DNA of 64,000 nt from Gilliamella sp. B3022 (GTDB taxonomy: Bacteria; Pseudomonadota; Gammaproteobacteria; Enterobacterales; Orbaceae): assembly GCF_028751545.1 (NCBI RefSeq), contig NZ_CP071867.1, positions 558,001 to 622,000 on the forward strand. The letters are read 5' to 3'. The first letter of the stretch is position 1; each line of letters starts with the position of its first letter. The notes below the pieces were generated by a model. The model was given only the letters and a program-made list of their open reading frames with translations, searched no databases and was not told the DNA's origin. The position numbers and the translations under genes are program-made. Below, one piece after another: positions 1 to 64,000 of this stretch.

Positions 1-489
1 ATCAACTAGACCGAAGAAATCTGAATTACGGTATGTTGCTACAGCTTTAGTACGTGCAGTTAATGCATAAAAATCATTGTTTGATGCATCTCCACCAAAT
101 TCTGGTAAAACATCAGTGTAGGAAGTTAACGTTTTTAACACACCATCATTACGACCATAATCGAATGAACCAAAATCACCAAAGTTTAAACCAGCAAATG
201 CATAACGAGTTTCGTTATCAGCGTCTTTACCTGTTTTTGCTTCATATTCCCAACGACCATAACCTGTTAAACTGTCAGTGATTTGTGTTTGTCCTGACAT
301 GCCTAAACGAGCGGTAGTTTTGTCACCTTCGCCAGTTTGATTGTTGCGATCAGTAATATAGTTTAAAGCATAAACTCGACCATAAAAGTCAACTTTATTT
401 CCATCTTTGTTCCATACTTCAATAGAAGCGTTAGCTGTACCTGCAATTAAAAGCGCAGGGATAGCGATTGCTAATAGATTACGTTTCAT
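1..489 (-). CDS. OmpC/OmpF-type general porin, N-terminal part (cut by window edge)
   Basis: This is the first 163 codons of an outer-membrane trimeric porin for passive diffusion of small hydrophilic solutes. The reading frame is open to the window edge, so the C-terminus is missing. A 21-residue signal peptide ([11 protein letters not shown]... ending ANA) precedes mature [18 protein letters not shown], the typical start of an enterobacterial porin barrel. An SD-like GAGGG lies just upstream of the ATG. The protein is closely similar to the complete porin at 794-1915; the signal peptides and first strands are almost the same, so the two are tandem paralogues. The symbol is left blank because ompC, ompF and phoE cannot be told apart here. 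Confidence 0.9.
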
Positions 490-793
490 TTTGTTACCCT
501 CGTAGGTATATTTTATTATTAAAAAAGCAAATTACTTTGCTCTGGATTTAATAATTAACTACTAAAAATAGCAATTATATTATTACGGTGATATCTATTT
601 TAATTTTTATAAATAGATTTTAATCATATATACTATCTATTTAACAATGTTCTTTAGATAAAATCTGAGGTTTTGCGATTATTTTAATATTTAATATTAA
701 TTTTTTTAAACATTAAATGTTTTTTTGCTTAAAAAAATTTTTATTAGGTAATATAAAAGGCACCTAAGTGCCTTTTATATAGGGGTTAAGAGA
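490..793. other. Intergenic region between the two tandem porins
   Basis: This spacer of about 300 bases has no reading frame worth calling. On the minus strand it holds the leader of the first porin, with a TATAAT-like hexamer at 574-579 about 85 bases upstream of the ATG, and the terminator of the second porin at 751-780. It is very AT-rich. The long 5' leader is typical of porin mRNAs that are controlled by small RNAs, but no sRNA pairing site was identified. Confidence 0.5.
751..780 (-). terminator. Intrinsic terminator of the complete porin gene
   Basis: A perfect 13-bp inverted repeat (751-763 with 768-780, core AAAGGCAC/GTGCCTTT, 4-base loop) lies 14 bases beyond the stop codon of the minus-strand porin. 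An AT-rich tract with T-runs follows on that strand. Confidence 0.75.
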
Positions 794-1915
794 TTAGAAT
801 TGGTAAATTAAACCAACACCTAACACATCTTTAGTACCTGGTTTGTTTTTGTGACCGCGAGAATTTTCAGTATTGTTTGCAGCGCCGACATCTTTACGAT
901 CAAGAAGATTGAATTTATATTCAACAATCGCGCTAAAGTTTTTATTTAGATCATAAGTTGCACCTAAAGAAACATATTTAGCTAAAGGTGAGGTTGATGA
1001 ATGATCTGCATAACGATAATGATCAATACTTTCTTTATGTTGTACATAAGCTAAAGATGGAGTTAAGCGACCCACATTTAAATCAATACCATATTGTGCA
1101 ACTAATTCAAAACCTTTGATTTTTTCATCAGAAATATATCTATTACCATTAGCATTGTTAGTTACAATCCATTTATTTTTAATTTTGGTTTGGAAATAGT
1201 TAGCAGCTAAATATAAATCATAATTTTCATATTTAAGACCAGTAGTCCAAGTGCTATGGCGATGATCGCTTGAAGTTGATTGAGCATAACCTGCACCTGC
1301 TGTTAAACCTGTATCAAAAATACGCCATTGAGCATTAAGACCATAAGCTTCTCTTGATTCACCACGAACTGAATCTTCAGTTTGTGAATTATCACCGTTA
1401 TCAGCATATTGTAATGCAAAACTGATATCATCAGCTAAACCAAATAGATTGTTGTTACGATAAGTTGCAACCGCTTTAGTACGAGCTGAAAGCACGTTCC
1501 AATCATTATTCGCTGCATCACCGCCAAATTGTGGTAATACGTCAGTATAAGCAGTGATTGCTTTTAAAACACCATCGTTACGACCATAATCGAATGAACC
1601 TAAGTCACCAAAGTTTAAACCAGCAAACGCATAACGAACTTCGTTTGAAGAATTTTTACCTGCTGCCGCTTCATATTCCCAACGACCGTATCCAGTCACG
1701 CTATCAGTGATTTGCGTTTGACCAGACATACCTAGACGAGCTGAAGTATCATCACCTTCATTTTTTTGACCACGGTCAGTGATGTTGTTAGCTGCTTTTA
1801 CTCGACCATAAAAGTCAACTTTGTTGCCGTCTTTGTTCCATACTTCGATAGAAGCGTTTGCACCAGCTGCAACTAAAAGTGCAGGAATAGCGATTGCTAA
1901 TAGATTACGTTTCAT
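794..1915 (-). CDS. OmpC/OmpF-type general porin (complete)
   Basis: A 373-residue outer-membrane porin expected to form a trimeric 16-strand beta-barrel. Visible features are a 21-residue signal peptide ending GANA, mature N-terminus [17 protein letters not shown], the [14 protein letters not shown] segment leading into the constriction loop, and the terminal beta-signal GVGLIYQF ending in Phe as BAM substrates do. Length matches the family (about 360-380). A strong SD (GAGGG) sits a few bases before the ATG. It is a tandem paralogue of the truncated porin next to it. Its position beside asnS, pncB and pepN equals that of ompF in E. coli, so ompF-like is the best positional guess, but sequence alone does not fix the symbol. 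Confidence 0.93.
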   Translation of the reverse strand: MKRNLLAIAIPALLVAAGANASIEVWNKDGNKVDFYGRVKAANNITDRGQKNEGDDTSARLGMSGQTQITDSVTGYGRWEYEAAAGKNSSNEVRYAFAGLNFGDLGSFDYGRNDGVLKAITAYTDVLPQFGGDAANNDWNVLSARTKAVATYRNNNLFGLADDISFALQYADNGDNSQTEDSVRGESREAYGLNAQWRIFDTGLTAGAGYAQSTSSDHRHSTWTTGLKYENYDLYLAANYFQTKIKNKWIVTNNANGNRYISDEKIKGFELVAQYGIDLNVGRLTPSLAYVQHKESIDHYRYADHSSTSPLAKYVSLGATYDLNKNFSAIVEYKFNLLDRKDVGAANNTENSRGHKNKPGTKDVLGVGLIYQF

Positions 1916-2168
1916 TTTTTACCCTCATGGTTATTTTATTGCTGACACAGTCCATAGGATTTGAGTCAATTTCTACTACGATGATTATTCATCCAAAAAT
2001 AATATTTTTGTCTATTATTTTTATCCAATTTTCATAGCAGAGTGAATTATGTCTAAATTTAACTTAAAATCAAGTGAACTTTTCGTTAAACATGATGTCT
2101 AATGTCAAAAAGGGGTCTGTTTGACTAATTTTTATACTTTTTTTGAATCTGTATTGTGCTTTTTTCAT

Positions 2169-2193
2169 CTAAACCGACTTAAAATCGGTTTAG
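2169..2193 (-). terminator. Hairpin downstream of asnS
   Basis: An inverted repeat CTAAACCGA / TCGGTTTAG with a 7-base loop begins about 20 bases after the asnS stop on the minus strand. There is no clear T-run on that strand, so it may be a weak terminator or a 3'-end stabilising hairpin. Confidence 0.5.
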
Positions 2194-2212
2194 TGTATGA
2201 AATATAATCAGT

Positions 2213-3616
2213 TTAGAAGTTTGCGTTACGCGGGGTTCTTGGGAATGGAATAACATCTCGGACATTTTGTACACCAGTAACATAGACAATTAAGCGTTCA
2301 AATCCAAGACCAAAACCAGAGTGAGGGACTGTTCCATAACGACGTAAATCACGATACCACCAGTAATCTTCTTTTTTAAGACCCATTTCGTCCATACGTT
2401 TATCTAACATATCTAAACGTTCTTCACGTTGTGATCCACCAATGATTTCACCAATGCCTGGTGCTAACACATCCATTGCAGCCACAGTTTTACCATCGTC
2501 ATTCATGCGCATATAAAATGCTTTAATATCTTTAGGGTAATTTTTAACAACAACTGGCGCTTTAAAATATTGCTCAGCTAAATAACGTTCATGTTCTGAG
2601 GCTAAATCAATACCCCAACTCACTGGATTTTCAAATTGAGCATCACAATTTTGTAAAATGGTGATGGCATCGTTGTAATCAACTTGTGCAAAATCAGCCT
2701 TAATAAAGTTTTCTAGACGATTAATCGCATCTTTATCAATATGTTGAGCGAAAAATTGCATATCGTCAGCTCGTTTTTCGAGTACTGTCTTAAATACATA
2801 TTTCAACATGTCTTCAGCGAGTTTAGCGTTATCATCAAGATCAGCAAACGCAACTTCAGGCTCCATCATCCAAAACTCAGCTAAATGGCGTGTAGTATTT
2901 GAGTTCTCAGCTCTAAAAGTTGGACCAAAAGTATAAACTTTTGAAAGCGCACATGCATAAGTTTCAGCATTTAATTGACCAGATACCGTTAAAAATGCTT
3001 CTTTACCAAAAAAGTCTTTATCGTAATCAATTTTACCGTTATCGTTTTTTGGAAGATTTAACATATCAAGCGTTGAAACACGAAACATCTCGCCAGCACC
3101 TTCGGTATCCGAAGCGGTAATAATTGGCGTAGAAAGCCAAAAAAAGCCACGTTCGTCAAAAAACTGATGAATAGCCTGAGCAAGAGTGTGACGAACACGC
3201 GTAATTGCACCGACAATATTAGTTCTTGCTCGTAAATGGGCAACTTCACGTAAATATTCAATTGAGTGACGTTTAGCCGCCATTGGATACGTTTCAGGAT
3301 CGTCAACAAAACCATATACATCAACCTGCGTTGCTTGTAATTCGTATTTTTGTCCCTGCCCTGGTGATTCCACAACTTTACCAGTGACTTTAACCGAGCA
3401 ACCCGCGGTTAAACGCAAAATATCTTGTTCATAATTAGGTAAGTTATTTTCGATAACAGCTTGAATAGGCGAAAAGCAAGAGCCATCATAAACTGCTAAA
3501 AATGAAATACCTGCCTTAGAATCACGGCGAGTTCTTACCCAGCCTTGAACGGAAACGGTGCTACCAACAGCGATTTTGCCTTGTAACACATTAACAATAG
3601 GTGCAACTGAATTCAT
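2213..3616 (-). CDS. asnS: Asparaginyl-tRNA synthetase
   Basis: A class IIb aminoacyl-tRNA synthetase that charges tRNA-Asn with asparagine in the cytoplasm. The N-terminal OB-fold anticodon-binding domain (about residues 1-110, containing [22 protein letters not shown]) is followed by the catalytic domain with motif 2 ([21 protein letters not shown]) and motif 3 ([15 protein letters not shown]). It is nearly collinear with E. coli AsnS. The ATG at 3616 gives 467 residues (E. coli 466) and has a GGA about 7 bases upstream. An in-frame ATG four codons earlier (3628) has its only SD-like bases touching the start codon, so it is less likely. Order porin-asnS-pncB-pepN is conserved with E. coli. 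Confidence 0.97.
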
Positions 3617-3767
3617 TTTATTATCCATCTCTACATTAATTTGTTTAATTAAATTTTAAGTTATACTAATATATTTTAACGATTTCCCATAATAGAATGG
3701 AATCAATACCCCAATTAAAAAAGTTTTATTTTGGATTTATATTTATAAGATTAATAATAAGTTATTA

Positions 3768-4961
3768 TTAATATTTAACGTTGAAAGTTCGTTTTAACTC
3801 ATCAATAAAATTTAAATCTTGAGATATTGTTTTACCTGGACTGTCAGATAATTTAGCTACAGATTGATTATTGCATTGCGTTAATTTAATTACAATATTC
3901 AATGCTTTGGTATTCACTTCAGTTGAAGGAATATCACACGCCAAAAAACCACCTATACCAAATGACAGTTTTACTCGATGATTAAAATGGTTATAAATTT
4001 TAATAGCTTTATCAAAATTTAAACTATCAGAAAAAACAAGTAATTTAGTCTTAGGATCTATCCCTAATTTTTGATAATGTTTAATCGCCTTTTCACCCCA
4101 TTCAATAGAGTCCCCCGAATCATGACGAAGACCTTGATAACAAGAAGCAAAGTGATGATCGAAATCACGCAAAAAAGCATCCATGGTAATACAATCAGTT
4201 AAAGCAATATCTAAATCATGAGGATACTCGTCTAACCAAACTCGAAGCGCATCTTTTTGGCAATCTTTCAAAATTGGACTTAATCGTTGATGCGCTTGAA
4301 ACCATTCATGAGCTTGTGTTCCAACAGGCGTTAACCCCAAACGATAAGCAAGTAAATAGTTGCTGGTGCTATGAAAATTTTCAAAATTATCTTTCAAATA
4401 GCTAACAACGGCTTCTTGCACCGCAAACGAATAACGCCGACGCGTACCAAAATCCATTAAATTAAAATCAGACTTATCCATATTAGCCGTTTTTTCATTA
4501 AATTGAGCTAATTTATCTTTCAGCCTGGCAATGGCCTCCGGTACGCCAATTTGTGGAGAACGAGCCTTATGTACAATTTCACTGATTACCGCAAGTAAGG
4601 GGACTTCCCATAAAATAACATCTAACCATTTACCTTCAATCGAAATTTCAAGCATGCCATCTTCGTTTTTAATGGTGAGTAAATCACTATTAAAGTGCCA
4701 ATTTTTAAGCCAATTTAAATAGTCAGATTTAAAAAAAGGAATGTCAGATAAATAATTAAATTCATCATCCGTAAGTGATAATGATTCCATTAATTTTACT
4801 TGATACATTATTTCATCAGCATAGTGCCCTAATAAGTCATCACTACGACATCGGAACTGCGCAACGACGGTTGCATCAGGGTAATGATGAAAAACGGCTT
4901 GTTGCATATGCAACTTATATGCATCAGTATCTAAAATTGATGTAATTATTGCTGGTAACAT
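3768..4961 (-). CDS. pncB: Nicotinate phosphoribosyltransferase
   Basis: Converts nicotinate and PRPP to nicotinate mononucleotide, with ATP hydrolysis, in the Preiss-Handler NAD salvage pathway. The 397-residue protein is close to the E. coli length (400). It starts with the family's [22 protein letters not shown], and contains [16 protein letters not shown] and the active-site stretch [29 protein letters not shown]. No good SD is visible before the ATG. It is divergent from pepN with a 157-bp intergenic region, the same arrangement as in E. coli. Confidence 0.97.
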
Positions 4962-5118
4962 ATGTATCTATTATTACTACTATAAAGAAAATTCCTCAGA
5001 TTATAGCAGAATAATAGTGAAGAGATAGATTAATTATGTAATAAGACTGTTTTTAATCAGCTATAATACTCACTAAATAGAAGATAGATTAAATACCAAC
5101 CAAAAAGGTCATGACAAA

Positions 5119-7752
5119 ATGAATACCAAAACAGCGGAATTACAACCCATTGCCAAATATCGTCTTGATTATAAAGCACCAGATTTTACTATTACTGACA
5201 TCGATCTTGATTTTGATTTAGCAGCTGACATCACGACAGTCATAGCTCGCAGTCGTGTTGTGAAAAAAAACAAGCAAGCAAAAGATCTCATTTTAGATGG
5301 CGAAGACCTTAAGCTCATTTCGATCAATATTAACGAACAACCATGGCAAGACTATCAAATTACTAAAACAGGGTTAATCATTCAAAACGTTCCAAGTGAA
5401 TTTATACTCACCATAGTTAACGACATTAAACCAATTGATAATACGGGATTAGAAGGACTATATGTTTCGGGTGAAGCGCTATGTACTCAATGTGAAGCTG
5501 AGGGATTTAGACATATTACCTATTATCTTGATCGACCTGATGTCCTTGCTCGATTTTCAACTCGAATTACCGCCAATAAACAAAACTACCCTTACCTACT
5601 TTCTAATGGTAACCGTATTGCACAAGGTGAACTTGCTGATGGACGTCACTGGGTTCAATGGCAAGACCCTTTTCCTAAACCAGCCTACCTATTTGCTTTA
5701 GTTGCAGGTGATTTCGACATCTTAAGAGATCAATTTACCACTCAATCTAATCGTAAAGTTGATTTAGAAATTTATGTCGATAAAGGTAATTTAGACCGTT
5801 CACATTGGGCTATGGCCAGCTTAAAAAATTCTATGCGCTGGGATGAAACACGTTTTGGATTAGAATACGATTTGGATATTTTTATGATTGTCGCCGTTGA
5901 TTTTTTCAATATGGGAGCAATGGAAAATAAAGGTCTGAATATCTTTAATTCCAAATATATATTAGCCAAACCAGAAACTGCAACCGATACGGACTATTTA
6001 GGAATAGAAGGTGTCGTTGGTCACGAATATTTTCATAATTGGACCGGTAATCGCGTCACTTGTCGAGATTGGTTCCAACTTAGCTTAAAGGAAGGATTAA
6101 CGGTATTTCGCGATCAAGAATTTAGTGCTGATATGGGTTCAAGAGCCGTTAAGCGGATTGATGATGTAAAATTAATGCGCACAGTACAGTTTGCTGAAGA
6201 TGCAAGTCCGATGTCACACCCTATTCGACCTGACCAAGTCATTGAGATGAATAATTTTTACACAGTAACCGTATATGAAAAAGGTGCTGAAGTTATCCGT
6301 ATGATGCATACCTTATTAGGAGAAGACAAATTTCAAGCTGGTATGAAGCTCTATTTTGAGCGTCATGACGGTAGTGCAGCAACATGTGATGATTTTGTAG
6401 CTGCTATGCAAGATGCATCGGGAATCGACTTAACTCAATTTAAATTATGGTATAGCCAATCAGGAACACCTGAATTAATGGTTACTGACAGTTATGACCC
6501 CAAAAATCAGCAGTATACTTTAACTGTTGAACAACATACCCCTGCAACTCAAGATCAAGCAGAAAAACAAGCGCTGCATATTCCACTAGATATTGAATTA
6601 TATCAACATAATGGCCAAGTGATGACACTACAATATCAAGGAAAACCCATTCACCATGTGTTAAATCTGACGCAGCCTAAACAGCAATTTATTTTTGACC
6701 ATATTAATGAAAAACCAATTATTTCACTACTACGAGATTTTTCAGCGCCAGTTAAATTGACTTATGATTATCTAGACGATGATCTGATTTTCTTGATGCA
6801 ACATGCTACTAATGCTTTTAGCCGTTATGATGCATCCCAAATGTTATTGGCAAAATATGTTCGTTTAAATGTCGTAAATTACCAAGAAAATCGTGAATTA
6901 ACATTACCAGAATCCGTATTAGATGCCTTTAGGGCAGTATTATTATCAGAAACAACTGATCCAGCTCTAATTGCACAAATTTTAACTTTACCGTCTGAAA
7001 ACGAATTAGCCAATTTATTTAAGGTCATCGATCCAGCCGCTATTTATCAAGTTCGTCAATTTTTATTAAGCCGTTTTGCCAACGAACTGAACGACGAACT
7101 CAATGCGGTTTATTTTAATAATAAAGCTGTTGACTATCATATTGAACATATAGATATTGCTAAGCGATCTCTTAAAAACTGCTGTTTAACTTTATTAGCC
7201 TATGCTGATAATAAATCCCATGCAAACACATTAGTAAGTCAGCAATACTATCAAGCAAATAACATGACTGATTGCTTAGCGGCTTTAACTGTAGCAGTTA
7301 AAACGCAACTCGATTGCTCCAATGAATTGTTAACTGATTTTGATGAAAAATGGCATCAAGATGGTTTGGTAATGGACAAATGGTTATCCCTCAATGCAAC
7401 AAGTCCTGATACCGAGGTGCTATCAACTGTGAAGAAATTATTAACTCACCGTTCATTTTCAATGAGTAACCCAAATCGGATCCGTGCATTAATTGGTGCT
7501 TTTGTGAATAATAACCTTGTTGCTTTTCATGCACAAGACGGCAGTGGGTATCATTTCTTAGTTGAGATTTTAACTGAGTTAAACCAAAAAAACCCACAAG
7601 TTGCTGCTAGATTAATTGATCCACTGATTCGATTAAAACGTTATGACGAAAAACGACAACAACAGATGCGAACAGCGCTTGAAACATTACTAAAACTTGA
7701 TAATCTTTCTAAAGATTTATATGAAAAAATCAGTAAAGCCTTAACGGCATAA
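5119..7752 (+). CDS. pepN: Aminopeptidase N (M1 family)
   Basis: A zinc aminopeptidase of broad N-terminal specificity, cytoplasmic in enterobacteria. The 877-residue protein has the GAMEN exopeptidase motif at about 266-270 and the zinc site HEYFH at 302-306 with the third ligand Glu at 325, the same spacing as E. coli PepN (870 residues). A C-terminal all-helical domain completes the family's fold. There is no signal peptide. It is divergent from pncB. A mismatched hairpin at 7762-7794 follows the stop. Confidence 0.97.
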   Translation: MNTKTAELQPIAKYRLDYKAPDFTITDIDLDFDLAADITTVIARSRVVKKNKQAKDLILDGEDLKLISININEQPWQDYQITKTGLIIQNVPSEFILTIVNDIKPIDNTGLEGLYVSGEALCTQCEAEGFRHITYYLDRPDVLARFSTRITANKQNYPYLLSNGNRIAQGELADGRHWVQWQDPFPKPAYLFALVAGDFDILRDQFTTQSNRKVDLEIYVDKGNLDRSHWAMASLKNSMRWDETRFGLEYDLDIFMIVAVDFFNMGAMENKGLNIFNSKYILAKPETATDTDYLGIEGVVGHEYFHNWTGNRVTCRDWFQLSLKEGLTVFRDQEFSADMGSRAVKRIDDVKLMRTVQFAEDASPMSHPIRPDQVIEMNNFYTVTVYEKGAEVIRMMHTLLGEDKFQAGMKLYFERHDGSAATCDDFVAAMQDASGIDLTQFKLWYSQSGTPELMVTDSYDPKNQQYTLTVEQHTPATQDQAEKQALHIPLDIELYQHNGQVMTLQYQGKPIHHVLNLTQPKQQFIFDHINEKPIISLLRDFSAPVKLTYDYLDDDLIFLMQHATNAFSRYDASQMLLAKYVRLNVVNYQENRELTLPESVLDAFRAVLLSETTDPALIAQILTLPSENELANLFKVIDPAAIYQVRQFLLSRFANELNDELNAVYFNNKAVDYHIEHIDIAKRSLKNCCLTLLAYADNKSHANTLVSQQYYQANNMTDCLAALTVAVKTQLDCSNELLTDFDEKWHQDGLVMDKWLSLNATSPDTEVLSTVKKLLTHRSFSMSNPNRIRALIGAFVNNNLVAFHAQDGSGYHFLVEILTELNQKNPQVAARLIDPLIRLKRYDEKRQQQMRTALETLLKLDNLSKDLYEKISKALTA

Positions 7753-7761
7753 TCAAGAAAA

Positions 7762-7794
7762 ATATCATCCTACATAATCATTGTAGGATAATAT
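7762..7794 (+). terminator. Hairpin after pepN
   Basis: ATCCTACA (7767-7774) pairs with TGTAGGAT (7782-7789) across a 7-base loop. After a single mismatch the pairing continues outward through TAT/ATA. It starts 10 bases after the pepN stop. No T-run follows, so termination efficiency is uncertain. Confidence 0.45.
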
Positions 7795-7810
7795 AACGGT
7801 GTTAGTTGAT

Positions 7811-7857
7811 ATTTTTTACTAAAACGTATAGGTAACCTCAAACTTTTTGACAAACAT
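7811..7857 (+). repeat. Dispersed CTsAAAC-N11-CTsAAAC repeat, copy 1
   Basis: Two heptamers, CTAAAAC at 7819-7825 and CTCAAAC at 7837-7843, have starts 18 bp apart. The element has an AT-rich left flank, GT after the first heptamer, TAAC before the second, and TTTTTnACAAA on the right. It lies between pepN and the rhodanese gene. Four other copies are in this window. Confidence 0.8.
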
Positions 7858-7873
7858 GATAATGAGTTTTTAA

Positions 7874-8209
7874 ATGACAACGACCATAAAATCAATTACA
7901 CCTGTGGAACTAGCACAGAAAATAGAGGCATCTGAAGAATTATTCTTACTTGATGTTCGTGAACCTAATGAAGTCGACATATGCAGCATTAATGGGTCAA
8001 CACACATTCCAATGAATCTTATTCCATTATATTTAGATAAAATTCCAGATGGTATCGATATCGTTATTTATTGCCACCGTGGTGTAAGAAGTTTAAATGT
8101 TGCGAATTATTTAGTCGAAAATGGCTTTGATGCCCAAAACCTATATAATCTCACAGGTGGAATTGATGCTTGGGCATCAGTTATAGATAATCAGATGATA
8201 AGATATTAA
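7874..8209 (+). CDS. Single-domain rhodanese-like protein
   Basis: A 111-residue cytoplasmic rhodanese domain. DVREPNEVDICSINGSTHIPMNLI is the CH2A-type region. The active loop reads YCHRGVRS, so the persulfide-forming cysteine is present and a sulfurtransferase role is likely. It resembles GlpE in being a lone domain of about 110 residues, but the CHRGVRS loop is the type found in many rhodanese-related proteins, so a specific symbol is not justified. It stands alone between pepN and the convergent metQ-like gene. The ATG at 7874 has only a weak GAG SD about 10 bases upstream. Confidence 0.8.
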   Translation: MTTTIKSITPVELAQKIEASEELFLLDVREPNEVDICSINGSTHIPMNLIPLYLDKIPDGIDIVIYCHRGVRSLNVANYLVENGFDAQNLYNLTGGIDAWASVIDNQMIRY

Positions 8210-8233
8210 AAAGCCCGTGACTAAACCGGCTTT
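8208..8233 (-). terminator. Terminator of the metQ-like gene
   Basis: On the minus strand AAAGCC and GGCTTT form a 6-bp stem with a 12-base loop, followed directly by a short T-run. It lies about 50 bases past the metQ stop and abuts the end of the convergent rhodanese gene. Confidence 0.5.
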
Positions 8234-8281
8234 AGGCGACTAGTTTCCTCTATACTACTATGCATTAATTTGTATTTTGAT

Positions 8282-9130
8282 TTATTCCTTAGGCATTACC
8301 CAATAACCATTTTGATTATGTGCTTTCATATAATCTTTGAATTGTTGGGATTGATAAATACGCTTAATATCTTGAGCCCACTGACTATTTTCATTGCCAC
8401 CGTTTACAACAACCATAATTTCTAAATCAGGAATAATGGTTTCTAAAAGTAACGCTTTACTTGAGTCAATGTTAGCTGAATAAACGATACTTCCTGGTAT
8501 TACCGCAAAATCAACCTCATTCATTACACGGGGTATGTTCGCTGAATCCATTTCAATAATCTCAATCCCGGCAATATTTTGAGCGATATCATTTTTGCTA
8601 ACGATGATCGGATCTGCATTGTCTTTCAACTTAATCCAACCTGTTTTTTCTAATAAGTTATAAGAACGGGCAGCATTTGATGCATCTTGTGGGATCGCAA
8701 CTTTAGCGCCCGCAAACACTTGATCTAATGAGGTATATTTATTCGAAAATATGGCAGCTGGTACAGATGGAACATGAACCACAGGCTTTAAATTTGCTTT
8801 GCGTTGACTATTAAAAACATCCATATAAGCAGTATGCTGAGCGACGGTTAAATCAATACTTCCTTCGCTTAAAGCTACATCCGATTCAAGCAAATGTGGG
8901 AAATTGATCAATTTAACCTTATAACCTTCTGATTCCAATATTGGCTTAACGGCATCTTTAAACAGATCATTATAGGGACCGGGCGATACCCCCATACTGA
9001 TCTCTTTTTTCGTTTGATTATCGGTTTGCTTGGATGAGTCATTACAAGCATTTATAAAAAATGCTGAACATATGATGAAAACAAGTGATAGGTATTTAAA
9101 CAATTTTTGTTTGATTAAACATTTTTTCAT
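8282..9130 (-). CDS. metQ: MetQ/NlpA-family substrate-binding lipoprotein
   Basis: Binding component of a methionine-type ABC importer, anchored as a lipoprotein. The N-terminus MKKCLIKQKLFKYLSLVFII is followed by a lipobox ending INAC, with the lipidated Cys at about 29. The family core includes MGVSPGPYNDLFKDAVKPIL and an IPQDASNAAR loop in the ligand cleft. The 282-residue length is typical. It is transcribed away from an operon encoding an amidohydrolase, the MetN ATPase and the MetI permease, so the importer is split over two divergent units. The substrate could be methionine, another sulfur amino acid or an N-acylated derivative. The symbol reflects the family only. Confidence 0.85.
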   Translation of the reverse strand: MKKCLIKQKLFKYLSLVFIICSAFFINACNDSSKQTDNQTKKEISMGVSPGPYNDLFKDAVKPILESEGYKVKLINFPHLLESDVALSEGSIDLTVAQHTAYMDVFNSQRKANLKPVVHVPSVPAAIFSNKYTSLDQVFAGAKVAIPQDASNAARSYNLLEKTGWIKLKDNADPIIVSKNDIAQNIAGIEIIEMDSANIPRVMNEVDFAVIPGSIVYSANIDSSKALLLETIIPDLEIMVVVNGGNENSQWAQDIKRIYQSQQFKDYMKAHNQNGYWVMPKE

Positions 9131-9192
9131 GTGAGTTACCCTTGATAAGCTATAAACACTTGATACACTCTATCATATAAAAAATAGTTCAT

Positions 9193-9231
9193 TTATTCCA
9201 AGTAATTCTATCTTATAACTTTTTGGAATAA
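9193..9231. promoter_or_regulatory. Inverted repeat TTATTCCAA / TTGGAATAA in the metQ-amidohydrolase intergenic region
   Basis: Perfect 9-bp inverted half-sites (9193-9201 and 9223-9231) are separated by 21 bases in the 184-bp region between the divergent genes. The position fits an operator that controls both units. The TTGGAAT core recalls the CymR/YrzC sulfur-regulator motif of Firmicutes, but no such regulator gene is in the window. No MetJ-type AGACGTCT box is present here. Confidence 0.45.
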
Positions 9232-9314
9232 GATATAAAAAACGATTATTAGAGAGATAAATAAGCCTATGTTACCGTTAATGCCATCAATCATCATTAA
9301 TCGTTGGATAAATT

Positions 9315-10475
9315 ATGAGTCAAACTATCGCAAATACTATTCATCAGCTTTTTGTCGAATTACACCAAAATCCTGAACTTTCTAATCAGGAATTTGAAAC
9401 CACAAAACGATTAAAATCTTATTTACAAAAAGCCAATATCCGCATTTTAGAATTAGGAGCTAAAACGGGAGTGATAGCAGAAATTGGCTCAGGTTCACCA
9501 GTGCTAGCATTACGTGCTGATATTGATGCATTGCCTATCAAAGAACAAACTACTTGTGACTACCGCTCAAGAAATCCAGATGTGATGCATGCCTGTGGTC
9601 ACGATGTACATGCCTCTATTTTAATGGGAGCAGCTTATTTACTAAAAGCACATGAAAACGATTTAAAAGGAACAATTCGTCTACTGTTTCAGCCTGCTGA
9701 AGAAAACTTTAGTGGTGCGTTACATTTTATTGAAATCGGCGCATTAAATGGTGTTGATGCAATAGTAGGGCAACATAATAATCCCAATTTATCCATAAAT
9801 CAGATGGCATCCTGTGCCGGACCGTTTTCTGCTAACGTCGACCGTATTGAAATTACTGTTAAAGGTGTGGGCGCACATGCAGCAAGACCAGAAACCGGTG
9901 TTGATCCTATTGTTGTTGGTGCTCAAATAGTGAATGCCATTCAAACCATATCGAGTCGCAGTATCAGCGGATTAGATGCAGTTATTGTAAGTATAACCAA
10001 ATTTCAGGGTGGAAATACCTGGAATGTAATTCCCGAAACAGTAGAAATGGAAGGAACGGTTAGAACGCTCACCCCTAAAATTAGAGCTAGAGTTAAACAG
10101 CAGTTAACAATTATTACTGAAAATATTGCTTCTGCCCTAGGCGCACAAGCTGAGCTGCGCTGGTTTGATGGCCCACCTTCAATTATCAATGATGCCAAAT
10201 GGGTGGAATTTGCCAAACAAGTGGCTCAGCAGCAAAATTATGAAATTGTTGATTTTAAACCTCAATTAGGTGGCGAAGATTTTGCTCATTACTTACATCA
10301 TGTTCCAGGCGCTTTTATTAACCTTGGTTCACAAAGTTCTTATGCTGTGCATCATCCTAAATTTCAAATTAATCGAGATATGATAATGCCTGCGGTTAAA
10401 TATTTATCTGAACTTGCCCAACAAGCACTCATCCAATTAGCACAAAATAAAAAGCCGGCGGTAAACCATGATTAA
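9315..10475 (+). CDS. M20D-family amidohydrolase (YxeP/HipO-like)
   Basis: A 386-residue metal-dependent amidohydrolase that likely hydrolyses an N-acyl (for example N-acetyl) amino acid in the cytoplasm. Metal-site motifs of the M20D group are visible: HACGHDVHASILMG, QPAEENFSGA, a GQHNNPNL segment and GGEDFAHYL near the C-terminus. The lid domain (DRIEITVKGVGAHAARP, SITKFQGGNTWNVIPETVEMEGTVRT) closely resembles Bacillus YxeP. The stop overlaps the metN start by 8 bases, so it is co-transcribed with metNI. This suggests that the importer brings in the acylated substrate that this enzyme cleaves; that link is inference. Confidence 0.85.
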   Translation: MSQTIANTIHQLFVELHQNPELSNQEFETTKRLKSYLQKANIRILELGAKTGVIAEIGSGSPVLALRADIDALPIKEQTTCDYRSRNPDVMHACGHDVHASILMGAAYLLKAHENDLKGTIRLLFQPAEENFSGALHFIEIGALNGVDAIVGQHNNPNLSINQMASCAGPFSANVDRIEITVKGVGAHAARPETGVDPIVVGAQIVNAIQTISSRSISGLDAVIVSITKFQGGNTWNVIPETVEMEGTVRTLTPKIRARVKQQLTIITENIASALGAQAELRWFDGPPSIINDAKWVEFAKQVAQQQNYEIVDFKPQLGGEDFAHYLHHVPGAFINLGSQSSYAVHHPKFQINRDMIMPAVKYLSELAQQALIQLAQNKKPAVNHD

Positions 10476-11511
10476 ATTTGAATGTGTATCAAAACAATAC
10501 GAGCGTAATGGCATTACTACCCAAGCATTAAATAATATCAACCTAACCATAGCAAAGGGTGATATTTATGGCATTATTGGTTATAGCGGGGCAGGAAAAA
10601 GTACACTTGTTCGTTTAATTAATTTTCTTGAAAGGCCCACTCAAGGCAATGTCTTTATTCAAAATCAATCACTCAACCAATTATCTAGTAAAGATTTACG
10701 CCTAGTTCGTCGAAAAATCGGTATGATCTTTCAACATTTTAATTTACTCGAGTCGAAAACTGTATTTGAAAATGTCGCCATTCCGTTAGTTCTAATCAAA
10801 AAAGATAAACAAACGATTAAACGAAAAGTGAGGGAACTTTTAGAATTTGTGGGATTAAGTGATAAAGCTAATAGTCATCCTAAAGAGCTATCAGGTGGAC
10901 AAAAACAACGCATAGGTATAGCGCGAGCTTTAGCTAACGATCCTGATATACTGTTGTGCGACGAAGCCACATCTGCGCTTGATCCACAAACCACCCAAGC
11001 CATTTTAGATTTAATAAGAAAAATCAATGAAAAATATAAAATAACCGTCGTATTAATCACTCATGAGATGAGTGTGATTGAACGAATTTGTCACAAAGTT
11101 GCCGTAATGGAAAAAGGCAGAATTATTGAGCATGGTAATGTGCTTGATGTATTTGGCTATCCGAAACACCATACCACCCAAAATTTTGTCAGCTCTGTGA
11201 TAAACGATCAAATCCCAAGTGGGGTAATTGAAAATCTATTAAAGATTGAGGAAAACAAAAATAATATCAAATTATTCAAATTGGAGTTTTTAGGACGTTC
11301 AGCCTCTGAACCCGTCATTAACTCACTCATATTACAACAAAAAGTCATCGTGAATATTTTATTTGCCCATATGTCAGAAATCGAAAAAACGGTTTTAGGC
11401 AGTATGTTTGTTCAATTAAAAGGAGATGATAACCACATTAAAGAAGCGGTACACTATCTACGTGAACGTGATGTTCAAGTGACCGAAATAAAACAATGGG
11501 AGATCAACTAA
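10468..11511 (+). CDS. metN: MetN-type ABC transporter ATPase
   Basis: ATPase subunit of the methionine-type importer. Walker A GYSGAGKST is at 38-46, the signature LSGGQKQR at about 140, and Walker B ILLCDEATSALD follows. The C-terminal portion from about 265 is an NIL domain, which in E. coli MetN binds methionine and mediates transinhibition. The 347-residue length matches E. coli (343). It overlaps the amidohydrolase gene upstream and ends immediately before metI. Confidence 0.93.
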   Translation: MIKFECVSKQYERNGITTQALNNINLTIAKGDIYGIIGYSGAGKSTLVRLINFLERPTQGNVFIQNQSLNQLSSKDLRLVRRKIGMIFQHFNLLESKTVFENVAIPLVLIKKDKQTIKRKVRELLEFVGLSDKANSHPKELSGGQKQRIGIARALANDPDILLCDEATSALDPQTTQAILDLIRKINEKYKITVVLITHEMSVIERICHKVAVMEKGRIIEHGNVLDVFGYPKHHTTQNFVSSVINDQIPSGVIENLLKIEENKNNIKLFKLEFLGRSASEPVINSLILQQKVIVNILFAHMSEIEKTVLGSMFVQLKGDDNHIKEAVHYLRERDVQVTEIKQWEIN

Positions 11512-12210
11512 ATGCAAATATTAAATAATATATTGAGTTATTTAAGCACGACTTTTGCCACAACGGTCACTTCTGATCAGTTTGTACAAGCCTCTTACGA
11601 AACATTGATTATGGTCGTGTGTTCTTTAATATTGGGCTCATTAATTGGCATTCCGCTAGGTATCTGTTTAGTCACAACTCGTCCTTCAGGTCTGCTTGAA
11701 AACAGACGGGTATACCGGGTTATCAACCCAATGATAAATTTAGTCCGTTCCTTGCCATTTATCATTTTGCTTGTGGCAATTTTGCCTTTAACAAAGTTTA
11801 TTGTCGGTAGCTCAATTGGCACCACAGCTGCAATTGTCCCACTGACTTTTTATGTCGCCCCTTACATAGCTCGATTAGTGGAAAATTCGTTATTAGATGT
11901 AAAAAGCGGTATTATTGAAGCAGCCCAAGCCATGGGCGCAACACCTATCCAAATAATTTGGCACTTTATGTTACCTGAAGCTTTTAGCTCATTACTTTTA
12001 ACGCTTACAACCGCCACAATTGGATTAATTGGAGCTACCGCTATGGCAGGTGCTATTGGTGCTGGGGGTATCGGCGATTTAGCGGTTTCATATGGTTATC
12101 AACGTTTTGACACCACAGTGACTTATATTTGCGTCTTTATTTTGGTTATTGTCATTCAATTTGTCCAAAGTACGGGTAACTACTTAGCCCGTAAGGCACG
12201 CCATGAATAG
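11512..12210 (+). CDS. metI: MetI-type ABC transporter permease
   Basis: Inner-membrane permease of the MetNIQ importer, 232 residues with about five hydrophobic segments. The coupling-helix region that contacts MetN is visible as EAAQAMGATPIQIIWHFMLPEA (EAA motif). The start codon follows the metN stop with no gap, which indicates translational coupling. No hairpin terminator was found immediately downstream. Confidence 0.93.
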   Translation: MQILNNILSYLSTTFATTVTSDQFVQASYETLIMVVCSLILGSLIGIPLGICLVTTRPSGLLENRRVYRVINPMINLVRSLPFIILLVAILPLTKFIVGSSIGTTAAIVPLTFYVAPYIARLVENSLLDVKSGIIEAAQAMGATPIQIIWHFMLPEAFSSLLLTLTTATIGLIGATAMAGAIGAGGIGDLAVSYGYQRFDTTVTYICVFILVIVIQFVQSTGNYLARKARHE

Positions 12211-12311
12211 CTCAATTACGCGTTGATATATAGAGTAAATTACTCTTGTTGATTGCATTAATTCCATTACATGAGTTCAAATTCTATTTTATTGCATATT
12301 AATAAAAAATA

Positions 12312-12358
12312 ATGAGTGTAAAAAAGTTTCAGATTAACTATACGTTTGAGAATAAAAT
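12312..12358 (-). repeat. Dispersed CTsAAAC-N11-CTsAAAC repeat, copy 2
   Basis: Read on the minus strand, CTCAAAC (12344-12350) and CTGAAAC (12326-12332) are 18 bp apart, followed by a T-run and ACA. It lies in the metI-mlaF intergenic region, in the opposite orientation to the genes. Confidence 0.8.
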
Positions 12359-12493
12359 ATCTGAATAATCAAGTTATAATATCGCTAAAACAGTAAAAAC
12401 AGACTCACTGATAATGTGTTTAATAGATTTCATTATTTATAAATATCAAGTAAAATAGGCGAAATTTTAATTCTGGTAGTGTAGGAAATCATT

Positions 12494-13309
12494 GTGACTG
12501 ATGCATTACAGCAAAATTTGGTTGAAATACACGATATGTCTTTTTATCGTGGAACGCGACCTATTTATAAAAATATGAGTTTGACCGTTCCAAAAGGTAA
12601 AATAACCGCTATTATGGGACCTTCTGGAATTGGTAAAACTACACTATTAAGACTGATTGGTGGACAATTAAAACCACAAACAGGACAGATTTTATTTGAT
12701 GGTGAAGACATACCCACCATGTCCCGCGCAAGGCTATATGAAGTACGCAAACGCATGAGCATGCTATTTCAATCAGGCGCATTATTTACTGACCTATCAG
12801 TATTTGATAATGTTGCTTATCCACTGCGTGAACATCTTAGATTACCTGAGCCAGTATTACATAATTTGGTATTAATGAAGTTACAATCCGTAGGACTTCG
12901 TGGTGCGGCAAACATGATGCCATCAGAATTATCTGGAGGGATGGCTAGGCGAGCTGCATTAGCTAGAGCGATTGCACTTGATCCAGATTTAATCATGTTT
13001 GATGAACCTTTTGCTGGGCAAGATCCCATTTCAATGGGTGTAATAGTTAAGCTTATTTCTGAAATCAACCAATCCTTAGGCTTAACATGCATTGTGGTCA
13101 GTCATGATGTAAATGAAGTATTGAGTATAGCCGATTACGCCTACATTGTAGCAGAACAGCATATTATCGCTGGAGGTACCTCAGAGCAACTACGTGACAA
13201 TAACGATTTACGAGTCAAACAATTCTTGGAAGGACTTGCTGATGGACCTGTGCCTTTTCATTATCCTGCTAATGATTACAAATCGGACCTATGTAGAGGG
13301 ATAAAATAA
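12494..13309 (+). CDS. mlaF: Phospholipid ABC transporter ATPase MlaF
   Basis: ATPase of the MlaFEDB inner-membrane complex, which maintains outer-membrane lipid asymmetry by moving phospholipids between membranes. Walker [10 protein letters not shown] is at 42-50, signature [14 protein letters not shown], and Walker [14 protein letters not shown]. The C-terminal tail with [12 protein letters not shown] is typical of MlaF. The start is GTG with an AGGA about 8 bases upstream. The stop overlaps the mlaE start by one base. It is the first gene of mlaFEDCB. Confidence 0.96.
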
Positions 13310-14088
13310 TGTTGAATTTACTCGAGAAAATTGGGCAATGGTTGATTAATGTGATCGCCCTAATTGGCCGATCAGGAATGATGCTATTTGGTGCATTGAT
13401 TGGTCAGCCTCAATTTAAAAAACAATTCCCATTACTGATCAAACAATTCTATTTTGTTGGTGTTCAATCACTATCCATTATTATCGTGTCAGGTCTGTTT
13501 ATCGGCATGGTACTAGCGTTACAAGGTTACTTTATTTTAACAACATTTGGTGCTGAAGCCAGTTTAGGGATGTTGGTTGCATTGGCATTATTACGAGAGC
13601 TAGGACCTGTTGTTGCGGGACTGCTTTTTGCCGGTCGTGCAGGTTCTGCTTTAACAGCTGAAATTGGTCTTATGAAAGCAACCGAGCAATTATCGAGTAT
13701 GGAAATGATGGCAATCGATCCGTTACGCCGAATTATCGCTCCACGGTTCTGGGCAGGATTTTTCAGCATGCCTTTTTTAACAGCGATTTTTGTTGCGGTC
13801 GGCATCATAGGTGGCGTATTAGTTGGTGTTGATTGGAAAGGGATTGACGCAGGATTCTTTTGGTCATCCATACAAAGTAATGTCGATTGGTGGCATGATT
13901 TAGGTAACTGTTTTATTAAAAGTTTCGCATTTGCTATTGCGAGCACTTGGATTGCACTTTTTAATGGATACGATTGTGTACCAACATCGGAAGGAATTAG
14001 TCGGGCAACAACTAATACAGTTGTTTATTCATCATTGGTTATTTTGGGGTTAGATTTTATTTTAACCGCATTAATGTTTAGTAATTGA
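13309..14088 (+). CDS. mlaE: Phospholipid ABC transporter permease MlaE
   Basis: A 259-residue inner-membrane permease of the MlaE family. Conserved stretches include [49 protein letters not shown] and [28 protein letters not shown]. It is coupled to mlaF by a one-base overlap and followed by mlaD. Length equals that of E. coli MlaE (260). Confidence 0.96.
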
Positions 14089-14099
14089 GGTCATTTAAC

Positions 14100-14687
14100 A
14101 TGAGTCGTAAAGTAGAAATTACAGTGGGATTATTTATGGTGCTGGTTATTGTCTCAGTACTATTCTTATGCTTTAGAGTAACTGACCCAACATCGTTTAT
14201 CAGTCATAATTCGTATAGAGTTTATGCGCAATTTGATAATATTGGTGGTTTAAAAGTACGCTCACCAATTAAAATTGGTGGTGTTGTTATTGGCCGTGTC
14301 AGTAATATAAGTTTAAAAGCTACGAACAATGAAGACTATAAACCTTGGGTAACCATGGATTTAGACACCCAATATAATAAAATTCCAAAATTAAGTGCAC
14401 TTTCAATTAAAACATCAGGTCTATTAGGTGAACAATTTATCGATATTAACTTTGGATTAGATCAAAGCATAGAATACGATGTTGATGCTTTAGATGCACC
14501 GACATCTTTACCAAGTAAGGACAGTCATAATAAAGAAGATATCAATCCTTATCTTGAAGATGGCTCTATTATCTATAACACAAAGCCAGCAGTAGTCATT
14601 GAAGATTTAATTGGACAATTTTTATATAGTGCCGGTGGATCATCAGATAAAGATAAAAAACAAGATACTAATGACAATAAGGAGTAA
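14100..14687 (+). CDS. mlaD: MCE-domain lipid-binding protein MlaD
   Basis: A single N-terminal membrane helix anchors a periplasmic MCE domain (YAQFDNIGGLKVRSPIKIGGVVIGRV) that forms a hexameric ring in the Mla complex. The ATG at 14100 has GAGG nine bases upstream, part of it within the mlaE stop codon, and gives 195 residues (E. coli 183). A longer frame from a TTG at 14085 overlaps mlaE and lacks an SD of its own. The polar tail rich in Asp, Lys and Ser is unremarkable. Confidence 0.94.
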   Translation: MSRKVEITVGLFMVLVIVSVLFLCFRVTDPTSFISHNSYRVYAQFDNIGGLKVRSPIKIGGVVIGRVSNISLKATNNEDYKPWVTMDLDTQYNKIPKLSALSIKTSGLLGEQFIDINFGLDQSIEYDVDALDAPTSLPSKDSHNKEDINPYLEDGSIIYNTKPAVVIEDLIGQFLYSAGGSSDKDKKQDTNDNKE

Positions 14688-14689
14688 CT

Positions 14690-15322
14690 ATGTTAACCAA
14701 ATTTAAACAAACCTTTTTTTTAGTACTGACTTTAATGATAAGCGCTACGGCATTTGCAAACGATCCATATCAAGATATGCAAGTTGCAGCAGACAAAATT
14801 TTTAGTACGATGAAAGCGGAATCATCAACAATTAAATCTGATCCGAACAAACTTAAAGATATGGTCAGAAGGGATTTACTTCCTTACGTACAAGTTAAAT
14901 ATGCAGGGGCATTAATCTTAGGTAGTGCTTATAAATCTGCGACTGAAGCACAACGTACAGCTTACTTCAACGCGTTTGAAAACTATTTAATACAAGCATT
15001 TGCTCAAGCGCTATCAATGTACAATGGTCAGAGTTATCAAGTTGAAAAATCAAAAAATTTAGATGGCAAATCACTTGTTTCAATCCGGATATTATTAAAT
15101 CAACCAGATAAAAATCAACAACCTATCCGTATTGATTTCCAATGGCGAAAAAATACTGTTACTGGTGAATGGAAAGCTTATGACCTAACCGCTGAAGGGG
15201 TAAGCATGGTTACCACTAAACAAAACGAATGGGCAACTATTTTGCGCCAAAAAGGGATTGAAGCATTAACCAAACAACTCAATGATCTATCAAATCGCAA
15301 TATTGATCTTAACGCTAAATAA
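14690..15322 (+). CDS. mlaC: Periplasmic phospholipid shuttle MlaC
   Basis: A 210-residue periplasmic protein that carries phospholipids between the outer-membrane MlaA complex and MlaFEDB. It has a signal peptide with a likely cleavage after TAFA (about residue 23). The Ttg2D/MlaC domain shows VRRDLLPYVQVKYAGALILGSAYKSATEAQR. The gene starts two bases after the mlaD stop. Confidence 0.95.
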   Translation: MLTKFKQTFFLVLTLMISATAFANDPYQDMQVAADKIFSTMKAESSTIKSDPNKLKDMVRRDLLPYVQVKYAGALILGSAYKSATEAQRTAYFNAFENYLIQAFAQALSMYNGQSYQVEKSKNLDGKSLVSIRILLNQPDKNQQPIRIDFQWRKNTVTGEWKAYDLTAEGVSMVTTKQNEWATILRQKGIEALTKQLNDLSNRNIDLNAK

Positions 15323-15337
15323 AAAGGCTATTTTATA

Positions 15338-15610
15338 ATGTCGCGAATCAAAACAGATAAACAACAAGATGTATTGTATTTACAGGGTGAACTCGATGTT
15401 CACGCTTTAAATGATTTATGGTCAGCGCAAAGCTCTATATTAAATGGTGTTAAATACATTGATTTAGGAGAGCTGAGCCGAGTTGATTCTTCAGGACTCG
15501 CGACTTTAGTCTATTTTTGTATTAAATATTGTGTAAAACTCAAAAGTATAAATCCACAATTACAAACATTAATCACTTTATATGATTTACAACATGTCAT
15601 TGATGATTGA
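15338..15610 (+). CDS. mlaB: STAS-domain protein MlaB
   Basis: A 90-residue STAS domain protein, the cytoplasmic partner that binds and stabilises MlaF. The diagnostic motif RVDSSGLATLVYF carries the conserved DSSG. It follows mlaC by 15 bases and ends the contiguous mlaFEDCB set. Confidence 0.93.
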   Translation: MSRIKTDKQQDVLYLQGELDVHALNDLWSAQSSILNGVKYIDLGELSRVDSSGLATLVYFCIKYCVKLKSINPQLQTLITLYDLQHVIDD

Positions 15611-15618
15611 TTTATTAG

Positions 15619-15665
15619 ATTTTATACTGAAACACCCCCATAACCTGAAACTTTTTTACAAAAAT
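15619..15665 (+). repeat. Dispersed CTsAAAC-N11-CTsAAAC repeat, copy 3
   Basis: CTGAAAC at 15627-15633 and again at 15645-15651, 18 bp apart, with TTTTTTACAAA on the right. The element fills most of the 91-bp gap between mlaB and ibaG. Confidence 0.8.
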
Positions 15666-15701
15666 AAACTCTATAGTTTAGAGTAATGATGAGAATAAAT
15701 A

Positions 15702-15959
15702 ATGGATAAACAAGAAATTATAAATAAATTAAAAGGTTCACTTGAACTTGACGATATTCATGTTATGACTGACGACGGAAGTCACTTTCAAGTTATTGCA
15801 GTTGGAAAATTATTTGCTGATCTTAGCCGAGTAAAAAAACAGCAAGCCATTTACGCTCCTTTAGCAGAATTTATTAATGATAATCGTATCCATGCGCTAT
15901 CCATAAAAACGTATACACCTATTGAATGGCAACGTGAGCGCAAACTAATGGGATTATAA
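15702..15959 (+). CDS. ibaG: BolA-family protein IbaG
   Basis: An 85-residue BolA-like protein. IbaG binds monothiol glutaredoxin and is linked to iron-sulfur handling and acid response in E. coli. The fold's signature is visible in [31 protein letters not shown] and [10 protein letters not shown]. It follows mlaB as in E. coli, but the next gene is prlC rather than murA, and a repeat element lies between mlaB and ibaG. Confidence 0.92.
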
Positions 15960-16052
15960 GGATCATTCTTATTAAACCTTGAATAAACGTTTTTTAGCCT
16001 CAATATTATTCTCTATTAATAGAAAATATCAATGTACATAAGGTATCGTAAC

Positions 16053-18080
16053 ATGACTAACCCATTATTAACAAACGCACCGTTACCCCTATTTTCAAAG
16101 ATTAGGCCAGAACATGTTTTGCCAGCCATACAAGAAACATTAAAAAATAGCCGTCATACGATTGAAACAGTATTAAAACAAAACAACCACTATACTTGGG
16201 AAAATTTAATCCAACCAATTGATGAAATGGACGAAAAATTCAGTCGTGCTTGGTCGCCTGTTAGTCATTTAAACTCGGTCAAAAATAGCCCTGAATTACG
16301 CGAAGCTTATGAAGCGTGTTTACCACTACTCTCTCAATACAGCACTTGGGTTGGTCAACATAAACCTTTATATGAGGCATATAAACAACTTAAAGAAAGT
16401 GAACAATATGCCAAACTGACAAAAGCTCAGAAAAAAGTTATTAATAATGCCCTACGTGATTTTGAATTATCAGGCATTGGCTTACCCGATGAAAAACAGA
16501 AACGTTATGGTGAAATTGTTGCAAAACTATCCGAATTATCATCAACCTATAGCAATAATGTATTAGATGCAACTATGGGTTGGTCTAAATTAATCACGGA
16601 TGTTAAAGCCTTGTCGGGGCTACCCGAAAGTGCCCTTGTAGCTGCCCAAGAGCAGGCTAAAGCTAAAGGTGAAGAAGGCTGGTTACTTACCTTAGACATT
16701 CCAAGCTATCTGCCCGTAATGACCTATTGCGATAACCGTGAACTACGCTTTGAACTCTATCAAGCTTATAATACCCGTGCATCAGACCAAGGTCCAAATG
16801 CTGGTAAGTGGGATAATACCCAAATCATCAAACAAATTTTAACGTTACGCGATGAGCTTGCACAATTATTAGGATTTAAGACCTATGCTGACCAATCACT
16901 TGCGACAAAAATGGCAAAATCCACCACGCAAGTAATCGAATTTCTGACTGATCTAGCCTCTAAAGCCAAACCACAAGGCGAAAAAGAACTTGCCGAACTT
17001 AAACGTTATGCTTATGAGTTTTTCGGTGCCAGTGATATACAACCATGGGATATAGCCTATTACAGCGAAAAACAAAAACAGCATCTTTACACCATCAATG
17101 ATGAAGAGTTACGCCCGTACTTTCCAGAGCAACGCGTGATTAGTGGTCTATTTGAAGTTGTACATCGGCTCTTTGGTATTACTGCGAAAGAACGCCAAGA
17201 TGTTGAGGTTTGGGATCCAGAAGTTAAATTCTATGATCTTTATACTGCTGATGGAGAACTTAAAGGTAGCTTCTATCTTGATTTATATGCACGCGAACAT
17301 AAACGTGGTGGCGCCTGGATGGATGATTGCATCGGTCGAATGCATTTTGCTGACGGTCATATACAAAAACCTGTTGCTTATTTAACGTGTAATTTTAACC
17401 GACCGATTGGTAATAAACCTGCGTTATTCACTCATAACGAAGTCACTACCTTATTTCATGAATTTGGGCATGGCTTACACCACATGTTGACCGAAGTTGA
17501 AGTACCAGGCGTTGCCGGTATTAATGGTGTACCTTGGGATGCGGTGGAATTACCAAGTCAATTTTTAGAAAACTGGTGCTGGGAGCCCGATGCACTTTCG
17601 TTTATCTCAGGACATTATCAAACTGGTGAACCATTACCAAAAGAGATGTTAGATAAAATGTTGGATGCTAAAAACTATCAAGCGGCATTATTTATTTTAC
17701 GCCAGTTAGAGTTTGGCTTATTTGACTTTACTTTACACAGTCAAAAAGATCCGGATATTTTAGAAACACTAAAAAAAGTCCGACAACAAGTAGCTGTAGT
17801 GCCCACTGTTGAATGGGGTCGGTTTCCACATGCTTTCAGTCATATCTTTGCTGGTGGTTACGCCGCTGGTTACTATAGCTATTTATGGGCAGAAGTATTG
17901 TCAGCTGATGCATTTTCACGATTTGAAGAAGAAGGTATCTTCAATACTAACACCGGCAATGCTTTTCTTGACAATATCTTGTCACAAGGTGGCAGCGATG
18001 AACCAATGACATTATTCAAAAATTTCCGGGGTCGCGAACCACAACTTGAGGCATTGCTTCGTCACTATGGAATTAAGTAA
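16053..18080 (+). CDS. prlC: Oligopeptidase A (M3 family)
   Basis: A cytoplasmic zinc metallopeptidase that degrades short peptides, including cleaved signal peptides. With the ATG at 16053 (AAGG about 10 bases upstream) it has 675 residues (E. coli 680), and the zinc site HEFGH falls at 469-473, as in E. coli. An upstream in-frame ATG at 16032 has no SD and adds residues not typical of the family. It overlaps rsmJ downstream, an arrangement conserved in enterobacteria. Confidence 0.96.
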
Positions 18081-18798
18081 TCCTGACACTGCTCAGCTCA
18101 AACGAATCGCTGAGCAGTGGTTATCCACACATACCGATCTGCCGTTCACTCTTGTAAATCAAAACAACCAACTCGAATTACAAAAAAACGACGAACCCAA
18201 ATTAGGCTCAATATGCGTCAATTTTGTATCCGGTGCTATGGCTCATCGTCGTCAATTTGGTGGAGGACGAGGTGAAGCTATCGCTAAGGCTGTTGGCGTT
18301 AAAGGGGAGCATTTACCAATGGTTATCGATGCCACCGCTGGACTGGGCCGCGACGCATTTGTACTTGCCGCCATTGGTTGTCATGTCACTATGTTTGAAC
18401 GACATCCTGTTGTTGCGGCACTATTACAAGACGGTCTACAGCGTGCTTATTTAGATGAAAATATTGGTTCTTGGTTACAGCAACATCTACATTTGATTTA
18501 TCACTCAAGTATAGATGGATTAGGCACTCACACTCAAAAACCCGATGTGGTCTATCTTGATCCTATGTTCCCTCATCGAACCAAAAGTGCACTCGTCAAA
18601 AAAGAGATGCGCATTTTTCAGCAATTAGTGGGCAGCGATGAAGATGCAGACGGTTTACTTGAGCCAGCAAGGCTGTTAGCCAACAAACGTGTAGTGGTTA
18701 AACGCCCTAGCTATGCACCCTTTTTAGCTAACCAAAAACCAACAGCAGAAATTAAAACGAAGAATCATCGTTTTGATATTTATACCCCTTTAAAGTAA
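18067..18798 (+). CDS. rsmJ: 16S rRNA m2G1516 methyltransferase RsmJ
   Basis: SAM-dependent methyltransferase for G1516 of 16S rRNA. The family hallmarks [36 protein letters not shown] (SAM motif I) and [21 protein letters not shown] are all present. The ATG at 18067 lies inside the last codons of prlC, so the two are probably translationally coupled; a TTG at 18046 is an alternative. It gives 243 residues, close to the E. coli length. Confidence 0.95.
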
Positions 18799-18818
18799 TA
18801 CAGGAAAATTCATAATTT

Positions 18819-19508
18819 ATGCGATTAGATAAGTTTCTTGCTCATCATCTCGGTATCAGCCGAACGATTGTTAATAAAGAATTAAAAGCAAAAAAAGTCA
18901 CTGTTGACGGTGCAATTATTAAATCAGGTGCTCATCAATTATCACCTAAACAAACTGTTGAATATGATGGCTTTAAGATTACACCCATTACCGAAAACCG
19001 CTATTTTATGTTAAATAAACCTAAAGGTTATGTTTGCTCAACCGATGATCCTGATCACCCAACGATTCTTTATTTTATTGATGAACCTATGCCAGAAAAA
19101 CTTCATGCTGCTGGTAGATTGGATCTTGATACAACAGGATTGGTACTATTAACTGATGATGGTCAGTGGTCACATCGCATTACTTCGCCTAAGCATCATT
19201 GTGAAAAAATCTATCTGGTGACTGTTGAGCGCCCATTAAGTGCAGATCTCATCAAAGTTTTCAACAATGGTATTCAATTAAAAAGTGAGAAATCACTAAC
19301 GAAACCAGCCAAATTAAATATTCTTGACGATTTCCATGCGGAGCTTACCATTAGCGAAGGACGATATCATCAAGTTAAACGTATGTTTGCAGCTGTAGAC
19401 AATCATGTGGTTGAATTACACCGTAAACAAATAGGCAATATTAAGATTGATATTCCCGAGGGCGAATATCGCCCCCTCACTCAAGATGAAATTAATTCGT
19501 TTAACTAA
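18819..19508 (+). CDS. rsuA: 16S rRNA pseudouridine-516 synthase
   Basis: A 229-residue pseudouridine synthase with an N-terminal S4 RNA-binding domain ([21 protein letters not shown]) and a catalytic domain containing [19 protein letters not shown], where the Asp in GRLD is the nucleophile. [25 protein letters not shown] is the C-terminal signature. It is nearly collinear with E. coli RsuA (231). It is followed by bcr as in E. coli. Confidence 0.96.
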
Positions 19509-19660
19509 AATTAAGATATTTAATCAAGTTAAATAATTTTTAGTAGGTTAAATCAATATTGAATATTTCAACATCTTTTACTAAATTGCAGGTATGGTTA
19601 TCGTTTTTTAGACAACATATTCATCACTGTACAGGTTAGAACAGAAACAGGACTCAATCA

Positions 19661-20905
19661 GTGCAAGATCAACATTTACAGTTAGGAATCAACATTTCCA
19701 AAAAAAAACTGATTTTAATTCTTGGATTATTATCTATGTTAATGCCATTATCCATAGATATGTATCTACCAAGCATGCCAACCATTGCTCAAGATTTTAA
19801 CGTAGCGGATGCGACAGTACAACTTACCATTAGTTGTTATTTATTAGGATTTTCTTTTGGACAACTCTTATTTGGTCCTATTACTGATAGCTACGGACGA
19901 CGCTATGTTTTAATTGTGGGTCTGGTTATTTTCATAGTTGCAGCATTAAGTTGTGGTATTGCCGAAAATATCAATCGATTAATTACCTCTCGCTTTTTTC
20001 ATGGCGTTGCTGCCGCCGCAACAACCATAGTAATTAATGCGTTAATGAAAGATATTTATCGGGATCGCGATGACTTTTCTAAAATGATGTCGTTTGTAAT
20101 GCTAATATCCAATATCGCCCCTCTGCTTGCACCGATCATTGGTGGATTTATTCTCTATTGGTTTAATTGGCAAGCTAATTTTTACACTATTAGTTTAACT
20201 GCACTGTTAGGACTGGCTTTAGTTATCTTTTTTATTCCAGAAACATTATCAAAAACAAAACGCGCTAAATTCAGTTTCACCCGTATTTTGAGTAATTTCA
20301 TTACGTTATTCCGTCATGGGCAAGTGTTGGCTTATATGATGATAGGAGCCTTTGCAGGCGCAGGTTTATTCTCATTTTTAAGTTTAGGACCCTTTGTTTA
20401 TATGAACCTACATGGTGTTGCACCGACAAATTTTGGTTATTACTTTGCGCTTAATATTATTGTTATGGTATTTATGAATACACTAAACAGCCGTTTAGTT
20501 AAGCATGTGGGTTCATTTAAGATGATGCAGTTAGGTCTTTTTATCCAATTTGTAATGGCAATTGGACTGATGGTCGTGACACTATTTAATTTAGATTTCA
20601 TCTATTTGATTATCTTTATTGCTGGATATATTGGCTGTATGTCAACCATAGGCGGAAATAGCATGGCAATTATTTTAGATTTTTACCCACATATCGCCGG
20701 AACAGCCTCTTCGCTTGCGGGCACAATTCGATTCGCAGTAGCGGGAGCTGTTGGTATATCATTATCATTACTGGTCTCAAATTTTACAACTGTAACAACA
20801 GTTTCAGACAACATTAGTGAATGGTTAATGACAGGTTCCATGATTTTATGCAATTTTCTTGCTGTCGGTCTCTTTTTAAAAATCAGAAATATCAAAATAA
20901 AATAA
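19661..20905 (+). CDS. bcr: Bcr/CflA-family drug efflux MFS transporter
   Basis: A 414-residue, 12-helix major facilitator of the DHA1 group. Bcr of E. coli confers bicyclomycin and sulfonamide resistance and exports cysteine or dipeptides. Visible are the TM1 segment MLMPLSIDMYLPSMPTIAQDF, the motif-A-like GPITDSYGRRYVL, and MMSFVMLISNIAPLLAPIIGG. The start is GTG with an AGGA eight bases upstream. The rsuA-bcr order is conserved. Substrate cannot be deduced from sequence. Confidence 0.9.
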   Translation: MQDQHLQLGINISKKKLILILGLLSMLMPLSIDMYLPSMPTIAQDFNVADATVQLTISCYLLGFSFGQLLFGPITDSYGRRYVLIVGLVIFIVAALSCGIAENINRLITSRFFHGVAAAATTIVINALMKDIYRDRDDFSKMMSFVMLISNIAPLLAPIIGGFILYWFNWQANFYTISLTALLGLALVIFFIPETLSKTKRAKFSFTRILSNFITLFRHGQVLAYMMIGAFAGAGLFSFLSLGPFVYMNLHGVAPTNFGYYFALNIIVMVFMNTLNSRLVKHVGSFKMMQLGLFIQFVMAIGLMVVTLFNLDFIYLIIFIAGYIGCMSTIGGNSMAIILDFYPHIAGTASSLAGTIRFAVAGAVGISLSLLVSNFTTVTTVSDNISEWLMTGSMILCNFLAVGLFLKIRNIKIK

Positions 20906-21525
20906 CCATGATCTACCAATTAGGAGGAGATGGATATCCACAACTTCATGGACATTAATATATTATCAATACGCTGAATATTATTGGTTATGGAATTTGC
21001 AATCAATGAGTATTAATTAGGTTTAATACCCTCTAGCGAAAGTGATATTGCTTGATTTATCTTGGCAATATTTAACAATATTCAAAATAATTGTACAGTG
21101 CCTATTAATATCCATATTCTTGTATTGTGATTAAAAATATTACCGTTACTCACAACGGTATTCTACGCAATGGTCATATTGAGGATAATAGTTCAATCGG
21201 TATGATAAATACCCTCTTTAACAATACAAAATTGCGAAAATTGTTTCTTTAGACTAATCATAAGTGACGCATACGTTACCTAAAAAAGGGTTGAATTATG
21301 GAAAGTCACCCGCCAAATTCGTTCACAAACACACTAATGTTAATTTCGTCGTTCATAGACAAAATACTTAAAATACGGTACAAAACGGACAAAGATTTAT
21401 CAAAAACCTATCATGGATGGATTAATACTAGTAAGAATAATGATGCTTTATGGTTTATTCACTCTGTGAGAGAATGCAATTTATGATAAAATGCTAACAA
21501 TGTTAACTGTTGCAATTGTTTAGGT
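20906..21525. other. AT-rich intergenic region with possible gene relics upstream of ftsK
   Basis: This spacer of about 620 bp contains no convincing gene. From about 21121 to 21250 (+) one frame reads KNITVTHNGILRNGHIEDNSS, which resembles the N/G-rich turns of a beta-helical adhesin but is only about 40 codons long, with stops on both sides. A short hairpin TACCGTT/AACGGTA lies at about 21140-21160. A 62-codon frame with an SD is listed separately. Lrp, which precedes ftsK in many relatives, is not here. Confidence 0.4.
21298..21486 (+). CDS. Possible small protein, unknown
   Basis: A 62-codon frame preceded by an AAGGG seven bases before the ATG, a plausible SD. The product is polar with one mildly hydrophobic stretch (LMLISSFIDKILKI) and matches no family I recognise. 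It ends 40 bases before ftsK. Composition is like the surrounding spacer, so this may be a chance frame or the remnant of a longer gene. Confidence 0.2.
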   Translation: MESHPPNSFTNTLMLISSFIDKILKIRYKTDKDLSKTYHGWINTSKNNDALWFIHSVRECNL

Positions 21526-24495
21526 ATGTACTTGAAAAAGTCAAAAACAACAAGAAAACAGATAATCACTCAATTCATTTTACTGGCAATTATAGGATTA
21601 TCTGTTGGTCTATTTTTATCCCTATTTTCTTATAATCCATCTGATCCTGGATGGTCTCGTACTGCATGGCACTATCCAATCAGCAATTATTGTGGCTTTA
21701 TTGGAGCCTATGTTTCAGATATTTTATTCCAATTCTTAGGTTTTATTGCTTTCACTATCCCATTTATCTCGATATTCTTTAGTTCACAACTGGTGATCTA
21801 TTATTATCGTAACGCCAATGCACCTATCAATTATTTTAGTTTATCATTTCGCATAATTGGTATTTTAGCATTTATTTTTAGTAGTACCGGTTTTTTTGCC
21901 TTAAACATTCGTGATGCGGAACAATTTAACGCTGGAGGGTATTTAGGAGCAATTGTCATTGAAAGTCTTTTACCTGTAATGAATACTCTGACTATTTCAT
22001 TAGTATTACTCATTACAAGCCTTGCCTGCATCACTTTATTAACTGGGTTATCTTGGTTTTACTTAATGGAAAAATTAGGTGCTTTGGTTATGTTACTCAT
22101 TACGCCATTTTCAAAGTTGATTTTATCACGTAAAACTAACCCGATAATCAATACTCACCAACAGACAGACACAGAGCCATCAATTGTTGATAAAGAGCAA
22201 GAACCAAAATTCACTATGCCACTTGATTGCGATACAGTAAAAACTGAGATCGCCCCATCAACATCAATCATAGCCAGTGAAGAAAACATCAATGATGAAA
22301 TCAATACAGATAAAGCAGAACAAAATATAGAATCAAACATACATAAAGATAATGAAGCATTCATCAAAACTGCGGAACAATTATTGCAAGAGCTTGAAAA
22401 AACAACGATGGATCAAAACGATTTATCGAATCAAGATACTCGTGATGAATCTAAAAAGAACATTGATTCTAATGATATTTTAGCTCGTATGGAAGTGATC
22501 TTAAAAAATATGAATGAGCGAAAAACCTCACCTGACACACAATCAGATAAATCTGAAGAGGTGAAAGCTTTGGAAGAAAACAAATATACCATTTCTGATG
22601 CACCGAGCAAACCTTTATTCACAGTAGGCTATGATTCCCATAAAACAGAACTGAACCAAGAGATTAAAATAAATCCATTTGAGCCTATCAGTGAAATCAC
22701 ACCACCAAAAACTGATTTTTCAACAATCATTGAGGTTGACAATGATCATGAAAAACCCAAAGAAGAAGTTGTTGAAAGACAACAACCCTATGATGTTGAT
22801 ATTGAGTCTTTGAAAAAAGTGAACCCTGTTATTGATGATATCTATCTTGATGAACAAGAGATAGAAGAAATACCTCAACATTCTACTGTTGAAGTAGAGC
22901 AGGTAAAAGAAGAAAAAGAGAAAAAAAATGACAATGAGAACGAGAAAGAAGAGGAAAGTTTAATTCACCCTCTATTAAGGCGTGACAATAAGCCTTTGCC
23001 AAAACCAACAACACCTTTACCATCGTTGAATTTACTGACAGCACCACCAACAACACGAATTGAAATCGATCATTCAGCGTTAAACGCAACGGCCAATCTT
23101 CTGGAAAAAAGTTTATCTGATTATCGAGTTAAAGCAAAAGTCGTTGACTATTTACCTGGACCTGTTATTACTCGCTTTGAAATTGAACTTGCACCAGGCA
23201 TTAAAGCTGCACGCATTTCAACATTAGATCGTGATTTAGCCCGTTCATTATCCATGCCATCTGTACGTGTGGTAGAAGTGATTCCCGGCAAACCGTATGT
23301 AGGAATTGAATTACCAAATAAAAATCGCCAAACCGTCTATTTTAGAGATGTACTTGATAGCCCTCAATTTAGAAATGCACAATCACCGCTCACTGTTGTA
23401 CTCGGTAAAGATATAGCAGGACAATCTGTAGTTGCAGATTTAGCCAAAATGCCTCATCTTCTTGTAGCAGGGACAACGGGATCAGGTAAATCGGTTGGTG
23501 TTAATGCGATGATCTTAAGCATTTTATATAAATCGAAACCTGAAGATGTAAGATTTATAATGATCGATCCAAAAATGCTTGAGTTATCCATTTATGAAGG
23601 CATTCCACACTTATTAACCCAAGTCGTTACGGATATGAAAGATGCCGCTAATGCACTGAATTGGTGTGTTAACGAAATGGAACGCCGTTATCGTCTTATG
23701 GCAGCTTTAGGCGTACGTAATATTGCAGGTTATAACGACAAAATTAAGCAAGCCGAAAATATGGGTAGACCGATTCCAGATCCCCTTTGGAAACCAACTG
23801 ACAGTATGGATCTTGAAATGCCAACGCTGGAAAAACTGCCTTACATTGTCGTTATGGTCGATGAATTTGCTGATCTTATTATGGCTGTTGGCAAAAAAGT
23901 GGAAGAGTTAATCGCCAGACTAGCACAAAAAGCAAGAGCCGCAGGCATTCATCTTGTGTTAGCCACCCAGCGCCCATCGGTAGATGTGATCACTGGTTTA
24001 ATCAAAGCGAACATTCCAACTCGTATTGCTTTTACGGTATCAAGTAAAATTGATTCGCGCACCATTTTAGATCAGATGGGTGCCGAATCGTTGCTCGGTA
24101 TGGGCGATATGCTGTATTTAGCACCGAATAGTTCTATTCCAATTCGTGTTCACGGGGCGTTTGTCCGTGATGAAGAAGTACACGCAGTGGTACAAGATTG
24201 GAAAGCGCGCGGTACACCAAAATACATTGAAAACGTTACCGTCGCAACCGATGATGGTGAAAACGGAGGAGCGGATCTGTTTCAGGAAGAGCTTGATCCA
24301 TTATTTGACCAAGTGGTAGCCTTTGTCGTTGAAACACGAAGAGCGTCTATATCTAGTGTACAACGAAAATTCCGTATTGGTTACAATAGAGCAGCCCGAA
24401 TTGTGGAACAAATGGAAGTTGAAGGTATCATTAGTGCTCCTAGCCACAATGGAAATCGTGAAGTTCTTGCTGCATCACCACACAATAATTATTGA
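21526..24495 (+). CDS. ftsK: DNA translocase FtsK
   Basis: A septum-located, DNA-pumping ATPase that aligns chromosome dimers for XerCD resolution at division. N-terminal membrane helices (about residues 1-190, including [19 protein letters not shown]) lead to an acidic low-complexity linker (about 200-510), then the RecA-like motor with Walker A GTTGSGKS at 649-656 and Walker [15 protein letters not shown]. The winged-helix gamma domain that reads KOPS is at the C-terminus ([20 protein letters not shown]). At 989 residues it is shorter than E. coli (1329), mainly in the linker. TAGG lies only two bases before the ATG; a TTG at 21532 would be better spaced and is an alternative start. Confidence 0.95.
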
Positions 24496-24513
24496 TTTTG
24501 TAAATAAAACATC

Positions 24514-24542
24514 CGCCAACCCTTTGCTTGAATGAGTTGGCG
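24514..24542 (+). terminator. Hairpin after ftsK
   Basis: CGCCAAC (24514-24520) pairs perfectly with GTTGGCG (24536-24542) across a 15-base loop, about 20 bases after the ftsK stop. No T-run follows. It separates ftsK from citG. Confidence 0.45.
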
Positions 24543-24605
24543 ATCTGAAAATATGGCATCACAAAAAAATGATTTTATATCATCGCCTATAGGTAACCAT
24601 TGATA

Positions 24606-25493
24606 ATGAGTGATTATTCACAGCAAATAGCACTATTAGAACATGAATTAAACAGTGATAACAATCAATCTGTACCCGCACAATTAGCGACAAAAGCATT
24701 AATAAAAGAGATCTGTTTATCGCCTAAACCTGGATTGGTTGATATGAATAACAACGGTGCACATCGTGATATGGACTTTCACACTTTTGTTCAAAGTATC
24801 AAAGCAATCTGCCCATGGTTTGAACATTTTTATCGTTATGGTCAAACATCTGCTTTGCAGAATAACCAACAATTTTTGGCAGGAATTAGACCGATTGGTA
24901 TAGAGTGTGAGCAAGCAATGTACCAAGCGACGAATCAAGTCAACACACACAAAGGCGGTATTTTTGCTTTTGGGCTATTACTAGGTGCCATTGGCAAACT
25001 AGAACAACTAGGCTTAACAATCAATAAGCAAAATATTTGTCATGAAGTTTCAACCATTTGCCAAGGAATTGTTACCAACGAACTGAGACAAAATAACCAA
25101 ACCACTTCAATAGGTGAAAAACTGTTTAAACTTCACAATCTGTCTGGAGCAAGAGGGGAAGCAGAATCAGGCTATGCAACGGTTCGTAACATCTCACTTC
25201 CTATCTATAAAACGATGAAAGATAGTGGTTACGATGAAGAAACCTGTTTACTGCAAGCAATGTTACATCTGCTTGCCTATAATCAAGATACTAATTTAGT
25301 GTCTAGAGGTGGCTTAGAAGGATTAACCTTTGCTCAACAAGAGGCGAAAAAACTCATTAAACTAGGTGGAATGACTCATGCCAATGTTTTTAAACTTTTA
25401 AATCAATTAGATGAAGAATTTATAAAACGCAACTTAAGTCCCGGTGGTACTGCTGATTTAATTGCTATTACTTGGTTTTTATCACAATATTAA
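24606..25493 (+). CDS. citG: Triphosphoribosyl-dephospho-CoA synthase
   Basis: Makes 2'-(5''-triphosphoribosyl)-3'-dephospho-CoA from ATP and dephospho-CoA, the precursor of the citrate lyase prosthetic group that CitX then transfers to CitD. Family signatures are ATKALIKEICLSPKPGLVDMNNNGAHRDMD, THKGGIFAFGLLLGAIG and SGARGEAESGYATVR. The ATG at 24606 gives 295 residues; a TTG two codons earlier is better placed for the AGG at 24591 and may be used. It stands apart, about 9 kb from the citCDEFX genes in this window, between ftsK and the beta-glucoside operon. Confidence 0.9.
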   Translation: MSDYSQQIALLEHELNSDNNQSVPAQLATKALIKEICLSPKPGLVDMNNNGAHRDMDFHTFVQSIKAICPWFEHFYRYGQTSALQNNQQFLAGIRPIGIECEQAMYQATNQVNTHKGGIFAFGLLLGAIGKLEQLGLTINKQNICHEVSTICQGIVTNELRQNNQTTSIGEKLFKLHNLSGARGEAESGYATVRNISLPIYKTMKDSGYDEETCLLQAMLHLLAYNQDTNLVSRGGLEGLTFAQQEAKKLIKLGGMTHANVFKLLNQLDEEFIKRNLSPGGTADLIAITWFLSQY

Positions 25494-25577
25494 TTGAACA
25501 ATGACAGCATTTTGGGCTAAATATCTGACTCTTTCTTAGCAGTACAAAAATATATTATGGGCATTTAGAGATATTTA

Positions 25578-25873
25578 TCAATACTTTGATTTTATTGTTC
25601 TATTTGAATAATAGAAACAATAAAACATGGTACCCAAAATCGCTACAGTCGCTAGACTGCAATAAGCCGCCGTCATTGAATATAACAGACTAACATAAAC
25701 ATAACCTACCATGATTGGAAAACCGTCAATCCTAAAGCAAATATTATATGTGCCAAAAAAAGTACAAGACCAAAGTAATAAACACGACTTTTTGCACTGC
25801 TTCCATGAATTATAATTTTAATGCTTACGATCCTAGAAGTTAAAAATATAACGAAATAAAATAGTTAGCTTCA
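25578..25873 (-). pseudogene. Remnant of a small membrane-protein gene with a frameshift
   Basis: On the minus strand one frame without a start codon reads about 50 codons of membrane-like sequence (contains RVYYFGLVLFLAHIIFALGL) and then stops. An overlapping frame continues with MVGYVYVSLLYSMTAAYCSL and further hydrophobic residues to a stop at 25578-25580. Together they look like two to three membrane segments broken by a frameshift. The family was not recognised, and neither piece has a good SD. An AT-rich chance frame is the alternative. Confidence 0.35.
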
Positions 25874-25962
25874 ATTCAAATCAATCTTGTTTAACCTTTT
25901 AATCTGTGTTAGGTTGATGAAAGTTAACTCAATGGTAAAAAAGTATTATTAATAAAATTAAT

Positions 25963-26056
25963 ATGATCAACTATACATGATCATGATTGTTTCAATGTTA
26001 ACAACAATTCTGGTCTGTTTGGTCTTTTTTCTACCAAAAATTAACCATTGTTAACA
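25963..26056. promoter_or_regulatory. Inverted repeats upstream of the beta-glucoside PTS operon
   Basis: Two nested sets are visible: ATGATCA (25963-25969) with TGATCAT (25978-25984), and TGTTAACAA (25996-26004) with TTGTTAACA (26048-26056). The second set encloses TTTGGT/ACCAAA (26018-26038), which could form a small hairpin. Position directly before the SD suggests an operator or leader structure for sugar-responsive control. No regulator gene is adjacent. Confidence 0.4.
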
Positions 26057-26070
26057 TCAGGGAGAAAATA

Positions 26071-27927
26071 ATGGATTATGAGAAAATTGCACAGCAAATA
26101 TTACTGTTGGTTGGGAATAAGCAAAATATTATCAGTGTAAGCCATTGCTTGACTCGATTACGATTCCAATTAAACGATAATAATAAAGCGAATCATGAAA
26201 AATTATTACAAACGGAAGGCGTCATTTCAGTTGTAAAAAGTAATGGGCAATATCAGGTGGTAATGGGAAATAAAGTCAGTAAAATTTATGAGGCACTTTT
26301 ACCACTTATAGGTGAAGAAATCTCAATAAAACAAGAACAACCCAAAGTATCAATTGGCATTAGAATACTCAATGCTTTTGCCGCCATTTTCACCCCAATT
26401 ATTCCAGCAATAGCTGCATCGGGTATGCTAAAAGGTATCTTAGCAATTGCGGTTATTATTGCTAATTACTATTCAACGGACATTAAAACTTATAATACTT
26501 ATATTATTTTACATGCAGCATCTGATGCTGTATTTTACTTTATGCCAATAATTCTAGGTTATACCGCAGCTAAAGTATTTAAAGCCCATCAATTCATCTC
26601 AATGATTATTGGCGCAACGCTATGTTATCCCACGATTGTGACGTTAATGACAAGTAAAAGTGAGGTCACCTTTTTTGCGATTGAACTGACTAAAGCCAAC
26701 TATACATCCAGTGTCATTCCAATTATTATTACTGTTTTTATTTTAAGTTATGTACAAAAATTTTTAGAAAATATCATTCCTGAAGTCTTAAAAATAATCA
26801 TGGTACCCACATTTTCACTACTCATCATGATCCCTACTACGTTACTTGTTTTCGGTCCAATTGGAATTTATATTGGTGAATTTATAAACTGGATCTATTA
26901 CTACATCATGGGTTTTAGTCCTATCTTATTAGGTGCCTTTATTGGTGGCGTATGGTGTATTTTAGTGATATTTGGCGCTCACCGTGCGATTGTGCCAATT
27001 GGTATCAATGATGTAGCACAAACAGGAAGGCAAAATCTTCTTGCATTTGCAGGTGCGGCTAATTTTGCGCAAGCAGGTGCCGCTATTGGAGTATTTTTTA
27101 AAACTAAAAATAAAAATTTGAAAACAGTGGCTGCCTCAGCAACAGTTACTGCTCTGTTTGGCATTACTGAACCCGCTATTTATGGGGCGAACTTAAGATT
27201 AAAAAGACCGATGATCTGTGCCGTGATTTGTGGTGCAATCGCAGGTGGATTGATGGGTTGGGGAGGTGCTTATGGTAATGCTTTTGCTAACCAAGGGATA
27301 TTAACAATACCTGTTTATGCACAAGCAGGTACAAAAGCTTTCTTATGTTATTTAATTGGTATTGGTTTTGCTTTTTTTGGTTCATGCATTATGACGATGA
27401 TTGTTGGATTTAATGATATAGCAAATGAAGAAGCATCAAAGACAATTGAAACATCATCACAAACCCAATTAACATCGGATACCGCTATTGTGTCTCCTGT
27501 TGCTGGTGATGTGATTGCTTTAAATTGTGTTAAAGATGAAGCATTTGCCTCAGGAGCAATGGGAAAAGGAATCGCAGTTTATCCTAATATTGGTGAAATC
27601 ATTGCACCAGAAGACTGCACTGTTACAGCGCTCTTCCCTACTTTACATGCTATGGGTCTAAAATTGGATAATGGTATTGAACTGCTAATTCATATTGGCA
27701 TAGATACGGTTAACTTACAAGGTAAATACTTCCAGTCTTATGTCCACGCTGGTCAACATATTACTAAAGGAACCAAATTAGTTTCATTTGATATTGACAA
27801 AATAAAACCGGAATTTGATTTAACCACTTCAATTATTGTGGTTAATTCCGATCAATATAAAAATATAAAAGATTGTCAACAATCTCAAGTAAGTATTACA
27901 GACAATTTATTCGTTATTCAAGTTTAG
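26071..27927 (+). CDS. Beta-glucoside PTS transporter EIIBCA
   Basis: A three-domain phosphotransferase permease that imports and phosphorylates a beta-glucoside. EIIB (about residues 1-90) carries the phospho-cysteine in the motif SVSHCLTRLRFQL. EIIC (about 100-460) is the membrane domain and contains FGITEPAIYGANLRLKRPM. EIIA (about 475-618) has the phospho-histidine in IELLIHIGIDTVNLQGKYF. Domain order BCA and the 618-residue length match BglF. It is followed 10 bases later by a 6-phospho-beta-glucosidase, which supports an aryl- or alkyl-beta-glucoside substrate. SD GGAG lies before the ATG. Confidence 0.92.
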   Translation: MDYEKIAQQILLLVGNKQNIISVSHCLTRLRFQLNDNNKANHEKLLQTEGVISVVKSNGQYQVVMGNKVSKIYEALLPLIGEEISIKQEQPKVSIGIRILNAFAAIFTPIIPAIAASGMLKGILAIAVIIANYYSTDIKTYNTYIILHAASDAVFYFMPIILGYTAAKVFKAHQFISMIIGATLCYPTIVTLMTSKSEVTFFAIELTKANYTSSVIPIIITVFILSYVQKFLENIIPEVLKIIMVPTFSLLIMIPTTLLVFGPIGIYIGEFINWIYYYIMGFSPILLGAFIGGVWCILVIFGAHRAIVPIGINDVAQTGRQNLLAFAGAANFAQAGAAIGVFFKTKNKNLKTVAASATVTALFGITEPAIYGANLRLKRPMICAVICGAIAGGLMGWGGAYGNAFANQGILTIPVYAQAGTKAFLCYLIGIGFAFFGSCIMTMIVGFNDIANEEASKTIETSSQTQLTSDTAIVSPVAGDVIALNCVKDEAFASGAMGKGIAVYPNIGEIIAPEDCTVTALFPTLHAMGLKLDNGIELLIHIGIDTVNLQGKYFQSYVHAGQHITKGTKLVSFDIDKIKPEFDLTTSIIVVNSDQYKNIKDCQQSQVSITDNLFVIQV

Positions 27928-27937
27928 AGGTTTAGAT

Positions 27938-29341
27938 ATGAAAGCTTTTGCAAAGGATTTCTGGTGGGGAGCATCTTCGTCAGCTTTTCAAATAGAAGGA
28001 GGATGGGATGAGGATGGAAAAGGAATGACCGTTGCTGATTATAATTCATTTCAACGCTCCGCCACACAAGCAGACAGTAAAGTTGCCAGTGATTTTTATC
28101 ATCATGTCGAAAGTGATATTGCTTTATTTAAAGAATTAGGATTAAAAACCTATCGCTTTTCACTATCTTGGGCAAGAATTATTCCTGATGGCGAAGGTGA
28201 AATAAATCAAGCAGGAATTGATTTTTACAATCGAGTCATTAACGAATTACTTAAAAACAATATTGTACCTTTTATAACGCTTTATCACTTTGACTTACCT
28301 TTTGCCTTAGTTGATAAATACAATGGTTGGCAAGATCGTCGTTCAGTGAATGCATTTAGACGCTATGCTCAAGTGTGTTATAAAGCATTTGGCGATCGAG
28401 TCAAACACTGGCAGATTAATAATGAACAAAATCTGATGATTCGTGTAAATGAAAGAATGAATATGTATAACGTTGCACCACAAAATATTGAAAAAGTTCG
28501 TGCACAAATGGATTATCATATGTTTGTTGCACATGCAATGGCAACCAATGATTGTCATAAATTAATTTCTGACAGTAAAGTCGGTCCTGCGGTTTCATCC
28601 ACGATGACTTATCCGGCAAGTAACAAACCCATGGATGTATGGGCTGCAAAAATGAACGATAATTTCAAAACTCATTATGCGCTTGAAATGTACTGTTTTG
28701 GTGATTATCCTGGCTATTATAAAAACTATCTAACCCGCTGTAGAATCTATCCTGATACTCATCCAGAAGATGCAGAAATATTAAAACAAGCAAAACCCGA
28801 TTTTATTGCCGTAAATTATTATCGAACTTTAGTTGCCAGTTATTTACCTGAGGATGATGCGCATCCATTTGGCACGAAAGAAAAAGATATCGATTTTGAC
28901 CTTTATGGTTATTTTAAAATCGAGAAAAACCCAAATTTAATCGCATCAACTTATGGTGCTCAAATTGACCCTATGGGACTACGTCTTGTACTAAATGAAT
29001 ATTATCGAAAATATCGTTTACCATTAATCATCACTGAGAATGGTTTAGGCACCCCAGATACGTTAACCGCTGACAATAAGATACATGATGATTATCGCAT
29101 CGATTATTTAAAATCCCATATTTTAGCTTGTCATGATGCAATTGAGGATGGAGTTGAATTATTTGGATATTGTCCATGGTCAATAATTGATTTATTGAGT
29201 TCACATCAAGGTTTTAAAAAACGTTATGGCTTCGTTTATGTCGATCGGGATGACCATGATTTAAAAACGCTTAACCGAATTAAAAAAGATAGCTTTTATT
29301 GGTATCAGCAAGTGATCAAAGATAGTGGAATTAAAGAATAA
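27938..29341 (+). CDS. 6-phospho-beta-glucosidase (GH1)
   Basis: Hydrolyses the phosphorylated beta-glucoside delivered by the upstream PTS to glucose 6-phosphate and aglycone. A GH1 TIM barrel of 467 residues starts with FWWGASSSAFQIEGGWDEDGKGMTVAD. The nucleophile is in LIITENGLG. The acid/base glutamate is in HWQINNEQNLM, which reads NEQ instead of the usual NEP or NEI. The C-terminal WSIIDLLSSHQGFKKRYGFVYVDRD is the phospho-glucosidase-type aglycone and phosphate region. BglA, BglB and AscB types cannot be separated by eye. Confidence 0.92.
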   Translation: MKAFAKDFWWGASSSAFQIEGGWDEDGKGMTVADYNSFQRSATQADSKVASDFYHHVESDIALFKELGLKTYRFSLSWARIIPDGEGEINQAGIDFYNRVINELLKNNIVPFITLYHFDLPFALVDKYNGWQDRRSVNAFRRYAQVCYKAFGDRVKHWQINNEQNLMIRVNERMNMYNVAPQNIEKVRAQMDYHMFVAHAMATNDCHKLISDSKVGPAVSSTMTYPASNKPMDVWAAKMNDNFKTHYALEMYCFGDYPGYYKNYLTRCRIYPDTHPEDAEILKQAKPDFIAVNYYRTLVASYLPEDDAHPFGTKEKDIDFDLYGYFKIEKNPNLIASTYGAQIDPMGLRLVLNEYYRKYRLPLIITENGLGTPDTLTADNKIHDDYRIDYLKSHILACHDAIEDGVELFGYCPWSIIDLLSSHQGFKKRYGFVYVDRDDHDLKTLNRIKKDSFYWYQQVIKDSGIKE

Positions 29342-29693
29342 TGAAAAAAACATTTAGATGGGCTTTTAATAGCCCATCATAACTAATATTAAGTATTATC
29401 ATTCATTTACTAAATAGGTCACTGTATGCGCTTCCATCGGTAATGGTGCTTATCGTATTATAAAACATTTGTGTTTTATTCATTTGGTAAGCTTATTTCA
29501 TTATTTGCTATAATAATTATTTTGTTATAGACATACATTTACTTCTAATATTTGATACTCAATTGAAACTCTCCAACCGTTGGATTTATTCAATTTAGCA
29601 TCAAATATTTAATGGCTAAAATAACGAATAAGCATATTTAAATCATCATAAACTATATAAAATCGGATCAACATATTAACTATGCACAAACCA
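29342..29693. other. Convergent spacer between the GH1 gene and citB
   Basis: A gene-free 352 bp. A hairpin GATGGGCT/AGCCCATC (29357-29378) follows the GH1 stop. Codons 29403-29449 on the minus strand read APLPMEAHTVTYLVNE and then stop, which resembles the C-terminus of a glycoside hydrolase, but an in-frame stop lies immediately upstream; this may be a tiny relic or chance. The rest is AT-rich with nothing recognised. Confidence 0.4.
29357..29378 (+). terminator. Hairpin after the 6-phospho-beta-glucosidase gene
   Basis: An 8-bp perfect stem GATGGGCT / AGCCCATC with loop TTTAAT, 15 bases past the stop codon. No T-run follows. Confidence 0.5.
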
Positions 29694-30404
29694 TTACTTT
29701 CCTAATCGTTTATAAAGTCTTTCAGGACGCCCTATTTTCCCGTGATTGAGTTCAACTACCAATAATTTAGTTTGGACACAATATTCTAAATATCGTCTGG
29801 CTGTAGTTTTACTAATATTTGCTTTTTCGACTATTTGATCTACCGTTTGTGGTTCGTCTATCTTCATAAATAGATCTTTAACTTTTTGTAAAGTAATCTC
29901 TTCAATCCCTTTAGAGTGACGATTGATATCAACAAAATCCTTAGTTTGCAAATTAAACAATTCATCAATACGCCTTTGATTGACATGTTTTTGTAAACTT
30001 TGACGGTATAAAAAAAGCTCAAAACGCTCAAGTGAATGTTTTAATCGTTGATAAGATACCGGTTTAATTAAATAATCAAAAGCACCAAAACGTATAGCTT
30101 TACTGCACGTATCCATATCACTTGCAGCAGTGATAAAAATAACATAACAGTCTAGTTGGTTATTAATAATATACTCAAATAATTCAATACCTTTACCATC
30201 GGGCAGATAATTATCTAGTAAAATTAATGTTGGTTTTAACTTTTCAACCATTATTTTAGCTTCATCTAAATTTGACGCAATCCCAACGACTTTTACTTTG
30301 GTATCCCTCTGAATAAATTCAGCGTTTAATTCTGCTAAAATAGGTTCATCTTCAACAATAAGAACTTTTATGGCCTCTTCTTTATATTCGTTAAGCTCAC
30401 TCAT
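29694..30404 (-). CDS. citB: CitB/DcuR-family response regulator
   Basis: A 236-residue transcriptional regulator of the citrate-fermentation two-component system. The receiver domain (about 1-125) has the acidic pair in VEDE and the phospho-acceptor Asp at about 64 in LILLDNYLPDG. The C-terminal DNA-binding half has a helix-turn-helix TVDQIVEKANISKTTARRYLEYC, as in CitB and DcuR. It is the second gene after the sensor kinase and is divergent from the citrate transporter, which fits control of that operon. Confidence 0.88.
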   Translation of the reverse strand: MSELNEYKEEAIKVLIVEDEPILAELNAEFIQRDTKVKVVGIASNLDEAKIMVEKLKPTLILLDNYLPDGKGIELFEYIINNQLDCYVIFITAASDMDTCSKAIRFGAFDYLIKPVSYQRLKHSLERFELFLYRQSLQKHVNQRRIDELFNLQTKDFVDINRHSKGIEEITLQKVKDLFMKIDEPQTVDQIVEKANISKTTARRYLEYCVQTKLLVVELNHGKIGRPERLYKRLGK

Positions 30405-30422
30405 GCATTTACCTCTTTTTTA

Positions 30423-32012
30423 TTATTTAGGTATAAAAACTGAAAAAATTGTGCCATATGGTGTATTGTCTTCAAATGTAATATAACCATTAGCCTTTTT
30501 TATGTAGGTTGAAACAAGATGCAAACCGATACCATGCTCTTTAGCATCTTGAGAGGTTACGCCTGGTTCGAATATTGATTCTCGAATACTTGCATCTATA
30601 CCACATCCTTGATCACTCACTTCTAATACAATTTCATCCGTTGCATCACTTAGATACAAATAAATCGTTTTATCACCCTGATTATTTTTCAAACACGCAT
30701 TAAAAGCGTTATCAAGTAAATTACCTAGCACTGACATAAACTCGGTTTCAGTGATCAATACAGGTAATGCACTTAATTGACATGCAGGGTCAAAAATTAA
30801 ATTCAAGCCAATTTCATGTGACTTTGAATATTTACCAATTAATAATCCACAAACCGCCGGTATTTTGAAATGTTCAGAAATAAAATCTAAACAGTTTTGA
30901 TTATCCGCCGAATGTAAAGTAATAAAGGATTGCGCTTCTTCATAACGTTTCATATAAATGAGTCCCGATAAAGTCGCCATCCAATTAAGGTGTTCATGCC
31001 GTAAAGCCCGCAAATTATCAATATATTGAGTAACCTGAGTCAATTTCATACTTAATAAATTGATATCATCATAATTGCGAAAAGTGATCACCCAACCTTG
31101 AATTTGATCATCCACAATCACACGAATTCGATTAGCAATGACAATAATATTATTAAAGTAACAAATATAATCATGCACATCTTTTGTCTGATTTTCATTG
31201 CCGTAAAGAAAATCAGTTGATTTGATAACATTGCGTAAATCATGGTTAAGCAAATCTTGATCACTCGCAATGATGTCTAACATATTGCGAGCTGATTGAT
31301 TAATATTGATAATTTTATAATTAAGATCAATGGCGATGATCCCTTCAAAAATAGATTCCATTATTGACTTTTGGCTTTTAACCAGTAAGGCAATCTCTTT
31401 AGGCTCTAAATTAAACATCTGTTTTTTAACTGCTTTTGAAAAAAAGAACGAAAAAACAAACAATGCAAAAAAGAGTAAGGAACAAAAAATGATGATGGGT
31501 ATAAATTGGTTAATATGTAATACATATATATCATCAATCATATAACCAACAGATATAATCCCTATTATTTTACCTTGATCCATAATAGGAGCTTTACCTC
31601 GAAGTGCTAAACCTAACGAGCCTTCGCTAATAGTAACACTGCTCTTTCCTCTTAATACTTCCTTATTATCCCCACCAACCATTGGTGAATATAACTTATT
31701 ATTTGAGGTATGATATAATCGATAAGCTTGTTCATCACCAATAACGATATAGCTGGCATCACTTTGTTCAAAAATATCATTAACTAAATTGGCTAACTCG
31801 ACAGTATCTTTTTCTTTAACATATTTTATTAAACTTGGGATCACAGACAATTCTTTGGCTTGAATTTGTGCTTTTTCACCCAAACTTTTATATAATGTAG
31901 TCTTCGTTGCATTCCATATATAACTTTGTAAAAGTGCGAGCATTATTAAAGAAAAAAGCAAAAGGGACAGAAATAACTTTGTCGCAAAAGATAATTGTAC
32001 TTTTTTTCGCAT
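30423..32012 (-). CDS. citA: CitA/DcuS-family sensor histidine kinase
   Basis: A membrane sensor for citrate or a related carboxylate. Two transmembrane helices (near 10-30 and 170-195) flank a periplasmic PAS-like domain. A cytoplasmic PAS domain follows (about 215-320), then the kinase core with the phospho-accepting His at about 339 in LRHEHLNWMATLSGLIYMK and the ATPase motifs NLLDNAFNACL, DQGCGID and GIGLHLV. The ATG at 32012 has GAG seven bases upstream, so it is preferred over the ATG at 32024. It is co-transcribed with citB and divergent from the citrate transporter. Confidence 0.88.
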   Translation of the reverse strand: MRKKVQLSFATKLFLSLLLFSLIMLALLQSYIWNATKTTLYKSLGEKAQIQAKELSVIPSLIKYVKEKDTVELANLVNDIFEQSDASYIVIGDEQAYRLYHTSNNKLYSPMVGGDNKEVLRGKSSVTISEGSLGLALRGKAPIMDQGKIIGIISVGYMIDDIYVLHINQFIPIIIFCSLLFFALFVFSFFFSKAVKKQMFNLEPKEIALLVKSQKSIMESIFEGIIAIDLNYKIININQSARNMLDIIASDQDLLNHDLRNVIKSTDFLYGNENQTKDVHDYICYFNNIIVIANRIRVIVDDQIQGWVITFRNYDDINLLSMKLTQVTQYIDNLRALRHEHLNWMATLSGLIYMKRYEEAQSFITLHSADNQNCLDFISEHFKIPAVCGLLIGKYSKSHEIGLNLIFDPACQLSALPVLITETEFMSVLGNLLDNAFNACLKNNQGDKTIYLYLSDATDEIVLEVSDQGCGIDASIRESIFEPGVTSQDAKEHGIGLHLVSTYIKKANGYITFEDNTPYGTIFSVFIPK

Positions 32013-32107
32013 AATAACGCTCATATTAAAAATTTAGTATTGACTTTAAGTTTATCACAGCATTAAAAAACATATAGCCTTTAAAACCATAAAAACCACA
32101 CTCAAAG

Positions 32108-32123
32108 TATGATTTAAATCACA
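32108..32123. promoter_or_regulatory. CRP-like site between citA and the citrate transporter
   Basis: TATGA-N6-TCACA matches the CRP consensus TGTGA-N6-TCACA at 9 of 10 positions. It lies about 95 bases upstream of the divergent citA and 72 bases upstream of the transporter start. Catabolite control of citrate fermentation genes is known in enterobacteria. Confidence 0.5.
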
Positions 32124-32194
32124 AAATTAGGTTTAAAATTTTGCAACCATATGCGCCAATTTAGCAATTCAGATTTTTTGGAGAAAAATAAAAT

Positions 32195-33616
32195 ATGGCG
32201 GATCTTAATTCAATCGGGAAAACGCGGACTGAAAAAGAATCAGTATCGAGCTCTGATGAACAAAAACATGATAAATGTTCTCACAATGGGAATCAACAAC
32301 TAACTGGATGGCCATACAATTGGTGGCGGCTTATGGACAATTATAAAATTGGTGTAATCCCGCTTCCATTATTTATAATTGCTGGTATTCTAATTTTTGC
32401 TGAAGTGTTAGTAACTGGTAAATTACCTAGCGAAATTGTTGTGATGGTGGTAACTTGTGCATTCTTTGGCTTCCTATGTGGTGAAATTGGTAAACGTTTA
32501 CCAATCGTTGGGAAAATGGGAGCAGCAGCGATCTGTGCAACCTTCATTCCGTCGGCATTAGTATATTATGGTATTTTGCCAACTCCGGTTGTCGAAGCAA
32601 CAACAAAATTCTACAAAGATACGCACATTTTGTATCTGTACATTTGTTGTATTATCGTTGGTAGTATTATGAATATGGATAAGAAAACGCTTATTCAAGG
32701 ATTCTTAAAAATATTTGGACCAATGGTATGTGGTGAAATTGTTGGAATGTTAGTTGGTGTTGGTGTTGGTTATTTATTAGGTTTATCACCATTTGAAACA
32801 TTCTTCTTCTTGGTATTACCTATTATGGCAGGTGGTGTTGGTGAAGGAGCTATTCCTCTTTCAATCGGATATGCATCAATATTAGGTATGGAACAAGGTG
32901 AGGCGCTTGGCCGTGTATTACCAATCGTTATGTTAGGTGGTTTAACGGGTATTATTTGTGGTGGTATTCTAAACCGTATTGGTAAAGCTTATCCACATTT
33001 AACTGGTAATGGACGATTATTACCGGCTTCAGAAGATGATGAATTAATGGGTGCTAAAAAATCAGCTAAAGCTGAACCTATTATCGATGTAACAACATTT
33101 GCTTCAGGTGTATTATTAGCAGCGATTCTTTATATGGTTGGTATGATTGGTCATAAAGTAACAGGTATTCCAGCTCCGGTAGGAATGTTATTTGCTGCAG
33201 TTTTTGTTAAGTTAGTATCAGGTGTTTCACCGAAAGTATTAAGTGGTTCACAAGTCGTTTACAAATTTTTCCAAACGTCTGTTACCTATCCAATTCTATT
33301 TGCGGTAGGTGTAGCAATCACTCCATGGGATAAAATCGTTGCTGCTTTCACTATTACAAATTTAATTGTTATTGTTTGTACTGTTGTTAGTTTAGTCACC
33401 ACTGGTTTCTTTGTCGCTAAAAAATTAGGTATGTATCCGATAGATGCTGCTGTTATTTCATGTTGTCAAAGTGGTCAAGGCGGAACAGGTGACGTAGCAA
33501 TCTTAACTGCCGCAGAACGTATGGAGTTAATGCCATTTGCTCAAATTGCAACCCGTATAGGTGGTGCAATAAATGTATCAGTGTCATTACTCATTCTCGG
33601 CAATTTCTTAGTTTAG
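32195..33616 (+). CDS. citS: 2-hydroxycarboxylate (citrate/malate) transporter, CitS family
   Basis: A secondary transporter of the 2HCT family for uptake of citrate or malate with Na+ or H+. It has 473 residues and the two characteristic re-entrant loop motifs: GGVGEGAIPLSIGYA in the first half, and QSGQGGTGDVAILTAAERMELMPFAQIATRIGGA in the second. An extra polar N-terminal stretch of about 45 residues, rich in Ser, Glu and Lys, precedes the first helix; GGAG upstream of the ATG supports this long start. The position next to citAB and the lyase genes suggests citrate; the symbol is by context. Confidence 0.88.
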   Translation: MADLNSIGKTRTEKESVSSSDEQKHDKCSHNGNQQLTGWPYNWWRLMDNYKIGVIPLPLFIIAGILIFAEVLVTGKLPSEIVVMVVTCAFFGFLCGEIGKRLPIVGKMGAAAICATFIPSALVYYGILPTPVVEATTKFYKDTHILYLYICCIIVGSIMNMDKKTLIQGFLKIFGPMVCGEIVGMLVGVGVGYLLGLSPFETFFFLVLPIMAGGVGEGAIPLSIGYASILGMEQGEALGRVLPIVMLGGLTGIICGGILNRIGKAYPHLTGNGRLLPASEDDELMGAKKSAKAEPIIDVTTFASGVLLAAILYMVGMIGHKVTGIPAPVGMLFAAVFVKLVSGVSPKVLSGSQVVYKFFQTSVTYPILFAVGVAITPWDKIVAAFTITNLIVIVCTVVSLVTTGFFVAKKLGMYPIDAAVISCCQSGQGGTGDVAILTAAERMELMPFAQIATRIGGAINVSVSLLILGNFLV

Positions 33617-33630
33617 ATTAAAATTTTAAA

Positions 33631-33665
33631 GAGCAACCTTAGTTTATCTAAGGTTGTTCGTTTTT
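33631..33665 (+). terminator. Intrinsic terminator between the citrate transporter and the FAH-family gene
   Basis: A 12-bp stem (33631-33642 with 33648-33659, one G-T pair, core CAACCTTAG/CTAAGGTTG) with a 5-base loop is followed by GTTTTTATTT. It is 15 bases after the citS stop, so downstream cit genes need read-through or their own promoter. Confidence 0.8.
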
Positions 33666-33709
33666 ATTTATAGTTAAATTTAGCATAAAACAGCTTTTAA
33701 GGAGTTTTC

Positions 33710-34555
33710 ATGAAGCTTGTCAGTTATCTTGTCTCTGATCGAGCAAGTTTTGGTCTTCTTACTCACAATGGTATTGTTGATTTAAAAGAAAAATTAGGTA
33801 ATAAATATGCCGATTTAAAATCTCTACTTGCTGATCCAGAAGGACTCTCTGTCGCCAAAACTTATCTTGATGCACCAAGCGACATTGATGAACAAGACAT
33901 TATTTATCTACCTGTTATCCCAAATCCAAACAAAATTTTATGTGTTGGTATGAATTATGCTGAAAAACGCGCGGAATTTAACGAAACTAGCTCAGCACCA
34001 ACGTTATTCGTTCGTTTTCCTGATTCTCAAACAGGGCACAAAACTAATATTATCAAACCAGCTATCACTAACGAATTAGATTACGAAGGTGAATTAGCCA
34101 TTATTATTGGTAAAGCAGGATTTCGTATTAAACCAGAAGAGGCATTATCACATGTAGCTGGCTACAGTTGCTATATGGATGGATCTATCCGTGATTGGCA
34201 ATACACTTGGTTTACTGCCGGTAAAAACTGGCCAAGTACTGGTGCATTTGGTCCATGCATTACAACCAGTGATGAAATTCCTGATCCAAAAGTTTTATCT
34301 TTAACGACTTATCTAAATGGTCAGGAAATGCAGCACGATTCAATTAAAAATCTTGTGCACACCGTACCAGAACTTGTTTCTTACATCAGTACATTTACTC
34401 GTTTATCGCCTGGAGATGTCATCCTCACTGGTTCACCTGGTGGCGTAGGTAAAAAACGTAATCCTCCAGTATTTATGAAAGATGGTGATAAGATTGAAGT
34501 CGAAATTACAGGAATTGGTCGTTTAACCAATTACGTTGTAGCAGAAAGAGGGTAA
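33710..34555 (+). CDS. FAH-superfamily protein in the citrate lyase operon
   Basis: A 281-residue fumarylacetoacetate hydrolase-fold enzyme. The family core shows NKILCVGMNYAEKRAEF, the metal-ligand acids in DYEGELAIIIG and YMDGSIRDWQ, and GDVILTGSPGGVG. Members act on C-C bonds of 2-oxo acids; mammalian FAHD1 decarboxylates oxaloacetate, the product of citrate lyase. A strong AAGGAG precedes the ATG. It is followed four bases later by citC, so it belongs to the cit operon, and no oadGAB genes are nearby. An oxaloacetate decarboxylase or tautomerase role is inference from context; other 2-oxo acid hydrolase or hydratase roles are possible. Confidence 0.8.
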   Translation: MKLVSYLVSDRASFGLLTHNGIVDLKEKLGNKYADLKSLLADPEGLSVAKTYLDAPSDIDEQDIIYLPVIPNPNKILCVGMNYAEKRAEFNETSSAPTLFVRFPDSQTGHKTNIIKPAITNELDYEGELAIIIGKAGFRIKPEEALSHVAGYSCYMDGSIRDWQYTWFTAGKNWPSTGAFGPCITTSDEIPDPKVLSLTTYLNGQEMQHDSIKNLVHTVPELVSYISTFTRLSPGDVILTGSPGGVGKKRNPPVFMKDGDKIEVEITGIGRLTNYVVAERG

Positions 34556-34559
34556 TTTT

Positions 34560-35594
34560 ATGTATGATTTAGTTGATTATACCATCGTTGATATTTCTAA
34601 ATCAGAACAAGACCATCAAGACATTAAGCAATTATTATCTCGATCGGATCTTGATTTAGATTCGCAAGTGACTCTTTTTATGGTTGCAAAAATTAACGAT
34701 AAAATTATTGCTTGTGCAGGTATGGATCGCAATATTATCAAATGTGTTGCCATCGATCCTCAATATCGTGGTAATCAACTAAATCTGACTTTAATGGATC
34801 ACACCATAAAATATGCCAATGAAAACGGCTATTTTCACCTTTTTTTATACACAAAGCCTGAAAATATAGATTTCTTTAAAGGATGCGGTTTTTACCCGAT
34901 TGTTGAAATAACCGATTTAGTTGTCCTAATGGAGAACAATCCAGTCGGAATACAGCTATATTGTAAACAACTCAATGCACAGAAAAAAGAAGGGAAAAAA
35001 ATTGGTAGCATTGTTATGAATGCTAATCCTTTTACTAAAGGTCATCAATACTTAGTACAATATGCGGCAAGTCAATGTGATTGGTTACATGTATTTGTTG
35101 TCAATGAAAATGCCTCGCAATTTTCCTTTGATACACGCTTAAAGTTAGTTAAAGATGGCACAAAGCAGATAAAGAATGTCACTGTGCATGCAAGCTCACC
35201 CTATATTATATCTAGAGCAACATTTCCTACTTATTTCCTAAAAGATAAAACAAAGATTGATCAAGCCTATATGGGTATCGATCTGCTAATTTTCCGAAAT
35301 TATATTGCTCCAAGTCTCAATATCACTTATCGATTTGTCGGGACTGAACCTTTTGATGAGGTGACCAAAGCTTATAACGATGCGATGCGCTATTGGCTTG
35401 AAGATAATACGGTAAGTAATCTACCAGCTATCACAGTTGTAGAAGTTGAACGAATATCCGAAAACAATTGTGTTGTATCAGCTTCATTAGTAAGAAAGCT
35501 ATTAGCAGCTGGGCAATATGAACAGGTAAAAACGTTGGTTCCCCCAACAACATGGGATTATCTTTCGGCTAATTTGGATAAATTTAAAATTTAA
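34560..35594 (+). CDS. citC: [Citrate (pro-3S)-lyase] ligase
   Basis: Acetylates the prosthetic group of citrate lyase with ATP and acetate, which activates the complex. The 344-residue protein has a GNAT-like N-terminal half (about 1-140, KCVAIDPQYRGNQLNLTLMDH) and a nucleotidyltransferase domain with NANPFTKGHQYLVQYAA (the GH of an HxGH-type motif). It lies four bases after the FAH gene and 21 bases before citD. Confidence 0.94.
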   Translation: MYDLVDYTIVDISKSEQDHQDIKQLLSRSDLDLDSQVTLFMVAKINDKIIACAGMDRNIIKCVAIDPQYRGNQLNLTLMDHTIKYANENGYFHLFLYTKPENIDFFKGCGFYPIVEITDLVVLMENNPVGIQLYCKQLNAQKKEGKKIGSIVMNANPFTKGHQYLVQYAASQCDWLHVFVVNENASQFSFDTRLKLVKDGTKQIKNVTVHASSPYIISRATFPTYFLKDKTKIDQAYMGIDLLIFRNYIAPSLNITYRFVGTEPFDEVTKAYNDAMRYWLEDNTVSNLPAITVVEVERISENNCVVSASLVRKLLAAGQYEQVKTLVPPTTWDYLSANLDKFKI

Positions 35595-35615
35595 CACGTT
35601 TTAAAAGGTAAAAAA

Positions 35616-35906
35616 ATGAAAATACAAAAAGAAGCTATGGCTGGGACTCTCGAATCGAGCGATTTGTTAGTTAAAGTCATGCCAAATACGGGGATTGAAA
35701 TTGTTATTAATAGTGATGTTAATAAGCAATTTGGCGATCAAATACGTGAAGTGGTCAATCAGACTTTAAATGATTTGAATGTAACTGATGGTTTAATTAT
35801 TATTGATGATAAAGGCGCTTTAGATTGTGCGATTAGAGCAAGAATTCAATGTGCAGTATTACGCGGTGCAGAAGAAGAGAATTTAGATTGGAGTAAATTA
35901 CTATGA
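35616..35906 (+). CDS. citD: Citrate lyase acyl carrier protein (gamma subunit)
   Basis: A 96-residue acyl carrier subunit that holds the phosphoribosyl-dephospho-CoA arm. The attachment region [17 protein letters not shown] places the modified serine at residue 14, the same position as in enterobacterial Cit[21 protein letters not shown] is the conserved C-terminal part. It overlaps citE by four bases (ATGA). Confidence 0.95.
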
Positions 35907-36790
35907 AAAAATTACGTCGCAGCATGTTATTTCTTCCAGGCGCCAATGCCGCAATGTTATCAACATCGTTTGTATACAAACCTGATTCAATCATGTTTGA
36001 CCTTGAGGATGCGGTTTCAATTAAAGAAAAAGACTCAGCACGTCTACTAGTAGCTCAAACATTAAAAATGCCTGTTTATAAAGAACACAATATTGAAACA
36101 GTGGTCAGAATTAACGCACTAAATACACCATTTGGACTTAAAGATTTAGAAGCCGTAGTTCGAGCAGGAGTAGATGTTGTTCGTTTACCAATGACAAACA
36201 GCGCAGAAGATATTCATGAGCTTGAAGCTCACGTTGAACGAATTGAAAAAGAATGTGGGCGTGAAGTCGGCAGTACTAAATTAATGGCAGCCATTGAATC
36301 GGCTCTAGGTGTTGTTAATGCAGTTTCGATTGCTAAATCATCGTCTCGTTTAATTGGTATCGCTTTAGCTGCATTTGACTATCTTGTCGATATGCAAACA
36401 GAAAGAGGCGATGGTACGGAATTGTTTTATGCTCGTTGCGCTGTTTTACATGCAGCTCGTGTAGCGGGTATCGATGCTTTTGATGTTGTCTATTCAAATG
36501 TTAATGACGACGAAGGTTTCTTAAAAGAAGTCAGCCTAATCAAAAAATTAGGATACAACGGTAAATCATTGATTAATCCAAGACAAATTGAGCTTTTACA
36601 CAATGCTTATGCTCCTACTGCGAGTGAAGTAGAAAACGCTAAAAAAGTAGTTGAAGCAGCTGAAGAAGGTGAAAGAAAGGGGCTTGGAGTTGTTTCTTTG
36701 AATGGCAAAATGATTGATGCACCAATTATTACTCGTGCTCAAAAAATCATTGAACTAGCAAAATACTCCGGTGTACGTAAAGAAATTTGA
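35903..36790 (+). CDS. citE: Citrate lyase beta subunit (citryl-CoA lyase)
   Basis: A TIM-barrel lyase that cleaves the citryl-thioester to oxaloacetate and acetyl-thioester. [43 protein letters not shown] is the family's N-terminus, with the Mg2+-site acids in the LEDAV region and in [11 protein letters not shown]. It is 295 residues long, close to the enterobacterial subunit (about 300). Its start overlaps the citD stop. Confidence 0.96.
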
Positions 36791-36802
36791 TAGGATTGAA
36801 AT

Positions 36803-38332
36803 ATGACAACTTCTATAAACCAAAAAATTGATGATTTATTAAAACAGCATCCTGATCTTAAAAATATCACACCATTTACTGATGCTAATGCAACAACACC
36901 ATATTTAAAAGATGAGTCTAAATATACTCGTAAATTATGTGATTCTATTGAACAAGCAATTAAAAATTGTGAATTACGTGACGGTATGACCATATCTTTC
37001 CATCACGCTTTCCGTGAAGGTGATAAGGTTATCAATAAAGTTGTAGAGACAATTAGTCAATTAGGCATTAAAAATCTGACTTTAGCATCAAGTTCATTGT
37101 TAAGTTGTAATGCAGCATTAATTCCACATATTGAAGCTGGTGTGATTACTAAAATTTACACCTCTGGATTACGTGGAAAATTAGCTGATGCAATTTCACA
37201 TGGTTTAATGGATAACCCTGTACATATCCATTCTCATGGTGGACGGGTAAAACTTATCCAAAGTGGTGAAATTAATATTGATATCGCATTTTTAGCCGTA
37301 TCTACTGCTGATGAACAAGGTAATGCTAATGGTGTATCAGGTAAGTCACAATGTGGTGCACTTGGCTATGCAATGGTTGATGCACAGTTTGCCAAAAAAG
37401 TGGTTTTACTCACTGAAGATATCGTTGGTTATCCAAATAACCCTGCTAGTATTCGTCAAGATCAAGTTGACTATATTGTTAAAGTTGATGAAGTCGGTGA
37501 CCCAACCAAAATCAGTGTTGGTGCAGCACGTATCACAACCAATCCTCGTGAACTTATGATTGCTCGTTACGCTGCTGATGTTATTGAACATTCTGGTTAT
37601 TTTGAAGATGGCTTCTCAATTCAAACTGGTTCTGGCGCTTCTTCAACAGCCGCAACGCGTTTCCTTGAAAATCGTATGCGCGCTAAAAATATCACAGCCT
37701 CATTTGCTTTAGGTGGCATTACAGCAAGTATTGTTGATTTACATGAAAAAGGATTGGTTAAACGTTTATTAGATACCCAAAGCTTTGACGGTGCAGCAGG
37801 ACAATCTTTAGGCCGAAATAAAGATCATATTGAAGTCTCAACCAATGTTTATGCTAACCCAGCTTCTAAAGGGGCAAGCGTTGATGAATTAGATATTGTG
37901 ATTTTAAGTGCTTTAGAAATTGACCTTAATTTCAATGTAAATGTATTAACGGGTTCTGATGGCGTAATGCGCGGAGCATCTGGTGGTCACTGTGATACCG
38001 CTGCTGGAGCAAACTTAACAATTATTGTTGCGCCATTAATTCGCAGCCGTATCCCAACAGTAATTAAAAATGTAACCACGCTGGTAACTCCAGGTGAAAG
38101 CGTTGATGTACTAGTGACTGATCATGGTATTGCAGTGAACCCTAATCGTCCAGAAATTGCTGAACGTTTAAAAGCAGCTAATTTACCAGTGATGAGCATT
38201 GAAGAACTTTATCAACGAGCGGTTTCCTTAACAGGTGAACCAAAACCAATCGAATTTGAAGATAAAATTGTAGGTATCGTTCATTTCCGTGATGGTTCTG
38301 TTATTGATGTAGTTCGTCAAGTTAAAGATTAA
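36803..38332 (+). CDS. citF: Citrate lyase alpha subunit (citrate CoA-transferase)
   Basis: A 509-residue class I-like CoA transferase that exchanges acetate for citrate on the acyl carrier. Visible segments include DGMTISFHHAFREGDKVINKV, TSGLRGKLADAISHG, the IHSHGGRVKLIQSGE stretch and SDGVMRGASGGHCDTAAGANLTI. It starts 12 bases after citE. A large hairpin lies just after its stop, before citX. Confidence 0.96.
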   Translation: MTTSINQKIDDLLKQHPDLKNITPFTDANATTPYLKDESKYTRKLCDSIEQAIKNCELRDGMTISFHHAFREGDKVINKVVETISQLGIKNLTLASSSLLSCNAALIPHIEAGVITKIYTSGLRGKLADAISHGLMDNPVHIHSHGGRVKLIQSGEINIDIAFLAVSTADEQGNANGVSGKSQCGALGYAMVDAQFAKKVVLLTEDIVGYPNNPASIRQDQVDYIVKVDEVGDPTKISVGAARITTNPRELMIARYAADVIEHSGYFEDGFSIQTGSGASSTAATRFLENRMRAKNITASFALGGITASIVDLHEKGLVKRLLDTQSFDGAAGQSLGRNKDHIEVSTNVYANPASKGASVDELDIVILSALEIDLNFNVNVLTGSDGVMRGASGGHCDTAAGANLTIIVAPLIRSRIPTVIKNVTTLVTPGESVDVLVTDHGIAVNPNRPEIAERLKAANLPVMSIEELYQRAVSLTGEPKPIEFEDKIVGIVHFRDGSVIDVVRQVKD

Positions 38333-38347
38333 TGACTCAACGATCTT

Positions 38348-38380
38348 TTATAGCATGGCATAAATAATGTCATGCTATAA
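38348..38380 (+). promoter_or_regulatory. Large intercistronic hairpin between citF and citX
   Basis: A 10-bp perfect stem TTATAGCATG/CATGCTATAA continues inward by four more pairs (one G-T) to a 5-base loop AAATA. It is 16 bases after the citF stop, and the next bases are T-rich (TTCCTTTATT). It could attenuate transcription into citX or shield the 3' end of the upstream mRNA, so less CitX than structural subunits would be made. Confidence 0.6.
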
Positions 38381-38390
38381 TTCCTTTATT

Positions 38391-38948
38391 ATGAATAAAA
38401 TGTTAATTAAATTTGATGATGGCACCCCAATTAGTCTTGAGCAAATGTTATTAGCTAAAGAAAAAAGGGTAGAAAACCAACTAACCGCTATTTCACTTTA
38501 TAAAAAACCTCTTATATCATTAACGTTAGTCATCCCAGGTCCAATAAAAAGTAGTAGTGGAGCGCATTATCTATTTCAAGAAGCGATCGCCGCGTTACAT
38601 CAATTTTTTATTAAAAATAATATACCGTTAATTGAAGAGCAACACTATCATGAGTTAACGGGTTCAGAAGCAATTCTTGTGTTAGATTGCGCTATTGAAA
38701 AACTGAAACAATACTGCATTGATATCGAAAGCCAACATCCATTAGGTCGTTTGTGGGATATTGATGTGATCGATCCAATAACACAAAAAAGTGTATCTCG
38801 CTCGCAATTTGAGCTTGCGCCAAGACAATGTTTAGTTTGTGAGAATATCGCTAAAATATGTGGTCGAACAAAACGACACTCTTTCGATGAAATTTTTGCT
38901 GCCATTAAAGAAAAAATAGAAGACTTTCAAAAAAATAATAAAATTTAA
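38391..38948 (+). CDS. citX: Apo-citrate lyase phosphoribosyl-dephospho-CoA transferase
   Basis: Transfers the prosthetic group made by CitG onto CitD. The family core appears as ISLTLVIPGPIKSSSGAHYLFQEA and PLGRLWDIDVIDPITQKSVSRSQFELAPRQCLVCENIAKICGRTKRHSFDE. The ATG at 38391 gives 185 residues. An ATG at 38367 lies inside the hairpin and adds non-conserved residues. No good SD is visible, which together with the hairpin suggests low expression. Confidence 0.93.
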   Translation: MNKMLIKFDDGTPISLEQMLLAKEKRVENQLTAISLYKKPLISLTLVIPGPIKSSSGAHYLFQEAIAALHQFFIKNNIPLIEEQHYHELTGSEAILVLDCAIEKLKQYCIDIESQHPLGRLWDIDVIDPITQKSVSRSQFELAPRQCLVCENIAKICGRTKRHSFDEIFAAIKEKIEDFQKNNKI

Positions 38949-38951
38949 CAT

Positions 38952-39028
38952 AATGATAAAGTTGAAGAAACAGAATTGTGTTGAGTTGAAATATCACATC
39001 ATTGTGTAAATTAAACTTTATCATTTTT
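38952..39028. terminator. Long-loop inverted repeat between citX and metB
   Basis: AATGATAAAGTT (38952-38963) is the perfect complement of AACTTTATCATT (39014-39025), with a 50-base loop and TTTT right after it. It lies between the convergent citX and metB genes, where a terminator for either strand would be expected. The long loop makes efficiency uncertain. Confidence 0.4.
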
Positions 39029-39037
39029 ACTAAAATG

Positions 39038-40204
39038 TTAAATGGCTGCTAAAGCTTGTTCTAAATCCTCCAACAAATCATTGATATCCTCCAAACCAAC
39101 AGAGACACGAAGGAGTTGATCGGAAATACCGGCTGTTGTACGTGCTTGAGCACTAATACCTGAATGAGTCATTGTTGCTGGATGACAGATTAAACTTTCA
39201 ACGCCCCCTAAAGATTGAGCCAGCGTAATAATATTCAGTTCTTTTAAGAATTTAGGCATTACCTCAGGTTCTCCAGCTAATTCAAAACTTAGCAATGAAC
39301 CAAAACCCTTTTGTTGTCTTTTGGCAATTTCATGACCAAGATTAGACGATAACGAAGGATGATAAACATGAGCGATTTTCGGATGGTTAACTAAAAACTC
39401 AACAAGTTTTTGTGCATTGGCTTGTTGTAAAATTACTCGAGCTGCAAGTGTTCTCAAGCCACGTAATAATAGATAACTATCAAATGATGAGGTAAGCGTA
39501 CCAATATTATTTGCCCACCATAACACATCTGTAGCAAGTTGTTGGTCTTTAAATACTAAAATACCCGCTAAAAGATCGGAATGCCCATTCAGAAATTTAG
39601 TACATGAATGACTGACAATATCCGCTCCTAGCTCTAAAGGTTTTTGCAATATAGGGGTCATAAATGTGTTATCGACTAAAACCAGAGCACCAACTTCATG
39701 TGCTTGTTGTGATATTTCTTGAATATCAACAACACGAAGTAATGGATTACTTGGCGTCTCAATCAATACTAATTTTGGTCGTAACCTTAAAGCTTCTTTT
39801 AATGCAACAGGATCAGATTGATCAACAAATTTTGCTTTAAAATAACCACGTTGACTTAAACTATTAAATAGACGATAGCTGCCACCATAACAATCATGAG
39901 GAGCAACCACCAAGTCATCCGGTGTTAACAGCGCTACACTGACAAGATGAATGGCAGACATACCACAGTTAGTAAGAATCGCATCCGAACCACCTTCCAA
40001 CTTAGCGACCGTTTCCTCAACAAATCGTCTACTAGGATTTGCTTTGCGTGCATAATCAAATTCTCTCGGTGTTGCAAACTCTTGATAACGGTAACACGTT
40101 GACGGTGTAATGACAGGAACCACGCTCCCATATTGATCATCGGTATTGATTCCACCTCGGACAGCAATAGTGCCTTGACTTAAATTTTTTGATTGGCTAG
40201 CCAT
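39038..40204 (-). CDS. metB: Cystathionine gamma-synthase
   Basis: A PLP enzyme of methionine biosynthesis that forms cystathionine from O-succinylhomoserine and cysteine. The 388-residue protein is close to E. coli MetB (386). Visible are the cofactor loop TNCGMSAIHLVS, YGGSYRLF, the Asp in VLVDNTFMTP and the PLP lysine in SHSCTKFLNGHSD. It is divergent from metJ with tandem met boxes between them, as in E. coli. No metL follows; the gene is convergent with citX. Confidence 0.93.
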   Translation of the reverse strand: MASQSKNLSQGTIAVRGGINTDDQYGSVVPVITPSTCYRYQEFATPREFDYARKANPSRRFVEETVAKLEGGSDAILTNCGMSAIHLVSVALLTPDDLVVAPHDCYGGSYRLFNSLSQRGYFKAKFVDQSDPVALKEALRLRPKLVLIETPSNPLLRVVDIQEISQQAHEVGALVLVDNTFMTPILQKPLELGADIVSHSCTKFLNGHSDLLAGILVFKDQQLATDVLWWANNIGTLTSSFDSYLLLRGLRTLAARVILQQANAQKLVEFLVNHPKIAHVYHPSLSSNLGHEIAKRQQKGFGSLLSFELAGEPEVMPKFLKELNIITLAQSLGGVESLICHPATMTHSGISAQARTTAGISDQLLRVSVGLEDINDLLEDLEQALAAI

Positions 40205-40273
40205 AATAACATCCCTAGATAATACTATATTTATTTTAATAATTTACTTGTATAAGAATAACACAACTATTCA

Positions 40274-40321
40274 AGACGTCAACATGTCTAGACGTCTAAC
40301 TATCTCGATGTATAGATTGCA
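40274..40321. promoter_or_regulatory. Tandem MetJ boxes between metB and metJ
   Basis: Contiguous 8-bp units in phase resemble the met box AGACGTCT: AGACGTCA, ACATGTCT, AGACGTCT (perfect), AACTATCT, CGATGTAT and a degenerate sixth unit. The array sits between the divergent metB and metJ genes, the classical site of MetJ-SAM repression of both. Confidence 0.88.
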
Positions 40322-40381
40322 GCAAAATAAAAAAAAAGTTAAAATTAACCCTATAAATTGTGATGTAATTTGGTGAAAAAT

Positions 40382-40699
40382 ATGATGGAATGGAATGGCC
40401 AATACATAAGTCCCTATGCTGAGCATGGAAAAAAAAGTGAGCAAGTAAAAAAAATTACTGTATCCATACCTTTAAAGGTATTAAAAATATTGACTGATGA
40501 ACGTACGCGTCGACAAGTGAATAATTTACGCCATGCAACAAATAGTGAACTGTTATGCGAAGCATTTCTTCATGCTTACACTGGTCAACCGCTACCTTGC
40601 GATGAAGACTTACAGAAAGATCGTGAAGATGGCATCCCTAGCCAAGCTAAGGAAATGATGCGTAATTTAGGTATCGATCCCGATTTAATTGATGAATAA
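40382..40699 (+). CDS. metJ: Methionine repressor MetJ
   Basis: A ribbon-helix-helix repressor that uses S-adenosylmethionine as corepressor. The stretch from [13 protein letters not shown] through [20 protein letters not shown] and [19 protein letters not shown] is nearly identical to E. coli MetJ. The ATG at 40382 gives 105 residues starting [10 protein letters not shown], the E. coli length; TTG and GTG codons upstream add residues outside the family. The SD is weak (TGGTG). Autoregulation through the adjacent met boxes is expected. Confidence 0.96.
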
Positions 40700-40752
40700 C
40701 TGTCATTTATATTTTTATTGAAGAATAATATCATCAATTAAGATAAAAAAAT

Positions 40753-40779
40753 AAAAAAGGCGCATAATGCGCCTTTTTT
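40753..40779. terminator. Bidirectional terminator between metJ and rpmE
   Basis: An 11-bp perfect stem AAAAAAGGCGC / GCGCCTTTTTT with loop ATAAT. A-runs and T-runs on both sides let it serve both convergent genes. Confidence 0.85.
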
Positions 40780-40806
40780 AATGATTACTCTGTAATTTAC
40801 GGAAAA

Positions 40807-41022
40807 TTATTTTTTACCGCCAACCATAGCAAAACGTTGTTTAAATTTATCTACACGTCCGCCAGTTGCAACATCACGTTGTTTACCTGTATAGAACGGG
40901 TGACATTCACCACATACGTCAAGATGAATATCATGACCAATTGTTGAATGAGTATTAATAACATTACCGCAAGAACAAGTTGCTTTAATTGCTTTATATT
41001 CTGGGTGGATACCTTCTTTCAT
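40807..41022 (-). CDS. rpmE: 50S ribosomal protein L31
   Basis: A 71-residue ribosomal protein of the zinc-binding type, with cysteines 16, 18, 37 and 40 in TCSCGNV and [26 protein letters not shown] is the conserved C-terminal segment. The C+ type implies zinc is available under usual growth. It is single in this position and convergent with metJ. Confidence 0.96.
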
Positions 41023-41165
41023 AATAAACCTCTAAAGTTTGTTCGTATCGCTATATAAATGGCCATAAAAGCAAAATCTATACACCATACGAGTGTTAAA
41101 AAACATGATAAGGTCGCGAATTATACGCCTTAAACGGTAAATAATCAAGTTATAAAAAAGATCAA

Positions 41166-42218
41166 TCAAACTGGTAACTGCCCTATTACCACCTGCAATT
41201 CAATCTTTTCTCCATTTCGTAATACGATAATGGGGATGGTTCGTCCCGGTTTCAACTCCGCAATCTGATCCATCGTTTCAACAATTGATTTAACCGGTTT
41301 ACCATCAACCATAATCAAAATATCATTAGGCTGTACACCTGCTTGTAAGGAAGGACCTTCAGCATTGGTCACTAAAATACCTAACACAACTGGTATATCA
41401 CTTGGATTTTGTGTTGGCGCAAACTCTAACCCATCAATACCAATATAACCACGAATAACTTTACCATACTGAATTAATTTCTTCATAATTTTAACGGCCA
41501 AAGATGTTGGAATAGCAAATCCAATGCCTTCTGGAATTTCATTTCCCATATTTTTTGCAAACGTCAGAGTATTAATCCCCATTAATTCGCCTTTTGTATT
41601 AACCAAAGCACCACCTGAATTACCATGATTAATTGAAGCATCTGTTTGAATAAAATTCTGTCTTCTATATGGGCTTAATCCATCTCGACCTGTTGCACTA
41701 ATGATCCCTTGAGTGATAGTTTGCCCAATATTATAAGGATTACCAATTGCTAAAACGACATCGCCAATTTTGGGTTCGCGTTGGGAATTGATGTGAATCG
41801 TTGGAATATTAGTCGCTTCAATTTTTAAAACGGCAATATCAACCAATTTGTCAGAACCAACAGTCAAAGCTTCAAATATTCGACCATCTTGTAAAGCAAC
41901 AATAATTTGTTCTGCTCCGTCTACCACATGATAATTAGTAATAATATAACCATGTTTGCTCATTATAACCCCTGAACCTAATGGCGTGATTGCGCTATCT
42001 TGTGATCGATTTGGCACGGAGCTAATTGAACGACTATAGATATTCACTACTGCTGGAGCAGCAGTTTTAACCGCATATGAATAACTCATAGGGTCATTAT
42101 TAAAAATGAAGTTTGGAAAATTTGATTGAGTTCCATTACGTAGCGATGGAAAAATAATCAACAATACGATAGCTAAAACAGAACCAATCAATATTGGCCA
42201 TAGGATTTTTTTAAGCAT
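41166..42218 (-). CDS. degS: Site-1 periplasmic protease DegS
   Basis: An inner-membrane-anchored HtrA protease that senses unfolded porin C-termini and cleaves RseA to start the sigma-E response. One N-terminal membrane helix (about 5-25) is followed by a trypsin-like domain with His in TNYHVVDG, Asp in VDIAVLKI and Ser in HGNSGGAL, and one PDZ domain. The 350-residue length matches E. coli (355). It lies 117 bp downstream of degQ, conserved synteny. Confidence 0.93.
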   Translation of the reverse strand: MLKKILWPILIGSVLAIVLLIIFPSLRNGTQSNFPNFIFNNDPMSYSYAVKTAAPAVVNIYSRSISSVPNRSQDSAITPLGSGVIMSKHGYIITNYHVVDGAEQIIVALQDGRIFEALTVGSDKLVDIAVLKIEATNIPTIHINSQREPKIGDVVLAIGNPYNIGQTITQGIISATGRDGLSPYRRQNFIQTDASINHGNSGGALVNTKGELMGINTLTFAKNMGNEIPEGIGFAIPTSLAVKIMKKLIQYGKVIRGYIGIDGLEFAPTQNPSDIPVVLGILVTNAEGPSLQAGVQPNDILIMVDGKPVKSIVETMDQIAELKPGRTIPIIVLRNGEKIELQVVIGQLPV

Positions 42219-42335
42219 TAGAATGATTACTAGAGTAGCAGTAGAATAGATATGATTTTAACATATCTAATTAACAGTTAATATTTATGTTTTTCGCCGA
42301 TAGAAACTATCGGCGAAATCACATAAAACAATGCA

Positions 42336-43715
42336 TTATCGTAAAATAAGATAGAGTTGGCTATCACCACGTACAATATTTAACGCAATTGCTGATGGTT
42401 TACTATCGATAATTTTACGTAAATCAGCAATATTGGTAATCCTTTGTTTATTTACACCCGTGATAAGATCACCTTTTTGTAAACTTAATCGAGATGCTGG
42501 CGAATTTTTAGCAATACCTTCAATTAAAACGCCTTTTTGTCCTTTGACATTGCCATTACTTAATGTTGCGCCGTCAAGAGCTGGGTGTAATGATTTTGCT
42601 TCGGTAGCAGACTCATCACTATTTTTTAATTTGACATTGACTGTCATTGTTTTACCATCACGAATGATACCTAACTGTACAGTTCTGCCCGCACCAGTAG
42701 TAGCAATTTTAGCTCGCAATTCTGCAAAACTATCGACTGGCTTACCATCCATTGAAACAATCACATCACCAGATTTAATACCAGCTGCTTTAGCGGCAGA
42801 GTCGTCAAGCACCTCACTCACAAAAGCACCTTTTTGCACATCTAAATCAAATGCTTTGGCAATATCAGAGGTTAACTCATTACCTTTAATACCAAGTACA
42901 CCACGTTTAACTTCTCCATATTCAATCAGTTGAGAAGTTAAATTTTTCACCATATTACTCGGTATAGCAAAACCGATACCGACGTTACCACCACTAGGTG
43001 CAATAATAGCCGTATTAATCCCCACTAATTCACCATTTAAATTAACTAAAGCACCACCTGAATTACCTCGATTGATTGAAGCATCCGTTTGAATAAAATT
43101 CTCAAAGCCATTCATATTAAGTCCACTACGAGCTAGCGCAGAAATAATACCAGATGTAACAGTTTGTCCAATTCCAAATGGATTACCAATAGCAACAACA
43201 TAATCACCAACACGTAATTTGTCCGAATCAGCTAAAGTAATGGCCGTTAATTTCTTAGCCTCTTCAACTTTAAGCAATGCAATATCACTTTGAGGATCTT
43301 TACCTATTAATTTAGCAGCATATTCATGCCCATCATTTAAACAAACAGTGATTTTATCTGCATTTTCGATAACATGATTATTGGTAACAATATACCCTTT
43401 TTCACTGTCAATAATAACGCCTGAGCCTTGCCCTGAAAACGCTCTTGATTGACTATCAGGATACCCAAAAAATCGCTTAAATTCTTCAGGAATATTGGTT
43501 TGCATTTGAGCAGTTCCTTCAACCTTAATGCTAACCACCGAAGGCAATACTGTCTCTAACATTGATGCTAAGCTAGGTTGTTGCTGACTATTTTCACTAG
43601 TTGGAAATGAAGGAAAAACAGCAAAGGCATTAGGTAAGGTAGATAATGAAAGACTTAAGCCTAACACAATTAAACTAAGTAATTTTTTGGGTTTTAGTAA
43701 AGAATTATTAATCAT
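42336..43715 (-). CDS. degQ: Periplasmic serine protease/chaperone DegQ (HtrA)
   Basis: A 459-residue periplasmic HtrA protease with a signal peptide ending NAFA (about residue 32). The protease domain has His in TNNHVIENA, Asp in SDIALLKV and Ser in RGNSGGAL, followed by two PDZ domains. A long Q-linker typical of DegP is not evident, and the neighbours zapG and degS are those of degQ, so degQ is preferred over degP. Confidence 0.93.
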   Translation of the reverse strand: MINNSLLKPKKLLSLIVLGLSLSLSTLPNAFAVFPSFPTSENSQQQPSLASMLETVLPSVVSIKVEGTAQMQTNIPEEFKRFFGYPDSQSRAFSGQGSGVIIDSEKGYIVTNNHVIENADKITVCLNDGHEYAAKLIGKDPQSDIALLKVEEAKKLTAITLADSDKLRVGDYVVAIGNPFGIGQTVTSGIISALARSGLNMNGFENFIQTDASINRGNSGGALVNLNGELVGINTAIIAPSGGNVGIGFAIPSNMVKNLTSQLIEYGEVKRGVLGIKGNELTSDIAKAFDLDVQKGAFVSEVLDDSAAKAAGIKSGDVIVSMDGKPVDSFAELRAKIATTGAGRTVQLGIIRDGKTMTVNVKLKNSDESATEAKSLHPALDGATLSNGNVKGQKGVLIEGIAKNSPASRLSLQKGDLITGVNKQRITNIADLRKIIDSKPSAIALNIVRGDSQLYLILR

Positions 43716-43795
43716 AAAACTCTCTCATCCTTAAAAAATTTAATATTTACCACAACATTTCACCAGATAATTCTAGTGCAAAAAACTAAGATTTA

Positions 43796-44200
43796 TTAGG
43801 ATTTATTTTCGTCAGTTTTGAATAAACCGGAAGGGTCATCAGAATAATCTTTTGGTTGTTTTTTTAGAGTGAATGTTTTTTTTATACTCGTATCATTGCT
43901 CGAATCTAGAGCCATAACTGGCATATCATTTTCTGAAGTAAATTTTCCTGAATTTTCAGCCATATGTTGATAAAGACGACGAAAATCATTAGCCATGTTA
44001 TCTAAAATTTCAGCGCTATGTGAAAAATATTTACTAATTGTCTGTTTTTGGATTTTTAACTGCTCTTGAGTTTCCTCAAGTTGGCGTTTTACTTGTGCAA
44101 ATTTACGCCCTTTTGCACTAAACACATTCGTCAAAATAATACCTAAAACAAAACCAATTACTAAGCCAATAACAAGATAAATCATCATCTGTTTATCCAT
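43796..44200 (-). CDS. zapG: Envelope/division protein ZapG (YhcB, DUF1043)
   Basis: A 134-residue inner-membrane protein. One N-terminal helix (MIYLVIGLVIGFVLGIILTNVF) is followed by a coiled coil (KGRKFAQVKRQLEETQEQLKIQKQTISKYFSHSAEILDNMANDFRRLYQHMAE) and a disordered tail. In E. coli YhcB supports cell division and envelope growth. Position upstream of degQ-degS is conserved. Confidence 0.9.
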   Translation of the reverse strand: MDKQMMIYLVIGLVIGFVLGIILTNVFSAKGRKFAQVKRQLEETQEQLKIQKQTISKYFSHSAEILDNMANDFRRLYQHMAENSGKFTSENDMPVMALDSSNDTSIKKTFTLKKQPKDYSDDPSGLFKTDENKS

Positions 44201-44259
44201 ATTTCACTCCTTGTATCTTTCGTTGTATAACTTTTTACACTATTGTTCAATAGTTTTAC

Positions 44260-44721
44260 TTATTTTGCATGGTTAGCAAGTTTAATCAATTGTTTTTTCA
44301 GTTTATCTGGAGCACTTTCTGCCAAAGCAGACAAATAAGTAGCACTTTGAGGACTTAAAGCTCGCGCAATTGTAACACTTTTTGATGAATCATTGATCAT
44401 TTTTGAATGTTGACTGGAAAGGTCTGGATTAATTTTATATTGAATTGAAGATAGGGATGGTAATATCTGTTTTCTAATTTCAGATAACAAATTACTTTGC
44501 TCGTATCTTAATCTGGTTAACCAACTGGCTGAGCTTACTTCAAGGACAAGAATACCTTGACGATAATTAGCAATTCTATATTGCTGCCTTAGCAATGTTG
44601 GTAATAACTCGTTAATCACATCAGCCAATTTATTTAATGCAAATGTTTTCTCTTTTATCTGGGATAAACAAGTTTGTTGAGACAAAATTGAGGTTAACAT
44701 CTGTGGCTCATTATAACGCAT
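44260..44721 (-). CDS. DUF721 / DciA-like protein
   Basis: A 153-residue protein with the DUF721 core near the N-terminus: LNKLADVINELLPTLLRQQYRIANYRQGILVLEVSSASWLTRLRYEQSNLLSEIRKQILPSLSSIQYKI. DUF721 proteins include DciA, the ancestral loader of the replicative helicase DnaB in bacteria without DnaC. The remainder is polar and helical. It is upstream of zapG with a 59-bp gap. The helicase-loading role is inferred from the family only; an in-frame ATG at 44700 is an alternative start. Confidence 0.7.
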   Translation of the reverse strand: MRYNEPQMLTSILSQQTCLSQIKEKTFALNKLADVINELLPTLLRQQYRIANYRQGILVLEVSSASWLTRLRYEQSNLLSEIRKQILPSLSSIQYKINPDLSSQHSKMINDSSKSVTIARALSPQSATYLSALAESAPDKLKKQLIKLANHAK

Positions 44722-45560
44722 ATTTGATACTTACCTTTATTTCCGAATAAAATAATAGTCAACTAATTACACATGATGCAAAATAAGTAGTATTAATTTA
44801 CCTTATTTAAATCAAAAAGTCTTACTTAAAAAAAACATTTACAGTTTATTATTTTTTTATTGAAAAACAATAGTATCTCACAACTCTATTTTGTCAAAAT
44901 TTAAATAATAGAATAATCAACTACTGAATTATTCTATTGAATATAAAGGTCGTTTTTTTGATTGTTTTTCGAGATAAAGTTATTATCATCCAGTTTGGAA
45001 AAAAAGCCAGCTCTATTAAGAATAATTGGCACTTTGCTTTTACTGGAATGTGCTTTAACTTATAAATGAAAGCCAGTGTGTTGATTGTTAAAAGTGAATT
45101 GAGAATCAAAACAAAACTGTTCACATCTTTATTAGCATGGAAGCAATACTTAGTATAAGTTTTACCACTCTTTATTTTTTACACAGTATTATTATTGCGG
45201 ATAATTTCGAGCTTCCATGATTATCAATTATTTAAAAACATTTTGCTTATACAAATTGAAAGTTTCAGGACGAGTTAATCTAATCTAAAATATTCATCAT
45301 TCGAAAACATTATGCATCTTAGATTATCACTCTAAAAATTGTTAATAACCGATATGCATCATAATCTGTCGGTACTAAGAATGAGATTGCAACAACGTTA
45401 CTTTATCTTTCGTTAGTACCAAAAATATTAAAACTCATTATTATTACATTGAAAGCAATCTAAAAATAATCAATCGAATAGGTTGGTGTCTCTTTTGCTT
45501 TCATCTTTATTGGTAACAAAAATTATTGTTCAAAAATTTTTTCGTAAGAGTGATACAACT
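44722..45560. other. Gene-poor region between the DciA-like gene and uxuB
   Basis: These 839 bp of AT-rich sequence have no convincing gene. A 67-codon minus-strand frame at 44921-45124 is hydrophobic and basic but has no SD and no recognised family. An inverted repeat GGTACTAA (45371-45378) / TTAGTACC (45413-45420) with a 34-base loop could be part of a small RNA or an old terminator. Either a decayed gene or unrecognised small RNAs could lie here. Confidence 0.4.
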
Positions 45561-47030
45561 TCAACTCACTAAATCACAGAGAGTTTGTTTTGCACCTTTT
45601 TGCATTAAAGAAAGATAATGATGCGTTATTTGTTCTTTAAATAATGAATTATTCGATAAATCTTCACCAAACACCGCATTCAAACTCAATAAAGCATTTA
45701 CCCTTTCTAAACCATCTTGACTTGAATTAACAAGCGATTTTAATTCTTTTTGCATTGGATCGCGTACATCAATATCATTCTTATTATCATCCATACCGCT
45801 TACATAACGCATCCAACCCGCTACACCTAAAGCAAGCAATGAAAAATCGGAGTTGTTTTTAAGGTGCCAACGCACAGAATCAAGCATTCGTTGTGGTAAT
45901 TTTTGCGTACCATCCATGGCAATCTGCCAAGTTTTATGTTTAAGGGAAGGGTTACTGAATCGTTCAATAAGTTGATTAGCATATTGTGATAGATTGACGT
46001 GTGAAGGTACATGAAGTGTGGGGGCTTGTTGTTGCATCATCAGTGCAAGTGTTATTTTTTTATAATTGGCGTCATTCATACAATCATTAATATGTTCGTA
46101 CCCTGCTAGATAACCTAAATAAGCCAAAAAAGAGTGACTGCCATTTAGCATACGTAATTTCATCTCTTCATAAGGTACCACATCATTGACAAATTCGGCA
46201 CCAACTTCATCCCAATTAGGGCGACTGGTAACAAAATTATCTTCAATAACCCATTGAATGAAAGGTTCACAAGCAATACCACATGGATCAAACATGCCAC
46301 CTAATACATTTTGAATATCAGTTAATGTCTCCGGTGTTGCCGCAGGTACAATACGGTCAACCATGGTACATGGAAAAGTGGCATTCGTCTCAATCCACTC
46401 TGCTAATTTTACATCTCGTGCTTTTGCCAAACCTAATATCGCTTTTTTTAATACTGCCCCATTTTCTGGAATATTATCGCAGGATAACACCGTAAATGAT
46501 TTGAGTCCTCTTTGCATTCTTCTATAAAGAGCTTCGACAATAACACCTGGAGCAGATCTCGGTTTGGATGGATTAGCTAAATCAAATTTAATTAATGGAT
46601 TCTCTAAATCTAAATCACCACCACCTGGTAGCATGCAATACCCTTTCTCAGTTATGGTTAAAGACACAATCTCTACCACACTATCGGCCATTTTTTCTAA
46701 AATTGCATCAATGCCGTCAGTAGATGCCAAAAACGACTCTTTTACACTACCAACAATAAACGCTTGGGTTGTCGTAGTTCCTTTTTCTAATACGGTGTAC
46801 AAATGATCTTGCTGACGAATATCTTCAATTAATTCCTCACCACCCAAAATATTAACTTCACAAATTCCCCAGTCACTTACGCCCTTATTCAGTAAGCGAT
46901 CGGTAAACAATGCTTGATGCGCTCGATGAAACGCACCAAATCCTAAGTGGACTATGCGTGAAATCATTTTTTTTCTGTCATATGAAGGCTTATGTTCGAT
47001 TGATTCTGGGACTTTGGATAAATTTAACAT
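45561..47030 (-). CDS. uxuB: Fructuronate reductase (mannonate oxidoreductase)
   Basis: Interconverts D-fructuronate and D-mannonate with NAD(H) in glucuronate degradation. It belongs to the long-chain mannitol dehydrogenase family: SRIVHLGFGAFHRAHQALFTDRLL is the cofactor-binding segment, and MVDRIVPAATPETL and KLRMLNGSHSFLAYLGYLAGYE carry the catalytic Lys/Asn/His region. It aligns along its whole length with E. coli UxuB (486). The ATG at 47030 has GGTGA upstream and gives 489 residues; an upstream ATG at 47084 adds unrelated residues. It is divergent from uxuR. Confidence 0.95.
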   Translation of the reverse strand: MLNLSKVPESIEHKPSYDRKKMISRIVHLGFGAFHRAHQALFTDRLLNKGVSDWGICEVNILGGEELIEDIRQQDHLYTVLEKGTTTTQAFIVGSVKESFLASTDGIDAILEKMADSVVEIVSLTITEKGYCMLPGGGDLDLENPLIKFDLANPSKPRSAPGVIVEALYRRMQRGLKSFTVLSCDNIPENGAVLKKAILGLAKARDVKLAEWIETNATFPCTMVDRIVPAATPETLTDIQNVLGGMFDPCGIACEPFIQWVIEDNFVTSRPNWDEVGAEFVNDVVPYEEMKLRMLNGSHSFLAYLGYLAGYEHINDCMNDANYKKITLALMMQQQAPTLHVPSHVNLSQYANQLIERFSNPSLKHKTWQIAMDGTQKLPQRMLDSVRWHLKNNSDFSLLALGVAGWMRYVSGMDDNKNDIDVRDPMQKELKSLVNSSQDGLERVNALLSLNAVFGEDLSNNSLFKEQITHHYLSLMQKGAKQTLCDLVS

Positions 47031-47119
47031 TTTATTCACCGTAATTAACAATTTAAATACTTTATTGGTTGGACATATTTTCACTTGTAGATAAAATTTT
47101 CATCTTTAATTTTCAAATA

Positions 47120-47135
47120 TGTGATCATAATCACA
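47120..47135. promoter_or_regulatory. CRP site upstream of uxuB
   Basis: TGTGA-N6-TCACA is a perfect match to the CRP consensus, with symmetric flanks (AAATA on the left, TATTTT on the right). It lies about 97 bases upstream of the uxuB ATG and 180 bases upstream of the uxuR ATG, which implies catabolite control. Confidence 0.85.
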
Positions 47136-47190
47136 TATTTTGGTTTATTTAATAGGCACCTTTTCGAAACTATTTATAATACGAATGCAT

Positions 47191-47204
47191 ATTGGCATAC
47201 CAAT
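47191..47204. promoter_or_regulatory. UxuR/ExuR-type operator
   Basis: ATTGGCATACCAAT is one base from the palindromic core ATTGGTATACCAAT known for ExuR and UxuR. It lies in the uxuB-uxuR intergenic region and fits autoregulation and repression of uxuB by the adjacent regulator. Confidence 0.8.
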
Positions 47205-47307
47205 TATAAAAATAAACGTATTTTAAATCATCAGTGGCTTATAGTACTTATGACAAATCGCTTATAATTGACGTTATTTAACCGAAATTAGAATGAGGAT
47301 TAAAATA

Positions 47308-48069
47308 ATGCCAACAATTAATCGGCTCTATCAACAAATTGGTAATGAGCTGAAATCATTATTAAAAAGTGGTATTTATAAAATTGGTGAACGATTACCA
47401 CCTGAGCGCGATATTGCTGATGCATTTAATGTAAGCCGAACAGTAGTGCGTGAAGCGCTAATTATGCTAGAACTTGAAAATCTGGTTACAGTAAAAAAAG
47501 GTTCTGGTGTATATGTAATTGGTTTACCAAGTGAAATTTTATCTGAACAAGATAAAAACATAGAAGAAGAGGATTTTGGACCATTTGAACTATTACAAGC
47601 AAGACAACTTATTGAAAGTAACATTGCCGCTTTTGCCGCTTCACAAATATTGAAATCCGATATCATCGAGTTAAGAGCAATTTTAAAGCAAGAACGCCAA
47701 ATTTTAGAACAAGGTATTCTTGATGATTATAGTGCTGATGAGATGTTTCATATTGCCATTGCCAAAGCAACAAAAAACTCAATACTTGAAAGTTTATTAA
47801 ATGATTTATGGCAAAAACGTTCGGCCAGCAAAATGTGGAATCAATTACACAGTCGCATTACCGATCATAGTTACCGAAAAAAATGGCTTTACGATCATGA
47901 AAGAATTCTGCAAGCATTACAGGTAAAAGATGCAATAGGTGCACGCCATGCTATGTGGCAACATTTAGAAAATGTTAAACAAACATTAATGACAGTTTCT
48001 GATAGTGAAGATCCAAATTTTGATGGTTATTTATTTGATTCTATTCCGGTTAGCATTGTTAACCCATAG
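47308..48069 (+). CDS. uxuR: GntR/FadR-family regulator UxuR
   Basis: Repressor of glucuronate/fructuronate catabolism. The N-terminal winged helix (IYKIGERLPPERDIADAFNVSRTVVREALIMLELENLVTVKKGSGVYV) is followed by an FCD effector domain (GPFELLQARQLIESNIAAFAA, and GARHAMWQHLENVKQ near the end). It aligns with E. coli UxuR and ends with the related FDGYLFDSIPVS. The ATG at 47308 has GAGG nine bases upstream, giving 253 residues; the ATG at 47293 overlaps that SD. It lies between uxuB and uxuA. Confidence 0.92.
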   Translation: MPTINRLYQQIGNELKSLLKSGIYKIGERLPPERDIADAFNVSRTVVREALIMLELENLVTVKKGSGVYVIGLPSEILSEQDKNIEEEDFGPFELLQARQLIESNIAAFAASQILKSDIIELRAILKQERQILEQGILDDYSADEMFHIAIAKATKNSILESLLNDLWQKRSASKMWNQLHSRITDHSYRKKWLYDHERILQALQVKDAIGARHAMWQHLENVKQTLMTVSDSEDPNFDGYLFDSIPVSIVNP

Positions 48070-48146
48070 ACAATAAAAAATCAGCATTGTTTATAGATCT
48101 TTTCGTATAGAAAATTAAACAAATAAAAATCATTGAGGAGATTTAT

Positions 48147-49328
48147 ATGGAACAAACAATGCGTTGGTTTGGACCAAATGATCCAGTATCACTAGATGAT
48201 ATCAAACAAGCAGGAGCAACTGGAATTGTGACAGCTTTGCACCATATTCCAAATGGTGAAATATGGACAGTTGAAGAAATACAAAAACGAAAAAAAATTA
48301 TTGAAGAAAAAGGATTGACGTGGTCTGTTGTTGAAAGTATTCCTGTTCATGAAGAGATCAAAACGCATTCAGGAAATGTTAAACAACATATCCAAAATTA
48401 CCAACAATCAATTCGTAATCTAGCCGCTTGTGGCATTGATACTGTTTGTTACAATTTTATGCCTGTGTTAGATTGGACTCGTACTGATCTTGCTTATGAG
48501 CTACCAGACGGTTCCAAAGCTTTACGTTTTGATCAAACTGCATTTGCAGCATTTGATATTCATATTTTACAAAGACCCAATGCCAAAGAAGATTACTCAA
48601 AAGAAGACATCGACTCAGCAAAAATTTATTTTGAGATAATGACTCAAGCAGATAAAGACAAACTTATAGCTAATATCATTGCTGGTTTACCTGGTGCGGA
48701 AGAAGGCTACTCTCTTGAGCAATTTAAAGCACATTTGGCGACTTATGATGGTATTGATAAAGCCAAATTGCGCGAAAATTATGCCTACTTTTTGAAAGCA
48801 ATTGTTCCTGTCGCTGAAGAAGTTGGTGTGGTATTAACTGTGCACCCTGATGATCCTCCTCGACCAATTTTAGGTTTACCGCGTATTGTGTCAACAATCG
48901 AAGACATGCAATGGATCAAAGATACCGTTGACAGTATTCACAATGGATTTTGCTTTTGTACAGGTTCATACGGCGTTCGCAATGATAATGATTTGGCGAC
49001 CATGGCTGAAAAGTTTGCTGACCGAGTTCATTTTATTCACTTACGCGCAACCGTTCGCGAACAAAATCCACTCTCTTTTCACGAAGGTGACCATTTAGGT
49101 GGTGATGTGGATATGTATGCGGTAATCAAAGCGCTCGTTACCGAAGAACAGCGCCGTAAAAAAGTAGGAATTCAACGCGCTATACCTGTTCGCCCTGATC
49201 ATGGGCATCAAATGTTGGATGATCTTAAAAAGCACACCAATCCTGGTTATTCGGGAATAGGTCGTTTACGTGGTTTAGCGGAAATTCGTGGTGTTGAATA
49301 TGCCATTAAACGGGCATTTTTTGGATAA
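48147..49328 (+). CDS. uxuA: Mannonate dehydratase
   Basis: Dehydrates D-mannonate to 2-keto-3-deoxygluconate. The 393-residue metal-dependent TIM barrel matches E. coli UxuA (394): [34 protein letters not shown] at the start, [22 protein letters not shown] and [10 protein letters not shown] in the core, and [34 protein letters not shown] at the end. A GAGGAG SD precedes the ATG. It is downstream of uxuR in the same direction with a 77-bp gap. Confidence 0.96.
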
Positions 49329-49914
49329 CTTTAATTTTTTCTGTATTAATAAATGCCCATTTTAATGGGTATTTTTTTGCATAATCATAAATAAAGTGTC
49401 GTAGATAGGTATTGCATCTAAATAAACATCATTAACTTTCTCCTATTATTGCGTACAATAGAATCATTAATTCACGTCAGGCTCCTACAGTATTTAATAG
49501 CGCACCAATAATAATTTTTGGTAGCAATCTAATTTTCTAAATTCATTAGATTCGATAAACAATATTGATAAGTAATGTTTATAAAATTCTTAAGGATATT
49601 ATACTTTGTCTATTTTTATAATATTGATGAAAAATTAGTATAACTAATTTACTAGAAATGGCCATCCAAAACAGTTAAATTGATGGTGTAAAAGGAAAAT
49701 AATGATAAAAAAACGCTAAGTAACATTCTACATATTTGTATCATTAAAGATGATTTGAAAAAATCGTTAACCTAGGTTTCTAATTATAAAATGCCAAGAA
49801 AATATTACTTTTTTGACTTTTCCTACTGTTCCGCGTTATATTAATAGTGATATTGTCTACATCCATATCGTTAAGCAGTCTTTTCAAAAGCAGTTTAAAC
49901 ATAAGAGGTGTAAT
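49329..49914. other. Spacer between uxuA and the DUF3597 gene
   Basis: After the uxuA terminator, about 530 bp of AT-rich sequence show no convincing reading frame, repeat or structured RNA. The frame of the DUF3597 gene is open upstream to about 49813, but without a start that has an SD. Confidence 0.4.
49352..49378 (+). terminator. Terminator of uxuA
   Basis: AATGCCCAT and ATGGGTATT pair (one G-T) across a 4-base loop and are followed by a run of T. The stem begins 24 bases after the stop codon. Confidence 0.8.
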
Positions 49915-50364
49915 ATGGGTATCTTAAATAGTATTTTTTCTAAAATATTTCCAAGTGCGCAAGCAGCAGTAGGTAACGTTACTGATGCTGTCAAAAATCA
50001 AGTTAATAATATGACAGGTAATAACAAAGATACAACATCTACCGGTCAAGATCAAAACCAACAAAATCAGCAGAATCAACAAAACTCAGGAAACCAAACA
50101 CCAGCATCAAATGTTGATGTTATGGCAATTCTTGAAAATTTAGCTAAAAAATTTCCTGAAAAACTAAACTGGAAGACATCAATTGTCGATCTTTTAAAAC
50201 TTTTAGGTTTAGATAACAGTTTGGATGCTCGTAAAAAACTAGCTAAAGAGCTTGATTATACAGGTAGTATGGATGACACAGCTGCCATGAATACATGGCT
50301 AATAAAAGCAGTAATGAAAAAAATTGCGGAAAAAGGGGGAAATGTATCTCACCTTTTCTCTTAA
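49915..50364 (+). CDS. DUF3597-family protein
   Basis: A 149-residue protein of unknown function. It starts MGILNSIFSKIFPSA with a short amphipathic segment, then a low-complexity linker rich in Gln, Asn and Thr (about residues 45-70). The C-terminal DUF3597-like domain contains LNWKTSIVDLLKLLGLDNSLDARKKLAKELDYTGSMDDTAAMNTWL. GAGG six bases before the ATG fixes the start. No signal peptide or membrane helix is clear. It is a single-gene unit with its own terminator, unrelated in theme to uxuA or pth. Family members occur near LysM proteins in some bacteria, but none is here. Confidence 0.8.
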   Translation: MGILNSIFSKIFPSAQAAVGNVTDAVKNQVNNMTGNNKDTTSTGQDQNQQNQQNQQNSGNQTPASNVDVMAILENLAKKFPEKLNWKTSIVDLLKLLGLDNSLDARKKLAKELDYTGSMDDTAAMNTWLIKAVMKKIAEKGGNVSHLFS

Positions 50365-50385
50365 AACAAAGAGCTAAAGCATGTT

Positions 50386-50415
50386 AAATCCACCTTTTAT
50401 TATAGGTGGATTTTT
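50386..50415 (+). terminator. Terminator of the DUF3597 gene
   Basis: AAATCCACC (50386-50394) pairs perfectly with GGTGGATTT (50405-50413) across a 10-base loop, followed by TT. It is 21 bases after the stop codon. Confidence 0.75.
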
Positions 50416-50462
50416 AATAAAAACGCTATATTAGCGGTCTTGATACTTATCAACCCTATTCA

Positions 50463-51047
50463 CTAGGCTTTAAAAGCATGCAATCGATTCATCGCGGTTT
50501 CAATACCATCAGACAACAAAATATCTGTACAACGTACCGATTCATCAATCGCTTTATCAATTAACTCTTGTTCTGCTTTTGAAGGCTTATTTAAAACAAA
50601 ACCCACAACTTTATTTTTATCGCCGGGATGACCAATACCGATTCTTAAGCGATAAAAATTAGGATTATTACCTAATTTGTTGGCAATATCTTTCAAGCCA
50701 TTATGCCCGCCATGGCTGCCGCCAAACTTGAATTTAGCAATACCTGGATTGAGATCGAGCTCATCATGCGCAACAAGAATCTCTTCAGGCTTAATCTGAT
50801 AAAATGTTGCCATAGCTTGTACTGCTTTACCACTTAAATTCATAAAAGTTGTCGGTACCAATAAACGCACATCATGACCAGAAATAGTTATTCTTGAACT
50901 GTAACCAAAAAATTTTGGATCATTTTTTAAAGATTGATGATATCGATCCGCCAATTGTTCAACAAACCATGCTCCCGCATTATGGCGAGTTGCCGCATAT
51001 TCGTTGCCAGGATTGGCTAGCCCTACAATAAGTTTAATAGTTGTCAT
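50463..51047 (-). CDS. pth: Peptidyl-tRNA hydrolase
   Basis: Releases peptides from prematurely dissociated peptidyl-tRNA. The 194-residue length equals E. coli Pth. [25 protein letters not shown] carries the catalytic His (residue 22), and LVAHDELDL the conserved Asp. [14 protein letters not shown] is the substrate-binding loop. An upstream in-frame ATG at 51107 lies within the prs terminator and is not a plausible start. Confidence 0.96.
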
Positions 51048-51099
51048 GATAATTTGATAATAAATGTTGCTAGAAAATATAAGTTGCTCTAAGTAAAAA

Positions 51100-51117
51100 A
51101 GCCCCAAAAATGGGGCT
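51100..51117 (-). terminator. Terminator of prs
   Basis: On the minus strand AGCCCC/GGGGCT with a 6-base loop is followed by TTTTTT. It is about 25 bases after the prs stop and separates prs from pth, which therefore needs its own promoter. Confidence 0.8.
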
Positions 51118-51140
51118 GGTAATCATAATACTAAAACAGA

Positions 51141-52088
51141 TTAGTAATGAAACATTGCTGAAATTGATTCTTCGTTACTAATACGACGAATGGCTTCAGC
51201 AAGCATACCTGATAAAGTTAATTGGCGCACATTTTTCAATGCTTTAACTTCAGCGGTTAATGGAATTGTGTCACAAACCACAATTTCATCAATAGCACAA
51301 TTTTTAATATTACTGACTGCTTTTCCTGAAAAAATTGGATGAGTTGCATAGGCAAATACTCTTTTAGCGCCACGAGCCTTTAAGGCATCAGCAGCTTTAC
51401 AAAGTGTTCCTGCAGTATCAATCATATCATCCACTAAAATACAATCACGATCAGCAACATCACCAATAATATTCATTACTTCAGCTTCATTGGCACGCTG
51501 ACGACGTTTATCGATAATCGCCATATCAGTATCATTAAGAAGTTTGGCAATTGCACGCGCTCGCACCACACCACCTATATCAGGAGATACCACAATTGGG
51601 CGTTCAAAATCACGTTGCAACATATCTTCTAAAATAACTGGGCTACCAAATACATTATCAACAGGCACATCAAAGAAACCTTGAATCTGTTCAGCATGAA
51701 GATCAACTGTCAATACTCTATCAACACCAACAGTTGATAAAAAGTCAGCAACCACTTTAGCCGTAATAGGCACACGTGCAGAACGAACTCGACGATCTTG
51801 CCTTGCATAACCAAAATAAGGAATAACCGCAGTAATACGACCAGCTGATGCACGACGCATAGCATCAATCATTACCAATAATTCCATTAAGTTATCATTG
51901 GTTGGCGCGCAAGTTGATTGTATAATAAAAACATCTTCACCACGGACATTTTCATTAATTTGGACATTTACCTCACCATCACTAAAACGGCTAACTACAA
52001 TGTCACCAAGAGAAGTATAAAGACGATTAGCTATACGTTTTGCTAGCTCGGGTGTGGCATTACCAGCAAAAAGCTTCATATCAGGCAC
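51141..52088 (-). CDS. prs: Ribose-phosphate pyrophosphokinase
   Basis: Makes PRPP for nucleotide, histidine, tryptophan and NAD synthesis. The 315-residue length equals E. coli Prs. [25 protein letters not shown], the [23 protein letters not shown] loop and the PRPP-binding [14 protein letters not shown] are present. The start is GTG, as in E. coli. It is divergent from trmB; ispE and lolB, its usual upstream neighbours, are not here. Confidence 0.97.
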
Positions 52089-52345
52089 GAGAAATCCTCA
52101 AGCATGTTATAATGATTACTTTATTTGTAATCGGTTAAATCGGAGCCATAATTATATAATTATTTATCTATCATGCTCAACCACAATATAAAAAATTATC
52201 AAAAATATTTGATATATATATCAAAATTATTAATTAAAAAAATTTGACCTTAAGATACTTTGGCTCATACCCCAAAATCGAGTAAAATAACGTACAAATC
52301 CATTAATTAGTTTTACTAAATTCCACAATCCAAGTAGATAACGTG

Positions 52346-53047
52346 ATGAACGAACAATTAAATAGCAATAACCAAGAAATCAAACCCAAAAGAACGATCC
52401 GAAGTTTTGTACTACGACAAGGTCGTTTAACTAAAGGTCAAGAACAAGCATTAAATAATTTATGGCCAATATTTGGCATTGAATACCACTCAAACTCACC
52501 AATATGCTTTGATAAAAATAAATCTGTCGTTTTAGAAATTGGATTTGGCATGGGGGCATCATTAGTTAAAATGGCCCAAAATGCACAAGATAAAAACTTT
52601 CTAGGTATTGAAGTACACAAACCAGGTGTTGGTGCTTGTTTAATGGCTATTGAAGAAAACCAATTATCGAATTTAAAAGTAATGTGTCATGATGCCGTAG
52701 AAGTGCTAGAAAACATGATTCCTGATCATTCATTAGACAAAGTGCAGATCTTCTTTCCCGATCCATGGCATAAAGCAAGACACAACAAACGTCGCATTAT
52801 TCAACCACAATTTGTACAATTAATTCGGCAAAAATTAAAAATCGGTGGTGTTTTACATTTGGCTACCGACTGGCAAAATTATGCCGAACATATGTTAGAG
52901 GTTTTAACTGAAGCTGAAGGTTTTGAAAATTTATCAGCTACAGGTGACTATATTCCACGACCGGATGATCGACCTATCACCAAATTTGAAAAACGTGGTC
53001 AAAATTTAGGTCATGGCGTTTGGGATTTACAGTTCATGAAAAAATAG
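52346..53047 (+). CDS. trmB: tRNA (guanine46-N7)-methyltransferase
   Basis: SAM-dependent enzyme that makes m7G46 in the tRNA variable loop. [22 protein letters not shown] is the N-terminal signature, [16 protein letters not shown] the SAM site, and [19 protein letters not shown] the catalytic segment. The ATG at 52346 (after an in-frame GTG) gives 233 residues. First gene of trmB-nfsA-agp-like. Confidence 0.95.
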
Positions 53048-53067
53048 CAATAAAACAAGGAGTCATT

Positions 53068-53793
53068 ATGCAAAATAGAACAATTGATTTAATTTGTCAC
53101 CGTCGTTCAATTCGGTCTTACCAATCAACGCCATTAACTAACGAACAAATTGAATTACTTGTGCAAGCTGCACAATCGGCTCCAAGTTCTAATTTTCTAC
53201 AATGCACCACAATAATCAGAATTACTGACAACAAAAATCGCTCAAAACTAGCACATTATGCTGGAGATCAAAACTATATAAATCAAACCTCTGAATTTTG
53301 GGTGTTTTGTGCCGATTTTAATCGCCATTTTCAAATCGATCCAACCATTCCCCTTGAAAAAGCCGAACAGCTTTTAGTTGGTTGCATTGATACCGCTCTT
53401 ATGGCACAAAATACTGTTATTGCGGCTGAATCATTAGGTTTAGGCACGGTTTATATTGGTGGGTTACGCAACAATATCGATAAAGTAACACAATTACTTG
53501 CCTTACCCAAATATGTTCTACCGCTTTTTGGACTTTGCATTGGTTACCCTGACCAAAATCCAGATCTTAAACCAAGATTACCAAAAGAATTAGTTTTTTT
53601 TGAAAATCACTACCAACCAATTAATCATCAATTATTAGCACAATACGATACTCAGTTGCGCCAATACTATGGACATCGACAAACCAATCAAAAAACAAGT
53701 GGTTGGAGTGATAAAATTGCAGAAACCCTTATTAAAGGGCAACGAGACTTCATTTTAAATTATTTGCATAAACAAGGATGGGTAACTCAATGA
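53068..53793 (+). CDS. nfsA: NfsA-type oxygen-insensitive NADPH nitroreductase
   Basis: An FMN flavoprotein that reduces nitroaromatics, quinones and related compounds with NADPH. CHRRSIRSYQSTPLTNEQIELLVQAAQSAPSSNFLQC is the FMN-binding N-terminus, and LGLGTVYIGGLRNNIDKV and LPLFGLCIGYPDQNPDLKPRLP are typical of NfsA. The ATG at 53068 has AAGGAG upstream and gives 241 residues (E. coli 240). It follows trmB by 20 bases and overlaps the next gene by four. Confidence 0.9.
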   Translation: MQNRTIDLICHRRSIRSYQSTPLTNEQIELLVQAAQSAPSSNFLQCTTIIRITDNKNRSKLAHYAGDQNYINQTSEFWVFCADFNRHFQIDPTIPLEKAEQLLVGCIDTALMAQNTVIAAESLGLGTVYIGGLRNNIDKVTQLLALPKYVLPLFGLCIGYPDQNPDLKPRLPKELVFFENHYQPINHQLLAQYDTQLRQYYGHRQTNQKTSGWSDKIAETLIKGQRDFILNYLHKQGWVTQ

Positions 53794-54947
53794 ACAACAA
53801 TCAATACCAATTAGACAAAGTCATTATATTAAGTCGTCACGGTATCCGTACTCCGTTAGAAAACACAATAGCATTGTTAGAACAATCCAGCCCGTTAAAA
53901 TGGCCTAGCTGGGATCATGCTTATGGTTATTTAACAACGCGAGGAGGCGTATTAGAAGCTTTCTTTGGACATTATCTATCACAATGGCTTGAACAAAAAA
54001 ACATTAATATTGAACCTCAAAATCCTGATATCTACGTTTATGCAAACAGCCTTCAAAGAACAGTGGCAACAGCTCAATTCTTAGTTAATGGCGCTTTTGC
54101 GGGTTATGACATTCCTATCCATCACAAATACACCATTGAAAAAATGGATCCGATTTTTGATCCAAGTGTACAAGATGACTCTACAGAATTAAAACAAGCT
54201 GTATTGAGGGATATTGAAGAGGCCGACAAAACCGCATCTATCTTCAAAAATTTAGCGCCCGCTTATCAAATGGTCTCAGATATATTGGACTATCCACATT
54301 CACAATTATATGCACGCTATCGATGTGATTTTGCCGATATCCCCTATGAACTCTATTTTAAAAAAAATGAAGAACCTGAGTTACATGGACCACTAGCCAT
54401 CGGAATTTGTGCCGTTGATGCATTTTTATTACAATATTATTCTGCATTTCCAAAAGATCAGATCGCATGGGGCAAAATAACCCGCCTAGAACAATGGCAA
54501 CAAATCCTGCAAATTCGTAACCACTATATTGATTTAGTCTTCCATTGCAAGACCATTGCTCAACACATTAGTAAATTATTAATCAATAAGATCGATGATT
54601 TACTGCATCACCAATCTCACAAAGTTAATCTACTCGTTGGGCATGATAGTACTATTGCAGCCTTGCTCGGCGCTTTGGATTTTGCACCATACCAGCTTCC
54701 AAACCAATGTGAAAATACACCAATCGGCGGGATGGTTATCTTCCAACGCTATCGCCACATTTCTTCAGGTGATTACTTTTTTAGAGCCGAATACGTTTAT
54801 CAAAGTTTTGAACAACTTTATACTGGGCAGCCAATTGATATTCATAATCCACCACAACATTATCAATTAAAGTTGGAAAATGCTTATATCAACAGTGATG
54901 GTTATTATAATTGGGCAGATTTTGCAAAACGTTTAAAGGATAATTAA
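53790..54947 (+). CDS. Agp-like histidine acid phosphatase without signal peptide
   Basis: A homologue of glucose-1-phosphatase Agp, which is periplasmic in E. coli. The phospho-histidine motif is SRHGIRTPLENT and the proton-donor motif VGHDSTIAALLGALDFAPYQL. VYANSLQRTVATAQF and NTPIGGMVIFQR also match Agp closely. Unusually it starts MNNNQYQLDKVIILSRHG with no signal peptide, and a stop codon just upstream in frame rules one out. The cysteines that pair in periplasmic Agp appear to be absent. The start overlaps nfsA (ATGA). A cytoplasmic sugar-phosphatase is inferred. Total 385 residues. Confidence 0.82.
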   Translation: MNNNQYQLDKVIILSRHGIRTPLENTIALLEQSSPLKWPSWDHAYGYLTTRGGVLEAFFGHYLSQWLEQKNINIEPQNPDIYVYANSLQRTVATAQFLVNGAFAGYDIPIHHKYTIEKMDPIFDPSVQDDSTELKQAVLRDIEEADKTASIFKNLAPAYQMVSDILDYPHSQLYARYRCDFADIPYELYFKKNEEPELHGPLAIGICAVDAFLLQYYSAFPKDQIAWGKITRLEQWQQILQIRNHYIDLVFHCKTIAQHISKLLINKIDDLLHHQSHKVNLLVGHDSTIAALLGALDFAPYQLPNQCENTPIGGMVIFQRYRHISSGDYFFRAEYVYQSFEQLYTGQPIDIHNPPQHYQLKLENAYINSDGYYNWADFAKRLKDN

Positions 54948-54978
54948 TAGTCATTTAAATTTTTCAATAAGACATCGA

Positions 54979-55002
54979 TTCCACCGACACACATCGGTGG
55001 AA
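54979..55002 (+). terminator. Hairpin after the Agp-like gene
   Basis: TTCCACCGA and TCGGTGGAA form a perfect 9-bp stem with a 6-base loop, 31 bases after the stop. No T-run follows. Confidence 0.55.
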
Positions 55003-55405
55003 CACATAATCTTTAACGCAATTATCACAAGAATAATTAACGACTGTTTTCAGATGATCTATGAGTAATTTACGTAAAAATATTAATCCTATTAAGCTGA
55101 TAAAATAGATTACTCACTCAGATCCGATCCCATAACATATTGATGCAAAAATCTGCACAACATATCTTCAGAAAACTACTTATTTTTAAAGGGAGATAAT
55201 ATAAAAACAAACTTAATATACGTTTTCACACCGATTCGATACATTTTCAAAAAAAGCTTACTGACCATTTGGATGAAAACCGTCATCTATGACCTAAATC
55301 TCATCTTTCAATATCATACTAAAAGATTAAGTACATTCACGGTACACCCATTTTATTTCTATTTTTAAGTGTCATTATTCATAAAATATCGTTATACCCA
55401 ATAAT

Positions 55406-55419
55406 TGTAATCGATTTCA
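55406..55419. promoter_or_regulatory. GalR/LacI-type operator 1
   Basis: TGTAATCGATTTCA fits the GalR/GalS half-site pattern TGnAAnCGnTTnCA. It is followed by TCACTTTTTT and a TATAAT at 55433-55438. The same block recurs about 205 bp downstream. Confidence 0.7.
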
Positions 55420-55557
55420 TAAATCACTTTTTTATAATAAATACCAAAATGAAAAAAAATTAAAAATTCATTTTATGTAAGTAAGCATTGCTGTAACCCT
55501 TACTCTATTGGCTACTATTGGCTATTATCACCTCAATAAATTAGAAAATAATTATAA

Positions 55558-55604
55558 AATATATACTGAAACGTCTGCTTAACCTCAAACTTTTTAACAA
55601 AAAA
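55558..55604 (+). repeat. Dispersed CTsAAAC-N11-CTsAAAC repeat, copy 4
   Basis: CTGAAAC (55566-55572) and CTCAAAC (55584-55590) are 18 bp apart, followed by TTTTTAACAAA. It lies between the two duplicated operator modules upstream of lacY. Confidence 0.8.
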
Positions 55605-55610
55605 CTTAAA

Positions 55611-55624
55611 TGTAATCGATTTCA
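55611..55624. promoter_or_regulatory. GalR/LacI-type operator 2
   Basis: Identical to operator 1 in all 14 bases and in the next four (TAAA). The shared block resumes after a 12-base insertion with TCACTTTTTTGTAATAAATA, so a whole regulatory segment is duplicated. Confidence 0.72.
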
Positions 55625-55707
55625 TAAAATGTTAACTGGATCACTTTTTTGTAATAAATAAAGTGATAGTATTCATTTTAACCAATAACGTTTTCGATAA
55701 ATAAAAG

Positions 55708-55721
55708 TGTAAACGATTTCT
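55708..55721. promoter_or_regulatory. GalR/LacI-type operator 3
   Basis: TGTAAACGATTTCT fits the GalR-type pattern except for the last base. It is 44 bases before the lacY start, a position where a bound repressor would block transcription. Confidence 0.6.
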
Positions 55722-55764
55722 AAATGAGGCCAAATCATTTAAAGCTTAACAGAGGAAGTTCATC

Positions 55765-57039
55765 ATGAATCAAAACATTAAGTCATCACTGCATAATAAA
55801 AACTATTGGGTATTTAGCCTCTACTTTTTTCTTTACTTTTTTATTATGGGAGCATACTGCCCTTTTTTTCCAGTTTGGTTAAAAATGATTGGCCTTGATG
55901 AAGCAAGTACAGGATACGTCTTTTCTTTTATTTCGTTATTTGCATTAGTTTTTCAACCTATTTTTGGTTTGATTTCGGATAAATTAGGATTAAAAAAACA
56001 CCTGCTATGGATTATTACCCTGCTATTAGTATTGTTTGGACCATTTTTTATTTTCGTATTTGGACCACTACTCAAATTTAATGTCACGTTAGGTGCAATT
56101 GTGGGTGGATTTTACCTAGGTATGGTCTTTAGTGGTGGGGCTCCAGCTATCGAAGCCTTAGTTGAAAAAATCAGTCGTCGCAGTGGTTTTGAATTTGGTC
56201 GCAGTCGTATGTTTGGATGTTTTGGTTGGGCAATTTGTGCATCGTTTGTTGGGATTATGATATCGAAAAACGTCAATGCTGTTTATTGGTTATGTTCTGG
56301 ATTTGCCCTAATTCTATTAATTTTAGTTAAAATCGCTGATCCGGCAAAAACCTCAACAACTGACGTAGTAGAACAATTGGGATTAAACAAACCTGAACCT
56401 TTCAATCTAAAACTGGCGTTAGATTTACTTAGAATGCGTAAGACATGGTTTTTTATGCTTTATATCGTTGGTGTAGCATGTACTTATGATGTATTTGACC
56501 AACAATTTGCTAACTTTTTTACTTCCTTTTTTTCAAGTGAGCAATTAGGCCGTGAAGCATTTGGTTACGTTACAACACTCGGCGAATTTTTAAATGCCAC
56601 AGTAATGTTTTTTGCGCCCATAATTGTAATGAAAATCGGCAGTAAAAATACCTTATTGATTGCAGGCATAATCATGTCAATTCGTATCACTGGTTCAGCT
56701 TTTGCTAGTAACGCAGTTGAAGTGGTAATTTTAAAAACATTGCATATGTTTGAAGCACCATTATTATTAGTTGGAGCCTTTAAATATATTACTAAACACT
56801 TCCCTATTCGCTTATCAGCAACCGTTTACTTAATCGCATTTTGCTTTGCAAAACAATTATCTATCATGTTTATGTCTACTTTTGCTGGATTGATGTATGT
56901 TAATATTGGCTTTGAAGGAGCCTACTTAGTTCTTGGACTCATCGCTTTCAGCTTTACACTGATTTCGTCCTTCACATTATCAGGACGTGGACCATGGGAT
57001 GTTTTCAAATATAAAAAAAATGAAGAATCCGGTAATTAA
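55765..57039 (+). CDS. lacY: LacY-family galactoside/H+ symporter
   Basis: A 424-residue, 12-helix permease of the oligosaccharide:H+ symporter family. It aligns along its length with E. coli LacY (417), and the residues essential there are visible: Glu in [10 protein letters not shown] (E126), Arg in GRSRMFG (R144), Glu in TLGEFLNA (E269), Arg in MSIRITGS (R302), and Lys/His/Glu in [12 protein letters not shown] (K319, H322, E325). SD GAGG precedes the ATG. It heads an operon with galETKM and no beta-galactosidase gene, so the transported sugar may be galactose, melibiose or lactose cleaved by an enzyme encoded elsewhere. Confidence 0.92.
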
Positions 57040-57082
57040 TTTCGATTCTCTGAACATAATTAACTTAAATTAAGGTATTTAG

Positions 57083-58099
57083 ATGAAAATATTAGTCACT
57101 GGCGGTTGTGGATATATCGGTAGCCATACTTGTGTTCAACTCATTCAATCAGGCTATACACCTATTATTATTGATAATTTATTCAATAGTAAAGCCTCAG
57201 TATTACAAAGAATACAAACTATCACAGGGAAACCTATTATCTTCTATCAAGGGGATGTGTGTGATGCAAAATTATTAGCAACCATTTTTAAAGAGCACAA
57301 CATCAAAGCCGTTATTCACTTTGCTGGTTTAAAAGCTGTTGGTGAGTCTGTATACAAACCGCTGGAATACTATGAAAATAATGTGTATGGCAGCATTGTG
57401 TTAATGAAAGCGATGCGTGATGCAGGGGTTAAGCAATTGGTATTCAGTTCTTCAGCTACGGTATACGGTGAATTAGCACCCGTTCCTTACGTTGAAACGT
57501 TACCGCAAGGATTACCTACTAGCCCATACGGTAAAAGTAAACTTATGGTTGAACAATGCATGATGGATTTAGCCAATGCTGAGCCTGATTGGTCATTAAC
57601 ACTGCTACGTTATTTCAATCCAGTTGGTGCTCATCCTAGTGGTTTAATGGGTGAAGATCCTCTTGGTATTCCAAATAATCTTATGCCATATATTACTCAA
57701 GTTGCAGTGGGTAAACGTGAATCTCTGGCTGTGTTTGGTAATGATTATCCAACCGAAGATGGCACTTGTGTTCGCGATTTTATTCACGTTGTGGACTTAG
57801 CTGATGGACACATTGCTGCACTTAAAGCTGATCAAAATAGAGTTGGAATCCATATTTATAATTTGGGTTCAGGTGTTGGTTACAGTGTTTTCCAAGTAAT
57901 TAAAGCTTTTGAAAAAGCGTCAGGAAAACCACTTAACTGGCATTTTGCACCTCGCCGTGCTGGTGATTTGCCGGCTTTCTGGGCTGATGCTAACAAAGCC
58001 GAACAAATATTAGGTTGGAAAACCAAACTCACCCTTGATGATATGGTAAAAGATTCATGGAATTGGCAATCTAATAATCCACAAGGCTATCCTGATTGA
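57083..58099 (+). CDS. galE: UDP-glucose 4-epimerase
   Basis: Interconverts UDP-galactose and UDP-glucose with bound NAD+. The Rossmann motif is VTGGCGYIGSHT, and the catalytic YGKSK has Tyr149 and Lys153, the E. coli numbering. The 338-residue length equals E. coli GalE. AAGG lies seven bases before the ATG. Second gene of the operon. Confidence 0.97.
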   Translation: MKILVTGGCGYIGSHTCVQLIQSGYTPIIIDNLFNSKASVLQRIQTITGKPIIFYQGDVCDAKLLATIFKEHNIKAVIHFAGLKAVGESVYKPLEYYENNVYGSIVLMKAMRDAGVKQLVFSSSATVYGELAPVPYVETLPQGLPTSPYGKSKLMVEQCMMDLANAEPDWSLTLLRYFNPVGAHPSGLMGEDPLGIPNNLMPYITQVAVGKRESLAVFGNDYPTEDGTCVRDFIHVVDLADGHIAALKADQNRVGIHIYNLGSGVGYSVFQVIKAFEKASGKPLNWHFAPRRAGDLPAFWADANKAEQILGWKTKLTLDDMVKDSWNWQSNNPQGYPD

Positions 58100-58152
58100 A
58101 TTGAAGCTCGACAATAATAACAACAAAATCGAATCAAATTAAAGAGGCAAAT

Positions 58153-59202
58153 ATGGATATTTTTAACCCAGTAGATCATCCTCATCGTCGTTATAATCCA
58201 TTAACTAATCAGTGGATACTTGTTTCACCACATAGAGCAAAACGTCCTTGGCAAGGACAACAAGAAGAGTTAAGCGAAGAACAAAAACCGAGTCACGATC
58301 CAACTTGTTTTTTGTGTGCAGGAAACAAGCGAATAACCGGTGATATCAATCCCAACTATAAGGGGACTTTCGTCTTTACCAATGATTTTGCTGCATTGAT
58401 GGAAGATACGCCAATTTCGCCAGATAATAATGATCCGCTATTTCAAATGCAAAGTGCCAGAGGCACAAGTCGCGTTATCTGTTTTTCACCTGATCACAGT
58501 AAAACTTTGCCTGAACTCGATTTATCTACCATTGAAAGCATGATCAAAACGTGGATAGGTCAACAACAAGAATTAAGTAAAAAATATCCTTGGGTACAAA
58601 TATTTGAAAATAAGGGCTCAATCATGGGGTGTTCTAACCCACACCCACATGGACAAATTTGGGCAAACAGCTTTTTACCCAACCAAATTGCGCGTGAAGA
58701 TCTCAATATGCGCAATTACTATGAAAAATATCACCGAAATCTGTTAGTTGATTATGTAGAAAAAGAACAAATAAAGCGTGAGCGAATTGTCGTTGAAACC
58801 AAACATTGGTTGGCCGTGGTCCCTTTTTGGGCAACTTGGCCATTTGAAACATTATTATTACCCAAAATGCATATTCCACAATTAACCTCACTAACAAGCA
58901 ATCAACAAAGTGATTTAGCAATAGCACTGAAAAAATTAACCAGCCGCTACGATAATTTATTTCGTTGCTCTTTTCCTTATTCAATGGGTTGGCATGGCGC
59001 ACCATTTATGCAAAATACAACTGATTATTGGCAAGTTCATGCTCACTTTTATCCACCGTTGTTACGTTCAGCAACAATCAAAAAATTTATGGTCGGTTAC
59101 GAAATGTTAGCCGAAGTACAACGAGATTTAACGCCGGAACAGGCAGCTGAAAGACTGCGTAATGTTAGTGATGTGCATTATAAAGAGATAAAGGATAAAT
59201 AA
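58153..59202 (+). CDS. galT: Galactose-1-phosphate uridylyltransferase
   Basis: Exchanges galactose 1-phosphate with UDP-glucose in the Leloir pathway. Active-site HPH is at 164-166 in [10 protein letters not shown], as in E. coli. Zinc-site cysteines are visible in TCFLCAG. The 349-residue length is typical (E. coli 348). Its stop is directly followed by the galK start. Confidence 0.97.
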
Positions 59203-60360
59203 ATGAAAGAATTAATCAATAAAACTTCGCAAGCATTTGAAGCTAAATTTGGCTATAAACCCGATACGACAATACAAGCGCCAGGTCGCGTAAATTTAAT
59301 TGGTGAACATACCGATTATAATGACGGATTTGTACTCCCTTGCGCTATTAATTATCAAACAGTAATCAGCTGTCATAAACGTTCAGATAATTTGATTCGG
59401 GTCATTGCAGTTGACTACAATAATGAGCAAGACGAATTTTCATTAGATTCCTCAATTGAAAAACATCCAAAATACCAATGGGCTAACTATGTACGTGGCG
59501 TAATCAAACATTTAAAAAAATATACTCATAATATACAAGGGGTTGATCTAGCCATTAGTGGTGATGTGCCACAAGGTGCAGGACTTAGTTCATCAGCATC
59601 ACTTGAAGTTGCCATAGCTAAAATGTTTCAGGTTTTATATAATTTGCCATTAGATGGCACTAAATTAGCGTTGATTGGTCAGGAAGCAGAAAACCAATTT
59701 GTTGGTTGTAATTGTGGAATAATGGATCAGCTTATCTCCGCACTAGGGCAAGCACAGCATGCCTTACTGATTGATTGCCGATCATTAGAGGCAATGCCAG
59801 TTTCAATACCTAAAGATTTTGCAGTCGTAATTATCAACTCAAATATCAAACGTGGTTTAGTGGACAGCGAATACAACAGTCGTCGTCAACAATGCGAAAC
59901 AGCCGCTAAAGCCTTTGGTGTCAAAGCGTTACGAGATGTAACTTTAGATGAATTAAAGCAAATTAAAAATAAACTGGATCCTATTGTTTTTAAACGCGCT
60001 CGTCACATAATTACCGAAAACGATCGTACCTTAAAAGCAGCTGTAGCACTGGCAAATAGCGACTATAAACTACTATCAAATCTTATGGCACAAAGCCATA
60101 ACTCTATGCGTGATGATTTTGAAATCACTGTGCCAGCCATTGATTATCTTGTTGAAATCATACACAACAACCTAGGTGAACAAGGTGGCGTACGTATGAC
60201 AGGTGGAGGTTTTGGGGGATGTGTAGTTGCACTCGTACCAAAAAATAAAGTTGACGATATCAGAGCCGTCGTTAAAAATAATTATGCTAAAGAATTTGGA
60301 ATCAAAGAAGATTTTTATGTCTGCATACCAAGTAAAGGGGCACACGCTTTATGCTCATAA
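59203..60360 (+). CDS. galK: Galactokinase
   Basis: GHMP-family kinase that phosphorylates galactose at C1. [21 protein letters not shown] is the galactokinase signature, [18 protein letters not shown] the ATP loop, and [19 protein letters not shown] motif 3. The 385-residue length fits (E. coli 382). It overlaps galM by 10 bases. Confidence 0.97.
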
Positions 60361-61349
60361 AACAGATTATAACACTTTCAAACAGACAGGGAATGACAAT
60401 TAAACTTTCAAACTGGGGAGCAACTTGGCTCTCTTGTCAATTACCCGTTGCAGGACAAAATCGTGAAGTACTACTTGGTTGTAAAAATTTGGAACAATAT
60501 GCACAACAAAAGGCCTATCTTGGGGCTACCATTGGTCGATATGCTAACCGAATTGCAAACGCAACCATTGAAATTAACGGAATAAACTACTCACTTAGTG
60601 CCAATCAAGGAACAAACCAATTGCATGGCGGTAAATTCGGATTTGATAAACAACTATGGCACATCCAATCTCAATCTGACAAGCAAGTTATATTTACCTT
60701 GATATCGCCTGATGGAGATCAAGGATTCCCTGGAGAGCTAAAAGTTGAAGTTACCTATAAACTCACCGATGACAATCAAGTTATTCTCTCTTTTAATGCG
60801 ATTACCACCAAAACTACCCCTGTAAATCTAACCAATCATGCTTACTTTAATTTAGACGGAGAAACGAGCAAAGATATCCTAAATCACACCTTACAAGTTA
60901 ATGCTGACTTTTATTTACCGGTTGATCATAGCGGCATACCAAACAGTGATTTAGTGAGCGTTAACCAATATGACATGGATTTACGCAGACCAAAATTCAT
61001 CGCCGAAAGATTTCTAGAAAGCCCGATAAGACAAATCACTGGCGGTTATGATCATGCTTACTTATTAAATAAATCGCAATCCATTGCCGCTAAACTAATA
61101 TCAGCCGATAAAAAAGTGAAGATGAATGTGAAAACAACCCTACCCGCACTGCAAATCTATACCGGTAATTTTTTAAAACATACGCCTAACAGGCATAATG
61201 GTCAATACAATAATTTTGCAGGAATAGCTTTAGAAGCTCAGTTTTTACCTGATAGCCCTCATCATCCTGACTGGCCACAACCAAGCTGTTATTTAGAACC
61301 TCAACAAACTTATCATCATCAAATTTGTTATCAATTTGATATTAAATAG
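60351..61349 (+). CDS. galM: Aldose 1-epimerase (galactose mutarotase)
   Basis: Interconverts alpha and beta anomers of galactose or glucose so GalK receives the alpha form. [14 protein letters not shown] and [15 protein letters not shown] carry conserved sugar-contact residues, [12 protein letters not shown] a catalytic His and [21 protein letters not shown] the catalytic Glu. The 332-residue length is slightly below E. coli (346). Last gene of the operon. Confidence 0.94.
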
Positions 61350-61502
61350 GAATTATTAAAAAACTATTGATTAACTCACATTCTCATCATCAATCACTAC
61401 TCTTTAATAACACTGTATGAATAAAATTATGCAATGAACAAATAATGTTCTCATCCTGTTAAACTGATCACACAATTTTATAAGAGATCTAACACTTTGT
61501 GT

Positions 61503-61549
61503 TTTTTTGTAAAAAAGTTTCAGGTTATCGCTACGTTTGAGTATAAAAA
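61503..61549 (-). repeat. Dispersed CTsAAAC-N11-CTsAAAC repeat, copy 5
   Basis: Read on the minus strand, CTCAAAC (61535-61541) and CTGAAAC (61517-61523) are 18 bp apart, followed by TTTTTTACAAA. It lies in the galM-coaD intergenic region, opposite to the genes. Confidence 0.8.
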
Positions 61550-61633
61550 CAATTGCTTCTATCACGTTAAACTAACAATCTTGAGCAAAATTAGGTATGA
61601 TATTCACATCTTTGCTAATGGATAACATAATAA

Positions 61634-62122
61634 ATGAAAAGCAAAACTTTAACCGCAATCTTCCCTGGAACGTTTGATCCCATTACTAATGGGCATATTG
61701 ATCTCATTACCCGAGCATCATTACTTTTTCCTCGTTTAGTTGTTGCGGTTGCTGAAAGTCCTAATAAAAATAGACTTTTCACCTTAGAAGAACGAGTTAA
61801 TCTAGCATCTACTGCTGTTGAGCATCTTCTTAATGTCGAAATTATTGGTTTTGATAATTTAATGGCTAATTTTGCCCAAACACATAATGCTACAGTGATT
61901 GTTCGTGGGGTACGCACCACACATGATTTTGAATATGAAAGACAACTTGCCGAAATGAATCGTGCATTAAAACCAGATTTAGATACTATATTTTTGATGC
62001 CATCAATAGCCATGGGCTTTATTTCATCAACGATTGTCAAAGATGTGGCTTATCATGGTGGTGATATTACCAATTTAGTGCCTACCCATGTCAAAATAGA
62101 ATTGTTAAAACGACTAACTTAG
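61634..62122 (+). CDS. coaD: Phosphopantetheine adenylyltransferase
   Basis: Fourth step of coenzyme A synthesis, 4'-phosphopantetheine to dephospho-CoA. AIFPGTFDPITNGHIDLITRA holds the TxGH nucleotidyl-transfer motif, and VRGVRTTHDFEYERQLAEMNR the phosphopantetheine-binding residues. ISSTIVKDVAYHGGDI is the C-terminal motif. The 162-residue length is typical. Dephospho-CoA is also the substrate of CitG in this window. Confidence 0.96.
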   Translation: MKSKTLTAIFPGTFDPITNGHIDLITRASLLFPRLVVAVAESPNKNRLFTLEERVNLASTAVEHLLNVEIIGFDNLMANFAQTHNATVIVRGVRTTHDFEYERQLAEMNRALKPDLDTIFLMPSIAMGFISSTIVKDVAYHGGDITNLVPTHVKIELLKRLT

Positions 62123-62139
62123 ATTTTAAACTTACGATT

Positions 62140-63468
62140 ATGGTTAAATTTTACACACCAACCAAAAAAAAGCTTACCTCCCAAAAATTGACCGTTACTG
62201 TTTCGTCACTTGATGCCTTTGGACAAGGTGTTGCTAGTCACAACGGCAAAACAATTTTTATTAAGTCAGCCTTACCTGATGAAACCGTTGATATTAAATT
62301 AACAGAAGATAAAAAAAATTACGCGAAAGCGACGGTTATAAAATATTACAATCAAAGTAACGAACGGGTTAAACCTCAATGTGAATATTTTAAAAAATGT
62401 GGTGGTTGCGAGCTCCAACACCTCTCATCACATTTACAACAACATGCCAAATATACGGCACTGATTAACTTATTACAAAAAGAAAGTGGACAGTCTTTAG
62501 CAAATATTGTTAAAAATTCACCGCAAATAATTGCCGATCAACCTTACCATTATCGCCGACGAGCAAGATTGGCAATTCATCTTGTTAAAGGTGAATTATT
62601 TATTGGATTTCGTCAGGCTGAATCAAGTCAAATAATCAATATTGAGCATTGTCCAATATTGGTTGAACAATTAGATTTATTACTTGCTCCATTACAACAT
62701 TGTCTACGCAAAATTACCCAAAAAAAAGCGCTCGGTCACATTGAATTAATCGCCGTAGATAGTGGTGTGCTGATTGTATTAAGACACACATTACCAATGA
62801 CACCACAAGATACCAAAATACTGAAACAATTTGCTGAAGATCATCAACTTACGCTCTATTTTTACGGAACAGAATTAGTCCACATTAGGGGGAACAAAGA
62901 ACATTATTATTTAATCAATCAATTAAAGTTAACCTTTAGTCCACTTGATTTTATTCAAGTAAATAGCAAAATTAATAAAAAAATGATTAATCAAGCTTTG
63001 GAATGGTTAACATTAAAACCAACGGATAATGTATTAGATCTATTTTGTGGAATGGGTAATTTTTCATTGCCGATGTCAACATTATGTAAATCGGTTACTG
63101 GAATTGAAGGCATCCATACTCTGGTTGAAAAAGCCAAATTCAATGCTTTATTAAACAACAAAGAAATTTGTGCTAAAACACATTTTTTAGTTAATAATTT
63201 AGATGATCAACAGCAACTTTCGACATGGAGTCATGCTAAATTTGAAAAAGTATTATTAGATCCTGCTAGAGCAGGTGCTTACAATGCTACAGCAGAAATT
63301 GTGAAGATAGCACCAGAAAAGATTGTTTACATTTCGTGCAACCCTGCTACCCTAGCGAGAGACTGTAAGCAATTTATTGATAAAGGATATAAAATTGCTC
63401 AAGTTGCTATTTTGGATATGTTTCCGCAAACCAAGCACATTGAATCAATGTTGCTGTTAACAAAGTAG
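62140..63468 (+). CDS. rlmD: 23S rRNA m5U1939 methyltransferase RlmD
   Basis: SAM-dependent methyltransferase with an N-terminal TRAM domain (about 10-70), an iron-sulfur cluster site PQCEYFKKCGGCELQH plus EHCPIL, and the methyltransferase domain (VLDLFCGMGNFSLPMS). The catalytic cysteine is in YISCNPATLARD. The 442-residue length is close to E. coli RlmD (433). It is 11 bases before relA, the order seen in E. coli. Confidence 0.95.
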   Translation: MVKFYTPTKKKLTSQKLTVTVSSLDAFGQGVASHNGKTIFIKSALPDETVDIKLTEDKKNYAKATVIKYYNQSNERVKPQCEYFKKCGGCELQHLSSHLQQHAKYTALINLLQKESGQSLANIVKNSPQIIADQPYHYRRRARLAIHLVKGELFIGFRQAESSQIINIEHCPILVEQLDLLLAPLQHCLRKITQKKALGHIELIAVDSGVLIVLRHTLPMTPQDTKILKQFAEDHQLTLYFYGTELVHIRGNKEHYYLINQLKLTFSPLDFIQVNSKINKKMINQALEWLTLKPTDNVLDLFCGMGNFSLPMSTLCKSVTGIEGIHTLVEKAKFNALLNNKEICAKTHFLVNNLDDQQQLSTWSHAKFEKVLLDPARAGAYNATAEIVKIAPEKIVYISCNPATLARDCKQFIDKGYKIAQVAILDMFPQTKHIESMLLLTK

Positions 63469-63478
63469 GATAGTAATT

Positions 63479-64000
63479 ATGGTATCAGTTAGAGGAGCCC
63501 ATCAACACAGTGAAGAGCATTATTCTCTTGCACAATTTGATATTGAAAGATGGACCAGTCAAGAATTATTATTAGTCAATCCAACCTCTTATAAAAAATT
63601 CAAAGAAGTTTGGGACTTTTGTTTTGAAAACAGTGCCGGTGCACCTGAACAGATCCACTGCTTCCAAAATGCGATTGAAATGGTCGAAATTTTATCGACG
63701 CTTAATATGGACATTAACAGTCTGTGTGCCGCGTTATTACTTCCTTTCGTTGACACCAAAATTATTCGTCGAGAAGATATTCCCGAAGATTTCGATCGCG
63801 AAATTTCAAATATTATTTCCAGCATAGTAAGAATGAAAGAAATTCGCCACTTACGAGCAATTCGTAACGGCAGTGCAACGACGGAACAAATTGATAGTAT
63901 TCGCCGCATGTTACTGGCAATGGTAAATGATTTTCGCAGTGTTGTAATTAAATTAGCAGAACGCATTACTTATTTACGCGATTTGATGTCTGCCCCGCAA
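63479..64000 (+). CDS. relA: GTP pyrophosphokinase RelA, N-terminal part (cut by window edge)
   Basis: The first 174 codons of the ribosome-associated (p)ppGpp synthetase of the stringent response. VSVRGAHQ is the conserved start, and MVEILSTLNMDINSLCAALLLPFVDTK is the region where bifunctional SpoT/Rel has its HD hydrolase motif; here the HD pair is missing, as in monofunctional RelA. RRMLLAMVNDFRSVVIKLAERITYLRDL follows. An AGGA lies about eight bases upstream of the ATG. The synthetase domain lies outside the window. Confidence 0.93.
   Translation, partial: MVSVRGAHQHSEEHYSLAQFDIERWTSQELLLVNPTSYKKFKEVWDFCFENSAGAPEQIHCFQNAIEMVEILSTLNMDINSLCAALLLPFVDTKIIRREDIPEDFDREISNIISSIVRMKEIRHLRAIRNGSATTEQIDSIRRMLLAMVNDFRSVVIKLAERITYLRDLMSAPQ

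Follow-up and report, generated by a model that had tools for sequence, protein, structure and literature searches.

A genus-wide intergenic repeat of Gilliamella with lineage dialects, a possible border and landing site for gene cassettes

Neisseria genomes contain a 20-bp repeat, dRS3, of the form ATTCCC(N8)GGGAAT with 6-bp inverted ends, and the integrase of a filamentous phage targets one dRS3 type (PMC3898611). The NIME are short intergenic repeats that number in the hundreds and are linked to the genes of surface proteins, and identical dRS3 copies are proposed as the point at which one such gene, pilC1, is inserted or deleted as a whole (PMC3898611). Minimal mobile elements, as introduced there, are different whole genes that lie between conserved genes and are incorporated solely by homologous recombination (PMC3898611). 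The dispersed repeat described here, labelled E, was encountered in a window of 64,000 bp, positions 558001 to 622000 of the Gilliamella sp. B3022 genome (G000, one contig of 2,599,312 bp). A limited search of the Gilliamella literature on intergenic repeats, recombination, and mobile DNA found no account of it.

The window contains five copies of E, all present at the places and on the strands given for them by an earlier sequence-only reading of this DNA. A 45-column weight matrix trained on 77 genomic copies, the window's five among them, gave five hits in the window at 50.8 to 63.4 bits and, at 12 bits, none in three base-shuffled windows. A pattern search allowing up to three mismatches found exactly the same five, and 100 shuffles gave a mean of 0.50, with one shuffle reaching five. 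Copy c1 (7812 to 7856, forward strand, 59.7 bits) has pepN (5119-7752) on its left and a rhodanese-like gene (7874-8209) on its right; c2 (12313 to 12357, reverse strand, 50.8 bits) lies between the genes of an ABC permease (11512-12210) and an ABC ATPase (12494-13309); and c3 (15620 to 15664, forward strand, 54.6 bits) is flanked by a STAS gene (15338-15610) on one side and a BolA-like gene (15702-15959) on the other. Copy c4 (55559 to 55603, forward strand, 55.0 bits) is upstream of a LacY-type symporter gene (55765-57039), and c5 (61504 to 61548, reverse strand, 63.4 bits) separates an aldose 1-epimerase gene (60351-61349) from a cytidylyltransferase-like gene (61634-62122). As had been claimed, the starts of the two heptamers are 18 bp apart, TAA(C/T) precedes the second heptamer, and TTTTTnACA lies on the right in all five copies, and GT follows the first heptamer in four of the five. 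The claimed heptamer CTsAAAC holds overall, with one exception: at 7811, the copy has CTAAAAC as its first heptamer.

Further copies had been expected beyond the window, and a whole-genome search of G000 with up to two mismatches returned 79 matches in 2.6 Mb (44 forward and 35 reverse) against none for the reversed pattern. The consensus of the 79 aligned copies is an asymmetric stretch of 44 bp, TTTTWTA-CTNAAAC-RTANNNWTWAY-CTSAAAC-TTYTTKACAAAA, with sharp edges; the conserved block runs from -7 to about +37 relative to the first heptamer, with background outside, and conservation is weakest at positions 10-13, in the middle of E. Two matches (L059 and L073) were dropped as chance matches, their conservation being confined to the core, and 77 copies were kept. 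Folding of the aligned strand of these 77 copies predicted no consensus secondary structure, and inverted half-copies in the 60 bp to the left and right of E numbered 11 against 13.9 expected by shuffling, i.e., not above chance. A hairpin or RNA element was rejected on these results, in agreement with the earlier view that the copies are neither terminators nor REP palindromes. The sole Rfam match in the window is an L31 leader, located elsewhere than E.

E is widespread in the genus. With a longer pattern and at most two mismatches allowed, matches were found in G000 and in 26 of the 34 congeners, at 0 to 185 copies per genome, and in none of 25 genomes outside the genus; the reversed pattern matched nothing in all 60 genomes. 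The genomes with few or no recognized copies include G029, G012, and G004. A profile of the 77 copies, using sequence alone, matched all 35 genus genomes at an E-value of at most 0.01, with 1 to at least 158 matches per genome; the best 150 candidates per genome were fully scored, and the top counts may be low. In the orthologous gaps of many relatives (judged by eye, own genome counted), E occupies the same position in a different wording. A second dialect, AAAAACCCCGTTCCTCAACTTTTTT, first met in the c1 and c3 gaps, is carried by one clade. Among 16 whole genomes, it was counted 159 times in G030, 125 in G026, 96 in G006, 83 in G018, 50 in G025, 19 in G032, 7 in G024, and 2 in G000 and was absent from the other 8, and its reversed control gave 0 in these genomes save 1 in G030. 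When 69 distinct stretches are aligned, the conserved block measures about 37 bp and is interrupted close to its left end by a few unconserved bases, and the two dialect-2 matches in G000 (L257 and L265) are intermediate forms.

Persistence at orthologous positions differs among the five window copies. With the own genome counted throughout, E was seen by eye in 10 of 14 gaps orthologous to that of c1 (2 more were diverged and 2 unclear), was clear by eye in 5 of 23 for c2, and was seen by eye in 23 of 26 for c3, where some copies are diverged and both dialects occur; the c3 exceptions are G029, in which E is absent, and G027 and G022, in which it is broken up. Scanning gave hits in 10 of 21 gaps for c4, with strand and spot not always equal, and in 8 of 21 for c5. 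A single E without a gene occupies the c5 gap of G000, G001, and G015 (dialect 1) and of G018 and G026 (dialect 2); G020 has a weak element there, and the element in G028 points in the other direction. G032 carries a dialect-2 E and an alpha/beta-hydrolase gene in the same direction, with a decayed second element visible by eye. G011 has an alpha/beta-hydrolase gene, G005 and G014 are hydrolase-like by sequence, and G002 retains a remnant, with no recognized element in any of these four gaps. Neither gene nor element is found in 9 of the 21 gaps.

Genes associated with E were clearest in the relatives G026 and G030, in which E lies on both sides of dispersed copies of one surface-like gene. 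This cargo gene, of about 380-470 codons as listed and with a hydrophobic start by eye, belongs to no Pfam family (three proteins searched), and no solved relative of its protein was found; the C terminus shows weak likeness to Ig-like or inverse autotransporter genes in three plasmids. With partial matches counted, 34 of the 35 genus genomes have at least one match to the family (61 in G022, 52 each in G009 and G033, 46 in G030, 34 in G026, 3 in G000, and 0 in G007). The sample examined in G026 comprises 26 of the 34 matches, as 28 were listed and two lie beyond the stretch in which the list of reverse E is presumably complete. In 18 of the 26, an opposite-strand E lies no more than 400 bp from the cargo 3' end, and in 19 one lies no more than 800 bp from the 5' end, with 18 of these 19 distances falling at 518-585 bp; 12 of the 26 have E near both ends and 25 near at least one. 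The same-strand control gave 0 of 15, and 0.1% of 2,000 random stretches had E on both sides. The hydrolase gene in the c5 gap of G032, co-directional with its E, goes against this opposite-strand rule. The elements flanking the G026 cargo units point in the same direction. Units L282, L283, and L285 are homologous from E to E, with homology that stops on E or no more than about 20 bp from it, and unit L286 is homologous only in part. The near-constant 5' spacing shows the G026 units to be copies of one ancestral unit. In at least one relative, G026, E thus marks where mobile gene units end. Beside asnA (name confirmed) in G011, the likeness between the units of an array also ends at the right end of E.

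Across the genus, one cargo copy per genome was compared in 30 genomes, a few of the stretches being shortened by contig ends; 10 have E within the stretch, some of them weak, and 20 have none. A near-perfect dialect-2 E lies beside the cargo copy of G014, a dialect-1 genome. The cargo copy of G001 has two elements with 4 mismatches each, those of G023 and G020 have a third wording of E at 17-32 bits, and that of G010 has CTGAAACATCC on either side as part of a direct repeat. These arrangements suggest that the elements may travel with the cargo.

Two sites with confirmed gene names vary in their content beside E. In the atpC|recC gap of G026, the order is E-gene-E-E-E. The matches to the left and right flanks overlap, in G030 as in G032, on a single shared 25-bp E; G006 and G025 have a single E each; G000 and G011 have forms that are diverged by eye; and G001, G020, and G023 have no E. 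Twelve genomes were compared, and G009, G033, and G018 could not be judged. The gap is thus filled in G026 and holds a single E in four relatives, and it is the only locus that gives a clean comparison of this kind. E lies 86-88 bp from metG in G000, G011, G032, and G020. Beyond it, G000 has a gene; in G011 and G032, a fragment with 79-81% likeness to the end of that gene is followed by another E; and G020 has the surface-like gene followed by an additional, weakly matching element. In G030 and G006, dialect-2 elements enclose the surface-like gene, and the last of these elements is 303-304 bp from metG. By this comparison, metG is a variable site beside E, not a clean empty/filled pair.

We favor, tentatively and with somewhat less than even confidence, the reading that E is a border and landing site for gene cassettes that enter, swap, and leave. 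Dozens to more than 100 oriented copies of E would sit in the gaps between genes. A unit consisting of cargo and one E would insert at an existing E, so that two co-directional E would enclose the cargo (E-cargo-E); an exchange between them would then remove the cargo and restore a single E. Such E-to-E exchange, which we infer to be what moves the units, would be either specific recombination by some enzyme or short-homology recombination at a conserved repeat, and the solitary copies in the window would be cassette landing sites. The reading is held at this strength because 20 of the 30 cargo copies lack E, the G001 elements are weak, and some c5 gaps hold neither element nor gene. It also has against it that most E in G000 are solitary, the E-cargo-E units being seen in relatives and not in G000 itself, and that atpC|recC alone gives a clean filled/single pair, with 3 of the 12 genomes there lacking E. 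If the border reading is right, these bacteria would own ready-made, marked, and oriented sites for gene trade, and the genes traded would include those of a large surface-like protein family. Two questions would then become testable: how short dispersed repeats stay uniform within one genome, switch dialect between species, and keep their positions, and how genes could be exchanged without a recognizable integrase.

The absence of a dedicated recombinase for E among the four families searched (tyrosine, serine, Y1, and IS110) likewise speaks against the border reading; such an enzyme would be expected in G026. Each of 16 genomes has two strong Xer-like matches to the tyrosine recombinase family (PF00589); beyond this pair, there is a fragment in G026, one more match in G001 and in G010, and more elsewhere. 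A serine recombinase was found once, in G000, and neither a Y1 transposase (PF01797) nor an IS110 transposase was found in any of the 16 genomes. With no dedicated enzyme seen, the exchange would fall to general recombination at repeats, to Xer, or to a family outside the search.

A phage origin of E was rejected. Viral contigs gave no match to one strict pattern and one match to each of three looser patterns, and a BLAST search of 81 bases against phage records gave no match. The viral contigs L426 and L427 carry E together with a phage replication protein of the gpA or nicking kind, and L427 also has baseplate genes; in L428, E lies between argH and serC, which are host genes.

In a bolder form of the border reading, which we consider unlikely, the whole chromosome would be a distributed cassette array with more than 100 oriented 44-bp landing pads, served by a dedicated recombination system outside the four families or by XerC/XerD acting in some novel way, and repeated insertion and excision would convert one dialect into another throughout a genome.

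Sequence constraint bears on the alternatives. In the search list for G011, 32 of 40 copies align through E to sequence surrounding a G000 copy; two doubtful cases among the 32 share a single G000 target with no more than 71% identity, and the 30 at ≥76% identity were used. Choosing copies by pattern biases the patterned columns, so only the unpatterned columns were trusted, and in the 30 pairs these change at 16 of 238 positions (6.7%) versus 287 of 1,686 (17.0%) in the flanks (p=1.5e-5); the variable middle of E changes at 15.6%, about the flank rate. E is a real, genus-wide, constrained repeat with dialects, and the constraint on solitary copies suggests a function beyond that of a border. 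It also keeps a binding protein under consideration, and with it the proposal of the sequence-only reading that the copies could be paired protein-binding sites. E may then be the site of a nucleoid, repair, or segregation protein, the dialects would reflect coevolution of protein and site, and cargo would recombine at E merely because it is a repeat. The different dialects at the same intergenic positions, the spread over the whole chromosome, and the sparing of gene starts (of the neighboring gene ends, 25 of 69 3' ends but 5 of 75 5' ends lie within 20 bp of E) agree with this explanation. It fits less well with pattern counts of 0 to 185 within one genus, which are partly due to dialect change, with the presence of E in two phage-like contigs, and with the lack of a clear replication-arm bias in G000, and we regard it as a serious candidate on the doubtful side.

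The suggestion of a chromosome-organization signal did not hold up as far as the replication arms of G000 are concerned. With the origin and terminus placed by the GC skew of the available stretches, the bias to one arm is weak (46-53 of 77 copies; p 0.001-0.11) and varies with the origin and terminus assumed, and the strand switches along the genome are as in shuffled orders (36 versus 38.2; p=0.39). A replication-arm signal was therefore rejected. An apparent strand switch along G026 was set aside as well, being partly an artefact; among the reverse matches listed (43 of 68), the last lies near 0.84 Mb.

The placement of E relative to genes, with neighbors assigned by a home-made gene caller, was even in orientation. 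The 79 copies fall into the classes <E< (21), <E> (19), >E> (16), and >E< (16), one copy having no left gene called, and 6 of the 79 overlap an ORF call, two of the six being the dropped matches. The copies are therefore mostly intergenic throughout the genome and in any orientation, as the five in the window had indicated. Among the 72 copies with both neighbors, 16 point in the same direction as their neighbors and 21 in the opposite one (p=0.51), and 16 lie in convergent gaps, which make up about 7% of placeable bases when the 64-kb window alone is taken as background. This abundance in convergent gaps, together with the position near gene 3' ends, a varying copy number, and the occurrence of tandem copies, would also be expected of a selfish, REP-like repeat that a trans-acting enzyme copies into gaps and that cargo joined later as a passenger. 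We hold this to be quite unlikely given the missing hairpin, the missing Y1 transposase, and the long persistence documented by the G011 copies that align through E to a G000 copy (30 of 40 at ≥76% identity). The related idea of a remnant of a tiny mobile repeat came nearest of the three that the sequence-only reading had offered, with the difference that the relatives indicate the border of mobile gene units. The even orientation, the convergent gaps, and the 3'-end preference are not the behavior of a promoter or operator, as the earlier doubt about a simple promoter foresaw, and a transcription signal of the neighboring genes (promoter, operator, or terminator) is very improbable, since the right end of E does resemble a -35 box (TTGACA/TTTACA) but the 79-copy alignment has no conserved block at -10 distance from it and E has no hairpin.

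Taken as a border and landing site, E can be compared with several known systems. An integron cassette consists of a gene and an attC site in fixed orientation, and attC folds as a single-strand hairpin. E shares the fixed orientation of site to gene; unlike attC, its sites are scattered rather than gathered in one array, and its aligned strand folds into no hairpin. As for an integron integrase, the tyrosine recombinases of G026 come to two Xer-like matches and a fragment. Xer pdif modules are gene modules between copies of a short site, the 28-bp XerC/XerD site. They resemble E in having gene modules between short-site copies, and the Xer-like pair are the only tyrosine recombinases common to the 16 genomes; E appears to be unlike dif. 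REP/BIME are dispersed intergenic repeats, imperfect palindromes, that occur with RAYT (Y1) transposases. E is dispersed and intergenic in the same way, whereas its 77 copies have no palindrome and none of the 16 genomes has a Y1 transposase.

The closest known systems are the Neisseria dRS3/NIME repeats and the minimal mobile elements, to which E appears to be alike in its working without being a member. It is not placed among dRS3/NIME because length, symmetry, and associated integrase differ. Both are dispersed short intergenic repeats, and a tie to the gain and loss of surface genes may be common to them: for E it is seen in the relative G026 but not in G000, and 20 of the 30 sampled cargo copies have no recognizable element. 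On the other hand, E is 44 bp long, asymmetric, and divided into lineage dialects, no integrase was found for it, and the consensus of its 79 copies does not have the inverted-end form of dRS3 as given in that source. Similar to minimal mobile elements as they are defined there, the metG and atpC|recC sites hold alternative whole genes between two conserved genes; the difference is that the ends of the units here fall on E.

The surface-like genes that are flanked by elements as cargo in the congener genome G026 belong to a multicopy family, with up to 61 matches per genome when partial matches are included. Members are located at 1142-2452 of stretch L283, at 2011-3381 and 4428-5576 of L282, and at 1315-2718 and 4326-5678 of L288. 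A Pfam scan of three proteins of this family assigned no family, and the C-terminal part of one protein is weakly similar to Ig-like/inverse autotransporter proteins.

Elements are also found in two viral contigs (2496-2520 and 6922-6946 of L426; 2057-2086 of L427), in which both wordings of the element (dialects 1 and 2) are represented and which encode a phage gpA-type replication protein. The only serine resolvase in the 16 genomes searched belongs to the window's own genome (G000:C1:2488558-2488959). The window itself carries an L31 ribosomal-protein leader (Rfam RF03157) on the minus strand at 41028-41091.

Three variants in the window's own genome, G000 (L049, L051, and L265), have an unusual element core and share a longer tail beyond the element, approximately AAAATAACGGACGGCAAAG...AAAAAATGGG. 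Dialect-2 elements are paired head to head at L287:832-875 (G030) and, as judged by eye, in L281 (G018); in each case the pair makes up an extended inverted repeat resembling a terminator hairpin. In G011, elements flank arrays with a 61-bp period (L109 and L111), which are adjoined by small genes; a PAAR/DUF4225 effector-like gene, the neighbors of which are duplicated, lies beside the L111 array. By eye, both arrays look like CRISPR arrays.
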